DNA of 64,000 nt, taken from Streptomyces yatensis (lineage in GTDB: Bacteria > Actinomycetota > Actinomycetes > Streptomycetales > Streptomycetaceae). The notes under the pieces are model-generated. The model saw only the letters and a program-made list of their open reading frames with translations, had not been told where the DNA came from and searched no databases. How positions within the stretch are numbered: position 1 is the first letter of the stretch; each line of letters begins with the position of its first letter. The translations under genes were made by a program, and so were the position numbers. The stretch spans positions 6,758,001 to 6,822,000 of the forward strand of contig NZ_CP072941.1 of the NCBI RefSeq assembly GCF_018069625.1, read 5' to 3'. This document shows, one piece after another, positions 1 to 64,000 of this stretch.

Positions 1-202
1 ACGAGGATCCGCCGCCCGACGACGAGGAGCCCCCGACCGGCCCGCCCTGCCCGGTGATCCCGGTGGGCGGTGAGGCCACCAGCCCCTGCGGTGAGACGAC
101 CGGGGCCATACCGCAGACATCGCAGTACAGCTCACCTCCGCCCACGTCCTCGTAGGACCCGCCGCAGTCACGCCGCTGGCAGGCGGCGACCGCCGCAGTC
201 AT
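1..202 (-). CDS. pknG: PknG-like serine/threonine protein kinase, N-terminal part only
   Basis: Only the first 67 codons are present; the rest lies beyond the left edge. The visible part begins with a cysteine-rich metal-binding segment (Cys8, Cys13, Cys27, Cys30, with CxxC at 27-30), followed by a Gly/Ser/Pro-rich linker. This is the rubredoxin/zinc-ribbon-like N-terminus expected of PknG, which in the family precedes the kinase domain and a TPR tail. The ATG overlaps the upstream stop as ATGA, so translation is probably coupled. In mycobacteria glnX-glnH-pknG signals amino-acid supply through GarA phosphorylation. The same order upstream here supports the assignment, although no kinase motif is inside the window. 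Confidence 0.75.
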   Translation of the reverse strand, partial: MTAAVAACQRRDCGGSYEDVGGGELYCDVCGMAPVVSPQGLVASPPTGITGQGGPVGGSSSSGGGSS

Positions 203-1524
203 TTCGTGCCTCCCTCGATACCTTCGTCGGCCGGGCCCGTCTGGCGTGGCACCAGGGCCTCGGCCGCCGCCCGCTGATAGCGCAGCACGGCCTGCTCGGC
301 CGCCCGCAGATCACACGGGGCGCTCCACAGCATCCGGCGGGCCACGTCATACCGCTCCACCAGCATCGGATCCTCCGCCATGCCGTGGCGGGCGACCTTC
401 GCCTTGTACGCGTCGAGACGGCCGCGCAGCTCGGCGCGGACCGCCAGCGGCGCGGTGACCGCGGTCAACGACTCGCGGGCCCGCAGCAATTCGTCGTCGG
501 CGCGCTGCTCCAGGCTCTCCAGCAGCGGCGAGAGCCGGTGCCACTGGGAGCGCCTGCGGTAGTCGGCGGCGGCGACCAGCTGCTCGTGCAGCGCCGTCGG
601 CGGGCCGCTGACGGCCGGAACCTCCGACGCCGCGATCTTCGCGAGCACCTCACCGCGCGCCTGGCGCGCCTCCGCCAGGGTGCGATCGGCGCGGGAGAGC
701 ACATCCCGCAGCCGCATCAGCCGCCGCTCGGCGTCCTGCCGCACGTCCAGGACCGCCTCGATCTCCCGTCGCACATCCTCCAGGGCGCGGGCGGAGCGGT
801 CATAGCGCTGGGTGTCGGGGCTGCCGCCGCCGGGCGCGGAGCTGCCGCCGGCCGGTTTCCAGAAGGCGAGCGGGTCGGAGACCACCTCGGCGCGCAGCGC
901 GGTCAGCTCGGCGGTGATCTGCTCCAGATCGTCCCCCGAGGGGTGCTCACCGGGGCGCACTCCGACGGAGTGGGCGAGCGAACGGGTGCGGTGCAGCTCG
1001 GCGGAGAGCATGTCGATCCGGGCGGGCAGCGCGGACCATACGGCGTCGGCGCTGACGATGACGCCAAGGGCCTCGGCGTACCAGCGGTTCATCCGGTCGA
1101 CCAGCCGGTCCAGGCTCAACTCCTCGCTGAGCAGGGGCGAGCCGCCGAGGGTGGCGCTGCTGGGCAGGGTGATCGCGGTGCCGCACAGCAGCTCGGTGAG
1201 CTCGGTCAGCTCTTCCTGCGTCGGCCAGCGGTGACGGGAGCGCAGCTCGCGGGCGCGGGTGAGGGCCTCGGAGTACGCGTCGAAGTAGCTCCACAGGAGA
1301 GAGATGGCCTGCTCGGTGGTGGACCACCGGTCCTTGGTGACGCCCGTGAGCTCGGCGCCCTCGAGAAGCCTTCTGCCCGCGTGGTCCTGGAGGGCGAGCA
1401 GCGAGGACTCGATCGCCTCGTGCTCGGCGGCGAGCTTCGCCAGCGCGCGGTCCACCTCCTCACGGCCCATGACCGGGCCGTCGGGTGCCCCCGCGAAGCT
1501 GGGGAAGGGTCCCGGGACCCCCAT
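199..1524 (-). CDS. Coiled-coil protein of unknown function between glnH and pknG
   Basis: A 441-residue protein I cannot assign to a named family. It has no signal peptide or membrane segment. Residues about 20-115 and 230-330 are rich in charged and leucine-rich helical stretches (many Glu-Arg-Ala heptad-like runs), suggesting an elongated coiled-coil cytoplasmic protein. An Ala/Gly/Ser-rich patch sits near residue 225. The ATG is preceded by a good GGAGAGGTG ribosome binding site, and the stop overlaps the pknG start (ATGA). The gene lies 128 bp after glnH on the same strand, so it may have its own promoter while staying in the unit. Mycobacterial glnX-glnH-pknG operons lack it, so an adaptor or scaffold role in PknG signalling is inference. 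Confidence 0.85.
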   Translation of the reverse strand: MGVPGPFPSFAGAPDGPVMGREEVDRALAKLAAEHEAIESSLLALQDHAGRRLLEGAELTGVTKDRWSTTEQAISLLWSYFDAYSEALTRARELRSRHRWPTQEELTELTELLCGTAITLPSSATLGGSPLLSEELSLDRLVDRMNRWYAEALGVIVSADAVWSALPARIDMLSAELHRTRSLAHSVGVRPGEHPSGDDLEQITAELTALRAEVVSDPLAFWKPAGGSSAPGGGSPDTQRYDRSARALEDVRREIEAVLDVRQDAERRLMRLRDVLSRADRTLAEARQARGEVLAKIAASEVPAVSGPPTALHEQLVAAADYRRRSQWHRLSPLLESLEQRADDELLRARESLTAVTAPLAVRAELRGRLDAYKAKVARHGMAEDPMLVERYDVARRMLWSAPCDLRAAEQAVLRYQRAAAEALVPRQTGPADEGIEGGTK

Positions 1525-1652
1525 CGATCACCTCTCCATGTCCGTAACCGTTGTGTGATCCGTCTGCAGCGTCATCCCTACGCGTGTGAGGCGGGTGCTA
1601 ATCCTTGCCGGTCCGTGATCCTCGCTCGTCCCCGATGTGTCCGGGTCCGGCG

Positions 1653-2696
1653 CTAGTCCTTGTATTCGGGGGCGGGTGGTGCCGGATTCTCCTGTGCCGT
1701 GCTGAAGTCCTTGGCGAGCCACTTCTGGTAGGCCTGCATCCAGGGGCTGCCGGCACCGCCCTGGCGGTAGTTCTCCAGAACCTTGTTGACCCGGCGTACC
1801 AGGTCGTCGTCGTCCTTGTTCATCGCCACGCCGTAGAGCTCATCGGTGAATCGCGAGCCGACCAGCTTGACGGAGGGGTCCTGGGCCGCCTGGCCGGCCG
1901 CCAGCGCATTGTCGGTGATCACCGCGTCCACCTCGCCGAGTTGCAGCCTGACCAGGCAGTCCAGCTGGTTGGGAACGGGCTTGACCTTGATCGCGCCCAG
2001 ATGCTCGGCCCCGGTGTCCGGCTTGTCCAGCTCGGCCTCGGCGGTGGAACCCTGCGCGGTGCAGACCTTCTTGCCGCGCAGGGTCTTGTTGTAGCCGGTG
2101 ATGGACGAGTCGTCGGCGACCAGCACCTGCTGCCCGGCCTGGAAGTACGCGGTGGAGAACGCGACGTCCTTGATCCGGTCGCAGTTGATGGTCATGGTGC
2201 GCACCACCACGTCCACCTTGCCCTGCTGCAGGGCCTTGATGCGCTGACTGGTGGGTATGGTGCGGAAGATGACCGCGTCCGGATCGCCGAATATGTCCTC
2301 GGCTATCGCGCGCACCAGGTCGATGTCGAAGCCGGTGAGGTCGCCGGTGGCCGGATCGCGGTATCCCCAGCGGTAGCTGTTCTGGTCGACGCCGGCGATC
2401 AGCTTGTTGAGCTTGTGGCCGTTGACCTCACGGTTCTTGATCCGCTTGATGGCCGGTCCGCTGGCGCTGGACGGGCGCAGGCTCGCCTCGGGATTGCGGC
2501 AGCTGTCCGCCGCGGCCTCGGCCTCGGCACCGGTCCGCATCGTCTGCGGACGCGCCGCACCGCCCTTGGTGTCGCCGTGGCCGCCGTCGTCCATCATCGC
2601 CGGTACCGCGATGGCCGTGGCCACGCCCAGGGCGCATACCGTCACCGCGGCGGCCGATCGCAGCGATCGCATGCTTCCGCCCCCCATCGTCCTCAT
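1653..2696 (-). CDS. glnH: GlnH-like amino-acid-binding protein (periplasmic-binding fold)
   Basis: A 347-residue extracytoplasmic substrate-binding protein of the bacterial SBP_bac_3 type. Residues about 10-35 are a hydrophobic signal or anchor with no canonical lipobox. Residues about 85-330 carry the two-lobe fold, with GFDIDLVRAIAEDIFG early and a paired-cysteine region around the middle. In mycobacteria GlnH senses Asp/Glu/Asn and passes the signal through GlnX to PknG. The start is the ATG whose last bases overlap the glnX stop (ATGA); two internal ATGs at codons 4 and 9 are possible. No ABC permease or ATPase is adjacent, which favours sensing over transport. Confidence 0.88.
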   Translation of the reverse strand: MRTMGGGSMRSLRSAAAVTVCALGVATAIAVPAMMDDGGHGDTKGGAARPQTMRTGAEAEAAADSCRNPEASLRPSSASGPAIKRIKNREVNGHKLNKLIAGVDQNSYRWGYRDPATGDLTGFDIDLVRAIAEDIFGDPDAVIFRTIPTSQRIKALQQGKVDVVVRTMTINCDRIKDVAFSTAYFQAGQQVLVADDSSITGYNKTLRGKKVCTAQGSTAEAELDKPDTGAEHLGAIKVKPVPNQLDCLVRLQLGEVDAVITDNALAAGQAAQDPSVKLVGSRFTDELYGVAMNKDDDDLVRRVNKVLENYRQGGAGSPWMQAYQKWLAKDFSTAQENPAPPAPEYKD

Positions 2697-4102
2697 CGGT
2701 ACTCCGACAGTCTGCGGCCTATGCCCAGCACCGCGCCCGCGGCTCCCAGCACGGCCAGCACCCCGGCGCCCAGTGCCATGGCGGTGAGCGCGCCGCGTCC
2801 GTCGTCGGCGGCCTGCTGGAACTCCCGCTGCTCGTGGGCGAGGGCCTCGGCCAGCTGGCTGTCCACCGCGTCGAAGGACTCGCCGGTGCTGTCCTTGGCG
2901 CCGATGACCTTGGTCAGCGCCGTCTTGTAGTCGCCCCCGTCGTCGGCGGTGCGGGCGGCCTTGTGCCGCACCTGCCACTCCTTGACCCGGTCGGCGGCCT
3001 TGTCCAGCGGCTCCCGGCCCTCGTCGTCGTCCGCGAGGGCGCGCGCCCTGTCCAGCAGGCTGCCCTCTGCGGGGCTGCCGCCGGACGACTTCCCCACGAG
3101 CGCGGACATCCGCGAGCCGTAGCTGACCTCGTAGGCGTCCTTGCCCTTGTTGGCGCCGTCCTCGTCGACGACGACCGCGCCGCGCGCCACCAGGGTCAGA
3201 TTCTCGTCGGCGCGGGCCCGCAGGGAGTCGATCCGCGCCTCGTTGAGCACCTGGAGGGACTTCGCCCCGTGGTCGTTGGAGTCGCTGAGCTCGGTGCTGG
3301 CGACCGCATGGCCGACCACCAGCCACAGCATCACCACCGTGGAGGCGGCCGTGGCGGCGAGCATGCCGTGGTTGAGCACCCGGTTCGTCCGCTGGTAGTG
3401 GCGGCGCTGGGCCCACCCCAGCGCGCCCAGGGCGACCAGGCCGGTGCCGATCGCCACCCACGGCCATGCCTCGGCGTCCTCGTAGTCATCCCCGAGACGG
3501 GCGGTCTCGGCCTGGTAGAGCCTGCCCGCGGCGGGCAGCAGCCGGCTGCGCATGGTGTCGTTGGCATAGCGCAGATAGGCGCCGCCCAGCGGCAGCCCCT
3601 GGCGGTTGTTGGCGCGCGCGGAGTCGACCAGGCCGGTGTAGACCGGCAGCAGCTGGTTGATCTTCCGTATCTCCTCGCGGGCGGAGGCCGAGCCACCGGT
3701 ATTGGCGGCGGCGCTCACCAGCAGCTCGGAGGCGGTGTCGATGTCCTGCACATAGCGCTTGCGGACCTGGGCGGGCTCCTGGCCGCCCGCCAGGAAGCCC
3801 CTGGTCGCCGTGGTGTCCGCGTCGGCCAGGGAGCGGTAGATCTGCGCCGCGTCGGCGCTCAGCGGCTGGCTGCGCTCGGCCACGGCGTCCGCCGCGGTCT
3901 GCCGGTCGGAGACCTGCCAGGCCGTGACCGCGCCGAACGCGACCACCAGCGCGGCCAGCACGGCCCCGATGACGCGCAGCCGGCCGGGCTCGGTCGTCGC
4001 CGCCGCCCGCGCCCGGTCGAGCCCTTCACGCCACGCGGTCCGCGGCGGGGCCGCGGGCGCGGGTGGCGGCGCGGCTCTGCCGGTGGTCGGCGGGTATGAC
4101 AC
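2693..4102 (-). CDS. glnX: GlnX-like four-helix membrane sensor protein
   Basis: A 469-residue membrane protein with a Pro/Ala-rich cytoplasmic N-terminus. Predicted membrane helices lie at about 44-64, 213-232, 245-265 and 438-460, enclosing two extracytoplasmic loops of roughly 145 and 170 residues made mostly of helix. This matches the tetraspanning GlnX that links GlnH to PknG in mycobacteria. The start is GTG, 4 nt after a strong GGGGGAGGTCTT site; the stop overlaps the glnH ATG. It is the first gene of the operon, so the promoter should lie in the 134-bp gap before csnK, where I saw no convincing -35/-10 pair. Confidence 0.85.
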   Translation of the reverse strand: MSYPPTTGRAAPPPAPAAPPRTAWREGLDRARAAATTEPGRLRVIGAVLAALVVAFGAVTAWQVSDRQTAADAVAERSQPLSADAAQIYRSLADADTTATRGFLAGGQEPAQVRKRYVQDIDTASELLVSAAANTGGSASAREEIRKINQLLPVYTGLVDSARANNRQGLPLGGAYLRYANDTMRSRLLPAAGRLYQAETARLGDDYEDAEAWPWVAIGTGLVALGALGWAQRRHYQRTNRVLNHGMLAATAASTVVMLWLVVGHAVASTELSDSNDHGAKSLQVLNEARIDSLRARADENLTLVARGAVVVDEDGANKGKDAYEVSYGSRMSALVGKSSGGSPAEGSLLDRARALADDDEGREPLDKAADRVKEWQVRHKAARTADDGGDYKTALTKVIGAKDSTGESFDAVDSQLAEALAHEQREFQQAADDGRGALTAMALGAGVLAVLGAAGAVLGIGRRLSEYR

Positions 4103-4236
4103 AAGACCTCCCCCTTGGCCCGGATTCCGTAGTTGGTGTCGCGGTCGGTGTCGCAGCAGTATGGACCGCGGCGCCAGGAGAGGTCACCGGTCGAGCCTGG
4201 ATCTTGTTCGGATCGCGATCTTCCCTCCCCTTTTCA

Positions 4237-5337
4237 TTACGCTTCGGACGGACTTTCGGTTCCACTTTCCGCGTCATCAGCTGGGGCGTAGTGCGCGCGC
4301 AGCCGGGCGTACGCCGCCTCGGGCGCGCCGGTGCGGTCCAGGCCCAGCAGCGCGGCGCCCAGCACCGGCGGTGCGGTGACCACCCGCGGCTCGGCCTTCG
4401 GGGCGCGCTCCGCCAGCAGTTCGCGGATCCGGTCGTCCAGCAGCGGATGGCGGGCCGCGAGCACCCCGCCGCCCAGCACCACCGGTGTCTCCTCGCCCAG
4501 CAGATCGAGGCGGCCGAGGGCGACCGCGGCCATGGTCACCACCTCCTCCGCCTGGCGGTCGACGATCGCCCGGGCGATCTCGTCGCCGGCGTCGGCCACC
4601 GCGAAGAGCACCGGCGTCAGCTCATGCCGCCGGGCCGCGTCCAGCCGGCCCAGATGCAGCGCCTCGATCAGCTCGTACATGGTGGTCAGGCCGAACTGCG
4701 CGGGCAGGGCGCGGGCCAGCTCGGTCGGCTCGCCGCGGCCGTCCTCCGCACGCGCCGCCCACCACAGCGCCTCCTCCGACAGATAGCCCCCGCCGCCCCA
4801 GTCGCCGGAGATCCGGCCGATGGCGGGGAAGCGGGCCACCCGGCCGCCGTGGCCGATCCCGGCGCAGTTGATGCCCGCGCCGCAGACCACGGAGACGCCG
4901 GTCGGCTCGCCGTCGTCGGCGACCCCGGCCCGCAGCAGGGCGAAGGTGTCGTTGGCGACCGTGACGGTGGCGCCCCAGCCGCGCTCGGCCAGTACGCCCG
5001 TCAGCTCCTCCTCCTCGCTGGGCAGATCGGCGTTGGCCAGGCACGCCGAGATATGCCCCACGCGCGGTGGGCCGGACCCGCCCGCCTGCCGCGCCGCCTC
5101 CTCCACCAGCGGCGCGAGCGAGCCGACCGCGGCCTCGGCGCCCACGACGGGCGGCCGGAAGCCGCCGCCGCGGGCCGCGCCGAGGACGGAGCCGTCCGGA
5201 CCGACGAGCGCGACATCGGTCTTGCTGTTGCCCGCGTCGATCGCCAGGACCGACGGCTCCGGCGCGGAAGCGGCGGAATCGGAGGCAGGGGACGAAGGGG
5301 AAGGAGAGGGGGTCGATACGGACTGGGTCAGGCCCAC
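4237..5337 (-). CDS. csnK: CsnK: BadF/BcrA-type amino-sugar kinase of the chitosan-oligosaccharide operon
   Basis: A 366-residue ATP-dependent kinase of the BadF/BadG/BcrA/BcrD (N-acetylglucosamine kinase-like) fold. An Ala/Ser/Pro tail of about 27 residues precedes the phosphate-1 motif VLAIDAGNSKTDVALVG. A second Gly-rich motif (VVCGAGINCAG) lies mid-protein and an adenosine-type VVLGGGVLAA near the C-terminus. It would phosphorylate glucosamine (or oligomers) released from imported chitosan fragments. The GTG start lies within the last 10 nt of csnH, so translation is probably coupled. It is the last gene of the operon. Substrate is inferred from the operon, not from the sequence. Confidence 0.85.
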   Translation of the reverse strand: MGLTQSVSTPSPSPSSPASDSAASAPEPSVLAIDAGNSKTDVALVGPDGSVLGAARGGGFRPPVVGAEAAVGSLAPLVEEAARQAGGSGPPRVGHISACLANADLPSEEEELTGVLAERGWGATVTVANDTFALLRAGVADDGEPTGVSVVCGAGINCAGIGHGGRVARFPAIGRISGDWGGGGYLSEEALWWAARAEDGRGEPTELARALPAQFGLTTMYELIEALHLGRLDAARRHELTPVLFAVADAGDEIARAIVDRQAEEVVTMAAVALGRLDLLGEETPVVLGGGVLAARHPLLDDRIRELLAERAPKAEPRVVTAPPVLGAALLGLDRTGAPEAAYARLRAHYAPADDAESGTESPSEA

Positions 5338-6590
5338 GCCAGATGCTCCCGGTTGTGCGCGATGAGGTCGTCGGTCAGCTTCTCGGCGTATTCGATCTGG
5401 CCGATGAGGGGGTGGGCCAGCAGCGCCTGGAAGACCCGCTCCCGGCCGCCCTTCAACGCCGCCTCCAGCGCCAGGTGTTCGTACGCCGTGACATTGGCGA
5501 CCAGACCGGCGAACAGGGGCTCGAGGGGGCGCACGGGCAGTGGCTTCGCGCCCTGTGCGTCGACGGCCGCCGGGACCTCGATCACCGCGTCGTCGGGCAG
5601 GAAGGGCAGGGTGCCGTTGTTGAGCGTATTGACGATCCGCACCTCACCGGTGTCGCCCAGCAGGGACGAGGTGAGATCGACCGCCGCCTCCGAGTAGAAC
5701 GCCCCGCCGCGCTTGCCGAGCAGCTCGGGCTTCTCGTCCAGCGTCGGATCGCCGTACATCTCCAGCAGCTGCCGCTCGATCGCCGCGACCTCCGCCGCCC
5801 GGGACGGCTTGCTGCGCAGCTCCCTCACCACCGCGTCGTGCTGGTAGAAGTAGCGCAGATAGTACGAGGGGACGACGCCGAGCCGGTCCACCAGCGTGCG
5901 CGGCATCCGCAGATCCTCGGCGATCGCCTCGCCGTGCTCCGCGAGCAGCTTGGGCAGCACATCCTCGCCGTCGATGCCGCCGATGCGCACCGCGCGCTCC
6001 CAGGTGAGGTGGTTCAGCCCCACATGCTCCAGCGTCACCTCGCCGGGAGTGACACCCAGCAGCTTCGCGAACTTCCGCTGGAAGCCGATGGCGACATTGC
6101 ACAGGCCGACCGCCCGGTGCCCGGAGGTGAGCAGCGCCCGGGTCACGATCCCGACCGGGTTGGTGAAGTCCACGATCCAGGCGTCGGGGTTGCGGCGGCG
6201 CACCCGCTCGGCGATGTCCAGCACCACCGGGACGGTGCGCAGCGCCTTGGCCAGCCCGCCCGCGCCGGTGGTCTCCTGTCCGACGCAGCCGCACTCCAGC
6301 GGCCAGGTCTCGTCCTGGTTCCGCGCGGCCTGGCCGCCGACCCGCAGCTGCAGCAGGACCGCGTCCGCGCCGTCCACGCCCGCGTCCAGGTCGTCGGTCC
6401 ACGAGATGGTGCCCGGGTGGCCCTGCTTGGCGAAGATCCTGCGCGCCAGCCCGCCGACCAGCTCCAGCCGGTCGGCGGCCGGGTCGATCAGGACGAGCTC
6501 CTCCAGCGGCAGCGCGTCCCGCAACCGGGCGAATCCGTCGATGAGTTCGGGGGTGTAGGTGGATCCGCCCCCCACGACTGCGAGCTTCAA
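5328..6590 (-). CDS. csnH: CsnH: glycoside hydrolase family 4 enzyme (NAD- and metal-dependent)
   Basis: A 420-residue GH4 protein, cytoplasmic. The N-terminus KLAVVGGGSTYTPEL is the GH4 NAD-binding signature. VDFTNPVGIVTRALL and the following GLCNV carry the metal-site region (conserved Asn and Cys), and NHLTW follows. GH4 enzymes cleave glycosides through NAD-dependent oxidation at C3 with a divalent metal, often on 6-phospho sugars. Here the likely substrate is a glucosamine oligosaccharide or its phosphate from CsnEFG and CsnK. The start is a TTG that overlaps the csnG stop (TTGA). It is unusual but is fixed by the NAD motif starting at residue 2. Confidence 0.88.
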   Translation of the reverse strand: MKLAVVGGGSTYTPELIDGFARLRDALPLEELVLIDPAADRLELVGGLARRIFAKQGHPGTISWTDDLDAGVDGADAVLLQLRVGGQAARNQDETWPLECGCVGQETTGAGGLAKALRTVPVVLDIAERVRRRNPDAWIVDFTNPVGIVTRALLTSGHRAVGLCNVAIGFQRKFAKLLGVTPGEVTLEHVGLNHLTWERAVRIGGIDGEDVLPKLLAEHGEAIAEDLRMPRTLVDRLGVVPSYYLRYFYQHDAVVRELRSKPSRAAEVAAIERQLLEMYGDPTLDEKPELLGKRGGAFYSEAAVDLTSSLLGDTGEVRIVNTLNNGTLPFLPDDAVIEVPAAVDAQGAKPLPVRPLEPLFAGLVANVTAYEHLALEAALKGGRERVFQALLAHPLIGQIEYAEKLTDDLIAHNREHLAWA

Positions 6591-7492
6591 CCCTTGACTC
6601 CTGTCAGTGTGACGCCTTCGACGAAGGCTTTCTGAGCGAAGAAGAAGATGATGATGACGGGGGCCATGACGAGCAGGGTCGCGGCCATCGTCAGATTCCA
6701 GTTGACGCTGTGCGCGCTCTTGAAGCTCTCCAGGCCGTAACTGAGCGTCCAGGCGCCCGGATTCTGCGCGGCGTAGATCTGCGGGCCGAAGTAGTCGTTC
6801 CAGCAGTAGAAGAACTGGAAGAGCGCGACGGCCGCGATCCCCGGCTTGGCCATCGGGACCACGATGCGCAGCAGCGTGCCGAGTTCACCGCTGCCGTCGA
6901 CCTTCGCCGATTCCAGGTACTCCCGGGGGATCGTCAGCAGGAACTGCCGCAGCAGAAATATCGAATACGCGTCGCCGAACGCCATCGGGATGATCAGTGG
7001 CCACAGCGAACCCGACAGATGAAGCTGCTGGGCCCAGACCAGATACATCGGGATCACGATCACCTGCGGCGGCAGCATCATCGTGGAGATGACCATGATC
7101 ATGGCGGTGCGGCGGCCGCGGAAGCGGAATTTGGCGAGGGCGTAGGCCACCGGAATGGAGGAACAGACCGTGAACAGGGTGCCGAGCCCGGCGTACATCA
7201 GCGAATTGCGCCACCAGTCCAGGAAGCCCGGAGTGTTGAAGACATCGGCGTAATTCGACCAGTTCCATTCGGTGGGCCAAAGATCGCCGCTCAGCGCCTG
7301 GTCATCGCTCATCACCGAGGTCAGGAAGACGAAGACGAAGGGCAGGATGAAGAAGAGCGCGGCGGCGATGGCGACCGTGTGCACGGCGATCCAGTGCAGC
7401 GCAGCGCGGCGGCGGGCGGCGGGGGCGGGGGAGCGGCCGGCGGCGGGGCGCGCGGGCGCGGATGGCGCCGAGAGGGCGGTGGTGGCGGTCAT
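6587..7492 (-). CDS. csnG: CsnG: ABC sugar transporter permease (MalG type)
   Basis: A 301-residue inner-membrane permease with about six helices after a 30-residue Ala/Pro-rich cytoplasmic tail. The EAA loop is visible as REYLESAKVDGSGELGTL around residue 200, the contact site for the ATPase. It pairs with CsnF to import glucosamine oligosaccharides bound by CsnE. No ATPase gene is in the operon; in Streptomyces such CUT1 importers share the global ATPase MsiK, so MsiK dependence is expected. The stop overlaps the TTG of csnH. Confidence 0.9.
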   Translation of the reverse strand: MTATTALSAPSAPARPAAGRSPAPAARRRAALHWIAVHTVAIAAALFFILPFVFVFLTSVMSDDQALSGDLWPTEWNWSNYADVFNTPGFLDWWRNSLMYAGLGTLFTVCSSIPVAYALAKFRFRGRRTAMIMVISTMMLPPQVIVIPMYLVWAQQLHLSGSLWPLIIPMAFGDAYSIFLLRQFLLTIPREYLESAKVDGSGELGTLLRIVVPMAKPGIAAVALFQFFYCWNDYFGPQIYAAQNPGAWTLSYGLESFKSAHSVNWNLTMAATLLVMAPVIIIFFFAQKAFVEGVTLTGVKG

Positions 7493-7507
7493 GGCGGATC
7501 GGTCCTC

Positions 7508-8461
7508 TCAGTCCTCGGCCGACAGCAGTCCGGCACGCTTGCGCATCAGTAGCGTCGTCACGGCCATCGCGATCGCGAACAGCACGAGCGAGAGCACGCA
7601 GGCGGCTCCGGTGTTGAAGTTCTGGAAGCCGAGCGAGTAGACGAGCTGCGGCACGGTGAGCGTGGAGTGGTCGGGATAGCCGGGCTGGATGACCGATCCG
7701 GGTCCGATGCTGACCCCGGAGGCGAGCTTTCCGGCGACCAGCGCCTGGGTGTAGTACTGCATGGTCTGGACGACACCCGTCACGACCGCGAACATCACGA
7801 TCGGGGTGATCGACGGCCAGGTCACATAGCGGAACTTGTGGAACGCCCCGGCGCCGTCGAGCTCGGCCGCCTCGTACTGCTCCTTGGGCACGTCCAGCAG
7901 GGCCGCCATGAAGATGACCATGAGATCCCCGATGCCCCACAGGGAGAGCAGCACGAGGGACGGCTTGGCCCAGGCCGGGTCGTTGAACCAGTTCGGCGCG
8001 TGGATCCCGATATTCCCGAGGATGTCGTTCACCGGGCCGGTACCGGGATTGAGCAGAAAGACGAAGGCGACGGTGGCCGCCACCGGAGGGGCGAGATAGG
8101 GCAGGTAGAAGGCGGTGCGGAAGAATCCCACCCCGGACTTGATCCTGGTGACCAGCAGTCCGATGCCCAGGCCGAAGACGACCCGCAGTGCCACCATGAC
8201 CACGACCAGCCAGAGCGTATTCCACAGCGCCGGTCCGAACAGCGGCATCTGCTCCAGCACATAGCGCCAGTTGCGCAGCCCCACGAAAGTCGGGGCCTCG
8301 ATCTGGTTGTAGTGCATGAAGGAGAAGTAGACGGTGGCGAGCAGCGGGTAGCCGAAGAAGACGGTGAAGCCGACCAGCCAGGGGGAGAGAAAACCGAGGG
8401 TGCGCAGCCGCTCTCGCCGTGCTTTGCGGCGCAGGGCGGGGGCGTTCGTCAAGGTGGCCAT
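7508..8461 (-). CDS. csnF: CsnF: ABC sugar transporter permease (MalF type)
   Basis: A 317-residue permease with a basic N-terminus (residues 11-20, stop-transfer type) and about six membrane helices. The EAA motif EQYEAAELDGAGAFHKF lies near residue 210. The gene starts 11 bp after csnE and ends 15 bp before csnG, as expected for a CUT1 operon. Its function follows from the CsnE-F-G set: import of chitosan-derived glucosamine oligomers. Confidence 0.9.
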   Translation of the reverse strand: MATLTNAPALRRKARRERLRTLGFLSPWLVGFTVFFGYPLLATVYFSFMHYNQIEAPTFVGLRNWRYVLEQMPLFGPALWNTLWLVVVMVALRVVFGLGIGLLVTRIKSGVGFFRTAFYLPYLAPPVAATVAFVFLLNPGTGPVNDILGNIGIHAPNWFNDPAWAKPSLVLLSLWGIGDLMVIFMAALLDVPKEQYEAAELDGAGAFHKFRYVTWPSITPIVMFAVVTGVVQTMQYYTQALVAGKLASGVSIGPGSVIQPGYPDHSTLTVPQLVYSLGFQNFNTGAACVLSLVLFAIAMAVTTLLMRKRAGLLSAED

Positions 8462-8472
8462 ATCGCACTCCG

Positions 8473-9801
8473 TCAGTTCTGTGCCTGGAGATTGTCGGCG
8501 TCTATCTCGTCATCGAGTTTCCGTAGCCCCGCGTCCAGATCGTGCACCTTGCCCGCCTCGACGCCGTAGGAGAAGTCCTGCAGCGAGGTGACGTACTGAC
8601 CGCCGTTGATCGAGGGCGGCAGGGCGGTGCTGTAGCGGTTCTGCGCGATATCGAGGAAGGCCCGGAAAGTGGGATCCGAGTCCAGTTTCGGGGAGGTGAG
8701 CGCCGCCTTGGTGGACGGCACATTGTGAATGGCGTTGGCGAAGGCGACCACCTGGTCGGTGTCGGCGGTCAGGAACTTCACCAGCTCCCAGGCGGCGTTC
8801 TGATGGGTGCTGGAGTGCGCGATGCCGACCACGGTGCCGGTGAGATAGCCGCGGCCGTAGGTTTCGGGCCGGTCGTCGGGCACCGGCAGCGGAGCGGTGT
8901 CCCACTTGAACTTCGCGCCCTTCATGAAGAGCCCGCGCCATTCGCCGTCCATGTGCATGGCGAGCTTTCCGGTGAGAAAGGCGTTCTGGGACGACATCTC
9001 ATCGCCGAAGGAGGTGCGGAACGTCTCCAGCGGGCCGTAGCCGCCCTGGCCGCGGATCAGCTCCCGGGTGGTGGCGTAGAACTCTTTGGACGCCTTCTCC
9101 TTCGCCAGCCGCGCCTTGCCGTCCTTGCCGAAATAGGACGGGCCCCACTGGGCGAAGAGCCGGTCCGGACTGTTCTGGTAGAGCCGGAAATTGGGCATGA
9201 AGCCGACCCGCTGATAGCCGCCGCTCTTGGTGCGCTTGGTCAGCTTGACGGCGTCGCGCCGCAGCTCCGACATGGTGCGCGGTGGCCGCTTGATGCCCGC
9301 TTCCGCGAAGGCGTCCTTGTTGTAGTACATGCCGTACGCGTCGGCGAGCAGCGGGAGGGCGCACTGGTCGCCCTCGTAACTCGTGTAGTCGAGCAGCGTT
9401 TTCGGGAAGACCTTGGTCTTGTCCAGCCCGGTCTTCCGCATGAACGGATTGAGCTCCACCCACATCCCGGACGAGCAGTACTGCCCCACATTGTTGGTGG
9501 TGAAGGAGGAGACCACATCGGGGGCATCGCTTCCGCCCGCCCGCAGCGCCTGGTTCACGGTGGCGTCGGTGACGTTCCCGGTCGCCTTCACCTTGATATT
9601 GGGGTGGAGTTTCTCGAACCGGGCGATGCTGGCATCGATCGCCTTGACCTCGCTCTTCTCCGACCAGCCGTGCCAGAACTTCAGCGTGACGGGTTTGGTC
9701 GGATCATCCTCGGCGCTGCCGGTGCTGGGATTGGCGCAGCCCGTCAGGAGGAGGGCGCCGGCGCTCAGCACCGACGCGAGAGCGGCCAGTTTTCGTGGCA
9801 T
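8473..9801 (-). CDS. csnE: CsnE: lipoprotein sugar-binding protein of the chitosan-oligosaccharide importer
   Basis: A 442-residue extracellular solute-binding protein of SBP family 1. The signal peptide ends in the lipobox LLTGC, so Cys22 should be lipidated and the protein tethered to the outer face of the membrane. The mature N-terminus TLKFWHGWSE is typical of CUT1 sugar binders. A good AAGGAAG site precedes the ATG. A 131-bp gap separates it from csnR; the gap contains an 11-bp direct repeat (GAGGAAGTACG, twice) but no copy of the operator found before csnR. Confidence 0.9.
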   Translation of the reverse strand: MPRKLAALASVLSAGALLLTGCANPSTGSAEDDPTKPVTLKFWHGWSEKSEVKAIDASIARFEKLHPNIKVKATGNVTDATVNQALRAGGSDAPDVVSSFTTNNVGQYCSSGMWVELNPFMRKTGLDKTKVFPKTLLDYTSYEGDQCALPLLADAYGMYYNKDAFAEAGIKRPPRTMSELRRDAVKLTKRTKSGGYQRVGFMPNFRLYQNSPDRLFAQWGPSYFGKDGKARLAKEKASKEFYATTRELIRGQGGYGPLETFRTSFGDEMSSQNAFLTGKLAMHMDGEWRGLFMKGAKFKWDTAPLPVPDDRPETYGRGYLTGTVVGIAHSSTHQNAAWELVKFLTADTDQVVAFANAIHNVPSTKAALTSPKLDSDPTFRAFLDIAQNRYSTALPPSINGGQYVTSLQDFSYGVEAGKVHDLDAGLRKLDDEIDADNLQAQN

Positions 9802-9932
9802 GGGGGACTTCCTTTACTGCGGTACGGGGGGACGGCAGGGGGAAGCGGCGGTGCGGGCGCCGGATGATGAACGGGGAAGTTACGGGGAGGAGGAAGTACG
9901 AGGAGGAAGTACGGGGAGAGCGGGGCGGTGGA

Positions 9933-11168
9933 TCAGGCGTCGAATCGGGCGGTGTCGAAAACCGTCTGACGGGCATCGGCGACCGCCGTCCGCAGCGCGC
10001 CGATGAGAATCGGATCCCCCTCGAGCTCACTGATCCGCAACTGCGGGCGGGGCAGTGCGAGACCGGTCATCTCCGCCTCGACCAGCTGACGCAGGCGCTC
10101 CCCGCCGGCCTGGGCGACCTCACCCGAAAGGACGACCAGCTCCGGGTCGACCACGGCGACGACGGAGGCCAGCCCCGTGGCCAGCCGACGGGCCAGCTCG
10201 GTCAGCACCTCGTCGCCCGCGCCCGGGGTGCGCAGCGCGGCGGCGAGCGCCTTGGTGGCCGTGGGCGCGTCGATCCCGTGGCCGCGGGCCAGCTCCACGA
10301 CGGCGGGCGAGCCGACCAGCATCTGGAACCCCCCGCCCCCGTCCGGCCGGGCGGCGGCGTCCGGTCCGCCCCGGGCCAGCGGGGCGCCCGGCAGCGGCAT
10401 ATAGCCGATCTCGCCGGCCCCGCCGGTGGCGCCGCGCAGCAGGGTGCCGCCGAGCACGATGGCCGCGCCGACCCCCTCATCGGCCCAGACCAGCGCGAAG
10501 TCGTCGAAATCCTGGGCGGTGCCGTGGTGCTGTTCGGCGATGGCGGCGAGATTGACGTCGTTCTCGATGACGATCGGGGTGTGCAGCACCTGGGCCAGCT
10601 CGTCCCGCAGGGTGCGGGACTGCCAGCCGGGCAGATGCGGGGCGTAGCGCAGCTTCCCGGTGCGCGGGTCGAGCGCGCCGGGGGTGCCGATCACGGTGGA
10701 GTGCAGATCGTCGCGGCCGAGCCCGGCGGCGGCCAGCGCGCCGTCCACCGCCTCGGCGACCAGCTCTCCGGTCCGGTTGGTCAGGCTCTCGTCGGTCGCC
10801 GGGGCCGTCACCCGGTGCTCACCGGCCACCTGGCCGGTGATGTCGGCGACGGCGGCGGTGATGCCCTCCTGGTCGACGGCGAGCGCGGCCACATGGGCGG
10901 CGGCCGGATCGATCTCGTACAGCTGCGCGTTGGGCCCCGGCCGTCCGGTGACGTTCCCGGTCGTGCGGACCAGGCCGACGGACTCCAGGCGGGTCAGCAG
11001 CTGGGAGGCGGTGGGCTTGGACAGCCCGGTCAGCTCCCCGAGCCGGGTCCGGGTGAGCGGCCCGTGCGCGGCCAGCAGCTCCAGCGCGGCGCGGTCGTTC
11101 ATGGCGCGGAGGACGCGGGGAGTCCCGGGCGTGCCGCCCTGCGTGCTGCTGCCGGGTGGTGCGGCCAT
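9933..11168 (-). CDS. csnR: CsnR: ROK-family transcriptional repressor
   Basis: A 411-residue regulator: winged-helix domain at about 20-85 (TRTRLGELTGLSKPTASQLL as the HTH), then a ROK sugar-kinase-like domain with the VIENDVNLAAIAE and GVGAAIVLGG segments. The protein has no cysteine, so the CxCGxxGC zinc motif of typical ROK proteins is absent. In S. lividans and S. coelicolor CsnR represses the chitosanase gene and its own csnR-K operon until chitosan oligomers arrive. The ATG is followed directly by MAAPPG and preceded by a weak GGGGG site. A near-perfect palindrome lies 24 bp upstream, implying autoregulation. Confidence 0.88.
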   Translation of the reverse strand: MAAPPGSSTQGGTPGTPRVLRAMNDRAALELLAAHGPLTRTRLGELTGLSKPTASQLLTRLESVGLVRTTGNVTGRPGPNAQLYEIDPAAAHVAALAVDQEGITAAVADITGQVAGEHRVTAPATDESLTNRTGELVAEAVDGALAAAGLGRDDLHSTVIGTPGALDPRTGKLRYAPHLPGWQSRTLRDELAQVLHTPIVIENDVNLAAIAEQHHGTAQDFDDFALVWADEGVGAAIVLGGTLLRGATGGAGEIGYMPLPGAPLARGGPDAAARPDGGGGFQMLVGSPAVVELARGHGIDAPTATKALAAALRTPGAGDEVLTELARRLATGLASVVAVVDPELVVLSGEVAQAGGERLRQLVEAEMTGLALPRPQLRISELEGDPILIGALRTAVADARQTVFDTARFDA

Positions 11169-11191
11169 GTGCTGCCCCCGTCCTCACTCTG

Positions 11192-11208
11192 TTAAGAAAG
11201 TTTCCTAT
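11192..11208 (-). promoter_or_regulatory. CsnR (ROK) operator in front of csnR
   Basis: The site TTAAGAAAGTTTCCTAT contains the 15-bp palindrome TAAGAAAGTTTCCTA, broken only at the centre and one symmetric pair. It matches the GGAAA-GTTTCC core I know for Streptomyces ROK regulators such as CsnR. It sits between the csnR start and a TTGCTG -35-like hexamer on the minus strand (positions 11216-11221), so binding would block csnR-K transcription. It might also affect the divergent protease gene. Confidence 0.75.
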
Positions 11209-11406
11209 TGATGAACAGCAAGCTAGGGGGCGGACCGGGGTGGCGTCAATGGGTCATGGGTGGGCTTTCCTTGGCGGGTTCTTGGCGAAGAGATGGATCT
11301 CGCATGTACCTGGCATGGACAAGTCACCGTAAGAGTGGCCTCCGGTGGGGTGGCTGTGATCGTCGGCCCCCACCGGAATGCGACTACTCGTATCGCAGGG
11401 GGTTTG

Positions 11407-13389
11407 GTGAGATCTTCTTCCCGGAAGCGCGCGGCCCGTTCCAGACAGCGCACGGCCTTGGGGCTGGCGGCGGCGCTGCCGTTGGTGGCCGGTGCGCTGG
11501 CACTGGGCATACCCACGGCCCAGGCCGACTCCACACCGCAAGGCCGTGACACCCTGAACGGCACCAAGCCCACCTGGGCGACGGTGCGTTCGGACCGCGG
11601 CGCCACCGATGACGGTAATAAGGTCACCGCCCGCGTCTACCTCGCCGGACGGGACGCCAAGGGGCTGGCCGACTACGCGAAGGCCGTGTCCGACCCGTCC
11701 TCGCCGGACTACGGCAGGTATCTCTCGGCCCGGCAGACCCAGGCACGTTTCGGAGCGACACGGCAACAGAAGGACGCCGTGACCGCCTGGTTGAAGGGCG
11801 CAGGGCTCGACGTCACCGGCGCCAACCAGCACTATCTGTCCGTCACCGGCGAAGTCGCGGCCGCCGAGCGGGCGTTCGGCACCCAGCTGCACAACTACAC
11901 CAAGGGCGGCAAGGTCTACCGGGCGCCGTCGAACGCGGCCACCGTGCCCGCCTCGCTCCACGGCGCCGTGCTGACCGTCGTCGGTCTGGACAACGCGCCC
12001 AAGCGGGCCAAGCACGACGAGACCCTCCCGCCCCCCGGTCCGGTCTTCAAGAACGCCGGGCCGTTCTCCACCTTCTACGGCTCCCGGACCGACCGGAGCC
12101 TGCCGTCGGCGTACGGCGCCAAGCAGCCGTACGCGATCAAGGGGTACACCGGCAAGCAGCTGCGCGCCGCCTACGGCGCCAAGAGCCGCAACACCGGTAA
12201 GGGCGTCACCGTCGCCATCACCGACGCCTTCGCCTCGCCGACCATCGCCGCGGACGCCGCCAAGTACGCCCAGCGCAACGGCGACCCGGCCTACCGCAAG
12301 GGCCAGCTGACGCAGGTGCTGCCGGCCGACTACCGGTACACCGAGGAGTGCGACGCGGGCGGCTGGTACGGCGAGGAGACCCTCGACGTCGAGGCGGTGC
12401 ACGCGGTGGCCCCCGCGTCCGACATCGTCTACGTCGGCGGAGCCTCCTGCACCGACGACGATCTGCTCGACTCGCTCGCCAAGGTCGTCGACAACCGGCT
12501 GGCCGACATCGTCTCCAACTCCTGGGGCGATGTGGAGGCCAACGAGACGCCGGACGTGGCCGCCGCCTACGACCAGATCTTCCAGCAGGGCGCGGTCGAG
12601 GGCATCGGCTTCTACTTCTCCTCCGGTGACAACGGCGACAACGTGGCGTCCACCGGCACCAAGCAGGTCGACACCCCGGCCAACTCGGCGTGGGTGACGG
12701 CGGTCGGCGGTACCTCCCTGGCCGTCGGCAAGGGCGACACGTACCAGTGGGAGACCGGCTGGGGCACCACCAAGGCCACCCTCTCGGCCGACGGCACCAA
12801 CTGGGAGGCGCTGCCCGGCGGATACACCTCCGGCGCCGGCGGCGGCACCAGCAAGACCGTCGCCCAGCCCTTCTACCAGCGCGGAGTGGTCCCGGACTCG
12901 CTCGCCCTGGCAGGCGGCGGCACGACCAAGCAGCGGGTGACCCCGGACGTCGCGGCCGTGGCCGATCCCAACACCGGCTTCCTGGTCGGCCAGACGCAGA
13001 CCTTCCCGGACGGATCGCTCCAGTACGGCGAGTACCGCATCGGCGGCACCTCGCTGGCCGCGCCCGTGATCGCCGGTGTCCAGGCGCTCGCCCAGCAGGC
13101 CCGCGGCGGCCAGCCGATCGGCTTCGCCAACCCGTCGCTCTACGACCGGTACGGCACCGCCTCGTACCACGATGTGACCGACCACCCGCTGGGCGCCGGT
13201 GTCTCGCTGGGCGTGGTCCGGGTCGACTACGTCAACAGCCACGACGACTCCGACGGGCTGGTGACCTCGCTGCGCAGCCTCGGCCGGGACAGCTCGCTGC
13301 ACGCGGTCGTCGGCTACGACGATGTGACCGGCGTGGGCACCCCCGCGGCCGGCTACCTCACCTCGTTCGGCGGCCACCACCGCCGCTGA
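11407..13389 (+). CDS. Secreted sedolisin-family (S53) serine-carboxyl peptidase
   Basis: A 660-residue secreted pre-pro-peptidase. A basic start is followed by a hydrophobic signal ending near TAQA (residue ~40), a pro-domain to about residue 215 (Pro-kumamolisin type), then the S53 catalytic domain. Catalytic residues are visible: Glu323 and Asp327 in GEETLDVE, Asp408 in SSGDNGD, and Ser549 in IGGTSLAAP. A DDVTGVG calcium site lies near the C-terminus. Such enzymes digest proteins outside the cell, usually at acid pH. GTG was chosen because an AGGGGG site precedes it and the signal begins there; a GTG 147 bp upstream would add a non-signal-like extension. It is divergent from csnR. Confidence 0.92.
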   Translation: MRSSSRKRAARSRQRTALGLAAALPLVAGALALGIPTAQADSTPQGRDTLNGTKPTWATVRSDRGATDDGNKVTARVYLAGRDAKGLADYAKAVSDPSSPDYGRYLSARQTQARFGATRQQKDAVTAWLKGAGLDVTGANQHYLSVTGEVAAAERAFGTQLHNYTKGGKVYRAPSNAATVPASLHGAVLTVVGLDNAPKRAKHDETLPPPGPVFKNAGPFSTFYGSRTDRSLPSAYGAKQPYAIKGYTGKQLRAAYGAKSRNTGKGVTVAITDAFASPTIAADAAKYAQRNGDPAYRKGQLTQVLPADYRYTEECDAGGWYGEETLDVEAVHAVAPASDIVYVGGASCTDDDLLDSLAKVVDNRLADIVSNSWGDVEANETPDVAAAYDQIFQQGAVEGIGFYFSSGDNGDNVASTGTKQVDTPANSAWVTAVGGTSLAVGKGDTYQWETGWGTTKATLSADGTNWEALPGGYTSGAGGGTSKTVAQPFYQRGVVPDSLALAGGGTTKQRVTPDVAAVADPNTGFLVGQTQTFPDGSLQYGEYRIGGTSLAAPVIAGVQALAQQARGGQPIGFANPSLYDRYGTASYHDVTDHPLGAGVSLGVVRVDYVNSHDDSDGLVTSLRSLGRDSSLHAVVGYDDVTGVGTPAAGYLTSFGGHHRR

Positions 13390-13422
13390 GCGGGCGCTGA
13401 GCTCCTTACGGTTGCCATGGGG

Positions 13423-13447
13423 CTCCCGTCCCTTCCTGGGGCGGGAG
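13423..13447. terminator. Hairpin terminator after the S53 protease
   Basis: CTCCCGTCCC and GGGGCGGGAG form a 10-bp stem (one G-T pair) with a 5-base loop, 34 bp after the stop codon. No T-run follows, as is usual in Streptomyces. It lies between convergent genes and may serve both. Confidence 0.6.
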
Positions 13448-13470
13448 ACCTGCCATGTCCGCCGGGCTCA

Positions 13471-13516
13471 CTTCCGCGTGGGCGGCGCGCTTACTTCCGC
13501 GTGGGCGGCGCGCTTA
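13471..13516. repeat. 23-bp tandem duplication at the 3' end of the MscS gene
   Basis: Two exact 23-bp copies (13471-13493, 13494-13516) beginning CTTCCGCGTGGG are followed by a diverged third copy from 13517 that is the real last codons of the channel gene. The stop codon (13514-13516) sits at the edge of the second copy, so the gene end has been duplicated outward. Confidence 0.8.
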
Positions 13517-14614
13517 CTTCTGCGCGGGCGGCGGCACCGTCGCGGAGGGGGCGGCGGCTGGACCGGCGGGGGCGGAGAGCGGGCTGGCCGCCGTGGACTG
13601 CGGTGACTCCGGGTTGGCCAGCGCCGACGGCGCCGCCGTGGCGGCCGACGGATCGACGGCCTCGGTCTGCAGCTCCGGGTCCAGGGGCCGGCCGACGAGC
13701 TGAATGCCCGCCTCGTTCAGCGCCTTCTTGATCCGCCAGCGCAGCTCCCGCTCGACACCGAGCGACTTGCCGGGCATGGTCCGCGCCGACACCCGGACGA
13801 TCATCGAGTCCAGATACACCGCGTCGAGCCCCAGGACCTCGATCGGCTCCCACAGCCGCTCGTTCCACGGCTCGTCCTTGGCCATGTCCACACCGACCTG
13901 CGTGATCACGGAGCGGACGTGGTCCAGATCCTCCTCGGCCCGGACCTGGACGTCGAGCGCGGCCGTCGCCCAGCCCTGGCTGAGGTTGCCGATCCGCTTG
14001 ACCTCGCCGTTGCGCACGTACCAGATCTCGCCGTTGTCCCCGCGCAGCTTGGTGACGCGCAGCCCGACCTCGATCACCTCGCCCGAGGCCACCCCGGCGT
14101 CGACCGTGTCGCCGACCCCGTACTGGTCCTCGAGGATCATGAAGACACCGGAGAGGAAGTCGGTGACAAGATTGCGGGCGCCGAAACCGATCGCCACACC
14201 CGCGACCCCGGCACTGGCCAGCAGTGGCGCCAGATTGATCTGCAGCGCGGAGAGGATCATCAGCGCCGCGGTGCCCATGATCATGAACGAGGCGACGGAG
14301 CGCAGCACCGAGCCGATCGCCGCGGAACGCTGGCGCCGTCGCTCCACATTGACCAGCAGCCCGCCGAGCGCGGTGCCGTCGACGGCCTGGGCCGTGCGGT
14401 TCATCCGCTCTATCAGCTTGGTGATCGCCCGCCGGATGACGGACCGGAGCACGAAGGCGATGATCAGGATCAGGGCTATGCGCAGGCCGATGCCGAGCCA
14501 GGTGGACCAGTTCTCCTCCACCCAGCCCGCGGCGTTCGTGGCGCTCCTATGCGCATCGTCGAGAGTCGTGGGACGAGGCGTCGAGTCTGCGGCCAGAGCA
14601 GCGGACCAGAACAC
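13514..14614 (-). CDS. MscS-family mechanosensitive ion channel
   Basis: A 366-residue small-conductance mechanosensitive channel that releases solutes on osmotic downshock. It has an N-terminal hydrophobic stretch, a helix at about 35-60, two more at about 95-140, and the pore helix with the Ala/Gly pattern LLASAGVAGVAIGFGARNLV. The MscS beta domain follows (FMILEDQYGVGDTV). The C-terminal 55 residues are Ala/Pro-rich. The GTG start follows a GAAGGG site; another GTG 33 bp upstream is possible. The last codons are part of a 23-bp tandem repeat that continues past the stop. Confidence 0.9.
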   Translation of the reverse strand: MFWSAALAADSTPRPTTLDDAHRSATNAAGWVEENWSTWLGIGLRIALILIIAFVLRSVIRRAITKLIERMNRTAQAVDGTALGGLLVNVERRRQRSAAIGSVLRSVASFMIMGTAALMILSALQINLAPLLASAGVAGVAIGFGARNLVTDFLSGVFMILEDQYGVGDTVDAGVASGEVIEVGLRVTKLRGDNGEIWYVRNGEVKRIGNLSQGWATAALDVQVRAEEDLDHVRSVITQVGVDMAKDEPWNERLWEPIEVLGLDAVYLDSMIVRVSARTMPGKSLGVERELRWRIKKALNEAGIQLVGRPLDPELQTEAVDPSAATAAPSALANPESPQSTAASPLSAPAGPAAAPSATVPPPAQK

Positions 14615-15065
14615 AGCAGAAACCCTTCGTATGCGACATGCCCGCACGGATCACCCGCGCGCGGAACCTCTCACACAGTAGCCGGGCGCGAGACGCGCCG
14701 TTCCTGTGTTCGAGAGCGCGCGAGCGTGCTCAGGGGGCGCGTATGAGCGGGGCCGGAGGCCGCAATTCCACCTTCTGCCCCGGCCGGGAGGGTGCGGCGA
14801 CACCGGCGGGCAGGGGCCGTGATTCTTGCCACTCCGCAGTGGTGTCCCGCCGCCCGCGCCCCGTGAGCGAGGCCGCCGTAAGGCCGTCGGGACGGTGGTC
14901 ACGCGGCCGCCGCCCCTACCGCGCGCGGGCGGTATACGCGCGGTACGCGGAAATGCCTCTCAACCGTTAACCCGGTGATAGTGGCGTTCCGGCCAGGGTT
15001 CAGGGGAAACTGGGGGAGATCGTCCCGGCGCGAGCCACGCGCCGCCGGCGTACAAGGAGGCCCCC
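14615..15065. other. Intergenic region between divergent mscS-type and HNH genes
   Basis: 451 bp without a credible gene. It must hold promoters for both flanking genes, but I found no convincing -35/-10 pair. One copy of the CCGTAAGG octamer lies at 14876. A GC-rich alternating CG stretch is near 14920-14950. Confidence 0.5.
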
Positions 15066-15602
15066 GTGCCGCATGTCCTGGTCCTCAACGCGTCGTACGA
15101 GCCCCTCGGCGTCGTACCGCTCCGCCGCGCGCTCGTACTCGTCCTCAACGACAAGGCCATCAGCCTTGAGGACTCAGGCGCCCTGATGCACAGCGCGACC
15201 CGCGCGATCCCCGCACCCAGCGTCGTCCGGCTGAAGCGCTTTGTGAGGGTGCCCTTTCGCGGCCCCGTCCCGCTCACCCGCCGCGCGCTGTTCGCCCGCG
15301 ACGGCGGTCGATGCGCGTACTGCGGTGGCGTCGCAACCAGCGTCGATCACGTCATCCCGCGCAGCCGTGGCGGGCAGCACACCTGGGAAAACGTGGTCGC
15401 CGCGTGCCGTCGCTGCAATCACGTCAAAGCAGACCGCCATGTCGCCGAGATCGGCTGGCGGCTGCGCCATCAACCCGCGCCGCCTTCGGGGCTCGCGTGG
15501 CGGATCATCGGCACGGGGCATAGGGACCCGCGCTGGCTGCCATACCTGCAGGCATACGGCGCGGAAGACGCCATGGCCCGGATCGACGGCAAATCTGCCT
15601 GA
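15066..15602 (+). CDS. HNH endonuclease family protein
   Basis: A 178-residue protein with a C-terminal HNH (beta-beta-alpha metal) nuclease domain: Cys83 and Cys86 in RCAYCGG, then SVDHVIPRSRGG with the catalytic Asp-His pair, then AACRRCNHVKAD with the second zinc-binding CxxC. The first 75 residues (VLNASYEPLGVVPLRRAL) are conserved in the stand-alone actinobacterial/cyanobacterial HNH proteins of this type. The GTG start has a strong AAGGAGG site. There are no phage or restriction genes nearby, so this is probably a chromosomal core gene. Its substrate is unknown. Confidence 0.88.
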   Translation: MPHVLVLNASYEPLGVVPLRRALVLVLNDKAISLEDSGALMHSATRAIPAPSVVRLKRFVRVPFRGPVPLTRRALFARDGGRCAYCGGVATSVDHVIPRSRGGQHTWENVVAACRRCNHVKADRHVAEIGWRLRHQPAPPSGLAWRIIGTGHRDPRWLPYLQAYGAEDAMARIDGKSA

Positions 15603-15665
15603 GACCCGGGTCATGTTTTTTGACGACTCGATCCGCCCCTGGCCGGCAGGGCCCAGGGGCCGGAA

Positions 15666-15696
15666 GCTCCCGGTGCCCGGCCGGACACCGGGGAGC
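15666..15696. terminator. Bidirectional hairpin between HNH and GH84 genes
   Basis: GCTCCCGGTG pairs with CACCGGGGAGC (one bulged G) across a 10-base loop, midway between two converging genes. It probably terminates both. Confidence 0.6.
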
Positions 15697-15722
15697 CGAA
15701 GCGGAGAGGGCCTGAGCGGGTC

Positions 15723-18700
15723 CTAGTCCTTCTGGGCCGCGTAGACGGCGACCGACCAGAGGGAGTAGCCGAAGCGGGTGGCGCGCTCGACGCCCTGGAC
15801 GCGGATGAAACGCGTGTCCGGGGCGTCCATGCCGATCGACTCCCGCCCGCCCTTCCCATGGGCGACCGTCGCCGCGTCGCGCCAGGTGCGGCCGTCCCCG
15901 GAGACCTGGACGCGGTAGCGGGAGGCGTAGGCGTCCTGCCAGTTCAGGTCGAGGCGGCCGATCCGGGCCGGGCGGGCCAGCTCCAGCTGGAGCCATGCGC
16001 CGTCCTCGGGCCGGGAGGACCAGCGGGTGTCCGCCCTGCCGTCGATCGCGGCGGACGCCGGGAAATCGGCCGTCTCGTCGCCGGACGAGGTCGCCTTCGT
16101 GCCCTCCGCGCGGGCCAGGTCCGGGCCGTCGGCGCCCGGGAACGCCCTTACGGTCAGCATGCGCTCCTCCGAGCCGAAGCGGACCGGGAGTAAGTAGCTG
16201 CCCGCCTTGGTGCCCTGGGCCACCGATATCTCCAAGCGGGCGGTCACCGCGCCGCCGCGCGGGGCCGTCACCCCGCCGGGGGTACGGACGGTGATGCCGC
16301 GCGGTGCCTTCACCGTGAGGTCGCCGTTCACATCGCCGGGGCGGTGGGAGACCAGCTGGGCCTCGACGACGGCCGCGCCGCCGCCTATCTCCGCGTCCGC
16401 CGTCTTGTGGGACAGCGTGAGCCCGGCGTCCGGGGTGTCGCCGAACCAGGGCGTGATCTCGTGCACGGCCGGCGGGGTGGTGCCGGCCGGCCAGCTGAGC
16501 CGGATCGCGTCCGCCAGCAGGTCCTTGTCCCCGTCGGCCGCCCTGACCTGGGTGAAGCCACTGCCCGAGAGCGCACCGAGGCTGCGCCAGCCCTGACCGG
16601 GGACATGCGCCTCCACGGTGCCCGGTGAGGCGTCCTGGACCCGGGTGGTGAGCGCGGAGACGGCGGAGAGCGGACGGCTGCGGCCGAAGCGCACCGTGAC
16701 CGGGCGGCCGGGGGACGCCACCTGCGTGGCCGCCTTACCGTCGGCGGCCGCGTGGTCGTCCTTGCCGGTCCGCAGCCCCTGCTTCGGGGTCCGGTCCACG
16801 CCCGACCAGGCGTCCGCCCGTGTCAGGGCCTTGGCGAGGAAGGGATCGAGAACGCCCTTGCCGACCGTGACCCGGCTGTCCCCGATCTTCTCGCGCAGCG
16901 CCTCCACCGCGAGCCGCGCCTTCCAGGCCGCCGCTCCGTCGCCGCGTGCCTGGGCGGTGAGCATGTCCACGGCCCGGACGCCCGCGTCGCCGTACCGGCC
17001 CAGCTGGTCGAGCCAGGGCCGCACATCGTCGCCCAGTGTGCGGGACAGCCGCTCGGGGGCGTCGCGCATGGTCCGGAAGGCGTCGCGCAGCCGGTCCCCG
17101 GACCGCTCCAGCCGCCCCACGTCGGTACCGGCCAGGGCCGTCCAGAACGCGTCGAGGAGCGGGCGCAGATACGCGGACTCGTCGCCGCCGAGCGTCGAGG
17201 AGGCGTCGTTCCCGGCGAGGGCGCGCAGGGCGGCGCGGGTCTCGGCGTCGGGGCCCGCGAGGTCGTCGATCGCCGCCTGCCAGGACTCCTGGGGGCGGTA
17301 GCCGCGCGGGTTCCAGGCGAAGTCGGCGGCGGTGAACAGCGGGATCCGGGAGGCGGTCGGCTGCTCCATGGCGTTGGCCAGCAGCGCCGCGGACTGGGTG
17401 GCCACGGCCGGATCGCGGCCGGTGTACGGGCCGAGGAAGATCCGGTCCTGCGCCCAGTCGTTGACCGGGTAGTTGTCCATGGTGACCAGGCGGTGGCCGA
17501 ACGCCGATCGGGCACCGGCCAGCTCACCGCCGGTGATGGTCCTGGGCACCACCCCCACCCCGGTCCAGGCGACGTCCACGCTGTCGTCGAGCGCACCGGA
17601 CAGCGCGCGCCGGAACTCGGTGTCGCCGTCCTGGAAGTACTCGGTCGGCATCAGGGACAGCGGGGCCGAGCCGGGGTAGCGGTCGGCCAGGTGGCGGGCG
17701 AGGGCGCCTGCCACCTTGGCCTGTGCGGTGGCGGCGGCCTCCGGGCCGGAGCCGAAGGCGTCGGCGTCGGCGCCGCAGTGCCACTCGCTGTAGCTGACGT
17801 CCTGGAACTGCAGCTGGAAGGAGCGCACCCCGAGCGCCCACATGGCGTCGACCTTGCGGAGCAGCGCCCTGAGGTCCTTCGAGGACGAGAAGCACATCTC
17901 CTGGCCGGGGGAGACCGCCCAGCCGAGGGTGACGTGGTTGGCCCGGGCGCGCGTGGCCAGCTCGCGGAACTCCTCGCGCCGCTCGGCGGGGTAGGGGTCG
18001 CGCCAGCGGGCCTGCCGGTAGGGGTCGTCGCCGGGCGCGTAGAGATAGCGGTTCTGCTTGGTGCGGCCCATGAAGTCGAGCTGGGCCAGCCGGTCGCGGT
18101 GCGACCACGGGGAGCCGTAGAAGCCCTCGGTCGTGCCCCTTACGGCCGTCCCGGGCCAGTCGCGGACGGTCACCCCGGCGACGGCGGAGCCCTTGCCCTC
18201 CCGCTTCACCAGCAGCTGGCGCAGGGTCTGGACGGCGTGGAAGAGACCGTCGGGGCCGACGCCGGACAGCGCGACCGTGGGCTGCCCCCGCACCTGGCCC
18301 GTGGCCAGGAGATAGCCGCCGGACGGGAGGTCGCCGCGCTCGGGCGCGCGCAGGGCGCGCAGCGCGCCGGCCGCGCCCCGGCCGCCCACCTGCACCACCA
18401 GTCCGCGCGTCGGGGCCTTGCCACCGGGTGTGGCCTCGTTGACGGTGCGCACCCCCGCGTCGTGCAGCAGGCCGCGCAGCGCGTCCAGGGCGTACGGATC
18501 GGCGTCGCCGTCGGCTATGAGCGTGGCCTCGTCCCCCAGGGCCAGCTCCGGCCCGTGGGCCCGCAGCGACTGGGGGCGTGGCCATACGGGCGGTATGCCG
18601 TCGCTGCTGTCGCGCTCCGGTGTGGAGGCGCCCGGGGAGCCGTGGTCCACCGGTGCGGCGGCGGCCGCCGGGGCGCCGCCGAGCAGCCCGCCGATGACCG

Positions 18701-18755
18701 CGGCAGCCATGGCCGTCGCCCCCGCGGCCCTGGGCCTCTTCCCCCCGAACTGCAC
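15723..18755 (-). CDS. Secreted GH84-type beta-N-acetylhexosaminidase with NEW3 and F5/8-type domains
   Basis: A 1010-residue secreted enzyme. The signal peptide ends near residue 35 (GAPAAAAAP). Next come a GH20b-like domain (about 60-190), the GH84 barrel (about 200-510, GTTEGFYGSPWSHRDRL), a helical region, a NEW3-type beta domain (about 745-870) and a C-terminal discoidin/CBM32 domain (about 885-1005). GH84 enzymes use an Asp-Asp pair for substrate-assisted cleavage of N-acetylglucosamine glycosides. Here the aligned motif is FQDV, so Gln318 replaces the first Asp and only Asp319 remains. The GTG start has a GAGGAG site and begins the signal. Two octamer copies inside are read as GTA-AGG. 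Confidence 0.88.
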   Translation of the reverse strand: MQFGGKRPRAAGATAMAAAVIGGLLGGAPAAAAAPVDHGSPGASTPERDSSDGIPPVWPRPQSLRAHGPELALGDEATLIADGDADPYALDALRGLLHDAGVRTVNEATPGGKAPTRGLVVQVGGRGAAGALRALRAPERGDLPSGGYLLATGQVRGQPTVALSGVGPDGLFHAVQTLRQLLVKREGKGSAVAGVTVRDWPGTAVRGTTEGFYGSPWSHRDRLAQLDFMGRTKQNRYLYAPGDDPYRQARWRDPYPAERREEFRELATRARANHVTLGWAVSPGQEMCFSSSKDLRALLRKVDAMWALGVRSFQLQFQDVSYSEWHCGADADAFGSGPEAAATAQAKVAGALARHLADRYPGSAPLSLMPTEYFQDGDTEFRRALSGALDDSVDVAWTGVGVVPRTITGGELAGARSAFGHRLVTMDNYPVNDWAQDRIFLGPYTGRDPAVATQSAALLANAMEQPTASRIPLFTAADFAWNPRGYRPQESWQAAIDDLAGPDAETRAALRALAGNDASSTLGGDESAYLRPLLDAFWTALAGTDVGRLERSGDRLRDAFRTMRDAPERLSRTLGDDVRPWLDQLGRYGDAGVRAVDMLTAQARGDGAAAWKARLAVEALREKIGDSRVTVGKGVLDPFLAKALTRADAWSGVDRTPKQGLRTGKDDHAAADGKAATQVASPGRPVTVRFGRSRPLSAVSALTTRVQDASPGTVEAHVPGQGWRSLGALSGSGFTQVRAADGDKDLLADAIRLSWPAGTTPPAVHEITPWFGDTPDAGLTLSHKTADAEIGGGAAVVEAQLVSHRPGDVNGDLTVKAPRGITVRTPGGVTAPRGGAVTARLEISVAQGTKAGSYLLPVRFGSEERMLTVRAFPGADGPDLARAEGTKATSSGDETADFPASAAIDGRADTRWSSRPEDGAWLQLELARPARIGRLDLNWQDAYASRYRVQVSGDGRTWRDAATVAHGKGGRESIGMDAPDTRFIRVQGVERATRFGYSLWSVAVYAAQKD

Positions 18756-19100
18756 GGGCCTCTCCTCGATCCAGATAGCCGGTCCCCGTAGCCGGCGCCG
18801 ATAGGCGTGAGCCCACCACCAGGCCGGTGAGGGTGTCAACGCGGACGACCGAACTGTCGGCATTGCCGCGTGCGCGAGGCATCGGGCGGACCGGGCCCGG
18901 CGCGGCGCGCCCGGCGCAAGTCTGACGGATGAAGGGCGGTCCTGTTCGTAAACTCTGTGCTCCCGATCCCTTACAGCCGTGAAATCGCCGTCCAGAGGGG
19001 ATGTGACCTACAGCACGTACGGGGGGCGTTTACGTCTGCATCCGTCCGGAGCGGGTAGGGCTCGGGATGACCCACTGCCGACAACCCCACGGAGGTCCGT
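18756..19100. other. Divergent promoter region between GH84 and the malQ unit
   Basis: 345 bp with no gene. It must contain the promoter of the GH84 gene and of the small gene plus malQ. A TAGGGC -10-like hexamer lies near 19054, but no matching -35 was found. No DasR-type (ACTGGTCTAGACCAGT-like) site was seen, although GlcNAc control would be expected for the hexosaminidase. Confidence 0.5.
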
Positions 19101-19391
19101 GTGGCCGCGTCAGCTCAGCTTCTGCTTTCCGCCCTGTCCAAACCCGGACCCGAGGCGTCCAGTGAACCGGATCCCTTCGACGGAGTCTCCGACCCCGACT
19201 GTGGACTGTGCGGCCTGGACGGCTTCGGGTCCGGAAGCGCCACGGAGGCGCCCCTCACCAGCGAGCCCCCGCTCGCCGACAACGTTCCCCTGACCAGCGA
19301 GCCCCCGCTCGCCGCCGAACGTCCCCTGACCAGTGAGCCGACCGCCGCCCTCACCGGCGTGGGCGCGGGCTGCGAGCCGATGGAGTACTGA
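19101..19391 (+). CDS. Small repeat-containing protein of unknown function, translationally coupled to malQ
   Basis: A 96-residue acidic protein I do not recognise. The GTG start has a GGAGG site 5 nt upstream. The stop and the malQ ATG share one base (TGATG), so the two are probably co-translated. The N-terminal 20 residues are helical, then SDPDCGLCGLDGFG carries a CxxC pair. Residues 51-86 are three 12-residue repeats starting PLTSEP, and the tail GCEPMEY has a third Cys. There is no signal peptide or membrane segment. It could be a metal-binding regulator, a MalQ partner or a peptide precursor; none is demonstrated. Real translation is supported by the start signal, coupling and in-frame repeats. 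Confidence 0.7.
   Translation: MAASAQLLLSALSKPGPEASSEPDPFDGVSDPDCGLCGLDGFGSGSATEAPLTSEPPLADNVPLTSEPPLAAERPLTSEPTAALTGVGAGCEPMEY
19251..19358 (+). repeat. Three in-frame 36-bp tandem repeats
   Basis: Units begin CCCCTSACCAGYGAGCC at 19251, 19287 and 19323. The first two are nearly identical, the third diverges after 18 bp. Each encodes a 12-residue PLTSEP-type unit of the small protein before malQ, so copy number changes would keep the frame. Confidence 0.85.
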
Positions 19392-21586
19392 TGGGCAGAG
19401 CGCGGCTCGCCGAGCTGCACGGTGTCGCCACCTCCTACGAGCCCGCCCCGGGCCGCACCGTCCAGGTGCCCGAGGACACAGTCGTCGCCGTACTGGCCGC
19501 GCTCGGCGTGGACGCCTCGACCCCCGAATCGGTACGCGAAGCGCTGGACCGGCATGAGCGCCGGCAGCGCGACCAGCTGCTGCCCCCCTGCGTGGTGGTG
19601 CGCCCCGGCAAGGCGCCACGCCTGAGCCTGCCCGAAGGCACGGCGCTGCGGGTGCGCCCCGAAGACGGCGCACCGCACACGCGGGGGCGGGCGGCCGCGG
19701 GGACCCGTGAGGCCTATGGCCCCCTTACGGAGCCCCGCACGGACAGCGCTCATACGGGTGGCGTCCTTACGGAGGGCCCCACCGCCGACGGCCTCCTTAC
19801 CGCGCTCACCGCGCTGCCGCCCGGCGCCCACACCCTGCTCGCCGAGGCCCCCGACGGCCGCCGCGCCACCGCCCCCCTCATCGTGGCCCCCGACCGGATG
19901 CCGTTATCCCCGGCCCGCAGCCACGGCTTTCTGGTGCAGCTCTACTCACTGCTCTCCGCACGCTCCTGGGGCATGGGCGACCTCGGCGACCTGGCCGATC
20001 TGGCCGCCTGGTCGGGGCGGGCGCTCGGCGCCGGCTTCGTCCAGATCAACCCGCTGCACGCCGCCGTGCCCGGCACCCCGGGCGCCCCCACCGACCCCTC
20101 GCCGTACCGCCCCTCCTCGCGCCGCTTCCCCGACCCGGTCCATCTGCGGATCGAGGACGTGCCCGAATACGTCCAGCTGCGCGGCCGCGCCCGCGAGCGG
20201 GCCGATCAGCTCCTGGAGGCCGCCACCGCCCTCCGTACGTCCGTCCTGCGCGAGGGCGCCCTCATCGACCGGGACGCCGTCTGGGCCCTCAAGCGCGAGG
20301 CGCTGGAGCTGGTGCGGACCGTCCCGCTCAGCCCCGGCCGCCGCGCCGCCTACTGCGACTTCCTCGCCGAGCACGGCCAGGCCCTGGAGGACCACGCCCT
20401 GTGGTGCGCGCTCGCCGAGACCCACGGCCCCGAATGGCGCACCTGGCCCGGCGGCCTGGCCGATCCGCGCTCGGCCGCCACCGCCCGCGCCCGGACCGAG
20501 CACCTGGACCGCACCGACTTCCACTGCTGGCTCGCCTGGCTCACCGACACCCAGCTCGCCGCCGCCCAGCGCGCCGCGCTCGACGCGGGCATGGGCATCG
20601 GCCTCGTCCACGATCTGGCGGTCGGGGTCCATCCCTCGGGCGCCGACGCCTGGGCGCTCCAGGACGTCTTCGCCGCCGGCATGTCGATCGGCGCGCCCCC
20701 GGACGCCTTCAACTCCCGGGGCCAGGACTGGGGACTGCCGCCATGGCGCCCGGACGCCCTCGCCGCCACCGGCTACGCCCCCTACCGCGATCTGCTGCGC
20801 GGCCTCTTACGGCACGCGGGGGCGCTCCGCATCGACCATGTGATGGGCCTCTTCCGGCTGTGGTGGGTCCCCGAGGGGCGTGCGCCGACCGAGGGCTGTT
20901 ACGTCCGCTACGACGCGGAGGCGATGCTCGGCGTGCTCGCCCTGGAGGCGCACCGGGCCGGGACGGTCGTCATAGGGGAGGACCTGGGGACCGTCGAGCC
21001 CGGCGTGCGGGAGGAGCTGGAGCGGCGTGGGGTGCTGGGGACGTCGGTGATGTGGTTCGAGCGCCACTACGACGGTGCCGCCGCAGCGGGCGCCGCCCGG
21101 CCGCTGTCCCCCGCGGAGTGGCGCGCGGACTGCCTGGCCACCGTGACGACCCACGATCTGCCGAGCACGGCCGCCCGCCTCACCGGCGACCATGTCGAAC
21201 TCCGGCACCGGCTGGGCCTGCTGACCCGTCCCCTGGCCGAGGAGCGCGCGGCGGACGCGGTCGAGGTCGCCGAGTGGCTGGCGCTGCTGGGGCGGCTCGG
21301 GCTGCTGCCGGAGGGGCCGGGCGACGAGGAGGGGGCCGTCAAGGCGGTCCACCGCTTCCTGCTGCGCACCCCGGCGAGGATGGTCGGCGTATGGCTGCCG
21401 GATGCCGTGGGGGACCGCAGACCGCAGAATCTGCCGGGCACCTGGGATCAGTATCCGAACTGGCGGCTGCCGATCGCTGACGCCGAGGGGCGCCCAATGT
21501 CCCTGGAGGAGCTGGTCGCCTCACCCCGGCTGCGCGAGCTGATGGCCGAGGTGGCCCGCCTCGCGCCTCGTGAACCCGCGCCGTAG
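19391..21586 (+). CDS. malQ: 4-alpha-glucanotransferase (amylomaltase, GH77)
   Basis: A 731-residue GH77 enzyme that transfers glucan chains between maltodextrins in the cytoplasm. The GH77 barrel starts near residue 175. The nucleophile Asp482 is in LRIDHVMGLF, the acid/base Glu530 in GEDLGTVEP and the third acid Asp589 in TTHDLPS. Length is normal for actinobacterial MalQ with its 170-residue N-terminal extension. Codons 172 and 473 are TTA, the leucine codon read only by the bldA tRNA, so expression is probably limited to later growth. Residues around 112-135 are encoded by DNA holding two CCTTACGG octamers read as CTT-ACG. The ATG overlaps the stop of the small upstream gene. Confidence 0.93.
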   Translation: MGRARLAELHGVATSYEPAPGRTVQVPEDTVVAVLAALGVDASTPESVREALDRHERRQRDQLLPPCVVVRPGKAPRLSLPEGTALRVRPEDGAPHTRGRAAAGTREAYGPLTEPRTDSAHTGGVLTEGPTADGLLTALTALPPGAHTLLAEAPDGRRATAPLIVAPDRMPLSPARSHGFLVQLYSLLSARSWGMGDLGDLADLAAWSGRALGAGFVQINPLHAAVPGTPGAPTDPSPYRPSSRRFPDPVHLRIEDVPEYVQLRGRARERADQLLEAATALRTSVLREGALIDRDAVWALKREALELVRTVPLSPGRRAAYCDFLAEHGQALEDHALWCALAETHGPEWRTWPGGLADPRSAATARARTEHLDRTDFHCWLAWLTDTQLAAAQRAALDAGMGIGLVHDLAVGVHPSGADAWALQDVFAAGMSIGAPPDAFNSRGQDWGLPPWRPDALAATGYAPYRDLLRGLLRHAGALRIDHVMGLFRLWWVPEGRAPTEGCYVRYDAEAMLGVLALEAHRAGTVVIGEDLGTVEPGVREELERRGVLGTSVMWFERHYDGAAAAGAARPLSPAEWRADCLATVTTHDLPSTAARLTGDHVELRHRLGLLTRPLAEERAADAVEVAEWLALLGRLGLLPEGPGDEEGAVKAVHRFLLRTPARMVGVWLPDAVGDRRPQNLPGTWDQYPNWRLPIADAEGRPMSLEELVASPRLRELMAEVARLAPREPAP

Positions 21587-21756
21587 CTGCCCGAGGCTAC
21601 CCATTGCTGCCCGAGGCCAGCCATAGCTGACTCGGCCCGCTCATAGGTTGGATCTCTGCTTTGCGCAGTCTCCCCAGAACGACTCCCCTCTGGCAGTCTG
21701 TCATGGACACCGCCATAAAGATCCGATCAATGACGACCGGAGAGCTGGAGGGGACC

Positions 21757-23514
21757 ATGGCCCGACCCCTGGGCGGAACGCCCGGCACCCACCGACCACG
21801 CGGACGGCGGCGAGCACTGCTCGCGCTCCGCGCCCTCGCCCTGGCCGCCCTCGCGGCCGCCGCCGTCCCTCCCGCCCCCGCGCAGGCCGCGTCCGCCAAG
21901 GCCGCCCCCGCCCAGGCCGCGCCGACCGGCTGCCAGGGGCCCATCACCCCCGCCCCGCAGCAGACCGTCGAGGACTGCGACACCCCCGCCCGCGTCATCG
22001 ACAAGGCCGTCCACACCGTCCCCACCCCCGGGCAGCGGGCCTGGCAGAAGCGCGAGATCACCGCCTTCACCCACTTCGGCATGAACACCATGACCGGCCG
22101 CCAGTGGGGCTCCGGGGCCGAGGACGAGAAGCTCTTCGACCCGCCCGAGCTCGACATGGACCAGTGGATGCGGGCGTACAAGGCCGGCGGCGCCCAGCAG
22201 GTCATGCTCACCGCCAAGCACCACGACGGCTTCGTGCTCTACCCGAGCCGCTACACGGACCACGACGTCGAGGCCAGCCCCTGGTGGACGAACGGCCCCG
22301 GCGGCAGGAATCCCGACGGCGATGTCCTGGGCGCCTACGTCAAGGCCGCCCGTAAGGCGGGACTCAAGGTCGGCGTCTATCTCTCGCCCGCCGACGGGGC
22401 CGAGCTGCCGCACGCCTGGCACGCCCAGTGGGTCGAGAAGATCCGCGAGAAGCAACAGAACGGCGAGGAGCTGTCGCTGCCCGAGCGCATGGCCCTGGAG
22501 GACGGCGACCGGGCGCCCGCCGGACAGGGCCGCTACGGCGACGGCAGCAAGCCCACCGAGCGCACCATCCCCACCCTCGTCCCCGGTGACGACCGGGCGG
22601 ACGAGGTCGCCTCCGGCGCGCTGCCCAGCTTCCGCTTCACCGCCGACGACTACGACGCGTACTACCTCAACCAGATCTACGAGATCCTGACGCAGTACGG
22701 CCCCATCGACGAGTTCTGGCTGGACGGCGCCAACCCCTGGGGCGGTGCGGGCGTCACCCAGAACTACGACGTCAGGAACTGGTTCGAGCTGATCCGCGCG
22801 CTCTCCCCGGACGCCGTGGTCTTCCAGGGCGCGCAGGGCGTGCGCTGGGTGGGCAACGAGGACGGCATCGCCCGGGAGACCGAATGGTCGGTGACCCCGT
22901 CCGCCGTCGACCCCTGGACGGTCGTCGGCGGCGGGCTGCCCAATGACTCCACCGACGCCGACATCGGCTCGCGCGCGAAGCTGACCGCGCCGGGCGTGCG
23001 CCATCTGCAGTGGTATCCGGCCGAGGCCGATGTCTCGATCCGCCCCGGCTGGTTCCACGACCCCGCGGAGCGGCCCAAGACCCCCGGCCAGCTGATGTCG
23101 CTGTACGAGCGCAGCGTGGGCCGCAACGCCTCGCTGCTGCTCAATGTCCCGCCCGCGAAGAACGGCCGGATCGACGACACCGACATCGCCTCCCTTACGG
23201 CCTTCGGCACAGCCGTAAGGACGACATACGGCACCGGGGCGCGGCCGGCCACCGGCCATCCGGTGACCTTCGACCGGGTACGGCTCGGCGAGGACATCCG
23301 CCGGGGACAGCGGGTGGAGGAGTTCACCGTGCAGGCCCGGGTGGCGGGGACATGGCGGGACATCGCCTCCGGTACGACCATCGGGGCCCGGCGCATCCTT
23401 CCGCTGGCCGCGCCCGTCACCGCCGATGGGCTGCGGGTACGGGTCCTCGCCGCCCGCGCCGCGCCACGGCTGCTGCCGCCCACCGTCCACCTCGGCGCGG
23501 CGGGCCGCCGCTGA
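21757..23514 (+). CDS. Secreted alpha-L-fucosidase (GH29)
   Basis: A 585-residue exported enzyme. The Arg-rich start RPRGRRRALLALRALAL and following hydrophobic stretch form a signal ending near residue 45. The GH29 catalytic barrel (about 95-430) shows FTHFGMNTMTG, AKHHDGFVLY and the nucleophile region IDEFWLDGANPWGG with Asp323. A C-terminal beta domain follows. It would release fucose from external glycans. A GGAGGGGA site precedes the chosen ATG; an upstream in-frame extension lacks signal character. The C-terminus contains two octamer copies 20 bp apart, read as rare CTT-ACG and GTA-AGG. It is 170 bp downstream of malQ on the same strand. Confidence 0.9.
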   Translation: MARPLGGTPGTHRPRGRRRALLALRALALAALAAAAVPPAPAQAASAKAAPAQAAPTGCQGPITPAPQQTVEDCDTPARVIDKAVHTVPTPGQRAWQKREITAFTHFGMNTMTGRQWGSGAEDEKLFDPPELDMDQWMRAYKAGGAQQVMLTAKHHDGFVLYPSRYTDHDVEASPWWTNGPGGRNPDGDVLGAYVKAARKAGLKVGVYLSPADGAELPHAWHAQWVEKIREKQQNGEELSLPERMALEDGDRAPAGQGRYGDGSKPTERTIPTLVPGDDRADEVASGALPSFRFTADDYDAYYLNQIYEILTQYGPIDEFWLDGANPWGGAGVTQNYDVRNWFELIRALSPDAVVFQGAQGVRWVGNEDGIARETEWSVTPSAVDPWTVVGGGLPNDSTDADIGSRAKLTAPGVRHLQWYPAEADVSIRPGWFHDPAERPKTPGQLMSLYERSVGRNASLLLNVPPAKNGRIDDTDIASLTAFGTAVRTTYGTGARPATGHPVTFDRVRLGEDIRRGQRVEEFTVQARVAGTWRDIASGTTIGARRILPLAAPVTADGLRVRVLAARAAPRLLPPTVHLGAAGRR

Positions 23515-23609
23515 GCCGACGTCCGGGGCCGCGGTCATGGCCATCTCAACACGGTGGTAAAGGCCACCCCGGGCACACGGCGCCGGGGGGCATCGGATAA
23601 CTTGAGTCC

Positions 23610-23852
23610 GTGAGCAACAAGGTCAAAAAGAACGCCGTGCGCGCCGGTGCAGTCATCGCCGCGACGACGGCGATGCTGCTGATGTCGTCCCCCGCGTTCG
23701 CGCTCACCCGCGACGACGGTGACGACCCGGGTCCGGGCCTGAGCGTCGCCGAGACGCTGGGCCTCTATGTCGCCGCTCCGATCATTCTCTTCCTGGTGAT
23801 CGCGGGTCTGGTGATGGCGGGAGACAGGAAGTCCCGTAAGCAGACCGACTGA
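23610..23852 (+). CDS. Small exported/membrane protein of unknown function
   Basis: An 80-residue protein with a basic N-terminus, a signal-like hydrophobic segment ending at SSPAFA (about residue 31), an acidic linker (DDGDDPGPG), a membrane helix at about 48-70 and a basic tail. It would be either a signal-cleaved single-span protein or a two-span protein. The GTG start has only a weak site. A strong terminator follows. I know similar small proteins in other Streptomyces, but no function. Confidence 0.75.
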   Translation: MSNKVKKNAVRAGAVIAATTAMLLMSSPAFALTRDDGDDPGPGLSVAETLGLYVAAPIILFLVIAGLVMAGDRKSRKQTD

Positions 23853-23888
23853 GGCGATCGATCGACGAAGCGCGCACGCCGCTGCGGA

Positions 23889-23918
23889 GCGCCCCGGCCA
23901 TCCGGCCGGGGCGCTTTT
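23889..23918 (+). terminator. Strong intrinsic terminator
   Basis: An 11-bp perfect stem (GCGCCCCGGCC with GGCCGGGGCGC), a 4-base loop and a TTTT run, 37 bp after the small membrane protein gene. The rest of the 309-bp gap to the desaturase holds the operator described separately. Confidence 0.9.
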
Positions 23919-24092
23919 GTCGTGTAAGGGGCTCCGGCCCGGGAGGGGCTGCTCCTCTCCGGCCGCCCGCCCGCGCCGGGTAGGCCATCCGCGCCGTACC
24001 GCATCCCGTCGCCCCGGATCCCCAAGTGCGACCGGGTCACGTCGAGTTCACCGTGTGCCATCCACAGGCCCCGGGCCGTTTATTTTCGCTTT

Positions 24093-24126
24093 AACCTACG
24101 GTGTCGTAACCTACGGATCCGTAGGT
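24093..24126 (+). promoter_or_regulatory. Palindromic operator and promoter of the desaturase gene
   Basis: A perfect 18-bp palindrome, ACCTACGGATCCGTAGGT (24109-24126), is preceded by a direct repeat of its left arm, AACCTACGG, at 24093. Perfect palindromes of this length in a lipid gene promoter are typical of TetR-type regulators. No regulator gene is adjacent. A TAGGTAT -10-like sequence overlaps the right arm, so binding would repress. Confidence 0.7.
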
Positions 24127-24161
24127 ATAGCCCGTCGCCCCCGTCCCCTGGAGCCCCCACC

Positions 24162-25136
24162 GTGACACTCGCCCCTACCCACCGCCACGGTCAGGCCGTA
24201 TGGAGCGACACCCAGCTCCTGTACGCACTTGAAGAGGTCGTCGAGACCGAGCTCAACCGGCATCTGAAGGTCGCCAAGGAGTGGATGCCGCACGAGTACG
24301 TCCCGTGGAGCGACGGCCGGAACTTCGACGGTGTCATGGGCGGTGAGGCCTGGGCGCCCGATCAGTCCAAGGTCAGCGACGTCGGCCGGATCGCGCTCGT
24401 GGTCAACCTCCTCACCGAGGACAACCTCCCCAGCTACCACCACGAGATCGCGACCCTCTTCGGCCGGGACGGCGCCTGGGGCACCTGGGTGCACCGCTGG
24501 ACGGCGGAGGAGGGGCGCCACGGCATCGTGATGCGTGACTACCTGCTGACCAGCCGCGCCGTCGACCCGGTGGAGCTGGAACGGTTCCGCATGGCGCACA
24601 TGTCCGAGGGCTTCGAGTCGGACAACCAGCACAGCATGCTGCACACGGTGGCCTATGTCGCCTTCCAGGAGCTGGCCACCCGCATTTCGCACCGCAACAC
24701 CGGCCATCACTCCGGTGACCCGGTCTGCGACCGGATGCTCGCGCGCATCGCCACCGACGAGAACCTGCACATGATCTTCTACCGGAACCTGCTCGGGAAG
24801 GCGTTCGAGCTGGCCCCCGACCAGACCATGGGCGCCGTCCGCGATGTGGTGGTCAACTTCCGCATGCCGGGCCATGGGATGCCCGGCTTCGAGCGCGCCG
24901 CAGCCCAGATCGCCATTGGCGGTATATACAACCTGCGCATCCACCATGACGACGTCCTGCAGCCCGTGCTGCGCTTCCTGAAGGTCCTGGAGATCGGCGG
25001 GCTGGGCCCGGAGGGGCTCAAGGCGCAGGAGGAACTGGGGCTCTACATGGGTGGATTGGACGATCAGGCCACCAAGTTCGACGAGCGGCGCGAGGCGCTG
25101 CTGGCCCGTCGCAGGGCCCGTGCCGAACGTTCGTGA
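24162..25136 (+). CDS. Acyl-[acyl-carrier-protein] desaturase (diiron)
   Basis: A 324-residue soluble stearoyl-ACP desaturase-type enzyme of the ferritin-like fold. It would insert a double bond into acyl chains using O2 and reductant. The diiron ligands are visible: Glu116-EGRH (116-120) in the second helix pair and DENLH (199-203), with an earlier Glu in VVETELNRHL. Length fits the DesA1/A2 type. The GTG start is preceded by GGAG. It stands alone between a terminator and an unrelated gene, with its own palindromic operator. Confidence 0.92.
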   Translation: MTLAPTHRHGQAVWSDTQLLYALEEVVETELNRHLKVAKEWMPHEYVPWSDGRNFDGVMGGEAWAPDQSKVSDVGRIALVVNLLTEDNLPSYHHEIATLFGRDGAWGTWVHRWTAEEGRHGIVMRDYLLTSRAVDPVELERFRMAHMSEGFESDNQHSMLHTVAYVAFQELATRISHRNTGHHSGDPVCDRMLARIATDENLHMIFYRNLLGKAFELAPDQTMGAVRDVVVNFRMPGHGMPGFERAAAQIAIGGIYNLRIHHDDVLQPVLRFLKVLEIGGLGPEGLKAQEELGLYMGGLDDQATKFDERREALLARRRARAERS

Positions 25137-25154
25137 TCACTCTGGCACCATCGG

Positions 25155-27062
25155 GTGATGGTCGAACATTCATCGCAAGGGACGTCCGGCGCGGCTCACG
25201 GTGAAATGCCCGCCATGGCGGACCGGATGGCGGCGGATCAGGAGCCGGATCCGGCTGTGAATCCGGCGGTGGATCCGGCGGTGGACCCGGTGGTGGATCC
25301 GGTGGTCGAGGCGGCCCGGTTGAGGGCCGCCGCGGCCGCCGGGCAGCCGGATGCGTACCGGGCCTACGCAGAACTCCTCACCGGCCAGGGCCGCTTGGAC
25401 GAGGCCCTGCCGTGGTGGGCCAGGGCCGCCGACGCCGGGGACGCGGACGCCTCGCGCACGCTCGCGATCTGTCACAAGGACCGCGGCGAGTTCCCCGAGG
25501 CCGAGCGGTGGTACCGCACGGCCGCCGATCGCGACGGCGGCTGTGCGTTCGGTCTGGCCCGGCTGCTGCACGAGGCCGGCGATACCGCCGGTGCCGAGAC
25601 GTGGTACGAGCACGGGGCCGCGCTCGGCAGCGTCGAGTGCACGACCAACGGCGCCGTGCTGCTGGCCGCCCGCGGCGAATGGGACACCGCGCTGGAGCGG
25701 CTGGCCGAGGCGTCCGCCCAGGGCGACGACATCGCCACCCGCACCCGCGGGGCCATCCAGACCATGCTGCGGGACCTGGACGGCTGGCGCGAAGCCCTCG
25801 CCCGGGCCGAGGCCGAGGGGGACCCCGAGGAGGCGTACGAGGCGCTGCGCGACCTGCTGGACCCCGAGCGCAAGGCGATGTTCGCGCGCTACCCGCGGAT
25901 GGTCGCGGAGGCCGAGGCGCTGTACGCCCGGGCGGCCGCGGTAGGCAGCGCCAAGGCACTGGTGGACCAGGCCCTCTTCATCGCCCGCGACGACAGCCGC
26001 TGGGACGAGGCCCGCGCGCTCGTCGAACGCGCCCACGAGCGGGGCTACGACGGCGCGGCGTACGTCCTCGGCGTCTGGGCCGAGGAGAACGGCGAACTGC
26101 GCACCGCAGAGGAGTGGTACCGCACGGCCGACGAGGCGGACGGCGGCCACATCTGGGCCTGCTTCAACCTCGGTGTGCTGTGCGTACGGCAGCGGCGGCT
26201 GGACGAGGCGGAGCGATGGCTGCGGGCCACGGGGCTCGACGGTGCCGAAGGCGCCGGGGGCGCCGAGGGCGTGGATGAGGAGGGGCGGGGGTCGTTCGAC
26301 GAGGGTGAGGAGCGGATCGTCAGGGCGCTGGAGGACATCGCCGCGATCCGCGCCGACCCCGAGCGGATGCCGCCCCCCGAGTGGGAGGAACGCCTGCCCG
26401 GGCTGCGGGCCCGCGCCGAGGAGGGCGGTCCGGACGCCTGGTGCGCGTACGCCGACGCGCTCGACCGGCTGTACCGGCTCCCGGAGGCCGCCGAGTGGTA
26501 CCGCACGGCGGGCACTCCGCGCGCCCTGCTCGCCCTCGGCCGGATGCTGTACGAAGTGGGCGGCGCCACGGGACTGCGGATGGTGCCGTACTACGAGCCC
26601 GCGGCGGCGGAGGGCGACGCGGGAGCGGCGTACGACATCGGCCGCATCCACGACGAGGCCGGGGACCGGCGCACGGCGCAGATCTGGTTCCGCCGGGCGG
26701 CCGACCTGGGGCACGGGCGCGCCGCGTGGTGGCTCGGCTGGACGTCGGAGGAGCGGGGCGGCGACCCGCAGCACGCCGAGCGCTGGTACGTGCGCGCCGC
26801 GCGCAGCGGTCTGGTGCCGCCCGCGTTTCTCGCGGGGCGCAGCATGGTTCGGCGCGGTGCCTATGGGGAGGCCGAGCCGCTGCTCAGGGTGGCGTGCGAG
26901 GGGAAGCACGAGGAGGCGCCGTACTGGCTTGCGCAAGCTCTGCGGGGGCTGGGCCGCGCGGAAGAGGCGGAGCGATGGCTTCGGGTGGCTGCCGAGGCGT
27001 ACCCGGATCTCTTGCGCCAATACGGTCCGATGGCCGGCCAGGCCATGCCCGACCCTAGGTGA
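25155..27062 (+). CDS. Sel1/tetratricopeptide repeat protein
   Basis: A 635-residue cytoplasmic repeat protein without signal or membrane segment. After a low-complexity head, helical repeats run from about residue 60 to 625. Many are of Sel1 type, seen as recurring AExWYRTA/AERWLR and GHGRAAWWLGW elements about 35 residues apart. An acidic Gly-rich insert lies near 370-395. Such repeats bind partner proteins; the partner is unknown. GTG-ATG at the start gives two adjacent possible starts, and an ATG at codon 18 or 21 is also possible. It begins 18 bp after the desaturase stop, so may be co-transcribed. Confidence 0.85.
   Translation: MMVEHSSQGTSGAAHGEMPAMADRMAADQEPDPAVNPAVDPAVDPVVDPVVEAARLRAAAAAGQPDAYRAYAELLTGQGRLDEALPWWARAADAGDADASRTLAICHKDRGEFPEAERWYRTAADRDGGCAFGLARLLHEAGDTAGAETWYEHGAALGSVECTTNGAVLLAARGEWDTALERLAEASAQGDDIATRTRGAIQTMLRDLDGWREALARAEAEGDPEEAYEALRDLLDPERKAMFARYPRMVAEAEALYARAAAVGSAKALVDQALFIARDDSRWDEARALVERAHERGYDGAAYVLGVWAEENGELRTAEEWYRTADEADGGHIWACFNLGVLCVRQRRLDEAERWLRATGLDGAEGAGGAEGVDEEGRGSFDEGEERIVRALEDIAAIRADPERMPPPEWEERLPGLRARAEEGGPDAWCAYADALDRLYRLPEAAEWYRTAGTPRALLALGRMLYEVGGATGLRMVPYYEPAAAEGDAGAAYDIGRIHDEAGDRRTAQIWFRRAADLGHGRAAWWLGWTSEERGGDPQHAERWYVRAARSGLVPPAFLAGRSMVRRGAYGEAEPLLRVACEGKHEEAPYWLAQALRGLGRAEEAERWLRVAAEAYPDLLRQYGPMAGQAMPDPR
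25248..25307 (+). repeat. Five 12-bp in-frame repeats encoding D/N-P-A/V-V
   Basis: Five units of the type GATCCGGCGGTG, without gaps, encode (D/N)P(A/V)V near residues 32-51 of the Sel1-repeat protein. This is a coding microsatellite likely to vary in copy number. Confidence 0.85.
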
Positions 27063-27365
27063 CTGGTTTGTGGGCAATCGTTCCGCCAGGGGCCCCTTCC
27101 AGCGGTAGCTGGGGGAGGGACAGGTGGGCACAAACGGGCCACCGGCCCGCACTCGGCAACGAAACGTTGACCAGAGCCGGGCACCGGCCAAGGCATCGCT
27201 ACCGGGTGCGGCCCGGTGGCCGGGTTGTGCCCACCCGTCCCGCCCCGCGGGACGATTGCCCACAACGAGGAAGACGGCGCACCGCTCCGCCCCGCCGGAC
27301 GATTGCCCACAACCAGGGGTGGCGCAGTGTGGGGCCACATGCCCCGCACTGCGCCACCCATGCCG
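27063..27365. repeat. Intergenic repeat region with three copies of a 13-mer
   Basis: 303 bp between converging genes. The 13-mer CGATTGCCCACAA occurs at 27253-27265 and 27300-27312, and inverted at 27068-27080. The two direct copies are part of 26-bp imperfect repeats starting CGCCCCGC. A further inverted pair, GGTGGGCACAA (27123) and TTGTGCCCACC (27225), can form a large stem. No gene is visible here. It resembles a REP-type intergenic repeat element. Confidence 0.75.
27317..27359. terminator. Very long bidirectional hairpin between Sel1 and pepN genes
   Basis: GGGTGGCGCAGTG pairs with CACTGCGCCACCC, continuing through one T-G pair into GGGGC/GCCCC with a 5-base loop: 19 bp of near-perfect stem ending 6 bp from the pepN stop. 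Confidence 0.85.
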
Positions 27366-29936
27366 TCAGCTCGCCGCGGCGTCCGCGGCCTGGGCGCGGA
27401 GGGCGCGTTCGATGCCCGCCCGCGACTCCGTCATCAGACGCCTCAGCGCCGCCGTGGGCTCGGCCGACGCGAGCCACGCGTCCGTCGCGTCCAGGGTCGA
27501 CTGCGAGACCTGCAGCGCCGGGTAGAGCCCGACCACGATCTGCTGCGCCATCTCATGGCTGCGGCTGTTCCACGTGTCCTTCGCCACCGCGAAGTACTTC
27601 TCCGTGTACGGCGCCAGCAGCTCCCGCTGGTCGGTTTGGACGAAGCCGCCGATCACCGCCTCCTGTACCGCGTTGGGGAGCTTGTCGCTCTCCACGACCG
27701 ACGCCCACGCCTCCGCCTTGGCCTGCGGCGTCGGCCGCGCGGCCCGCGCCGTCGCGGCATGGCGCTCGCCCGCGGAGGTCTTGTCGCGCTCCAGCTCCGC
27801 CGCGATGGCGGCCTCGTCCGCCCGCCCGGTGGCGGCGAGCCGCTCCAGCAGAGCCCAGCGCAGCTCGGTGTCGATGGCCAGGCCCTCGATCGTCTCGGTG
27901 CCCTCGAGCAGCCCGGAGACCAGGTCCAGCTGCGCGTCCGTACGGGCGGTCGCGGTGAAGGCCCGCGCCCAGGCGAGCTGGTGGTCGCTGCCCGGCGCCG
28001 CCGCCCGCAGATGGTCGAGCGTGGCCTCGGTCCACTTGGCCAGGCCCGTCTCGCGCCAGTCCGGTGCCGCGTACAGGTCCAGGGCCAGCTTCACCTGGCG
28101 GTGCAGCGACTGGACGACGCCGATGTCGGACTCCTTGGCGATGCCCGAGAGCACCAGCGACAGGTAGTCGCGGGTGGCCAGCTCGCCGTCGCGGACCATG
28201 TCCCAGGCCGAGGCCCAGCACAGCGCGCGCGGCAGCGACTCCGCGAAGTCGCCCAGGTGCTCGGTGACGACGGCCAGCGAGTCCGGGTCCAGCCGCACCT
28301 TCGCGTAGGTGAGGTCGTCGTCGTTGAGCAGGATCACCGCGGAGCGCTTCGCGCCGATCAGCTGCTCCACCTGGGTCAGCTCACCGTCCACGTCCAGCTC
28401 GATGCGCTCGGAGCGGATCAGCTTGCCGGTCGCGTTCAGGTTGTAGAGCCCGATCGCGATGCGGTGCGGCCGCAGGGTCGGCTCGCCCTTGGCGCCCGGC
28501 GGCAGCGCCGGGGCCTCCTGCCGCACCGCGAAGGAGGTCACGGTGCCGGTCGCGTCCGTCTCGATCTCCGGGCGCAGCACATTGATGCCCGCCGTCTCCA
28601 GCCACTTCTTCGACCAGGTCTTCAGATCGCGCCCGCTGGTCTCCTCCAGCGCGCCGAGCAGATCCGAGAGCCGGGTGTTCTTGTAGGCGTGGCGCTTGAA
28701 GTAGGCCTGGACGCCGCTGAAGAACTCGTCCATCCCGACGTACGCGACCAGCTGCTTGAGCACCGAGGCGCCCTTGGCGTACGTGATCCCGTCGAAGTTG
28801 ACCAGGACGTCGTCCAGGTCGTTGATCTCGGCCATGATCGGGTGGGTGGACGGCAGCTGGTCCTGCCGGTAGGCCCACGTCTTCATGGAGTTGGCGAAAC
28901 TGGTCCAGGCGTGCGGCCACCTGCTGCCCGGCGCATGCGCCTGGCAGGCGACCGAGGTGTAGGTGGCGAACGACTCGTTCAGCCACAGGTCGTTCCACCA
29001 CTCCATGGTGACGAGATCGCCGAACCACATATGGGCCAGCTCGTGGAGGATGGTCTCGGCCCGCGCCTCGTACGCCGCGTCGGTGACCTTGGAGCGGAAG
29101 ACGTACTGGTCGCGGATGGTCACCGCGCCCGCGTTCTCCATCGCGCCCGCGTTGAACTCCGGCACGAAGAGCTGGTCGTACTTGGCGAACGGGTACGCGT
29201 AGTCGAACTTCTCCTCGAACCACTCGAAGCCCTGCCGCGTGACCTCGAAGATCGCGTCCGAGTCGAGGTACTCCGCGAGCGAGGGACGGCAGTAGATGCC
29301 CAGCGGCACCGAGCGGCCGTCCTTCTCGTAGGAGCTGTGCACGCTGTGGTACGGGCCGGCGATCAGCGCGGTGACATACGTCGACAGGCGCGGGGTCGGC
29401 TCGAACCGCCAGACGTTGTCCTTCGGCTCCGGCGCCGGCGAGTTCGAGATCACCGTCCAGCCCTCGGGCGCCGTCACGGTGAACTGGAACGTGCCCTTCA
29501 GATCGGGCTGCTCGAAGCTGGCGTACACCCGGCGGGCGTCGGGCACCTCGAACTGGGTGTAGAGGTACGCCTGCTGGTCGACCGGGTCGACGAAGCGATG
29601 CAGCCCCTCACCGGTGTTGGTGTACGCGCAGTCCGCGACCACCCGCAGCTCATTGCGCCCGGCCAGCAGCCCCGGCAGCGCGATCCGCGAGTCCTTGAAG
29701 ACCTCGTTCGGGTCGAGCGCGTCGCCGTTGAGCACCACGTCGTGCACCGTGGGCGCCACCAGGTCGATGAACGACTCCGCGCCCGACTCGGCGGCGTCGA
29801 AGCGCACCGTGGTCACGGAGCGGTAGGTACCGCCCTCCTGGGCGCCGCTCAGGTCCAGTTCGATCTCGTACGCGTCCACCGTGAGGAGGCGCGCCCGCTG
29901 CTGCGCTTCCTCCCTTGTGAGGTTGGTGCCAGGCAC
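27366..29936 (-). CDS. pepN: Aminopeptidase N (M1 zinc metallopeptidase), first copy
   Basis: An 856-residue cytosolic M1 aminopeptidase that removes N-terminal residues from peptides. The exopeptidase motif GAMEN is at 264-268 and the zinc motif HELAHMWFGD at 298-307 with the third ligand in NDLWLNESFA. A C-terminal ERAP1-like domain completes the normal length. The GTG start (PGTNLTREEA) is preceded by GGGAG. It is one of two M1 paralogues here. This one lies just upstream of a divergent-looking asd neighbour on the same strand, separated by a terminator. Confidence 0.93.
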   Translation of the reverse strand: MPGTNLTREEAQQRARLLTVDAYEIELDLSGAQEGGTYRSVTTVRFDAAESGAESFIDLVAPTVHDVVLNGDALDPNEVFKDSRIALPGLLAGRNELRVVADCAYTNTGEGLHRFVDPVDQQAYLYTQFEVPDARRVYASFEQPDLKGTFQFTVTAPEGWTVISNSPAPEPKDNVWRFEPTPRLSTYVTALIAGPYHSVHSSYEKDGRSVPLGIYCRPSLAEYLDSDAIFEVTRQGFEWFEEKFDYAYPFAKYDQLFVPEFNAGAMENAGAVTIRDQYVFRSKVTDAAYEARAETILHELAHMWFGDLVTMEWWNDLWLNESFATYTSVACQAHAPGSRWPHAWTSFANSMKTWAYRQDQLPSTHPIMAEINDLDDVLVNFDGITYAKGASVLKQLVAYVGMDEFFSGVQAYFKRHAYKNTRLSDLLGALEETSGRDLKTWSKKWLETAGINVLRPEIETDATGTVTSFAVRQEAPALPPGAKGEPTLRPHRIAIGLYNLNATGKLIRSERIELDVDGELTQVEQLIGAKRSAVILLNDDDLTYAKVRLDPDSLAVVTEHLGDFAESLPRALCWASAWDMVRDGELATRDYLSLVLSGIAKESDIGVVQSLHRQVKLALDLYAAPDWRETGLAKWTEATLDHLRAAAPGSDHQLAWARAFTATARTDAQLDLVSGLLEGTETIEGLAIDTELRWALLERLAATGRADEAAIAAELERDKTSAGERHAATARAARPTPQAKAEAWASVVESDKLPNAVQEAVIGGFVQTDQRELLAPYTEKYFAVAKDTWNSRSHEMAQQIVVGLYPALQVSQSTLDATDAWLASAEPTAALRRLMTESRAGIERALRAQAADAAAS

Positions 29937-30050
29937 GTCGGCTAACTCCCGTTCGTCATGTGCGGTACGCCATGCGTCAGGCGGATGGCCATCCTCGCAC
30001 GTCGGCCGGTCGGCGTCGGTAGGGCAAAGGGTGACCGAACGGGAGGAACA

Positions 30051-30086
30051 CCGAGGGGGAGCGGCCGGGCGGCCGCTCCCCCTCGG
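30051..30086 (-). terminator. Terminator after asd
   Basis: A perfect 16-bp stem (CCGAGGGGGAGCGGCC and its complement) with a 4-base loop, 15 bp downstream of the asd stop on the minus strand. It separates asd from pepN. Confidence 0.85.
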
Positions 30087-30100
30087 ACGAGGCGTGGGCG

Positions 30101-31443
<1,343 letters not shown>

Positions 31444-33177
31444 ATGTCCCGCATACGGTCCGCCGCAGCTGCCGTCGCTCACCTCGACCGGCGTACCTTC
31501 CTCGCCGCAACCGCCGCCACCGGTGCCACGGCCGGTCTGGGGCTCGCCTTCGGGCCCGGCAGCGGTTCGGCCGACGCCACGCAGCCCGCCACCGCGGGCG
31601 CCGCGGGCCGCCGGGTGGTGCAGGCCCCGGCGGCGCCCTCGACGGCCGGCACGACGCTGGAGACCTTCTCCGCCGCACAGGGCGCCACCGGCTACCGGCG
31701 GCTGGCCGACGGCCCCGCCTGGACCCGCGAGGTCCGCACCGAGATCACCGGCGCCAAGGGCGGACGCGAGGACCGGCGCACCGCGCTCGCCTCGTTCGTC
31801 CAGCTCACGGATCTGCACCTGACCGACGTCCAGCACCCGATGCGCTACGAGTTCCTGCGCAGCGGGCGGGCCGGGGCGTGGCGGCCGCACGAGGCGCTGA
31901 CCATCGCCGGGGTCGCCTCGCTCATCGAGCGGATCAACGGACTGCGCGGCGGACCCGCCACCGGGGCGCCGCTGTCGTTCGTCATGACCACCGGCGACAA
32001 CACCGACAACAACGCCAAGATCGAGCTGGACTGGTTCCTGGCCGCGATGAACGGCGGCCGGATCACCCCCAACACCGGCGATCCGCGCCACTACGAGGGC
32101 GTCCAGAACAGCGGGCTCAAGGAGTTCTGGCACCCCGAGGACGCGCTGCGCGACGCCGACAAGAAGCTCGGCTTCCCGCGCATCGACGGCTTCCTCAAGG
32201 CCGCGCTGCGCACCGTCAACAGCCCCGGGCTGCGGCTGCCGTGGTACTCCACCATCGGCAACCACGACGATCTGGCGGGCGGTGTCTACTCCCTCGGCCA
32301 CACCTACTACGCGGACTTCGCCACCGGGAAGCGCAAGCTGGAGATCATCCCGGCCGATGACGCCGAGCGGCTGTTCAAGGGCACGCGCGTCGGGGACGAC
32401 CCCAAGGGCGTCCAGATGAAGGCGCTGCTGGACGCGCACGCCAAGGACATGCGCACGGTCACCCCCGACGAGCGCCGCGCGCCCTTCACTCAGACCGAGT
32501 ACCTGGCCGCGCACCTCGCCCCGGCCGCCACCGGCCCCGGCCCGGTCGGCCACGGCTACACCAAGGACAACCTCGAGCAGGGCACCCTCTACTACTCGTT
32601 CCGGGTCTCCGAGAACGTGATCGGCATCAGCCTGGACACCACCGACCCGGGCGGCCACTACACCGGGTCGCTCGGCACCGCCCAACTGCGCTGGCTGGAG
32701 CGGACCCTGAAGGCCCACAAGGACGACTACGTCATCGTCTTCAGCCACCACTACAGCCGCAGCCTGGACAACATGAACCGGGACCCGGGCCGGCCGGGTG
32801 AGGCCCGCCACGGCGGGGACGAGGTCGTCGCCCTGTTCCAGCGCCACCCCAAGGTGCTCGCCTGGATCAACGGCCACAGCCACAAGAACGAGATCACCCC
32901 GCGCGGCACCTTCTGGGAGATCACCACCGCCTCGCATGTGGACTTCCCCCAGCTGGCCCGGGTCTTCGAGGTCGTGGACAACCACGACGGCACGATCTCC
33001 CTGTTCACCACGCTCATCGAGTCGGCCGCGCCGCACCGCACGGACTTCTCGGACCTGTCCCAGACCGGGCTCGCGGCGCTCTACCGCGAGCTGTCCTTCA
33101 ACGCGCCCGGCGCCAGCCAGAAGCTGGCCGGTGACGCGACGGACCGCAACACCGAGCTGCTGCTGCGCAAGCCCTGA
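31444..33177 (+). CDS. Tat-exported metallophosphoesterase (TIGR03767-like)
   Basis: A 577-residue calcineurin-like phosphoesterase. The twin-arginine signal LDRRTFLAATAATG is at residues 14-27, so it is exported folded. Metal-binding motifs are all present in order: DLH (Asp123, His125), GDN (184-186), GNHD (272-275), FSHHYS, and GHSH (477-480). The set predicts a dinuclear metal centre; the substrate is unknown. The ATG follows GGGGAGA. It is monocistronic, ending at a repeat-built terminator. Confidence 0.9.
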   Translation: MSRIRSAAAAVAHLDRRTFLAATAATGATAGLGLAFGPGSGSADATQPATAGAAGRRVVQAPAAPSTAGTTLETFSAAQGATGYRRLADGPAWTREVRTEITGAKGGREDRRTALASFVQLTDLHLTDVQHPMRYEFLRSGRAGAWRPHEALTIAGVASLIERINGLRGGPATGAPLSFVMTTGDNTDNNAKIELDWFLAAMNGGRITPNTGDPRHYEGVQNSGLKEFWHPEDALRDADKKLGFPRIDGFLKAALRTVNSPGLRLPWYSTIGNHDDLAGGVYSLGHTYYADFATGKRKLEIIPADDAERLFKGTRVGDDPKGVQMKALLDAHAKDMRTVTPDERRAPFTQTEYLAAHLAPAATGPGPVGHGYTKDNLEQGTLYYSFRVSENVIGISLDTTDPGGHYTGSLGTAQLRWLERTLKAHKDDYVIVFSHHYSRSLDNMNRDPGRPGEARHGGDEVVALFQRHPKVLAWINGHSHKNEITPRGTFWEITTASHVDFPQLARVFEVVDNHDGTISLFTTLIESAAPHRTDFSDLSQTGLAALYRELSFNAPGASQKLAGDATDRNTELLLRKP

Positions 33178-33204
33178 GCCCTTGCCGCTCTCCCGGGGTG
33201 TCCC

Positions 33205-33277
33205 GACGTTCCGATGCCCCGGCGTCCCGATGCCCCGACGTCCCGATGCCCCGCCTCCGCGCCGGGGCATCGGGACG
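33205..33277. terminator. Terminator hairpin with three alternative left arms
   Basis: A 15-16-bp unit, (G)TCCCGATGCCCCG with small changes, is repeated three times (from about 33208, 33223 and 33239) before its inverted copy at 33263-33277. The third copy forms a perfect 15-bp stem with a 9-base loop, and the earlier copies could pair as well. The right arm abuts the stop codon of the next (minus) gene, so it serves both converging genes. Confidence 0.8.
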
Positions 33278-34306
33278 TCAGCGCGGCAGGACCACGACAT
33301 AGGAGGCCGGGTCGCGGTCGGCCGCCGCGATCAGGGCGGTACGGACCACCGCGGCCTGCTCCTCCGGGGTCTCCCGGAGCTTCTTCGGGGTGACGCGCAC
33401 GACCGTGATCCCGAGCCGCTCCAGGTGTTCGCGCTTGCGGCCGAAACCGCCGCGCCAGACCTCCTCGTCCTGGCGCGGCGCCCGGGTGTCGATCTCCACC
33501 GCCACCGCCTGCTCACGCCAGTAGGCGTCCACCCCGCCGAGTGCGGGCCCGCCGGGCAGCCGCAGCTCCACATTCCACAGCGGCTCGGGCAGGTGGTTGC
33601 CGCGGATCATGTCGTACAGCCGCCCCTCGGCGATCGCCCGGCCCTCGGCGAGCAGCGCGTCCACCGCGTCCACGACATGCGGCCGGGACAGCAGCCGGGC
33701 CGAGTTCAGCTCCGCGACGACGGCCGTGGCCTCGCAGTGGCCGTGGCGCACGGACTCGGTGAGCAGTCTGCGGACCAGCACCGCGTCGTCGGTGAGCCGG
33801 GCGACCGCGTCGGCGAGGGCACGGGCCACCGGGGCGGTGGGCACCCCCGCGACGTACTGGGGGCCGGGCAGGGTGCCGGCCCGCACGAAGCGGACGAAGC
33901 CGGTGGCGCGCAGCCGCCGGGTGCGCGGCACCAGGACGTCGATCCGGTCGAGGGAGGCCAGCGGGGGAGCGGAGGAGAAGTGGTGCATGGCGAGCGCGGC
34001 CAGCCCGGTGATCATCGCCTCGCCGTGCGGCTCGCCGTCGCCCGGCGCCGAGCCGTCGGCACTCTGGCCGCGGCTCGCGGTGTACAGCAGAGCGGCCAGC
34101 AGCCGCTCCTCGCTGGTCGCCGGGCCGGGGTGGAGCAGATGGACGCCCGGCAGGATCTGCTGCCAGGGCCCGCCGGCCCGGCTGCGCTCCGCGGCGACGG
34201 ACGCGGTCACACCGTGCTCGCGGAGCTGACGGGTCGTCAACACCCGGCGCTGGACGTCCGAGAGATGGTGGAGGGGGCGGGGGGACAGCGGTGTGTTGTG
34301 GCTCAT
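33278..34306 (-). CDS. AbiEi-like winged-helix plus DUF559/PD-(D/E)xK-like protein
   Basis: A 342-residue protein. Residues about 10-65 (LTTRQLREHGVTASVAAERS then a basic turn and GVHLL) look like the winged-helix domain of AbiEi-type antitoxin regulators. The C-terminal 90 residues (GGVDAYWREQAVAVEIDTRAP, then RKREHLERLGITVVRVTP) match the restriction-endonuclease-like fold of DUF559/VSR proteins, with Asp and Glu-x-Asp in the expected positions. No partner toxin gene is adjacent. Start: ATG (MSHNTPLS) with a weak GGGGG site. Function unknown; Streptomyces carry many such orphan proteins. Confidence 0.75.
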   Translation of the reverse strand: MSHNTPLSPRPLHHLSDVQRRVLTTRQLREHGVTASVAAERSRAGGPWQQILPGVHLLHPGPATSEERLLAALLYTASRGQSADGSAPGDGEPHGEAMITGLAALAMHHFSSAPPLASLDRIDVLVPRTRRLRATGFVRFVRAGTLPGPQYVAGVPTAPVARALADAVARLTDDAVLVRRLLTESVRHGHCEATAVVAELNSARLLSRPHVVDAVDALLAEGRAIAEGRLYDMIRGNHLPEPLWNVELRLPGGPALGGVDAYWREQAVAVEIDTRAPRQDEEVWRGGFGRKREHLERLGITVVRVTPKKLRETPEEQAAVVRTALIAAADRDPASYVVVLPR

Positions 34307-34441
34307 GCCCCCGCCATTCCCGCGCCCGCCGCACCGGCTAACCCCTGTTACAGAGTCGTCGACAAAAGCGGACAACCCCGCACTAAAGTACGGTAGTTCG
34401 AATGCCGAATAGGCTCCCCGCCCGGGTGCCCCGCGGCGCCC

Positions 34442-34790
34442 CGCCATCCTGGCCGCGCCCCGCCATCCTGGCCGCGCCCCGCCATCCTGGCCGCGCCCCG
34501 CTGCTGGCCGCGTCCCGCTGTCCTGGCCGCGTCCCGCCATCCTGGCCGTGCGGCCCGGCTACGGTGCCCGGCCGCGGGGTCCGGCTACGGAACCCGGTTT
34601 GCGAGGCCCGGTTACGGAATCCGGCTTGCTGGGCCCGACAGCCGGGGCCCGGCTGCGAGGTCCGGTCGTGCGGTGCGGTTACGGAGCCCGGCCGAGAGGC
34701 CTCGCAGCGGTGCCCGGCTTGCTGGGCCCGGCTGCGGAGAGCGGCCGCGAGGGGCTGCCGCACGGCCCGGCCGCGAGGTCCCGGCGCGGG
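34442..34790. repeat. Two-part minisatellite between the AbiEi-like gene and pepN
   Basis: The 560-bp gap holds two repeat blocks and no credible gene. Block 1 (34442-34553) has six units of 17-19 bp, three of them exactly CGCCATCCTGGCCGCGCCC. Block 2 (about 34554-34790) has degenerate 20-25-bp units built on CCCGGCTACGGA / CCCGGCTTGCTGGG. Open frames across it only reflect the repeats. Confidence 0.85.
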
Positions 34791-34866
34791 GCCCCCGATG
34801 CCCGCGCGGCGCTTGCCCGGCGGTAGCCGGGGGCGCCGCGCGGGCGTCGAACGGTCGGCGTATGCC

Positions 34867-37485
34867 TTAGGCGGCCGCCCGCTCGTCGCACTCCTGCCCG
34901 CGCAGGGCGCGGGCGAGGTCGTCGCGTGCTTCCAGGACCAGCCGGCGCAGCGCGGGCGCCGCGTCCGGGTGGCCGTCCAGCCAGGTGTCGGCCGCCTCCA
35001 GGGCGCGGGCGTCGCCCTGGGCGGACGGGAAGAGCCCGCGCACGATCGCCATCCCGATCTCGATCGACCGCTCCTGCCAGATCCGCTCGATCACCTCGAA
35101 GTAGCGCGGGGTGTACGGCGCCAGCAGATCCCGCTGGCCCGGCTGGTCGAAACCGGAGATGGTGGCCTCCACCAGGGCGTTGGAGAGGCGGTCGGACTCC
35201 ACCACCGCGTCCCATGCCTCGGCCTTGACCGCGGCGGAGGGCCGGGCGGCCAGACACCGCACCTGGTGGCGCTTGCCGGAGGCGGTGTCGTCGCGCGCCA
35301 GCTCGGCGGTGATCAGCGCCTCGTCCGCCTGGCCGCTCGAGGCCAGCGCGGCCAGGAACGTCCAGCGCAGCTCCTGGTCCACATCCAGCCCGTCGATCCG
35401 GGCCGTGCCGTCCAGCAGCCCGCTCAGTATCCGCAGCTCGGAGTCGGCGACGGCGACCTGGGCGAAGAACCGCGCCCAGGCCAGCTGATGCCCGCTGCCC
35501 GGCTCGGCCAGCCGCAGCTCGCTCAGCGCGACCTCGGACAGCTGGGCGCCGGCCGCCTCGCGCGCGTCCGGCGCCGAGTAGTGGTGCAGGGCGGACAGCG
35601 CCCACGCCTGGACCATCTGCAGCACGCCGATGTCGCTCTCGGCCCCGGCGAACCGCCGCACCAGCTCCAGATAGTCGCGGGCGGGCAGCAGCGCGTCACG
35701 GGTGAGGTTCCACAGCGCGGACCAGCTCAGCGCACGGGCGAGGGGGTCGGTCAGCTCGCCCAGGTGCTGGCGCAGGGTGTCCAGCGACCCCTGGTCGAAG
35801 CGGATCTTGCAGTAGGTGAGGTCGTCGTCGTTGACCAGGATCAGATCGGGCCGGGAGGCGCCGGTCAGCTCGGGGACGACCGTACGGGGGCCGTCGACGT
35901 CCACCTCGGCGCGGGCGTAGCGCACCAGCGCGCCGGGGCGCTCACCGGCCGGGGCCTCCTTGCGGTACAGCCCCACGGCCACGCGGTGCGGCCGCAGCGT
36001 CGGGTGGCTCTCGGCGGCCTCCTGCCCCACCGCCAGCTCGGTGATGTGCCCCTCGGCGTCATAGGTGGCCTGGGGGGTGAGCGCGTTGACCCCCGCGGTC
36101 TCCAGCCAGGCGCGCGACCAGGTGGCCATGTCGCGCCCCGAGGTCTCGCCGAGCACCGACAGCAGATCCGACAGCCGGGTGTTGCCGTACGCGTGCCGCT
36201 TGAAGTAGCGCCGCGCGCCCTCCAGGAAGGCGTCCTGCCCGACGTAGGCCACCAGCTGCTTGAGCACGGACGCGCCCTTGGCGTACGTGATCCCGTCGAA
36301 GTTGAGCTTGGCGTCCTCCAGGTCACGGATGTCGGCCGTGACCGGGTGGGTGGAGGGCAGTTGGTCGGCGCGGTAGGCCCAGGCCTTGCGGCGGTTGGCG
36401 AAGGTGATCCAGCCGTCGGTGAAGCGGGTCGCCCCGACCAGGGCGAAGGCCCCCATGAAGTCGGCGAACGACTCCTTGAGCCACAGGTCGTCCCACCACT
36501 CCATGGTCACCAGGTCGCCGAACCACATATGCGCCATCTCGTGCAGGATGACGTTGGCCCGGCCCTCGTAGGACGCCTGGGTGACCTTGCCGCGGAAGAT
36601 GAACTCCTCCCGGAAGGTCACACAGCCGGGGTTCTCCATCGCGCCGAGGTTGTACTCCGGCACGAACGCCTGGTCGTACTTGCCGAACGGGTACGGATAG
36701 TCGAAGTGGTCGTGGAAGAAGTCCAGGCCCTGCTTGGTGACCGTGAAGATGTCGCCCGCGTCGAAGTGCTTGGCCAGCCCCTTGCGGCACAGCGCGCCCA
36801 GCGGGATCTCCAGCTCCGAGCCGTCCGGCAGCGTGCGGCGGTAGAGGTCGCTCTCGTGGTGGTACGGACCGGCGAGCACGGTCGTGATGTACGTCGAGAT
36901 GGGCCGGGTCGGAACGAAGTGGCTGGTCGCGGCGGAATCGCCGGCACCGGGCGGCTCCACCCGGTCCACCGTCCCGTTGCTCAGCACCGTCCAGCCCTCC
37001 GGGGCGGTCACCGAGAAGGTGAACGGGCCCTTGAGATCCGGCTGTTCGAAGTTGGCGAAGACCCGGCGGGCGTCGGCCGGCTCGTACTGGGTGTAGAGGT
37101 AGACCTCGCCGTCCTCCGGGTCCACGAAGCGGTGCAGACCCTCGCCGGTCCGGCTGTAGGCGCACTGCGCGTCCACCACCAGTTCGTTCTCGGCGGCGAG
37201 GTCGTCCAGCGCGATCCGGGAGCCGTCGAAGACCGCCGCCGGGTCCAGCTCCCGCCCGTTGAGCCGGACCGAGGTCACCGAGGGCGCCAGCAGATCGGCG
37301 AAGGTCGCCGCGCCCGGCTCGGCGCAGCGGAAGCGGATCGTGGTCGTGGAGCGGAAGGTGCGCGGCCCGGACCCGGTGTGCTCACCGACCGCGGACCGCA
37401 GATCGAGCGCCACCTCGTAACCCTCGACGGCCAGCAGCTTCGCCCGTGCACGGGCCTCGTCACGGGTCAGGTTCTCACCGGGCAC
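34867..37485 (-). CDS. pepN: Aminopeptidase N (M1 zinc metallopeptidase), second copy
   Basis: An 872-residue M1 peptidase similar along its length to the one 5 kb upstream. GAMEN is at 281-285, HEMAHMWFGD begins at His315, with DDLWLKESFA downstream. The GTG start (PGENLTRDEA) is preceded by GAGGGAG. It is divergent from the DsbA-like gene, the same arrangement as Rv2467 pepN and Rv2466c in M. tuberculosis, so this copy is the conserved orthologue and the other is probably the later duplicate. Confidence 0.94.
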   Translation of the reverse strand: MPGENLTRDEARARAKLLAVEGYEVALDLRSAVGEHTGSGPRTFRSTTTIRFRCAEPGAATFADLLAPSVTSVRLNGRELDPAAVFDGSRIALDDLAAENELVVDAQCAYSRTGEGLHRFVDPEDGEVYLYTQYEPADARRVFANFEQPDLKGPFTFSVTAPEGWTVLSNGTVDRVEPPGAGDSAATSHFVPTRPISTYITTVLAGPYHHESDLYRRTLPDGSELEIPLGALCRKGLAKHFDAGDIFTVTKQGLDFFHDHFDYPYPFGKYDQAFVPEYNLGAMENPGCVTFREEFIFRGKVTQASYEGRANVILHEMAHMWFGDLVTMEWWDDLWLKESFADFMGAFALVGATRFTDGWITFANRRKAWAYRADQLPSTHPVTADIRDLEDAKLNFDGITYAKGASVLKQLVAYVGQDAFLEGARRYFKRHAYGNTRLSDLLSVLGETSGRDMATWSRAWLETAGVNALTPQATYDAEGHITELAVGQEAAESHPTLRPHRVAVGLYRKEAPAGERPGALVRYARAEVDVDGPRTVVPELTGASRPDLILVNDDDLTYCKIRFDQGSLDTLRQHLGELTDPLARALSWSALWNLTRDALLPARDYLELVRRFAGAESDIGVLQMVQAWALSALHHYSAPDAREAAGAQLSEVALSELRLAEPGSGHQLAWARFFAQVAVADSELRILSGLLDGTARIDGLDVDQELRWTFLAALASSGQADEALITAELARDDTASGKRHQVRCLAARPSAAVKAEAWDAVVESDRLSNALVEATISGFDQPGQRDLLAPYTPRYFEVIERIWQERSIEIGMAIVRGLFPSAQGDARALEAADTWLDGHPDAAPALRRLVLEARDDLARALRGQECDERAAA

Positions 37486-37568
37486 GACGCGACTCCCTCG
37501 GCAATGTCTCGCATCTCGGATATCGGACAGCGGAAATCATGTCACGGTGCACCGACAGCCGGTATCGG

Positions 37569-37595
37569 GGAATGGGCTCCCCTCCCGCCCGCGTT
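37569..37595 (+). promoter_or_regulatory. SigR-type promoter of the DsbA-like gene
   Basis: GGAAT, 19 bp, GTT matches the S. coelicolor SigR consensus (GGAAT-N18/19-GTT), about 62 bp before the GTG start. SigR is the thiol-oxidative-stress sigma factor, which suits a thioredoxin-fold product; the M. tuberculosis homologue is SigH-controlled. A housekeeping-like TTGGGT-N16-TATTCA overlaps it at 37594-37621. Confidence 0.65.
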
Positions 37596-37656
37596 GGGTG
37601 GGGTAGACAGCTCTCTATTCATTTGCGACTACGACGCGCCCGCTCGAGGAGAAACC

Positions 37657-38292
37657 GTGACCGAGACTGCCAAGACTCCTGTTGATTTCTGGTTCGATCC
37701 GCTGTGTCCCTGGGCCTGGATGACCTCGCGCTGGATGCTCGAGGTGGAGAAGGTGCGCCCGGTCGAGGTGCGTTGGCACGTCATGAGCCTCGCCGTGCTC
37801 AACGAGCCCAAGATGGATGAGCTGCCCGAGGAGTACCGCGAACTGCTGAGCACCGCCTGGGGTCCGGTCCGGGTCTGCATCGCCGCCGAGCAGAAGCACG
37901 GCAGCGAGGTCCTCGGCCGGCTCTACACCGCCCTCGGCACCCGCTTCCACAACCAGGGCCTGGAGAAGAACCGCGAGACGATCGTGGCCGCCCTCGAGGA
38001 GGCCGGTCTCCCCGCCGAGCTCGCCGACTACGCCGACTCCGACGCGTACGACACCGAGCTGCGCGCCTCCCACAAGGAGGGCATCGAGATGGTCGGCCAG
38101 GACGTGGGCACCCCCGTCATCGCCGTCCCGGGCGCGGACGGCGAGCAGGTCGCCTTCTTCGGCCCGGTGGTCACCCCCGCCCCCAAGGGCGAGGACGCCG
38201 CCAAGCTGTGGGACGGCACGCTGCTGGTCGCCTCGATCCCCGGCTTCTACGAGATCAAGCGGACCCGTACGGTCGGCCCGATCTTCGACTGA
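37657..38292 (+). CDS. DsbA-like thioredoxin-fold protein (Rv2466c mycothiol-dependent reductase family)
   Basis: A 211-residue cytosolic protein with the DsbA-like fold and no signal peptide. The N-terminus VDFWFDPLCPWAWMTSRWM holds the active site; the family's CPWC is CPWA here, leaving one catalytic cysteine. In M. tuberculosis Rv2466c uses mycothiol and reduces nitro compounds; a monothiol mechanism with mycothiol remains possible. The GTG start has GAGGAG. It is divergent from pepN and followed by a strong terminator. Confidence 0.88.
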   Translation: MTETAKTPVDFWFDPLCPWAWMTSRWMLEVEKVRPVEVRWHVMSLAVLNEPKMDELPEEYRELLSTAWGPVRVCIAAEQKHGSEVLGRLYTALGTRFHNQGLEKNRETIVAALEEAGLPAELADYADSDAYDTELRASHKEGIEMVGQDVGTPVIAVPGADGEQVAFFGPVVTPAPKGEDAAKLWDGTLLVASIPGFYEIKRTRTVGPIFD

Positions 38293-38317
38293 CCCCGCTC
38301 CGCGCCACCGCCACGGC

Positions 38318-38342
38318 AGGGCCCCCGCGCGGGGGCCCTTTT
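38318..38342 (+). terminator. Intrinsic terminator after the DsbA-like gene
   Basis: AGGGCCCCCG and CGGGGGCCCT form a perfect inverted repeat followed by TTTT, 26 bp after the stop. Confidence 0.9.
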
Positions 38343-38348
38343 GCGTCG

Positions 38349-38406
38349 CGGCCGCCTTCACGTCCAAGCCGCTTTCATGTCACGGCCGCCTTCACGTCCA
38401 AGCCGC
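38349..38406. repeat. 24-bp direct repeat downstream of the DsbA-like gene
   Basis: Two exact 24-bp copies (38349-38372 and 38383-38406) beginning CGGCCGCCTTCACGTCC are separated by 10 bp. A 14-bp palindrome GCCCATGCATGGGC follows immediately and may help terminate bioY. Confidence 0.8.
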
Positions 38407-38478
38407 CCATGCATGGGCTCACGCATGGGCGGTTGAGTGGCCATGCCCGGGCACCGGGCCCGGGCGTACGGGGGGGGC

Positions 38479-39072
38479 TCAGCCCCGGCGGCCCAGCAGC
38501 TTCCAGGCGGCCGGCAGCGCGCCCATGGCCAGCGCGGCCTTCAGCGCGTCCCCGATCAGGAACGGGGTGAGCCCGGCCGCCACCGCCTCGCCGAGGGAGA
38601 TGTGGGTGGCCAGCGCCAGGTACGGGACGCCCACGGCGTAGGTGACCGCCGAGCCGACCGCCATGGTGCCCGCGGTGCGCAGCACCCCGCGGTCGCCGCC
38701 GCGCCGGGCCAGCGCGCCCACCACGGTCGCCGCCAGCAGCATGCCCAGCACATAGCCGAACGACGGCATGGCGGCGCCGGAGCTGCCCTCGGCGAACCAC
38801 GGCACGCCGGCCATGCCGACCAGGGTGTACAGCGCCAGCGACAGGAAGCCGCGCCGGGCGCCCAGCGAGGTGCCCACCAGCAGGGCGGCGAACGTCTGGC
38901 CGGTCACCGGCACCGGCGAGCCGGGGACGGGCACCGAGATCTGCGCGGCGAGACCGGTGAGCACGGCGCCCCCGATGACCAGCGCGGTGTCCCGGGCCAG
39001 GACGCGCCGGGCGGGAAAGACCGCGTCCGCGAGGACCGTACCGGGTGTGGCGGCGGCAGAAACCGTGCTCAT
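38479..39072 (-). CDS. bioY: Biotin transporter substrate-binding component BioY
   Basis: A 197-residue integral membrane ECF-type S component with about six helices. The BioY signature region VPVTGQTFAALLVGTSLGAR is followed by GFLSLALYTLVGMAGVPWFA. It captures biotin for uptake, alone or with the shared EcfAAT module; no bioM/bioN are adjacent. ATG with a GGGAGC site; an upstream extension lacks BioY character. No clear BirA or BioQ operator was seen. Confidence 0.9.
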   Translation of the reverse strand: MSTVSAAATPGTVLADAVFPARRVLARDTALVIGGAVLTGLAAQISVPVPGSPVPVTGQTFAALLVGTSLGARRGFLSLALYTLVGMAGVPWFAEGSSGAAMPSFGYVLGMLLAATVVGALARRGGDRGVLRTAGTMAVGSAVTYAVGVPYLALATHISLGEAVAAGLTPFLIGDALKAALAMGALPAAWKLLGRRG

Positions 39073-39324
39073 CAGCGATGCTCCCAGGTCAGAGGGTGGA
39101 TACCGCGACGCTAACCCAACCCGCGGGCCGCGGACACCGTCGGATGACCACAAAGCCGGACGCATCGGCTTGGCGGCTTTTGGCAGAGACACCCGATACG
39201 GAGCGTGACGCAGGTGTCCGATATCCAGAAAAGATTGGCCCTGATGTTGTCCTCATAGGACGCGCCCTTCACACTAGGGACGTTTTGCATCCCCCCGCTC
39301 GCCTCGTAAGGGACAAGAAGAAGA

Positions 39325-40746
39325 ATGAACCGGACATCCGCGTCCTCCGGGCCATCCGGCACCGCCGAGGCGACCGGCGCGGGCGCGACCGCCACGCCAC
39401 CGCTCTCCCACGGCCTCAAGCAGCGCCATCTGTCCATGATCGCCCTCGGCGGTGTGATCGGCGCGGGGCTGTTCGTCGGCTCCGGCGCCGGAATCGCCGC
39501 CGCCGGTCCGTCGATCGTGGTGGCCTATGCGCTCTCCGGGCTGCTGGTGATGCTCGTGATGCGGATGCTCGGCGAGATGTCGGCGGCCAACCCGGCCTCC
39601 GGCTCGTTCTCCGTGCACGCCGAGCGGGCGATCGGCCCCTGGGCGGGATTCACGGTCGGCTGGATGTTCTGGATCCTGCTGTGCGTGGGCATCGCCGCGG
39701 AGGCGATCGGCGCGGCCGGGATCATGGTCCAGTGGTTCCCGGGCACCGACTCCTGGATGTGGGTCGCCCTCTTCATGGCGATGTTCTGCGGCACGAACCT
39801 CGCGGCCGTCAGCAACTTCGGCGAGTTCGAGTTCTGGTTCGCCGCGCTGAAGATCGCCGCGATCACGATCTTCCTGGTCCTCGGCGTCCTCGCGATCCTC
39901 GGCGTCCTGCCGGGCACCGACGCCCCCGGCGGCTCCCATCTCACCGGTGACGGCGGCTTCCTCCCCAACGGCGTGAACGGCCTGGTCGTCGGCCTGCTGG
40001 CGTCCGTCTTCGCCTACGGCGGACTGGAGACGGTGACCATCGCGGCGGCCGAGTCCGAGAACCCGGTCAAGAGCGTCGCGGGCGCGGTGCGCACCGCGAT
40101 GTGGCGCATCGCCCTCTTCTACGTCGGCTCGATGGTGGTCGTGGTCACGCTGATCCCGTGGAACGACAAGGCGGTGGTCGCCGAGGGCCCCTACGTGGCC
40201 GTCCTCAACCACCTCGACATCCCCGCGGCCGGCGACATCATGAACGTGATCGTGCTGATCGCGCTGCTCTCCGCGATGAACGCCAACATCTACGGCGCCT
40301 CCCGCATGTCCTACTCCCTGGTCACCCGCGGCGAGGGCCCCGCCTTCCTGGGCCGGGTCACCGGCGGTGTCCCCCGCCTCACCGTCCTCGCCTCCTCCTT
40401 CTTCGGCTTCGTCGCGGTGCTGCTCAGCTACTGGTGGCCGGACACCATCTTCAAGTGGCTGCTCAACATGGTCGGCGCCGCGGTCCTGGTGGTCTGGGGC
40501 TTCATCGCCGCCGCCCAGCTGCGCATGCGCAGCCGCCTGCAGCGCGAGGCCCCGGAAAAGCTCGTGGTGAAGATGTGGCTCTTCCCCTACCTGACCTGGG
40601 TCGCCCTGGCCGCGACGGTCGGCGTGCTGGTCCTGATGCTGCGCGAGAGCGACACCCGCAGCCAGCTCTACGCCACGGCCGTGATGGCGATCGCCCTCGC
40701 GATCATCGGCTACGTACGCCAGCGGACGGCGGCGGCGCGAAGCTGA
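39325..40746 (+). CDS. APC-family amino acid permease (GabP/AnsP type)
   Basis: A 473-residue inner-membrane transporter with about 12 helices and a 30-residue Ala/Gly/Thr-rich N-terminal tail. The first helix holds [20 protein letters not shown], the classic APC substrate/ion-site glycines. The amphipathic [20 protein letters not shown] loop is typical of the AAT subfamily (GABA, Asn, aromatic amino acids). The substrate is not deducible. It is similar to the minus-strand permease 1.5 kb beyond it. ATG with an AAGAAG site; terminator follows. Confidence 0.9.
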
Positions 40747-40764
40747 TCCCTCTCCATCCCGCGC

Positions 40765-40816
40765 ACGGAGGCGGGGCGGGTCCTCGGTCGGAGGACCCGC
40801 CCCGCCTCCGTCTTTG
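40765..40816 (+). terminator. Terminator after the first APC permease
   Basis: A perfect 21-bp stem starting ACGGAGGCGGGGCGGG with a 5-base loop, ending in CTTT, 18 bp after the stop. Confidence 0.92.
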
Positions 40817-40837
40817 GGGCCAGGCATCCGACTGCGG

Positions 40838-40887
40838 CTGGCGGAAAACGCTCTTGCTGCTAGCGTGTACTTGCAAGTTAATTGCAA
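40838..40887 (+). promoter_or_regulatory. sodF promoter with Nur box
   Basis: CTGGCG (40838), 17 bp, TAGCGT (40861) form a plausible promoter. Just after it lies TTGCAA-N5-TTGCAA (40871-40887), exactly the Nur (nickel-responsive Fur family) box known from S. coelicolor sodF. Nickel-bound Nur would block transcription, so FeSOD is made only when nickel for NiSOD is scarce. Confidence 0.88.
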
Positions 40888-40910
40888 TAACGCGGTCCGA
40901 AGGGCTTCGC

Positions 40911-41552
40911 ATGGCCATCTACACACTTCCTGAACTTCCGTACGACTACTCGGAGCTGGCCCCGGTCATCAGCCCCGAGATCATCGAGCTGCACCACGAC
41001 AAGCACCACGCCGCGTACGTCAAGGGCGCGAACGACACGATGGAGCAGCTCGCGGAGGCGCGGGACAAGGATCAGTGGGGCTCGATCAACGGGCTCGAGA
41101 AGAACCTGGCCTTCCATCTGTCCGGCCACATCCTGCACAGCATCTACTGGCACAACATGACCGGTGACGGCGGTGGCGAGCCGCTGGAGAGGGACGGGGT
41201 CGGGGAGCTGGCGGACGCCATCGCCGAGCACTTCGGCTCCTTCGCGGGCTTCAAGGCCCAGCTGTCCAAGGCCGCCGCCACCACCCAGGGTTCGGGCTGG
41301 GGGGTGCTGGCGTACGAGCCGGTCAGCGGGCGGCTGGTGGTCGAGCAGGTCTACGACCACCAGGGGAACGTGGGGCAGGGCTCGGTGCCGATCCTGGTCT
41401 TCGACGCCTGGGAGCACGCCTTCTATCTGCAGTACAAGAACCAGAAGGTGGACTTCATCGAGGCCATGTGGAAGGTCGTCAACTGGCAGGATGTGGCCCG
41501 CCGTTACACGGCCGCCAAGGAGCGCGCCCACAACCTGCTGCTGGCCCCGTAA
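40911..41552 (+). CDS. sodF: Iron superoxide dismutase
   Basis: A 213-residue Fe/Mn-family SOD, cytosolic, converting superoxide to O2 and H2O2. Metal ligands are seen as His28 in ELHHDKHH, a His in [13 protein letters not shown], and the Asp/His pair in [22 protein letters not shown] is typical of the Streptomyces FeSOD. ATG with a weak AGGGC site. The Nur box upstream and the neighbours (APC permease, then rpiB/nei) fit sodF. Confidence 0.94.
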
Positions 41553-41621
41553 CCCGGAGCGCCCGCCAGACCACCTGCTTGCGTGATCGTCTTCTCACCG
41601 AACACCGGGCAGGTCGGAAAA

Positions 41622-41656
41622 GGGGCCCCCGCGCGGTCGACTCGCGCGGGGGCCCC
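41622..41656. terminator. Terminator between sodF and the tctA remnant
   Basis: A 14-bp perfect stem GGGGCCCCCGCGCG with its complement and a 7-base loop, 70 bp after sodF. Confidence 0.88.
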
Positions 41657-41681
41657 GGTGGTTCGCGATGGTCCGCGGTGG

Positions 41682-41918
41682 TCAGCCCGCCCTTTTCGGC
41701 TCACGTCCCCGCGTCCGGCGGAACGCCCGCACCGCCATCGGGCCGACCGGGGCGATCAGCGACAGGCACAGGATCGCCGCGGAGAGCGGGCGGCTGAAGA
41801 AGATCGTCCAGTCGCCCTCGCTGGAGGCCGGCGCGCGCCGGAACTGGGTTTCCGCCATCGGACCCAGTACGGCCCCCAGGATCAGCGGGGCGACCGGATA
41901 GCCGGTGCGGCGCATCCT
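41682..41918 (-). pseudogene. Remnant of tctA (tripartite tricarboxylate transporter large subunit), C-terminal ~79 codons
   Basis: The minus frame reads RRTGYPVAPLILGAVLGPMA, then ETQFRRA, then SEGDWTIFFSRPLSAAILC and a basic tail with a proper TGA. This is the C-terminus of TctA, normally about 500 residues. Everything upstream is missing, and the reading frame ends where a fragment of another gene on the opposite strand begins. No tctB or tctC is left. It marks a deletion scar. Confidence 0.8.
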
Positions 41919-41929
41919 GCACATCAACC

Positions 41930-42123
41930 CCGTATCTCGCGATCAAGCACTACCCCGGCTACCCGGTCGTGGTGCAGTACCCGGTGCGCGACGCGGCGGG
42001 CGCCGAGCCGACCGCCCTGGACGTGGTGATGCGCGGGCTGCGGGCGCTGGACGAGCCGCTGCGCATCCGGGTGTGCCGGGCGCTGCTGCGCCAGTCGATG
42101 ACGACGACGGAGCTGGCCACCCA
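41930..42123 (+). pseudogene. Remnant of an ArsR-like (DUF5937-type) transcriptional regulator
   Basis: The plus frame reads PYLAIKHYPGYPVVVQYPV, then about 25 residues, then LRIRVCRALLRQSMTTTELATQ. This resembles the middle of two-part ArsR-type regulators, up to the first helices of the winged-helix domain. There is no start codon or N-terminal part, and after TELATQ the frame enters 25-bp repeats. Both ends are therefore lost; it abuts the tctA remnant at about 41920. Confidence 0.7.
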
Positions 42124-42124
42124 G

Positions 42125-42189
42125 CCCGTACGCAGCCCCAGAGACAGCTCCCGTACGCAGCCCCGAAGGCAGCTCCCGTACGCAGCCCC
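42125..42189. repeat. 25-bp period repeat in the decay zone
   Basis: The 15-mer CCCGTACGCAGCCCC occurs at 42125, 42150 and 42175; the last two are extended on the left to CAGCTCCCGTACGCAGCCCC. It truncates the ArsR-like remnant. With 41553-41681 and the terminators, this accounts for the 744-bp stretch without an intact gene. Confidence 0.85.
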
Positions 42190-42228
42190 CGGACAACAGC
42201 CCACCGGCCCCCAGCCCCCCGGACACGG

Positions 42229-42274
42229 CTGTGCCCCCGGGCGGCGGCCGGTATACCGCCGCCCGGGGGCACAG
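42229..42274 (-). terminator. Terminator after the second APC permease
   Basis: A 19-bp perfect stem (CTGTGCCCCCGGGCGGCGG and complement) with an 8-base loop, 23 bp past the permease stop on the minus strand. Confidence 0.9.
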
Positions 42275-42296
42275 GGGAATTCAGCAGAGCGCGCCC

Positions 42297-43766
42297 TTAC
42301 GGGGCCGCCGTCTCCTTGGCCGAGGCGTCGGAGGAGGCGGCCGGGTCGACGGCGCGGCCGGCGGTCAGGCGGTCCCTGACCAGGGCGAAGGCGACCACGA
42401 GCGCGGCCACCAGCGCGGAGAGGATCACCTGCTCGCGCCCGTCCTTGTCGGTGAGCATATAGACCAGGACGAACGAGATCATCGCGATCGTGGCCCAGGT
42501 CAGATACGGGAACAGCCACATCCGGACGATCAGCTTCTCGGGGTTCTCGCGCAGGATGATCCCGCGCATCCGCAGCTGGCTGAAGCAGATCACCAGCCAG
42601 ACGAAGAGCGCGACCGCACCCGAGGAGTTCAGCAGGAAGGTGAAGACCGTGTCCGGCCACTGGTAGTTGAACCAGACCGCGACGAAGCCGAAGACGACCG
42701 AACCGAGGATCGCGGCCGCCGGTACGCCACGGCCGTTGGTGCGGGCGAAGGCGGCCGGGGCGTCGCCGCGCTGGCCGAGCGAGAAGGCCATGCGGGAGGC
42801 CGTGTAGAGGCCGGAGTTCAGACACGAGAGCACGGCGGTCAGCACGATCACGTTCATGATGTCGCCGGCGTGCGGAATGCCGATCGAGTCCAGCGCCGCG
42901 ACATAGCTTCCGTCGTCGGCGATCGCCTTGGCGTCCCAGGGCAGCAGCGTGACCACGACGAAGATCGAGCCCAGGTAGAAGACCGCGATACGCCAGATCA
43001 CGCTGTTGGTGGCCTTGGTGACCGCCCGCCGCGGGTCCTCGGACTCACCGGCCGCGAGGGTGACGATCTCGCTGCCCATGAAGGAGAAGACCACCAGCAG
43101 CACACCGGTGAGGATGGCGCCCGGCCCGTTCGGCAGGAAGCCGCCGTGATCGGTGAGGTGGGCCAGGCCCGCGCCCTCGTTGTCCGAATGCGGCAGGACC
43201 CCGAAGACCGCGAGTCCGCCGACCACGATGAACGCGGCGATCGCCACGACCTTGATCCCGGCGAACCAGAACTCGAACTCACCGTAGGAGCCGACCGAGA
43301 CCAGGTTGGTCGCGGTGAGCACCACCATGACGATCAGCGCCCAGCCCCACTGCGGGACCGCCGGCCACCAGCCCTCCAGGATCTTGGCGCCGGCGGTGGC
43401 TTCGACCGCCAGCACCACGACCCAGAAGAACCAGTAGAGCCAGCCGATGGAGAAACCGGCCCAGCGGCCGAGCGCCCGGTCGGCGTAGGCGGAGAAGGAG
43501 CCGGAGGTGGGATTGGCGGCGGACATCTCGCCGAGCATCCGCATGACGAAGACGACCATGAGGCCGACCAGCGCATACGAGACGAGAATGCCGGGACCGG
43601 CCTTCGCGATGCCCGCGCTGGAGCCGACGAACAGACCGGCGCCGATCACCCCGCCGATCGCGATCATCGACAGATGGCGGTTCTTGAGCCCCGCCTTGAG
43701 GCCGTCGGGCGACCCCGGATCGCCGGGAGCCTGCTGCTCCGGCGTGGTCGCAGGTTGTGCGCTCAT
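42297..43766 (-). CDS. gabP: APC-family amino acid permease (GABA permease type)
   Basis: A 489-residue inner-membrane transporter with about 12 helices. [20 protein letters not shown] opens helix 1, and EMSAANPTSGSFSAYADRAL matches the other permease nearby. The two are clear paralogues. Sequence features fit GabP-type AAT members, but the substrate is inferred. ATG with an AAAGGAA site. Its stop codon overlaps one copy of the CCTTACGG octamer. It is divergent from rpiB. Confidence 0.88.
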   Translation of the reverse strand: MSAQPATTPEQQAPGDPGSPDGLKAGLKNRHLSMIAIGGVIGAGLFVGSSAGIAKAGPGILVSYALVGLMVVFVMRMLGEMSAANPTSGSFSAYADRALGRWAGFSIGWLYWFFWVVVLAVEATAGAKILEGWWPAVPQWGWALIVMVVLTATNLVSVGSYGEFEFWFAGIKVVAIAAFIVVGGLAVFGVLPHSDNEGAGLAHLTDHGGFLPNGPGAILTGVLLVVFSFMGSEIVTLAAGESEDPRRAVTKATNSVIWRIAVFYLGSIFVVVTLLPWDAKAIADDGSYVAALDSIGIPHAGDIMNVIVLTAVLSCLNSGLYTASRMAFSLGQRGDAPAAFARTNGRGVPAAAILGSVVFGFVAVWFNYQWPDTVFTFLLNSSGAVALFVWLVICFSQLRMRGIILRENPEKLIVRMWLFPYLTWATIAMISFVLVYMLTDKDGREQVILSALVAALVVAFALVRDRLTAGRAVDPAASSDASAKETAAP

Positions 43767-43947
43767 GTGCTGGATTCCTTTGCTCTCGCGTTACGAGCGA
43801 CGCCAGTGAATCTCAGGAGGTCCGCCAGTTGAACCTTTGATTCCAGATTGTTACTTGAGGTTTTCATGAGGTTCCTTGGCACTACAGAGCTTTATGCGAC
43901 GCCTACCCGGGGCGACGGGGGTCACACGGCCATGACAGACTCGGAAT

Positions 43948-44436
43948 ATGCGCGTGTACCTCGGCTCTGATCATGCCGGTTTCGAATTCAAGAACCACCT
44001 CGTGGAGTGGCTCAACGCCGCCGGCCACGAGCCCGTCGACTGCGGCCCGCACGTCTATGACGCGCAGGACGACTACCCGCCGTTCTGCCTGCGCGCCGCG
44101 GAGCGGACCGCCGCCGACCCGGACAGCCTCGGCATCGTCATCGGTGGATCCGGCAATGGTGAGCAGATCGCGGCGAACAAGGTCAAGGGGGTGCGCGCGG
44201 CACTTGCCTGGAGTGAGCAGACCGCGGCTCTCGGTCGTGAGCACAACAACGCCAATGTGATCAGCGTCGGCGCCCGGATGCACACGCAGGAAGAGGCGAC
44301 CAAGTTCGTCGAGATCTTCCTGAACACCCCGTACTCGGGCGAGGAGCGGCACACCCGCCGTATCGAGATGCTCAGCGCCTACGAGACCACCGGCGAGCTG
44401 CCGCCCATCCCGGCCCACCACCCGCAAGGCGACTGA
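43948..44436 (+). CDS. rpiB: Ribose-5-phosphate isomerase B
   Basis: A 162-residue RpiB/LacAB-family enzyme interconverting ribose-5-P and ribulose-5-P in the pentose phosphate pathway. VYLGSDHAGFEFK at the N-terminus, the anion-hole motif GGSGNGEQIAANK and SVGARMHTQEEA are diagnostic. The catalytic position carries Ser/Gly as in the mycobacterial type rather than Cys. No clear RBS; CAGACT six bases before the ATG suggests a possible leaderless mRNA. It is coupled to the glycosylase gene by TGATG, as in Rv2465c-Rv2464c. Confidence 0.93.
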   Translation: MRVYLGSDHAGFEFKNHLVEWLNAAGHEPVDCGPHVYDAQDDYPPFCLRAAERTAADPDSLGIVIGGSGNGEQIAANKVKGVRAALAWSEQTAALGREHNNANVISVGARMHTQEEATKFVEIFLNTPYSGEERHTRRIEMLSAYETTGELPPIPAHHPQGD

Positions 44437-45245
44437 TGCCCGAAGGGCACACGATCCACCGGCTGGCCGCCGACCACCTCGAAACCTTCGGCGGCCGGCC
44501 CGTCCGGGCCACCAGCCCACAGGGGAAGTTCGCCGACGGCGCCGGGCTGATCGACGGCCAGCCGCTGCACCACGCCGAGGCCCACGGCAAGCACCTCTTC
44601 CTGGACTTCGCGGCCACCGGCTGGGTCCACGTCCACCTCGGGCTCTTCGGTACGTACGCCTTCGGCCCGGCCCCCGCGCCGCCCGCCACCGACACCGTCC
44701 GGCTGCGGCTGGCGAACCCCGAGGGCTACGCGGATCTGCGCGGCCCCACCGCCTGCGCGCTGATCACCGACGGGGAGAAGCAGGCGATCCACGACCGGCT
44801 GGGCCCCGATCCGCTGCGCCCGGCGGACGACGGCGAGCGGGCCTGGGCCCGGATCTCCCGCAGCCGGGTCAGCGTGGCCGGGCTGCTCATGGACCAGAAG
44901 GTGATCTCCGGCGTGGGGAACGTCTACCGCGCCGAGGTGCTCTTCCGGCACGGCATCGACCCCTACCGGCCCGGCCGTGCGCTGACCCGCGCCGAATGGG
45001 ACGCGATCTGGGGCGATCTGGTGGCACTGATGCGCGAGGGGGTGCGGAACAACCGGATCGACACGGTCCGCCCCGAGCACACCCCCGAGGCGATGGGCCG
45101 CCCGCCGCGCGTGGACGACCACGGCGGTGAGGTCTATGTCTACCGGCGCGCCGGACAGCCCTGCCATGTCTGCGGTGGCGAGATCCGCACCGCCGATCTC
45201 GCCGCCCGCAACCTCTTCTGGTGCCCTGACTGCCAGCGACCGTAA
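44436..45245 (+). CDS. Fpg/Nei-family DNA glycosylase (endonuclease VIII type)
   Basis: A 269-residue base-excision repair enzyme. Pro2-Glu3 (MPEGHTIHRL) are the catalytic Schiff-base and acid residues, an H2TH region (MDQKVISGVGNVYRAEVLF) lies mid-protein, and a C-terminal zinc finger is CHVCG...CPDC. It removes oxidised bases and nicks the strand. It starts one base into the rpiB stop. It corresponds to Nei1 (Rv2464c) by order and motifs. The TAA stop is part of a CCGTAAGG octamer. Confidence 0.92.
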   Translation: MPEGHTIHRLAADHLETFGGRPVRATSPQGKFADGAGLIDGQPLHHAEAHGKHLFLDFAATGWVHVHLGLFGTYAFGPAPAPPATDTVRLRLANPEGYADLRGPTACALITDGEKQAIHDRLGPDPLRPADDGERAWARISRSRVSVAGLLMDQKVISGVGNVYRAEVLFRHGIDPYRPGRALTRAEWDAIWGDLVALMREGVRNNRIDTVRPEHTPEAMGRPPRVDDHGGEVYVYRRAGQPCHVCGGEIRTADLAARNLFWCPDCQRP

Positions 45246-45258
45246 GGCGGCGGCTGTA

Positions 45259-45370
45259 GGGCCGCGCCCTTGAGACGGTCGCCGGGCCGCGCCCTTGAGA
45301 CGGTCGCCGGGCCGCGCCCTTGAGACGGTCGCCGGGCCGCGCCCTTGAGACGGTCGCCGGGCCGCTCCCC
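45259..45370. repeat. 25-bp perfect tandem repeat, four copies plus a partial
   Basis: Four identical 25-bp units starting GGGCCGCGCCCTTGAG at 45259, 45284, 45309 and 45334 are followed by a partial fifth. There are no spacers, so it is a minisatellite and not CRISPR. It separates the converging glycosylase and acetyltransferase genes, where a terminator would be expected. Confidence 0.92.
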
Positions 45371-45399
45371 CCACGGCCGTATCCGCCGCCCCGCAGCCG

Positions 45400-46632
45400 T
45401 CAGAAGCCGTGGGGCAACCATGGGGCGACCGGGGAGGCGAACGCCGTCGCGGCCTCCGTAAGGGCGCCCTGACGGGTCTCCTGGACGCGTCCCGCACCCG
45501 CCAGCGCGGTCAGCGAAACCCCACCGAGATACGCCGCCCCCAGCTCCCGTACGCCCAGCCGGAGGTCGGGGGCGTCCTGCGTCCGCTCGCAGGAGGCGCC
45601 CTTGGTGTCGCCGCTCAGCCGCCAGCGCCCCTCGTTCCAGGGGCAGAAGGGGTCCGTGACCTCCAGGACGGCGTCCACCGGGGTCGCGTACGTCCGCCTT
45701 TCGAGGGCGGCCCCCACGTCCACCAGGCGGACGTACAGCGAGTCGCGCAGCCTTACGGCGCACCGCCGGATGTCCGAGATCAGGTGCTGCCACGGATCGT
45801 CGACCGGGCGGGAGCCGGTCCGGATCACCGAGGTCAGGTCGATGTCGAAGAGAAGGCGCCACAGCGCCGCGTAGGACGCCGGATCCAGGGCCTCCAGGTC
45901 GCGCAGGATGACCGTGCCCTTGGGCCCGGCAAGATCCCAGTCGGGCTTGACCGCGAAGCGCGCATAGCCGGTGACCTCGCCGCCCGACTCGGCCAGCACA
46001 CAGCGCAGCGGGGACGCCCCCTCGCGATCGCCGGGCGGGTCCAGCAGCGGCAGCCGCTCCCAGCCGGGGCGCCGCTCCAGCATGCCCGGCCGCGCGGACA
46101 CCCGCCGGGCGTAGACCGCCTCGCACGCCTCGACGGCGGACTCCGGGGGCACCGTGCGCAGCCGCACGTCGTCGGTGCCCTCGGGGATGGTCAGCCGCAC
46201 CCGGGTGGTGTCGATCTCGGCGTAGGCGTTCTGGGTGGCGGCGCCGTACCCGAACCGTCCGTAGATGTCCGGTTCCGATGCGGTCAGAACGGCCAGCGGC
46301 TCATCGCCCGCCGCACGTATGTCGTCCAACTGCCGCCGCATCATGGACCGCAGCACCCCGCGCCGCCGGTGCGTGGCCTGCACGCTCACCATGGTGACGC
46401 CCGCCGCGGGGACGATCGCGCCACCGGGAACCGACAGCCGGAAGCTGAACAGCCCGGCCGTGCCGACGATGTCGGCACCGTCCCACGCGCCGATCGAGCG
46501 CTCGCATTCGGTCAACTCCCTCCAGAGCGCGGATTCCTCCGGCGCTTCGGGAACTCCTCCGAATGCGAGTACCAGTTTTCCGTACCAATCATCCCAAATC
46601 GATGGGTCGAGCACGCGTAGCTCAGTCCTCAT
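45400..46632 (-). CDS. Eis-like GNAT N-acetyltransferase
   Basis: A 410-residue protein with an N-terminal GNAT fold (VTMVSVQATHRRRGVLRSMM holds the acetyl-CoA loop RRRGV), a second GNAT-like half, and a C-terminal SCP2-like domain. It ends in ...LPHGF, fitting Eis enzymes that use the C-terminal carboxylate. Mycobacterial Eis acetylates aminoglycosides at several amines; here the substrate may be an amine antibiotic or unknown. ATG with a GGGATGGGAAT leader. Divergent from the PP2C phosphatase. Confidence 0.88.
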   Translation of the reverse strand: MRTELRVLDPSIWDDWYGKLVLAFGGVPEAPEESALWRELTECERSIGAWDGADIVGTAGLFSFRLSVPGGAIVPAAGVTMVSVQATHRRRGVLRSMMRRQLDDIRAAGDEPLAVLTASEPDIYGRFGYGAATQNAYAEIDTTRVRLTIPEGTDDVRLRTVPPESAVEACEAVYARRVSARPGMLERRPGWERLPLLDPPGDREGASPLRCVLAESGGEVTGYARFAVKPDWDLAGPKGTVILRDLEALDPASYAALWRLLFDIDLTSVIRTGSRPVDDPWQHLISDIRRCAVRLRDSLYVRLVDVGAALERRTYATPVDAVLEVTDPFCPWNEGRWRLSGDTKGASCERTQDAPDLRLGVRELGAAYLGGVSLTALAGAGRVQETRQGALTEAATAFASPVAPWLPHGF

Positions 46633-46760
46633 ATTCCCATCCCTAGCAGCCGTTTCCCGTACACGCGAACGAATTTCGCTTACTATTGCCCCCCTGGCTG
46701 GGTGGTTCAACGCGCCACGAATCGACGCGCGTCCGAACGGGTGGGTAGGGTCCCGATGCA

Positions 46761-47903
46761 ATGACTGGCGGCGTGGACACTCCGTGGGCCCGGATGCGCA
46801 GAGCTCTGCACCGGGCTCGCACAGGCGTGCGCAAAGCCGGAGTGGACTATTTCCGCGGCGAGGGCTCCGACCGACTCGCCCTGACGGCGCTGCTCCTCGG
46901 CATCCCCGCCATCGCCGGAGGCACCATCGCCCAGCCCGACTGGTGCTCCCCGTCCGCCCTCGTCCTGCCCATCGTCGCGGGCGGCCTGCTGCTGCGCCCC
47001 GCCAGCCTGCTCGCCCTCTACGCGGCGGCCGCCACGGCCCTGATCGTGGAGTCCGCCGTGCTCGGCCCGTACACCGAGGAGGACGCCTCCTCCCGGGTCA
47101 CCCCCGGCACCATCCTGGTCGTCGCCGCCGTCGGCTTCTTCGGGCTGCTGATCGCCCAGTTCCGCAGCCGCGTCGGGGTGCCCTGGCGGCGCGGCGGCAC
47201 CATGCTCTTCGACCTGCGCGAGCGCATCCGCGTCCAGAGCAAGCTGCCCGGTCTGCCGCGCGGCTGGCACCGCGAGATGGCGCTGCGGCCGGCCGGCGGA
47301 CAGTCCTTCTCCGGTGACTTCGTCGTCGCCGCCCGCACCGGCGGCGGCCGCACCCTCGAGGTCGTCCTCACCGATGTCTCCGGCAAGGGCATGGACGCCG
47401 CCTCCCGTGCCCTGCTGCTCTCCGGCGCCTTCGGCGGCCTCCTCGGCTCCCTGCCCCCGCACGGCTTCCTCCCGGCGGCCAACGGCTATCTCCTGCGTCA
47501 GGACTGGGACGAGGGCTTCGCGACCTCCATCCATCTCGTCCTCGACCTCGACAGCGGCGACTTCGAGCTCTTCTCCGCCGGACATCTGCCCGCGCTCCAG
47601 CTGAGCGCGGGCACCGGCAAGTGGGAGGAGAAGTCCGCCGACGGCCCGCTGCTGGGCGTCTACGACGGCGCCCAGTTCGACCCCACCAAGGGCACCCTGC
47701 GCCCCGGCGACGTCCTGATGCTCTTCACCGACGGCCTCGTCGAGACCGCCGACCGGGACATCAGCGAAGGCATCGACCGCCTTACGGGCGAGGCGGACCG
47801 CTATGTGGGCTCCGGCTTCCACGGCGCGGCCTGGCATCTGATCGAGACGGTCGCGAAGGACGTCAACGACGACCGGGCCCTGCTGCTGATCTGCCGCCAG
47901 TAG
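46761..47903 (+). CDS. Membrane-anchored PP2C/SpoIIE-family serine phosphatase
   Basis: A 380-residue protein with a basic head, three or four membrane helices at about 40-130 and a cytoplasmic SpoIIE-type PP2C domain at about 165-380. Phosphatase motifs are visible: SGDFVVAA, VLTDVSGKGMDAA, SAGHLPALQL, LLGVYDG, DVLMLFTDGLVE and DDRALLLICR, including the metal-binding Asp residues. Such proteins dephosphorylate anti-sigma-factor antagonists. No partner is adjacent. The ATG follows AGGGTC; a TACTAT -10-like hexamer lies at about 46682. Confidence 0.9.
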   Translation: MTGGVDTPWARMRRALHRARTGVRKAGVDYFRGEGSDRLALTALLLGIPAIAGGTIAQPDWCSPSALVLPIVAGGLLLRPASLLALYAAAATALIVESAVLGPYTEEDASSRVTPGTILVVAAVGFFGLLIAQFRSRVGVPWRRGGTMLFDLRERIRVQSKLPGLPRGWHREMALRPAGGQSFSGDFVVAARTGGGRTLEVVLTDVSGKGMDAASRALLLSGAFGGLLGSLPPHGFLPAANGYLLRQDWDEGFATSIHLVLDLDSGDFELFSAGHLPALQLSAGTGKWEEKSADGPLLGVYDGAQFDPTKGTLRPGDVLMLFTDGLVETADRDISEGIDRLTGEADRYVGSGFHGAAWHLIETVAKDVNDDRALLLICRQ

Positions 47904-48050
47904 CCGCACCCTTCCCGCTCACTGCCCGGTGCCGCCTTACGGCGGGGGCTAACCCCACCCCGGATACGCCGGTCGCCGTCATGGCTGCCAAGGGGCCGCG
48001 ATCCGTACGTTCGAGGGGAATCGGGCGAACTCCTCGGAAGGGTCACCACC

Positions 48051-48869
48051 ATGCGGCTGCGCAAGCGGCGAGAGACGGCGGCACCGGCGCCGCACCACGA
48101 CGCCCACGCCATCGAACTCCACGGCATCCAGCGCCGCTACGGCCGTGGCCGCACCGCCGTCCACGCCCTGCGCGGCATCGACCTCGCCCTTCCGCGCGGC
48201 AGCTTCACCGCCGTCATGGGCCCCTCGGGCTGCGGCAAGTCGACGTTCCTGCAGTGCGCCGCCGGGCTCGACCGGCCGACCGCCGGGTCCGTGCGGCTCG
48301 GTGGCACCGAAATCACCGGAATGAGTGAAAACAAGCTCACCGCGCTGCGCCGGGCCCGCCTCGGCTTCGTCTTCCAGTCCTTCAACCTCCTCCCCTCCCT
48401 GACCGTCGAGCAGAACGTGCTGCTCCCGATGCGGCTCGCGGGCACCCGCCCCGACCGCCGCCGGGCCCGTGAGGTGCTCGCCCAGGTCGGGCTGGGGGAG
48501 CAGGCCCGGCGGCGGCCCGGTGAGCTCTCCGGCGGCCAGCAACAGCGGGTGGCCATCGCCCGCGCCCTCGTCACCCGCCCCGATGTCGTCTTCGCCGACG
48601 AGCCGACCGGCGCCCTGGACACCAACACCGCCGCCGAGGTGCTCACCCTCCTGCGGCAGGCCGTGGACACGCTGGGCGCGACCGTCGTGATGGTCACGCA
48701 CGACCCGGTCGCCGCGAGCTACGCCGACCGCGTGCTCTTCCTCGCCGACGGCGCCATCGCCGACCGGCTCCTCCGCGCCCCGGCCCACGAGATCGCCGAG
48801 CGGATGACCCGCCTCACCGCCCGCACTCCGGCTCCCGCCGCGGCCTGGGCCGCGGAGGGGGTCCGGTGA
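48051..48869 (+). CDS. ABC transporter ATP-binding protein (LolD/MacB type)
   Basis: A 272-residue ATPase: Walker [16 protein letters not shown]-loop [14 protein letters not shown], signature [15 protein letters not shown], Walker [13 protein letters not shown] and H-loop VMVTHD. The MacB/LolD group works with FtsX-type permeases. It overlaps the permease start by 4 nt (GTGA). A GGAAGGG site precedes the ATG. No two-component system is adjacent, as often seen with antibiotic-responsive exporters. Confidence 0.94.
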
Positions 48870-51394
48870 GGCCGCTCACCAACGGACTGGCCCGCGCCGC
48901 CGTCCGTTTCAAGCCGTCCGCCTTCGCGGGCACCTTCATCGCCCTGGCCGTGGCCGCGGCGATCGTGTCCGCGTGCGGCATCCTGCTGGAGACCGGGATC
49001 CGGGCCTCCGTACCGCCGCAGCGCTATGCGGGCGCCCCGGTGGTGATCGCCGCCGACCAGCGGGTGCACTACGTCATCGGCCACGGCGACGGCCGCTCGG
49101 ACGAATCCGAGCAGGTCCCCGATCGCGCCCGGCTCGACGCCTCCCTGGTGGCCACCGCCGCCCGCGCTCCCGGGGCCGCGGCCGCGGCCCCGGATGTGAC
49201 CTTCCCGCTCCGCACCGCCCACGGCGCGCTCACCGGCCATGGCTGGGGCGCTGCGCCGTCCACGGGGGTGGCGCTCGCCTCGGGCGCGGCGCCCCGGGAC
49301 GGCGAGGCGGTCCTCAGCCCCGGGGCCGCCCGTGCGGCGGGTACCGGCGTCGGCGGCCGGATCACGGTGACGGCGCCGGACGGCCGCCACACGTTCCGGG
49401 TCTCCGGCGTGACCCGTAAGGCGGGCGGCACCGATGGCGACGGCCTTACGGCGTGGTTCACCGACCACCGGGCCCGGGCGCTGAGCGGCCACCCCACCAC
49501 CGTGGACGCCGTCCTCGTCCGCCCTCGCCCCGGCACCACCGCCGACCGGCTGGCCGGCCAGCTGGAGCGGGCCGTGAAGGGCGCGGCGCACTCCCCGCGC
49601 GTGCACACCGGCGGCGGCCGCGGCGCCATCGAGGAGCCCGCGCTCGCGAACGCCAGGGAGACGCTCATGGGGCTCGGCGGCTCCTTCGGCGGCATCGCCA
49701 CCGCCGTCGCCGTCTTCACCACCGCGGGCACCGTCGCCCTCTCGGTTGGCCAGCGCGGCCGCGAGGTGGCCCTGCTGCGGGCGATCGGCGCGACCCCGCG
49801 CCAGATCCGCCGCTCCGTCGCGGCCGAGGCGCTGCTGGTCGCCCCGCTCGCGGGCGCGGCCGGTCTGCTGCCCGGCTACGCGCTCGCCCACTGGTGGTTC
49901 GGACAGCTCAAGGAGAAGGGCGCCATCCCCGGGCCCGTGGAGCTCTCCGTCTCCTGGATCCCGCTGGTCACCGCCGTCGGCGCGGGCCTCCTCACCTCGC
50001 TCCTTGCGGGCCTGATGGCGGCCCGCCGCCCGGCGCGGATCCCGCCGGGGCGGGCGCTGGGCGAGGCGGCCGTCGAACGGCTGCGGCCCGGTGTGATCCG
50101 TACGGTCCTCGGCGTCGCGGCCCTGGTCGGCGGCATCGTCATGACCGGCGTCGCCGCCTCCGCCTCGGGCGACGACGCGGCCAACGCCGCCCTCGGGGTC
50201 GTGATGCTGTTCATGCTCGCCGTGGCCCTGCTCGGCCCGGTCATCGCCCGGCTGTGCGCCTGGCTGATCGGTCTGCCGCTGCGCGCCGGACCGGCGTCGG
50301 CCCATCTGGCGTCGGCCAACAGCCGGGCCAACGCCCGCCGACTGGCCTCGGCGATCACCCCGATCGTGCTGGCCATGGCCTTCTCCTCGACGCTCGTGTT
50401 CATGCACACCAGCGAGGACCACGCGGGCGACCGCCAGCGGCGGGCGGGCATCGTCGCCGACCAGGTGATCTCCGCCCCCGACGGGCTCCCCTCCGGTACC
50501 GCGGCCCGCGCCGGTTCGGTACGGGGCGTGGCCGCGTCGGTGGGGCTGCTGCGCACGGGGGTGCTGGTCCCGGTGGGCTCGGGCGACGGCCGCTGGCTGC
50601 GGACCGCGTCGGCACAGGGCGTCTCGGGGAGCGGCCGCGACCTGGCGGCCGTACAGGACCTGGACGTCCGTAAGGGGCGCCTGGACGCCCTGGGGCCGGG
50701 CCGGGTGGCGGTCGACGCGCTCCTGGCGAAGGCGGCCCACGCCCGGATCGGCCACCGGCTCGCCCTGCACCTCCCGGACGGTACGAGGATCTCGCCCACC
50801 GTGGTCGCGATCTACGGGCGCGGGCTGGGGATCGCCGAGCTCACCCTGCCCCGTACGGCGCTGGCCGGCCATGTGACGTCGTCGTTCGACAGCGATGTGC
50901 TGGTGCGGGATGACGAAGATGCCGACCGTAAGGCCGTCGCGGCGGCGCTCGGCCGACTCGGCGAGCGGGTCACCGACCGGGACGGCTACGCGGCGGCCCA
51001 GGACGAGGACCGGAAGCTGAACGCCTGGGCCAACACCGTCATGGCGGCCGTCCTCGGCGGCTTCGCCGCCGTCGCCGCCGTCAACACCCTGGTGATGACG
51101 GTGCTGGACCGCCGCCGCGAACTGGGCACCCTGCGGCTGATCGGCACCACCCGGCGGCAGGTGCTCGGGATGGTGCGCTGGGAGGCGCTGCTGGTGGCCA
51201 CGGCGGGCATCGCCCTGGGCACGGCGATCGCCCTGGCCACGCTGGTGCCGATGATGCGCGGCCTGACCGGCGAGGACCCGTATGTGCCGCCGCTCACCTA
51301 CGCGGGCTTCGCGGGGGCCGCCGTGGCGCTCGGCCTCGCGGCGACGGCACTCCCGGCCCGCGCGGCGCTGCGCCGCACCACGCCGAAGCCGTGA
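48866..51394 (+). CDS. FtsX-like ABC transporter permease
   Basis: An 842-residue permease with two FtsX domains. The N-terminal helix (20-42) is followed by an extracellular region to about 270, then helices near 280, 325, 370 and 410-470. A second extracellular region to about 715 is followed by three C-terminal helices with the QxGxxxALxxAxG-like pattern REVALLRAIGATPRQIRRS mirrored by RELGTLRLIGTTRRQVLGM. It partners the ATPase upstream, probably exporting a lipid, lipoprotein or peptide. GTG start overlapping. Contains four CCTTACGG/CCGTAAGG copies. Confidence 0.92.
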   Translation: MRPLTNGLARAAVRFKPSAFAGTFIALAVAAAIVSACGILLETGIRASVPPQRYAGAPVVIAADQRVHYVIGHGDGRSDESEQVPDRARLDASLVATAARAPGAAAAAPDVTFPLRTAHGALTGHGWGAAPSTGVALASGAAPRDGEAVLSPGAARAAGTGVGGRITVTAPDGRHTFRVSGVTRKAGGTDGDGLTAWFTDHRARALSGHPTTVDAVLVRPRPGTTADRLAGQLERAVKGAAHSPRVHTGGGRGAIEEPALANARETLMGLGGSFGGIATAVAVFTTAGTVALSVGQRGREVALLRAIGATPRQIRRSVAAEALLVAPLAGAAGLLPGYALAHWWFGQLKEKGAIPGPVELSVSWIPLVTAVGAGLLTSLLAGLMAARRPARIPPGRALGEAAVERLRPGVIRTVLGVAALVGGIVMTGVAASASGDDAANAALGVVMLFMLAVALLGPVIARLCAWLIGLPLRAGPASAHLASANSRANARRLASAITPIVLAMAFSSTLVFMHTSEDHAGDRQRRAGIVADQVISAPDGLPSGTAARAGSVRGVAASVGLLRTGVLVPVGSGDGRWLRTASAQGVSGSGRDLAAVQDLDVRKGRLDALGPGRVAVDALLAKAAHARIGHRLALHLPDGTRISPTVVAIYGRGLGIAELTLPRTALAGHVTSSFDSDVLVRDDEDADRKAVAAALGRLGERVTDRDGYAAAQDEDRKLNAWANTVMAAVLGGFAAVAAVNTLVMTVLDRRRELGTLRLIGTTRRQVLGMVRWEALLVATAGIALGTAIALATLVPMMRGLTGEDPYVPPLTYAGFAGAAVALGLAATALPARAALRRTTPKP

Positions 51395-51423
51395 AAGGCG
51401 CCGGCCCGGCGCCGGAGCCGTGA

Positions 51424-51458
51424 AAGGGCTGGCCCGTGGGGTCCGCGGTCCAGCCCTT
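51424..51458. terminator. Hairpin between FtsX and acyltransferase genes
   Basis: AAGGGCTGG and CCAGCCCTT form a 9-bp stem across a 17-base loop in the 85-bp gap between converging genes. Confidence 0.55.
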
Positions 51459-51479
51459 CGCGTCGTGCCCGTCGGCGCG

Positions 51480-52661
51480 CTAGGCGGCCGTCGTCGTACG
51501 GCTGCGGGCCTGTTCGGCGGGATCCTTACGGAAGGCCCAGGCCATCTTCGGCTCCATGGCGAAGCGGAAGGCGCGCTGGACGGGAGGCGTGCACAGCACG
51601 GTGACCACAGTGGCGGCGATGACCGTGACCGCGATCTCCCCCAGCGGCTTGTGCAGCCACTCGTTGTCGAACCAGCCCCAGAAGCGGGAGCCCTTGGCGA
51701 GGAAGCCGTGCAGCAGGTAGCCGTACAGCGTTCCGGCGCCCAGCACCGTGAACCACATGTGCCGCCGCGGCACCCAGGCGAAGAAACAGCTCACCAGCAC
51801 GACCGAGCAGCCGAAGAGGGCGAGCGTCATCACCGGGCCGGTCCACGGCGGCGCGCCCAGCTCCTGGACGCTGTCGCGGTGGTAGAACCACACCGAGGTC
51901 ATCCGCGGCGCCGCCCAGTAGGCGAAGACGAGGGCGCACGCGAAGATCGGCACGGACGCGATCCGCACGGAGCGGCGGCGGATCATCTGGAAGTGCTCGG
52001 GCTTCATGCACAGGCCGAGGACGAAGAACGGCAGGAACTGCAGCAGCCGCTGCATGTCCAGGTCGTCGCCGATGTCGGGCGAGACCGCCGCGAGGGTGGC
52101 GATCGCGAGCGAGAGCGGGATCGGCCAGCGCACCAGCTTCCAGAGCGGAGTGGACAGCCGCCATACGAACAGCGCGACCAGGAACCAGGTGAGGTACCAG
52201 GGGTCGAGCAGGCTGAAGTCGTACGTCGGGTCGTCGTCCGCCCAGCGCTTGAACAGCGTGTACGCGACCTCGAAGATCACGTAGGGCACCGCTACGCCGG
52301 TGACCAGCCGCTTGAGCCGGTCCGGCCGCATGTCGAAGCTGCGCGAGAAGTAGCCGGAGATCAGGATGAAGGCCGGCATGTGGAAGGTGTACACGACCAT
52401 GTACAGCGCTTCCGCGGTGCGGCTGGAATCGGTCAGCGGCTCCCAGGAGTGGGCCATCGCGACCAGCACGATCGCGAGGTACTTCGCGTTGTCGAAGAAC
52501 GCGTCCCGCTGTTTGGGTTTCTGTCCGGCGGGGGCGCTGGGGGCGGGCGGAGTGGACGCCTGCTGCCCGGGTTCTTCGGCCCGTGGCGTAGGGGGAGTGG
52601 GCGCCGCCTCCTGGGGGAGGGGGGTCCGCTGATAACCGTGCGGGCGCAGGGAGTTGGTCAC
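51480..52661 (-). CDS. Acyltransferase-3 family membrane protein
   Basis: A 393-residue inner-membrane O-acyltransferase of the OafA/fucose-acetylase type. A Pro/Ala/Gln-rich cytoplasmic head of about 60 residues is followed by RDAFFDNAKYLAIVLVAMAHSWEPL, containing the family's first helix and its conserved His, and about ten helices. It would move acyl groups to a cell-surface or secreted glycan. The GTG was chosen because GGGAGGG precedes it; a longer frame upstream reads low-quality sequence. One octamer copy lies near the C-terminus. Confidence 0.88.
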   Translation of the reverse strand: MTNSLRPHGYQRTPLPQEAAPTPPTPRAEEPGQQASTPPAPSAPAGQKPKQRDAFFDNAKYLAIVLVAMAHSWEPLTDSSRTAEALYMVVYTFHMPAFILISGYFSRSFDMRPDRLKRLVTGVAVPYVIFEVAYTLFKRWADDDPTYDFSLLDPWYLTWFLVALFVWRLSTPLWKLVRWPIPLSLAIATLAAVSPDIGDDLDMQRLLQFLPFFVLGLCMKPEHFQMIRRRSVRIASVPIFACALVFAYWAAPRMTSVWFYHRDSVQELGAPPWTGPVMTLALFGCSVVLVSCFFAWVPRRHMWFTVLGAGTLYGYLLHGFLAKGSRFWGWFDNEWLHKPLGEIAVTVIAATVVTVLCTPPVQRAFRFAMEPKMAWAFRKDPAEQARSRTTTAA

Positions 52662-53276
52662 AGGCCCTCCCACCAGGAACTGGGGGAGACCACCCGGGAC
52701 CTCACTGCGCGTGGGGGAGTCATGGCAGCGTGAAACATCTAAGGCACGATAGCGCTCAAACCTGTATTGCGTAAAACCTCGTTCTGTTTGCTTTCCGTTC
52801 ATGCTCTTCGCGTCGCGACTGATAGCCGGCCTCGGGAAGTCGGCGGGGAGTCGACAAAGCGATGCGATCATTCGATATCTCGGCCAAAGCTGTCCGTTCT
52901 GGCCACTTTCATCCTACTTAATTGGGGCATATGCCCCGCAGGAGGCTCTGGCGGAATGTCTGATTCATTGATGTTTTGTCACCCCGTCGAGTGATCGCCG
53001 GACGAATTCCGAATTCCCGTCCGAGATCATCCGGAGCGGTCGGAATTAATCGGCCGGGCGCCGCGCGGAGTTGTGGGCAGTATCACCCGGGACCCTTTGA
53101 ATGAGCGGTTACCGGATGGGTACCGGAAGGGTGGGTGGCGTGTGCACAGGTGACCGTATATCGCTCCATCCCGCTGCTCAGCGGCGGGAGTTGATGGCAC
53201 GATGGTGGCTGCGGGGGTGTGCGGGGTCGCGTGCTTCCGGGGCCTGTGAGACGTGTGCGACTGAGGGTGGGATGTT
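52662..53276. other. A/T-richer intergenic region before the 64-residue protein
   Basis: 615 bp without a convincing gene and clearly richer in A and T than the genes around. It holds a 14-bp palindrome GGGGCATATGCCCC (52924-52937) and an EcoRI-like mirror GAATTCCGAATTC near 52996. Promoters for both diverging genes must be here. A possible 75-codon frame at 52767 has unusual codon use and no RBS. Confidence 0.5.
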
Positions 53277-53471
53277 GTGGCCATTTCCCTGTCATTGGTG
53301 CTGCTGGTGGGCATCATCCTGGTGATAATGATCCGGAATGGCCGGGTCAAGTGGGGCCCTGCCCTCGTCGCGATCCTCTTCGGCTTCCTGCTCGCCTCGT
53401 CCAACGTCGCGCCGGACATCCAGAAGTTCCTCGACTCGGCCGCCGAGGCGATCGCCGACATCAACCCCTGA
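53277..53471 (+). CDS. Small single-span membrane protein
   Basis: A 64-residue protein: two hydrophobic segments (3-19 and 26-42) with a short basic turn RNGRVKWG, then an amphipathic acidic tail (APDIQKFLDSAAEAIADINP). The GTG start has a GAGGGTGG site 7 nt upstream. A terminator follows. I have seen this small protein beside tig in other Streptomyces, but the function is unknown. Confidence 0.72.
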   Translation: MAISLSLVLLVGIILVIMIRNGRVKWGPALVAILFGFLLASSNVAPDIQKFLDSAAEAIADINP

Positions 53472-53494
53472 CGCCGCCCTGGCTCACCCCCTGA

Positions 53495-53529
53495 GGCAGC
53501 CGCGCCCCGCGTCACGGAGCGCGGCTGCC
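53495..53529 (+). terminator. Terminator after the 64-residue protein gene
   Basis: GGCAGCCGCGC and GCGCGGCTGCC form an 11-bp perfect stem with a 13-base loop, 23 bp after the stop. Confidence 0.75.
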
Positions 53530-53559
53530 CGGGCGTGCGCACGTGTGCGCATAAGCAAA

Positions 53560-53594
53560 CGGCCCGGCTCCGGGGAGTTCCCCGGGCCGGGCCG
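53560..53594 (-). terminator. Terminator downstream of tRNA-Gly
   Basis: CGGCCCGGC(T)CCGGGG pairs with CCCCGGGCCGGGCCG, 15 bp with one bulged T, 10 bp beyond the 3' end of the tRNA on the minus strand. Confidence 0.75.
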
Positions 53595-53604
53595 AAAGCA
53601 GTGG

Positions 53605-53675
53605 AGCGGGCGACGGGAATCGAACCCGCGTAGCCAGTTTGGAAGACTGGGGCTCTACCATTGAGCTACGCCCGC
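53605..53675 (-). tRNA. tRNA-Gly (anticodon TCC)
   Basis: A 71-nt cloverleaf on the minus strand: acceptor GCGGGCG/CGCCCGC, D arm GCTC...GAGC, anticodon arm CCAGT-CTTCCAA-ACTGG, T arm with TTCGATT, discriminator T. The 3' CCA is not encoded. Confidence 0.97.
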
Positions 53676-53854
53676 ACACGCCGCGTACACGGATGCACCG
53701 GTCGCCCGGACACCTCCGCCCAGGCATGATCACCCGGATCGCGGCACGAGATGCATCGTAGCGGTTCTCCAGCGTTCCCCGCACACCCTTGCCCACCAGT
53801 CGAATAACCGGCAGCCGGGGGGTCCGCGGGCATGTACCCTACGTGTCGCACCGA

Positions 53855-53931
53855 CGGGGTGTGGCGCAGCTTGGTAGCGCGTCCGCTTTGGGAGCGGAAG
53901 GTCGTCGGTTCGAATCCGGCCACCCCGACCA
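53855..53931 (+). tRNA. tRNA-Pro (anticodon TGG)
   Basis: A 77-nt gene including an encoded CCA: acceptor CGGGGTG/CACCCCG, D arm GCGC...GCGC, anticodon arm TCCGC-TTTGGGA-GCGGA, T arm GTCGG-TTCGAAT-CCGGC, discriminator A. Confidence 0.97.
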
Positions 53932-53952
53932 TCCACAGGCGTCAAGATCGCG

Positions 53953-53983
53953 TTGTGGGGCCCGTCATGCTTGCGGTTACTAT
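53953..53983 (+). promoter_or_regulatory. Probable housekeeping promoter of tig
   Basis: TTGTGG, 19 bp, TACTAT. The -10 lies between inverted hexamers GCTTGC and GCAAGC (53969-53989). The leader to the tig start is about 95 nt. Confidence 0.5.
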
Positions 53984-54086
53984 GCAAGCTGCGTGTCTGT
54001 GTCTTTTTAACCGGACGCGAATCCGCTGCGACGCGACAGCGCACCGCAGCTGAACACCACACGTCAGCCCCCAAGGAGACCGAACC

Positions 54087-55529
54087 GTGAAGAGCGCCGT
54101 GGAGAACCTGAACCCGACCCGGGTTCGGCTCACTGTCGAGGTGCCCTTCGAGGAGCTCAAGCCCAGCCTCGACGCGGCGTACAAGAAGATCAACCAGCAG
54201 GTCACGGTGCCTGGGTTCCGTAAGGGCAAGATCCCGGCCCGCATCATCGACCAGCGGTTCGGTCGTGGCGCCGTGCTGGAAGAGGCCGTCAACGAGGCGC
54301 TCCCGAAGTTCTACACCGACGCGGTCAACGAGGGTGAGCTGAACCCGCTCGGCCAGCCCGAGGTCGACATCACCGAGCTCAAGGACAACGAGCTCCTGAC
54401 CTTCACCGCCGAGGTCGACATCCGCCCGGCGATCGAGATCCCGGACTACTCCGGCATCGAGGTCACCGTCGACGCCGTCGAGGTCTCGGACGAGGACCTC
54501 GACAAGTCCGTCGAGCAGCTGCGCGAGCGGTTCGCCACCACCAGCCCGGTGGAGCGCGCCGCGGCCGAGGGCGACATCGTCGTGATCGACCTGGAGGCCA
54601 AGGTCGAGGGCGAGGTCCTGGAGGACGGTGTCGCCACCGGCGTCACCTACACCATCGGCTCGGGCGAGCTGCTGGAGGGCATCGACGAGGCCGTGACCGG
54701 CCTGGAGGCGGGTGGCGAGGCCACCTTCACCTCCGAGCTCAAGGGCGGCTCCGCCCAGGGCAAGGAGGCCGAGGTCTCGGTCAAGGTCTCCGAGGTCAAG
54801 GCCCGTGAGCTGCCGGAGCTCGACGACGACTTCGCCCAGCTGGCCAGCGAGTTCGACACCCTCGAGGAGCTGCGCGCGGACAGCCGCAAGCGCCTGGAGC
54901 GGTCGAAGAAGTTCGAGCAGGCCACCCAGGCCCAGGAGAAGGTGCTGGACGCCCTCCTGGAGCTGGTCGAGGTGCCGATCCCCGAGAAGCTCCTCGAGGA
55001 AGAGATCAACACCCGTAAGCACAACCTCGAGCACCACCAGCTCGGGCAGATGGGCCTGAACCTCGAGTCGTACCTGCAGATGCAGGACAAGACCGCCGAG
55101 GAGTTCGACGCCGAGCTCAAGGAGCAGGCCGAGAAGGGCATCCGGACCCAGTTCGTCCTCGACGAGCTGGTCAACAAGGAGCAGCTGTCCGTCGGCCAGG
55201 AGGAGCTCACCGAGCACCTCATGCGCCGTGCGCAGTCCTCCGGCATGAGCCCGGACCAGTTCGCCCAGGCCGTCGTCGAGGGCGGCCAGGTGCCGATGCT
55301 CGTCGGCGAGGTCGCCCGCGGCAAGGCGCTGGCCGTCGTGGTCGAGGCCGCCAAGGTCGTCGACGACAAGGGCGAGACCGTCGACCTGGACGACGAGGAG
55401 GACGAGACCGGCGAGACGGTCGAGGCCACCTCCGAGGCCGTCGAGGCGCCCGCCGAGGCCGAGGCCGCGACCGAGGCCGCCGAGGAGCCCGCGGAGTCCC
55501 AGGAGAAGCAGGACAAGGCCGAGAGCTGA
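54087..55529 (+). CDS. tig: Trigger factor (ribosome-bound chaperone and prolyl isomerase)
   Basis: A 480-residue protein: ribosome-binding N-domain with the signature GFRKGKIP (residues 46-53), FKBP-type isomerase domain at about 155-245, and the helical chaperone C-domain to about 425. An acidic Glu/Ala-rich tail of about 45 residues is typical of actinobacteria. It shields nascent chains at the ribosome exit. GTG with AAGGAGA. Upstream of clpP1P2-clpX, the conserved proteostasis cluster. Confidence 0.97.
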
Positions 55530-55553
55530 TCCCGGTCCGCTCCACAGCCCGTA

Positions 55554-55595
55554 ACGAACGGGCCCGAACGTCTGCACGCGTCCGGGCCCGTTCGT
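55554..55595 (+). terminator. Terminator after tig
   Basis: ACGAACGGGCCCG and CGGGCCCGTTCGT form a 13-bp perfect stem with a 16-base loop, 25 bp after the stop. Confidence 0.88.
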
Positions 55596-55619
55596 GTTCC
55601 GCGATGCCGGTCCGGTGCC

Positions 55620-55645
55620 GGAACATGCGCTCAGAGCGAACAGTT
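55620..55645 (+). promoter_or_regulatory. clpP1P2 control region: ClgR box overlapping a SigR-like promoter
   Basis: On the minus strand GTTCGC-N5-GCG (55628-55641) is exactly the ClgR binding consensus of Streptomyces. On the plus strand GGAAC-N18-GTT (55620-55645) is a one-mismatch SigR promoter. A TAGGGT -10-type hexamer follows at 55680, so ClgR would sit about 50-65 bp upstream of that start. ClgR activates clpP1P2; SigR would add thiol-stress control. Confidence 0.65.
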
Positions 55646-55809
55646 CCTGATGCGGGATGGCGCCCGCCGACCAGCGCGTTAGGGTCCGTAGATACGAGGG
55701 CAGGGGAGTCTCGCAAGCCCGCCGGGGCCGCACCGGCGGCCACACCCCCGCACCCCAGAAGAAGACGCTGAGACGGCCAGTCAGCCGTCAGAGACGAGCA
55801 GGTGGATAC

Positions 55810-56424
55810 GTGACGAATACGATGCCTTCCGCCGCCGGCGAGCCGACCGTCGGTGGCCTCGGCGACCAGGTCTACAACCGGCTGCTCGGCGAGCGGATCA
55901 TCTTCCTCGGCCAGCCGGTCGACGACGACATCGCCAACAAGATCACGGCTCAGCTGCTCCTGCTCGCCGCCGATCCGGACAAGGACATCTACCTCTACAT
56001 CAACTCTCCGGGCGGCTCGATCTCGGCCGGCATGGCGATCTACGACACCATGCAGTACATCCAGAACGACGTGGTCACCATCGCCATGGGCCTCGCCGCC
56101 TCGATGGGCCAGTTCCTGCTGAGCGCGGGCACCCCGGGCAAGCGTTTCGCGCTGCCCAACGCCGAGATCCTGATCCACCAGCCCTCCGCGGGTCTGGCGG
56201 GTTCCGCCTCGGACATCAAGATTCACGCCGAGCGGCTGCTGCACACCAAGAAGCGCATGGCCGAGCTGACCTCCTTCCACACCGGTCAGACGGTTGAGCA
56301 GATCGTCCGTGACTCCGACCGCGACCGCTGGTTCTCCGCCCAGGAGGCCAAGGAGTACGGCCTGGTCGACGACGTCATGACGTCCGCCTCCAGCGTTCCG
56401 GGCGGGGGCGGCACCGGGGCCTGA
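55810..56424 (+). CDS. clpP1: ATP-dependent Clp protease proteolytic subunit 1
   Basis: A 204-residue serine peptidase forming the Clp chamber with ClpP2. Catalytic Ser98 is in GLAASMGQ and His123 in ILIHQPS, with the Asp in the following helix region. The SPGGS oxyanion strand is at 66-70. The GTG start ([11 protein letters not shown]) has an AGGTGG site; ATG at codon 5 is an alternative, and an upstream in-frame extension is not credible. clpP2 follows after 46 bp. Confidence 0.95.
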
Positions 56425-56470
56425 GTCCCGCCGTCCCGTAGCCGACCTCCAGCCCCCAGATCGCCACAGG

Positions 56471-57142
56471 ATGGTGAAGACCCAGATGAGCAACTTCCCC
56501 GGCAGCGGCCTGTACACCGGCCCGATGGCCGAATCCCGCTATGTCGTTCCGCGTTTCGTCGAGCGCACCTCCCAGGGCATCCGCGAGTACGACCCGTACG
56601 CGAAGCTCTTCGAGGAGCGCGTGATCTTCCTGGGCGTCCAGATCGACGACGCCTCGGCCAACGACGTCATGGCGCAGCTGCTGTGCCTGGAGTCGATGGA
56701 CCCAGACCGTGACATTTCGGTCTACATCAACTCTCCCGGCGGCTCGTTCACCGCGCTGACCGCCATTTACGACACGATGCAGTTCGTCAAGCCCGACATC
56801 CAGACGGTCTGCATGGGTCAGGCGGCGTCCGCCGCGGCCGTGCTGCTCGCCGCCGGTACGCCGGGCAAGCGGATGGCCCTGCCCAATGCCCGCATCCTGA
56901 TCCACCAGCCGTACAGTGAGACCGGGCGCGGTCAGGTCTCCGACCTGGAGATCGCGGCCAACGAGATCCTGCGGATGCGCTCGCAGCTCGAGGAGATGCT
57001 GGCCAAGCACTCCACCACGCCCATCGAGAAGATCCGCGACGATATCGAGCGGGACAAGATCCTCACGGCCGAGGAGTCCCTGTCGTACGGTCTTGTCGAC
57101 CAGATCGTTTCCACCCGCAAGACGTCGGTCGGTCTCGGCTGA
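56471..57142 (+). CDS. clpP2: ATP-dependent Clp protease proteolytic subunit 2
   Basis: A 223-residue ClpP. The catalytic Ser is in [11 protein letters not shown], His in ILIHQPYSE, and NSPGGSF forms the oxyanion region. The N-terminal 35 residues are longer than in ClpP1, as is normal for ClpP2. ATG at codon 1 lacks a clear RBS; ATG at codon 6 (MSNFPG) is possible. Co-transcribed with clpP1 and, after a short hairpin, perhaps with clpX. Confidence 0.95.
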
Positions 57143-57161
57143 ATCTTCGGTGGTGACACCT

Positions 57162-57186
57162 CCCTTGGACCGAGTAGGTCCAAGGG
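57162..57186 (+). terminator. Hairpin between clpP2 and clpX
   Basis: CCCTTGGACC and GGTCCAAGGG form a 10-bp stem with loop GAGTA, 19 bp after clpP2, then a G run. It may be a partial terminator, since clpX lies 182 bp on. Confidence 0.65.
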
Positions 57187-57324
57187 GGGCCCGAACCGGG
57201 GGCCCGGCAAGGTACCGTCGTAGAGGGCTGGGGGCCCCGGCCCACGGGAAAAGAAGCAGAAAGCGCAGCGCAAGCACCCGGTTCCGCGCAGCAAAGCGGA
57301 TCCAAGGCGAAGGGGAAGCACCTC

Positions 57325-58611
57325 GTGGCACGCATCGGTGACGGCGGCGACCTGCTCAAGTGCTCGTTCTGCGGGAAGAGCCAGAAGCAGGTGAAGAAGC
57401 TCATCGCGGGCCCGGGTGTGTACATCTGCGATGAATGCATCGATCTCTGCAACGAGATCATCGAGGAGGAGCTCGCCGAGACCTCCGAAGTGCGCTGGGA
57501 GGAACTCCCCAAGCCGCGCGAGATCTATGAATTCCTCGAGGGCTATGTGGTCGGCCAGGAGGCCGCCAAGAAGGCCCTCTCGGTCGCCGTCTACAACCAC
57601 TACAAGCGGGTCCAGGCGGGCGAGAACGGCGGTCACAGCCGGGACGACGGCATCGAGTTGGCGAAGTCCAACATCCTGCTGCTCGGCCCCACCGGCTCCG
57701 GCAAGACCCTGCTCGCGCAGACCCTCGCCCGGATGCTCAACGTCCCCTTCGCCATCGCCGACGCCACCGCGCTCACCGAGGCGGGCTATGTCGGCGAGGA
57801 CGTGGAGAACATCCTCCTCAAGCTGATCCAGGCCGCCGACTACGACGTCAAGAAGGCCGAGACGGGCATCATCTACATCGACGAGATCGACAAGGTGGCC
57901 CGCAAGAGCGAGAACCCCTCGATCACCCGCGATGTGTCCGGTGAGGGCGTTCAGCAGGCGCTGCTGAAGATCCTGGAAGGGACCACGGCGTCGGTGCCGC
58001 CGCAGGGCGGCCGGAAACACCCGCACCAGGAGTTCATCCAGATCGACACCACGAACGTGCTGTTCATCGTGGGCGGCGCGTTCGCCGGTCTGGAGAAGAT
58101 CATCGAGTCGCGGGCGGGTGCCAAGGGCATCGGGTTCGGCGCCACGATCCGCTCCAAGCGCGAGATCGAGGCGAGCGACCAGTTCCAGGAGGTCATGCCC
58201 GAGGACCTGGTGAAGTTCGGCATGATCCCGGAATTCATCGGCCGTCTCCCGGTCATCACCTCCGTCCACAACCTCGACCGCGAGGCGCTGCTGCAGATCC
58301 TCGTCGAGCCGCGGAACGCGCTGGTGAAGCAGTACCAGCGGCTGTTCGAACTCGACGGTGTTGAGCTGGACTTCGACCGCCCGGCCCTGGAGGCCATCGC
58401 CGACCAGGCGATCCTGCGCGGCACCGGGGCCCGGGGCCTGCGCGCCATCATCGAGGAAGTGCTGATGTCGGCGATGTATGAGGTGCCGTCCCGCAAGGAC
58501 GTGGCCCGCGTCGTCATCACCGAGGACGTCGTGCACTCCAATGTGAATCCCACGCTGGTGCCCCGCACCCGGGGCACCGAGCCGGGCGAGCGGCACGAGA
58601 AGAGCGCATAG
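57325..58611 (+). CDS. clpX: ATP-dependent Clp protease ATP-binding subunit ClpX
   Basis: A 428-residue AAA+ unfoldase that feeds tagged substrates to ClpP. An N-terminal C4 zinc finger (KCSFCGKSQ and [10 protein letters not shown]) binds adaptors. Walker A is [12 protein letters not shown], Walker B IIYIDEID, pore loop GYVGEDV, and the ClpP-binding IGF loop is seen as GIGFGA. Normal length. GTG with GAAGGGGAAG upstream. Confidence 0.97.
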
Positions 58612-58647
58612 CCGCCCCGCACGCGTAGCCGCCCCGCACAGAGCATG

Positions 58648-58681
58648 CGAAGAGGGCCCCGGTCTCCCGGGGCCCTCTTCG
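58648..58681 (+). terminator. Terminator after clpX
   Basis: CGAAGAGGGCCCCGG and its complement form a 15-bp perfect stem with a 4-base loop, 36 bp after the stop. It also closes the converging minus-strand gene. Confidence 0.92.
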
Positions 58682-58716
58682 TGTCGTACGCGCCCTGTGG
58701 GCGTCTTACGGGCGGT

Positions 58717-59559
58717 TCAGGCGGGCTTGCGGGTGTCCTGGTAGATGCCCGCGGTCACCTTGGCGAAGGACTCCATGTCGGCGTCGGACGCCGAGGTGTT
58801 CTCCGCGTTGACGTCGAGCACCATCGCCGCGTCCGTCTCCTCCGCCCAGACACACGCCGGGGCGTAGATCCGGTCGTAGAGCCTGACCACCTCGCACTCC
58901 ACCGAGGGGCCGTCAGCGCCCTCCGGCTGGAACCGCTTGCGCTTCTCCTCCACCGTGGGGGAGCCGTCGCCGCCCGCGAAGCCCTTGAACATCTCGTCCC
59001 GGACCGCCTCCGGGTCCCTGATCTCGCCGTACATCCCGGAGAAGGCGAGCCCCGAGTTGTCGTCGTCCGACCGCTTGTACTGGGCCAGGACCGACGTCGC
59101 GCCCTCGGGCATGCTGCCCTGCACGCTGGTGCCCTCGTTGTCGAGGTCGTCGGTGCCCTTGTCCAGCGTGTACGTGCCGTCGTCGAGCGTCTTGGGGGTG
59201 ACCAGCTTCATCGCCTTCGGGCCGTCGTCGCCGCCGGACAGCACCACGGCGCCGGTGACGATCGCGCCCACCACCACGAGCCCGGCCACCGTCACCGCGA
59301 TGATCTTGGTGCGGTTGCCGCCCCCGCCGGCCGCGGGCGGCGCGGGGTAGGGCGGCTGGCCGTAGGGACCCGCCTGCTGCTGCGGGTAGCCGTAGCCCTG
59401 CGGGGGCTGCTGCGGATAGCCGTAACCCTGAGGCTGCGCGTACGGGTTGGACTCCGCGGGCTGCTGCTGCCCTCCGGCGTACGGATTGGGCTGGGCGCCC
59501 CCGTACGGGCTGGGTCCGCCGCCGTAGGGCCCCGGTGGCGGTGGCTGGTTGTGGCTCAT
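58717..59559 (-). CDS. PGQY-rich single-span membrane protein, paralogue 3
   Basis: A 280-residue protein, the most diverged of three tandem paralogues. Residues 1-80 are Pro/Gly/Gln/Tyr-rich (MSHNQPPPPGPYGG), cytoplasmic; one membrane helix at about 86-108; then an extracytoplasmic domain with conserved cysteines (VECEVV... and APACVWAEE). It ends in a motif like its neighbours (AGIYQDTRK). ATG with a GGAGGGGA site. Function unknown. 57 bp downstream of the second paralogue. Confidence 0.85.
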   Translation of the reverse strand: MSHNQPPPPGPYGGGPSPYGGAQPNPYAGGQQQPAESNPYAQPQGYGYPQQPPQGYGYPQQQAGPYGQPPYPAPPAAGGGGNRTKIIAVTVAGLVVVGAIVTGAVVLSGGDDGPKAMKLVTPKTLDDGTYTLDKGTDDLDNEGTSVQGSMPEGATSVLAQYKRSDDDNSGLAFSGMYGEIRDPEAVRDEMFKGFAGGDGSPTVEEKRKRFQPEGADGPSVECEVVRLYDRIYAPACVWAEETDAAMVLDVNAENTSASDADMESFAKVTAGIYQDTRKPA

Positions 59560-59616
59560 GGCTGTGGGGGTCCCCTCCGGATCGGCTGTGGGCTGTGAAC
59601 TCAGTGGCCCGCTGGG

Positions 59617-60648
59617 CTACTTGATCTCCACGCGCGCGTCGTTGCGGACCTTCGCGGTGATCTCACCGGCCTCGTCGAGCGACATGCCGTTGCCGGACAG
59701 CGCCGCGGCCGCGTCGGAGACGATCACATAGCCCACCGTGCTGTTGTCACCCCACATGCAGATCGGGATCGTGAACCCCTTGCTGGGTATGCCGCTGGAG
59801 CTCGAGCCCTCGCCCGGGGTGAACTTGGTGTTCTGGCACTTCATCACGGCGTTCTCGAAGCCGCTGGGCGACACCGACTCCGGGCTGCCCACGAGCTCGG
59901 CCTTCATCCCGCTGCCGGTCGAGGAGTCCTTCTCGGCCTCCTGGGCGATCTTCGCGAAGGCGCCGTCGACGACCGCCTCCGGGTCCTTCACCTCGCCCCA
60001 GACCCCGTTGAGCTGGAGCTTCTTCACGCTCATGCCCTCGCCGGACTTGTACTCCGCGCTCACCGGCTCGGGGTTGCTGACGCCGAACTTCTCGAAGTCG
60101 TCCGCGTCCGAGGAGGTGAGCCCGCCGCCGGAGCCGGAGGACTCCTTGGTGTAGTCGCCGGCCACCGTCTGGGGGGTGGTGAGCTTGTACCGCTTGCCGT
60201 CGTCGGCGACCTTACCGCCGCCACCGCCGCCGCTGTCGTCCCCGCCCTGGACCACCAGGACGCCGCCGACGACCGCGGCCACCACGACCACCGCGCCGAT
60301 CGCGAGCCACAGACCCTTCTTCTTGCCGCCGCCCTGGCCCGGGTCCGGCTGGTACGGGCCCGGCATGCCCGGCTGACCGTACGGCTGCTGCTGGCCGTAC
60401 GGGTTCGGGGGCTGTCCGTAGGGGCCCGGCTGCCCCTGCGGCTGCCCGGGGTAGCCGTAGCCCGGCTGCGGCGGCTGCGGCGGCTGTCCGTAGGGACCCG
60501 GCTGCCCCTGCGGCTGCTGCGGGTAGCCGTAGCCGGGCTGGCCGGCCGCACCACCCTGTCCGTAGGGACCCGGCTGCCCGGGCTGCTGGCCGTAGGGACC
60601 CGGCTGCCCGGGCTGCTGGCCGTAGGGGCCCGGCTGGTTGTAGCTCAT
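59617..60648 (-). CDS. PGQY-rich single-span membrane protein, paralogue 2
   Basis: A 343-residue member of the triplet with the longest low-complexity head: about 110 residues of PYGQQPGQPG-type repeats, a membrane helix at about 115-140, then an extracytoplasmic domain. That domain matches paralogue 1: YKLTTPQTVAGDYT, LNGVWGEVKDPEAVVDGAF, MKCQNTKFTPG and ICMWGDNSTVGYV, and the C-terminus VRNDARVEIK. ATG with GAGGGATAC. Confidence 0.87.
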   Translation of the reverse strand: MSYNQPGPYGQQPGQPGPYGQQPGQPGPYGQGGAAGQPGYGYPQQPQGQPGPYGQPPQPPQPGYGYPGQPQGQPGPYGQPPNPYGQQQPYGQPGMPGPYQPDPGQGGGKKKGLWLAIGAVVVVAAVVGGVLVVQGGDDSGGGGGGKVADDGKRYKLTTPQTVAGDYTKESSGSGGGLTSSDADDFEKFGVSNPEPVSAEYKSGEGMSVKKLQLNGVWGEVKDPEAVVDGAFAKIAQEAEKDSSTGSGMKAELVGSPESVSPSGFENAVMKCQNTKFTPGEGSSSSGIPSKGFTIPICMWGDNSTVGYVIVSDAAAALSGNGMSLDEAGEITAKVRNDARVEIK

Positions 60649-60701
60649 CTGTATCCCTCGTTGGTGAAACCGCTGTTGTGTTGCCGTTCGCCGGTCGCGG
60701 G

Positions 60702-61637
60702 CTAGCCGTCGATCTCGACGCGCGCGTCCCTGCGCACCTTGGCCGTGAGGCCGGCGGCGTCCTCCAGGGACATACCACCGCCGAGCACCGCGGCCGCCGG
60801 GTCCGCCATGACTGTGACGCCCAGGGTGTCCTTGTCGCCCCAGACGCACGCGGGGGCCTCCATGGATCCCTGGTCCGAGGTGAACTTCATGGACTGGCAC
60901 TTCAGGACGTCCCCGTCGAAGCCGTCCGGGGAGAACGTCCGGGGGCTGCCCTTGGCCTGCGCCGTGCCGTTGTCCTGCAGCGTCTTGACGATGACCGCCA
61001 GTGCGAGGTCCGCGCCCCGCGCCGGGTCGGTGACATCGCCCCAGACGCCGGTGAACTTCAGCATCTCCTTACCGGAGGTCTGGTAGTCGGCCGCCACCAG
61101 ATGCGGGTCCTTGACGACCGGCACCTGCTGGAGGTCCTTGCGGCCCGCCGCGGACAGATCGCTGTCGTCCGTGCCCGAGCCCTGGCGCTCGTAGTCCGCG
61201 GCCACGGTCTTGGGCGTGGTCAGCTTGTACGGGCCGCCGCTGCCGCCGCCGAACAGCAGGAACGCCCCCACGCCCAGCGCCCCCACGACCACCACCGCGC
61301 CGACCGCGAGAGCCACCTTGCGGCCCTTACCGCGGCCACCGGCGGCCGGTCCCTGGGGCGGCGGTACCTGGGGCCCGCCGTAGTAGCCCGGGCCCTGCTG
61401 GGGCACGGGGCCCGGCTGGGGAGGCTGCGGCGGCTGCCCGTAAGGATGCGCGGGCTGAGGATGTCCATAGCCGCCGGACCCGCCGTAGGGGTTCGGCTGA
61501 CCGTAGCCGCCCTGCGGCTGCCGGCCGTAGCCCGGTGTCTGCGCATATGGATTGGGCACCGGCGGCTGGCCGGCGCCGTACGCCCCTGGCTGGCCCCCAT
61601 AGGGGCCGGGCTGCGGCGGCGGCTGCTGATGGCTCAT
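60702..61637 (-). CDS. PGQY-rich single-span membrane protein, paralogue 1
   Basis: A 311-residue first gene of the tandem triplet: head of about 100 residues rich in Pro, Gly, Gln, Tyr, a helix at about 108-130 (KVALAVGAVVVVGALGVGAFL), then YKLTTPKTVAADYE, FTGVWGDVTDP, LKCQSMKFTSDQ and APACVWGDKDTLGVTV, ending VRRDARVEIDG. The two cysteines flanking the C-terminal part are shared by all three and may form a disulfide. ATG with AAGGAGAGG. It is divergent from valS. Contains one CCGTAAGG octamer in the head. Confidence 0.87.
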   Translation of the reverse strand: MSHQQPPPQPGPYGGQPGAYGAGQPPVPNPYAQTPGYGRQPQGGYGQPNPYGGSGGYGHPQPAHPYGQPPQPPQPGPVPQQGPGYYGGPQVPPPQGPAAGGRGKGRKVALAVGAVVVVGALGVGAFLLFGGGSGGPYKLTTPKTVAADYERQGSGTDDSDLSAAGRKDLQQVPVVKDPHLVAADYQTSGKEMLKFTGVWGDVTDPARGADLALAVIVKTLQDNGTAQAKGSPRTFSPDGFDGDVLKCQSMKFTSDQGSMEAPACVWGDKDTLGVTVMADPAAAVLGGGMSLEDAAGLTAKVRRDARVEIDG

Positions 61638-61742
61638 GTGCCTCTCCTTATGCGCATGACAGTTCCAAACATCCTTCCCGACGCCTCAGGGCGCCTTGGC
61701 CCCGGGGCCACAACGGGTTCGTAACGGAAGGCCGCGGCCCTT

Positions 61743-61754
61743 TAGACTGCGGTG
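61743..61754 (+). promoter_or_regulatory. Possible -10 for a leaderless valS mRNA
   Basis: TAGACT (61743-61748) lies six bases before the valS GTG (61755), so transcription would start at or next to the start codon. No GGAGG-type site precedes the GTG. No good -35 was found 17-19 bp upstream. Confidence 0.45.
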
Positions 61755-64000
61755 GTGACCGAGAACTCTTCGCAGCGCCCCACGAGCGGGCCGAACAGCC
61801 ACCCCGAACTGCCGACCCAGTACGCGCCGGCCGATGTAGAGGGGCCGCTGTACGAGCGCTGGGTAGAGCGCGGTTACTTCGAGGCGGACGCGAAGAGCGA
61901 CAAAGAGCCCTACACCATCGTCATCCCGCCCCCCAATGTGACCGGCTCGCTCCACCTCGGCCATGCCTTCGAGCACACGATCATCGATGCGCTCACCCGG
62001 CGCAAGCGAATGCAGGGCTTTGAGACGCTCTGGCAGCCCGGTATGGACCACGCCGGCATCGCCACGCAGAACGTCGTCGAGCGCGAGCTGGCCAAGGAGG
62101 GCGTCTCCCGCCACGACCTGGGCCGCGAGGCGTTCGTCGAGCGCGTCTGGCAGTGGAAGGGCGAGTCCGGCGGCCAGATCTCCGGCCAGATGCGGCGCCT
62201 GGGCGACGGCGTCGCCTGGAACCGCGAGCGCTTCACCATGGACGAGGGGCTCTCCAAGGCCGTCCAGACGATCTTCAAGCGGCTCTACGAGGACGAGCTG
62301 ATCTACCGCGCCGAGCGGATCATCAACTGGTGCCCGCGCTGCCTCACGGCCATCTCGGACATCGAGGTGGAGTACGACGACGATGACGGCGAGCTCGTCT
62401 CGATCCGGTACGGCGATCTGGAAGAGGGGGCGGCGCGTAGCGCCTCGGTTGAGGGTGGTGGCGGGCGACGGGCGGGCGGTTCCATCATCGTGGCGACCAC
62501 CCGCGCCGAGACGATGCTGGGTGACACCGCGGTCGCCGTCCACCCCGACGACGAGCGCTACCGCCACCTGGTCGGCACCGAGATCGAACTGCCGCTCACC
62601 GGCCGCCGGATCCCGATCGTCGCCGACGAGCACGTCGACCCCGAGTTCGGCACCGGCGCGGTCAAGGTCACCCCGGCCCACGACCCGAACGACTTCGAGA
62701 TCGGCCAGCGGCACGGCCTGCCGAACCTGACCGTCATGGACGAGCACGCGGTCATCACCGCCCACGGTCCCTTCCAGGGCCTGGACCGGCTGGAGGCGCG
62801 CAGCGCCGTCGTCGGCGCGCTGCGCGCCGAGGGCCGGATCGTCGCCGAGAAGCGCCCGTACACCCACTCCGTGGGCCACTGCTCGCGCTGTAAGACGACC
62901 ATCGAGCCGCGGCTGTCCATGCAGTGGTGGGTCAAGGTCGGCCCGCTGGCCAAGGCCGCGGGCGACGCGGTCCGCGACGGCCGGGTGAAGATCCACCCGG
63001 AGGACATGTCGAAGCGCTACTTCGACTGGGTCGACAACCTCCACGACTGGTGCATCTCGCGCCAGCTCTGGTGGGGCCACCGGATCCCGGTCTGGTACGG
63101 GCCGAACGGCGAGGTCGTCTGCGTCGGACCGAACGAGGAGCCGCCGAGCGGCGAGGGCTGGCACCAGGAGACCGATGTCCTGGACACCTGGTTCTCCTCG
63201 GGCTTGTGGCCGTTCTCCACGCTGGGCTGGCCCGAGCAGACCGAGAGCCTGGAGAAGTTCTATCCGAACTCGGTGCTGGTCACCGGCTACGACATCCTCT
63301 TCTTCTGGGTCGCCCGGATGATGATGATGGGGCTTTACGCGATGGACGGCATCCCGCCGTTCCACACCATCGTGCTGCATGGCATGGTCCGGGACGAGAA
63401 CGGCAAGAAGATGTCGAAGGCGTTCGGCAATGTCGTCAACCCCCTGGACTGGATGGACCAGTACGGCTCCGACGCGGTCCGCTTCACCCTGGCCCGGGGC
63501 GCCAACCCCGGCGTCGACGTCCCGATCGGCGAGGACTGGGTCCAGGCGTCCCGCAACTTCGCCAACAAGATCTGGAACGCGACCCGCTTCGCGCTGATGA
63601 ACGGCGCGACGGTCGAGGGCGAACTGCCCGCCCCCGAGCGGCTGTCCGCCACCGACCGCTGGATCCTGTCCCGGCTGAACGAGGTCGTCGCCGAGGTCGA
63701 CGCGTACTACGAGGACTACCAGTTCGCCAAGCTCTCCGACGTCCTCTACCACTTCGCGTGGGACGAGGTCTTCGACTGGTACGTCGAGCTGTCCAAGACC
63801 ACCTTCGCCAAGGGCGGCGCGGAGGCCGACGCCGCGCGGCGCGTCCTCGGCGAGGTCCTGGACGTCACGCTGCGGCTGCTGCACCCGGTGGTCCCGTTCG
63901 TCACCGAGAAGCTGTGGACCTCGCTGACCGGCCAGGAGTCCGTCGTCATCGCGGAGTGGCCCGGCGACAGCGGCTTCCGGGACGAGGCGGCCGAGCGGGA
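61755..64000 (+). CDS. valS: Valyl-tRNA synthetase, N-terminal 748 codons
   Basis: A class I aminoacyl-tRNA synthetase that charges tRNA-Val; the 3' end lies past the window. The HIGH-type motif is [14 protein letters not shown] (about residue 55-68) and the KMSKS-type motif is [10 protein letters not shown] (about 553). The editing domain lies between them. Near residue 222-240 an Ala/Gly/Arg-rich insert ([15 protein letters not shown]...) interrupts the usual junction before [16 protein letters not shown] at the start gives 61752 or 61755. The MscS-like stretch of Tyr/Phe near the window end belongs to the anticodon-binding domain. Confidence 0.95.

Follow-up and report, generated by a model that had tools for sequence, protein, structure and literature searches.

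The octamer CCTTACGG/CCGTAAGG is in excess in one Streptomyces clade only, the S. violaceusniger clade, where its enrichment acts at the level of the DNA, its close copies stand in helical phase over a short range, a weak dyad flanks it, and sampled chromosome arms and a PKS-like cluster hold few copies. We give about an even chance to the candidate reading that these octamers are the sites of a clade-specific, dimeric and cooperative architectural protein. HIP1, Chi and DUS are familiar examples of iterated words, and in old iterated octamers the acquisition is hard to see; an octamer that abounds in a single clade, while the nearest relatives have no more of it than of a control word, opens origin, protein and selective force to comparison, and helical phasing offers a physical handle on the binder. 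A literature search found no report of the octamer.

Within the window (the whole 64-kb stretch of DNA analysed), our recount gave 22 exact copies, 12 on the forward and 10 on the reverse strand, in agreement with the number, strand split and places of the original prediction (Table 1). The excess over expectation stood as well, but the proposed expectation of about two copies per 64 kb was too high: dinucleotide shuffles of the window (n = 100) had a mean of 0.86 and a maximum of 5 copies, none reaching 22, and under an order-2 Markov model no other octamer of the window scored as high as CCTTACGG (22 vs 1.22 expected). Sixteen copies lie fully within gene calls, read as CTT-ACG (6), CGT-AAG (6) or GTA-AGG (4), vs 1.3 expected (200 shuffles, maximum 5), the codon-aware control being a permutation of codons among synonymous positions, gene by gene. 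About ten coding copies, read as CTT-ACG or GTA-AGG, had been proposed; these frames were right, but CGT-AAG, the commonest coding reading in the wider sample (98/188), had been overlooked. Two copies overlap stop codons as described (at 42295 and 45240), and Pfam agrees with the names given to the GH84, malQ, GH29, GNAT acetyltransferase, SpoIIE-type phosphatase and FtsX genes. The two clusters noted earlier (9 copies at 13404-23220 and 11 at 42295-51531, with singles at 54218 and 61438) are real but not peculiar to the window, core copies being over-dispersed in general (variance/mean 1.5-3.5 in four blocks).

Table 1. The 22 octamer copies of the window. Clade column: members (window counted) or relatives carrying the copy, over those covering the site.
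Position	Strand	Location	Reading	Clade	Pairing
13404..13411	+	between convergent gene calls (intergenic)			
14876..14883	-	between divergent gene calls (intergenic)			
16146..16153	+	GH84 gene (Pfam)	GTA-AGG		
18138..18145	+	GH84 gene (Pfam)	GTA-AGG		
19723..19730	+	malQ (Pfam)	CTT-ACG		next copy 42 bp away (four turns)
19765..19772	+	malQ (Pfam)	CTT-ACG		
22350..22357	-	GH29 gene (Pfam)	CGT-AAG		
23193..23200	+	GH29 gene	CTT-ACG		20-bp opposite-orientation pair with 23213
23213..23220	-	GH29 gene	GTA-AGG		pairs with 23193
42295..42302	+	over stop codon of gene 42297-43667 (permease-like by eye)		0/4 relatives	
45240..45247	-	over stop codon of gene 44436-45245		0/4 relatives	
45456..45463	-	GNAT acetyltransferase gene (Pfam)	CTT-ACG	5/5 members	
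45751..45758	+	GNAT acetyltransferase gene	GTA-AGG	4/5 members	
47780..47787	+	SpoIIE-type phosphatase gene (Pfam)	CTT-ACG	0/4 relatives	
47935..47942	+	intergenic			
49414..49421	-	FtsX-like permease gene	CGT-AAG	6/6 members	
49444..49451	+	FtsX-like permease gene	CTT-ACG	6/6 members	30-bp opposite-orientation pair with 49414
50668..50675	-	FtsX-like permease gene	CGT-AAG	4/6 members	
50926..50933	-	FtsX-like permease gene	CGT-AAG	6/6 members	
51524..51531	+	acyltransferase gene (Pfam)	CGT-AAG	5/6 members	
54218..54225	-	trigger-factor gene (Pfam)	CGT-AAG	4/6 members, plus outgroup SAJ15	
61438..61445	-	not within gene calls			

Among 199 genomes of the genus, five (G000 among them) hold 856-1040 copies and the remaining 194 hold at most 247. 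Named relatives (S. violaceusniger and its kin, n = 5; 92-96% protein identity), one of which has counts identical to those of G150, carry 826-1023 copies vs 101-197 in the nearest outgroups (n = 4). The original prediction had argued for selection or insertion at the DNA level in place of protein needs, to be refuted by counts near a codon-aware expectation or by equally abundant scrambled octamers, and on both points the results support it. With proteins and codon use kept, the coding sequence of a 1.66-Mb core holds 175 copies vs 24.0 expected (7.3-fold); the reversed octamer is about 3.3-fold rarer genome-wide (258 vs 856); and relatives mostly show in-place substitution and not an 8-bp insertion. 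The octamer is used in several reading frames and in non-coding DNA, where its density is 26.9 per 100 kb in the clade vs 1.6 in the outgroups, and the 47 outgroup loci showed no coding excess (12 vs 13.6 expected; the Shinella locus L061 was excluded from this set, and L001-L008 are absent from one locus table). A mobile or duplicated element was rejected, as no conserved sequence extends past the octamer, tandem arrays being local exceptions; the flanks of 234 lone copies have weak base preferences only.

Several other words were set aside. The variant CCTTACCG (37 vs 10 in outgroups; 18/27 copies kept) was not counted within the motif, since the codon-aware expectation explains most of it (58 vs 38.8). 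The palindrome CCGTACGG exceeds codon expectation both in the clade (3.8-fold) and in outgroups (2.0-fold), and its 12 close pairs have no 10.35-bp peak, while the clade-enriched CCAGATAG, CCATCTGC and CGATATCG occur mostly in one codon phase and were read as codon-choice effects. A search for equivalent words covered 45 of the 47 outgroup loci and 60 kb of G012, skipping loci shorter than 12 kb (L044, L054); at 12-22 kb per locus it was underpowered, clade loci giving z values of 7.2-9.6 and the octamer falling outside the top four in L009. Of four top words inspected there, those of L034, L014 and G012 were a tandem repeat, a repeat-protein word and a codon-phase word, respectively, and the fourth was GTACGGAC in L016; further words had z near or above 8 (e.g. 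L013, L016, L041, L035, L026).

Comparison of two species put retention of the sites no more than modestly over the neutral level. On the G000 side 59/64 aligned sites are kept, with flank-matched values of 41/43 vs 34.0 expected for coding and 18/21 vs 11.9 for non-coding sites, figures that taken alone suggested strong purifying selection; this was tempered by the G165 side, where 57/78 sites are kept, which is near neutral, so that selection for keeping single sites is weak. For the hexamer CTTACG, retention within the octamer did not differ significantly from retention elsewhere (59/64 vs 23/28, p = 0.17). At 20 of the 78 G165 sites G000 has a different octamer, 17 of them one base away, and rare one-base neighbours are raised with respect to outgroups, the pattern expected of decay products. 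Near-neutral retention, the dominance of one-base differences and the raised rare neighbours would all suit a clade-specific mutational or repair bias that generates an octamer to which nothing need bind. We nevertheless hold such a bias alone to be very unlikely, given that common one-base neighbours stay at about outgroup level (0.6-1.1-fold), that at clade-kept sites the outgroup letters often differ at several bases, and that the opposite-orientation phasing and dyad flanks described below speak against it.

The same one-base differences would fit a HIP1-like modification site, a word made and kept by an orphan methyltransferase through modification-dependent repair or epigenetic control, HIPs being iterated words tied to cognate methyltransferases in the part of the source available (PMC4390886). 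Such an origin is decidedly unlikely here: for each of the three families searched, one or more of six motif-bearing genomes gave no match (G000 and G165 for PF02384, G096 for PF01555, and G225, whose completeness is not given, for PF00145), the octamer is not palindromic, and helical phasing would be unexpected.

A 2.02-Mb sample holds 281 copies, 188 coding, 86 intergenic and 7 edge, the intragenic ones spread evenly along genes. Raw density is 34 sites per 71 kb in convergent vs 12 per 99.9 kb in divergent intergenic DNA; the latter is like that of coding DNA (188 per 1633 kb), with no operator-like upstream concentration. The convergent density, together with the location of three of the four arrays viewed in convergent spacers, recalls a terminator acting in both directions, or a roadblock to transcription, at the ends of genes. 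With two thirds of the copies inside genes (188/281), this is extremely improbable, the more so as the convergent surplus relative to controls falls short of significance when each cluster is counted once (odds ratio 2.26, p = 0.08), a preference that we rejected for resting on few arrays, and as each genome has only 3-7 +- pairs of the hairpin type at 14-44 bp. A LysR-type regulator gene adjoins one of the four arrays (G000 6726617-6727552, read by eye).

Along the chromosome, +/- counts were 32/40 left of dnaA and 26/46, 31/31 and 29/25 to its right, with no consistent replichore strand bias in these four core blocks. Arm and outer samples (3 copies in 200 kb) and the PKS-like cluster within the core (3 copies in 143 kb) are near background; this copy-poor DNA probably represents recent arrivals, and lack of copies may mark recently acquired DNA, e.g. 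biosynthetic clusters. The densest array, the one tested, had no relative in plasmid or phage collections, and arrays of three copies on viral contigs (27 and 2) were dismissed as apparently unrelated tandem repeats, judging from the stretches shown. These data bear on a self-recognition or transfer word, like DUS, Chi or TraB sites, that would aid uptake, transfer or recombination of DNA within the clade and spread by biased recombination. We know of no natural competence with uptake words in Streptomyces, the strand counts lack the polarity of Chi and KOPS, the tested array had no plasmid or phage relative, and helical phasing would be left unexplained. On the other hand, the length of the octamer, its confinement to the clade and its low numbers in the sampled arms and the PKS-like cluster parallel DUS, the species differ often (the 20/78 sites above), and DUS establishment is tied to recombination in the available part of PMC2397512. 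We regard such a word as unlikely, if plausible.

Close neighbours stand 20, 30-31 or 40-42 bp apart, with a spacing period of 10.35 bp (power 16.6; 54 consecutive pairs). When each locus contributed a single pair spaced by 14-44 bp, with phase windows chosen after the G000 sample, opposite-orientation copies were in phase at 37/38 loci over five genomes (42% expected), or about 17 distinct loci, as orthologous loci are shared between genomes (G000 6/6, G165 7/7, G096 11/12, G055 5/5, and G150 8/8, with one of two opposite pairs on contig C725 dropped). A rough grouping by spacer, with one pair per array and the further pairs of the dense array excluded, left 16/17 groups in phase (p = 9e-6). 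Same-orientation pairs, counted likewise and covering four genomes, were in phase in 27/32 (G000, where windows shifted by half a turn captured 4/32), 30/41 (G165), 30/37 (G096) and 34/45 (G055) cases (42% expected), many of them tandem duplications whose unit length fixes the spacing; once look-alike pairs were removed from the 2-Mb sample, phasing had a p-value of 0.0004, or 0.021 under a stricter cut. The signal is short-range, because in the 2-Mb sample neither opposite-orientation pairs up to 300 bp (n = 16, p = 0.32) nor coding pairs that are not duplicates (n = 15, p = 0.15) showed significant phasing. Out-of-phase arrays also occur, with a 26-bp unit in G096 and a 14-bp unit in G165 and G055.

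A weak dyad encloses the octamer, G-n-C-nn-CCTTACGG-nn-G-n-C, at non-coding copies too (n = 65, one per cluster; folded chi2 30, 3 df, at -5/+12). CCTTACGG itself is a broken palindrome, not self-complementary, in which the dyad fails at positions 3 and 6. Among the three options first proposed, namely binding, recombination and modification, protein binding is favoured because of the helical phasing and dyad flanks, and modification is weakened.

We therefore infer a binder, dimeric and architectural in nature, with small positive selection as the driver. CCTTACGG would be the core of a putative site of ~20 bp, bound by a sequence-specific protein whose action on the octamer is confined to the S. 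violaceusniger clade as against the outgroups examined; the pseudo-palindromic core CC-T-TA-C-GG and the flanking dyad G-n-C ... G-n-C suggest that it probably binds as a dimer. Neighbouring sites may be bound cooperatively from one helix face, which would set pairs and arrays at whole turns. The role would most likely lie in chromosome architecture and not in promoter control, the protein being associated with the nucleoid or serving topology or segregation. With a small benefit per site, copies would be gained by point substitution in long-resident DNA, and recently acquired DNA would still be copy-poor. Our search for the binding protein in this analysis yielded no candidate. We put at somewhat below even the chances of a fuller history, in which a DNA-binding protein of the clade ancestor arose or changed specificity and wrote about a thousand octamers by weak selection, phased and including rare codons; if true, the clade would have a private code for organising its chromosome, by which acquired DNA could be dated as well.

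Like HIP1 and the alternate HIPs of cyanobacteria (GCGATCGC), as presented in part of PMC4390886, this is a highly iterated, lineage-dependent octamer with dyad-keeping extensions, and it shares their strong genome-wide over-representation. HIPs are palindromes, whereas the Streptomyces octamer is a broken palindrome whose close neighbours are helically phased, and which lacks a clade-wide methyltransferase in the three Pfam families searched. Chi and KOPS are, like it, chromosomal iterated octamers, but they are strand-polar along replichores and the Streptomyces word is not consistently so. Neisserial DUS, which are scarce in recently acquired DNA, are likewise short iterated words confined to related species, and the octamer too is scarce in DNA that was probably acquired recently; unlike DUS, its short-range phasing and dyad flanks point to double-stranded binding on one face. 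DUS dialects are documented in the parts available of PMC3630211 and PMC2397512. SpdA2/sps of Streptomyces plasmids also joins a DNA-binding protein to a short palindrome, though sps (CGTCACGTGACG) is rare on chromosomes, according to the accessible portion of PMC4170104. Gbn, a GATC-binding nucleoid protein of Streptomyces (PMC9239103), and CdbA of Myxococcus (PMC7156744) are, like the proposed binder, nucleoid-associated proteins that recognise short words in numerous parts of the chromosome; in those systems the protein is known. As expected of sites of a nucleoid-associated protein, the octamer has many copies in both coding and non-coding DNA.

All 22 exact copies of the octamer that the original prediction had placed in the window, 12 on the forward and 10 on the reverse strand, were present, against 0.86 expected from dinucleotide shuffles, and the octamer scored higher than every other 8-mer there (22 versus 1.22 expected). 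Across G000, the genome holding the window (a single contig of 10.36 Mb, with the window at C1:6758001-6822000), it occurred 439 + 417 times, compared to 133 + 125 for a scrambled word, the reversed control, which has the same letters read backwards. The accompanying proposal of a cause at the DNA level rather than protein need was also supported: shuffling synonymous codons within genes, as called by a GC-frame predictor, over 1.66 Mb of the G000 core (40 shuffles) gave 24.0 +/- 4.3 coding copies, whereas 175 were seen. Under synonymous-codon shuffling the test words CCTTGCGG and CCTCACGG had seen/expected ratios of 1.02 and 1.00 and other test words in the G000 core 0.40 to 3.81, and 693 outgroup genes held 12 octamers with 13.6 expected. 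Non-coding DNA carried 26.9 copies per 100 kb in the G000 core versus 1.6 in outgroups. Coding copies fell into five frame/orientation classes (CGT-AAG 98, CTT-ACG 50, GTA-AGG 24, CCT-TAC 13 and a fifth 3), and sites kept in the clade align without gaps among relatives, with outgroups often differing at several bases. Relative to outgroups, the common one-base neighbours of the octamer were near 1 (0.6-1.1x), and several rare ones were raised, on small counts. The words CCAGATAG and CCATCTGC were also raised, in the arms too (G000 blocks, e.g. 4401973); their occurrence mostly in one codon phase points to shifted codon choice or context.

By count alone, five of 199 Streptomyces genomes (G000 included) stand apart with 856-1040 copies, the other 194 having at most 247. 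With the window's FtsX-like protein as query, a search retrieved S. niphimycinicus, S. endocoffeicus, S. violaceusniger, S. samsunensis and S. rugosispiralis (92-96 percent protein identity), with 857, 1023, 864, 826 and 985 octamers per genome, and the near outgroups SAJ15, S. sparsogenes, S. zagrosensis and S. varsoviensis (67-74 percent), with 101, 113, 197 and 125, below their own reversed control in all four. As four counts were identical in S. niphimycinicus and the motif-bearing genome G150, these are probably one and the same. Orthologous loci of 13-22.5 kb from these five relatives held 3.9-5.3 octamers per 10 kb; of the 47 loci from Streptomyces outgroups, 10 held any, 16 copies in total. 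Alignment identities of up to 97 percent suggest that G000 belongs to the S. violaceusniger clade, to which G165 was assigned by an alignment of 366 kb with 96.6 percent identity, and G055 and G096 by octamer count and shared arrays. The iterated octamer is real, strong and clade-limited, with short-range physical spacing rules.

Comparison of orthologous sites in the alignment of G165 with G000 4.4-4.8 Mb showed 59 of 64 alignable G000 octamers to be identical, 8 further copies being unalignable. Coding copies were kept in 41 of 43 cases versus 34.0 for flank-matched random octamers (p 0.003), and non-coding copies in 18 of 21 versus 11.9 (p 0.005). In the reverse view 57 of 78 G165 octamers were kept in G000, close to neutral, and at 17 of 20 substituted sites the G000 word was one base off (CCTTGCGG four times, CCTCACGG three, CCGTACGG two, and others). 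Retention of the hexamer CTTACG did not differ significantly inside (59/64) versus outside (23/28) the octamer (p 0.17). Because single sites turn over but clade totals stay similar, we infer that gains are favoured, by selection or by a drive.

Along the chromosome, G000 core blocks (window included) held 260 octamers in 1.664 Mb, and ten 20-kb samples of the arms and outer regions held 3 in 200 kb; among 100 G000 copies listed, 38 came from the initial 2.1 Mb, a density of 1.8 per 100 kb by hand count. A 143-kb core stretch, by eye a modular polyketide synthase cluster, also had 3 (Poisson p 0.00017). With few copies both in the arms and in this stretch, scarcity seems to track presumably recent arrival of DNA rather than position alone. 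Between its two clusters the window has an octamer-free stretch containing two long, putatively aminopeptidase-like genes whose proteins begin similarly. Mapping by replichore and strand gave +/- counts of 32/40 on one side of dnaA and 26/46, 31/31 and 29/25 on the other, with no consistent polarity across these four blocks. Near dnaA, outside the window, a plasmid-like segment (28 of 29 matching records are Streptomyces plasmids; 98% over 152 bp to an NBC_01635 plasmid, with a weaker match to NC_001387.1) is perhaps, from these similarities, an integrated plasmid remnant. Octamers were over-dispersed in 10-kb bins (variance/mean 1.5-3.5). Divergent spacers showed no excess density over coding DNA; three of four arrays viewed lay in convergent spacers, and the convergent excess was not significant with each cluster counted once (p 0.08).

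Features in the window (positions without prefix) and elsewhere in the genomes compared
Feature	Position	Strand	Remark
ASdes sRNA	24510-24577	-	Rfam match
Two long genes	27366-29936 and 34867-37485 (-)		
sodF sRNA	41568-41656	+	Rfam match, just past gene call ending at 41552
FtsX-like protein	48866-51394		search query
tRNA-Gly and tRNA-Pro	53.6-53.9 kb		
dnaA	G000 5.235 Mb		
Plasmid-like segment	G000:C1 about 5363916-5364260 (L136:3916-4260)		
Octamer array	G000 5383475-5383771		convergent spacer; nine exact copies plus degraded ones
Presumed polyketide synthase cluster	G000 6.571-6.714 Mb		
LysR-type regulator gene	G000:C1:6726617-6727552		by eye; ends beside four-copy octamer array
26-bp tandem array	G096:C6:4951401-4951590		out of phase
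Alternating 20/22-bp array	G055:C3:7582314-7582487		in phase

In a 2.02-Mb sample, 54 consecutive octamer pairs at 8-260 bp showed a period peak at 10.35 bp (power 16.6), which was absent from six control octamers with 0-12 pairs each. Genome-wide pairs 14-44 bp apart, one per locus, were next scored as in phase when they fell no more than 2.3 bp from 20.7, 31.05 or 41.4 bp (42 percent expected), windows chosen after the first sample. Same-orientation pairs were in phase in 27/32 cases in G000, 30/41 in G165, 30/37 in G096 and 34/45 in G055, and opposite-orientation pairs, which are not simple tandem duplications, in 6/6, 7/7, 11/12 and 5/5, with 8/8 in G150. Orthologous loci recur across the genomes, so opposite pairs were pooled, roughly, by spacer, leaving 16 of 17 groups in phase (p 9e-6). 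Removal of look-alike neighbours from the first sample left p 0.0004 or, with a stricter cut, 0.021. Within that sample, phasing was not significant for opposite pairs up to 300 bp (p 0.32, n=16) or non-duplicate coding pairs (p 0.15, n=15), so the signal is confined to short distances. Tandem arrays built of perfect or nearly perfect 14-, 17- and 26-bp units do not fit the phase; how phasing arises may be revealed by young and old arrays, such as the 26-bp tandem and the 20/22-bp alternating ones.

Apart from positions 3 and 6 the octamer core is palindromic, and the flanks of 234 lone copies had weak preferences mirrored about its centre (pyrimidine -6, G -5, C -3; G +10, C +12, purine +13). 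Since codon phase accounts for part of this signal, the test was rerun outside gene calls: in 65 non-genic copies, one per cluster, G -5 (0.55) and C +12 (0.58) remained (folded chi2 30.0, 3 df), and -6/+13 (15.4) and -3/+10 (14.0) gave smaller values. The simplest reading is a putative dimer on a site of roughly 20 bp. A cooperative DNA-binding architectural protein would be the likeliest cause of the iteration, a reading to which we give an even chance; its main rival takes the octamer for a recombination or transfer word. Methyltransferase Pfam families were compared in six motif-bearing genomes (G000, G055, G096, G165, G225, G227) and six outgroup genomes: PF01555 was not matched in G096, nor PF02384 in G000 or G165, nor PF00145 in G225, so that none of the three is clade-wide.

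Among the matches listed from openly licensed PubMed Central literature, neither those for the octamer on either strand nor those for Streptomyces octamers, HIP1, TraB/clt, Streptomyces methylomes, nucleoid proteins, phasing and DNA uptake sequences (DUS) seem to report it. Its closest known counterparts are highly iterated palindromes (PMC4390886), Gbn (PMC9239103), CdbA (PMC7156744), sps (PMC4170104) and DUS (PMC2397512, PMC3630211).
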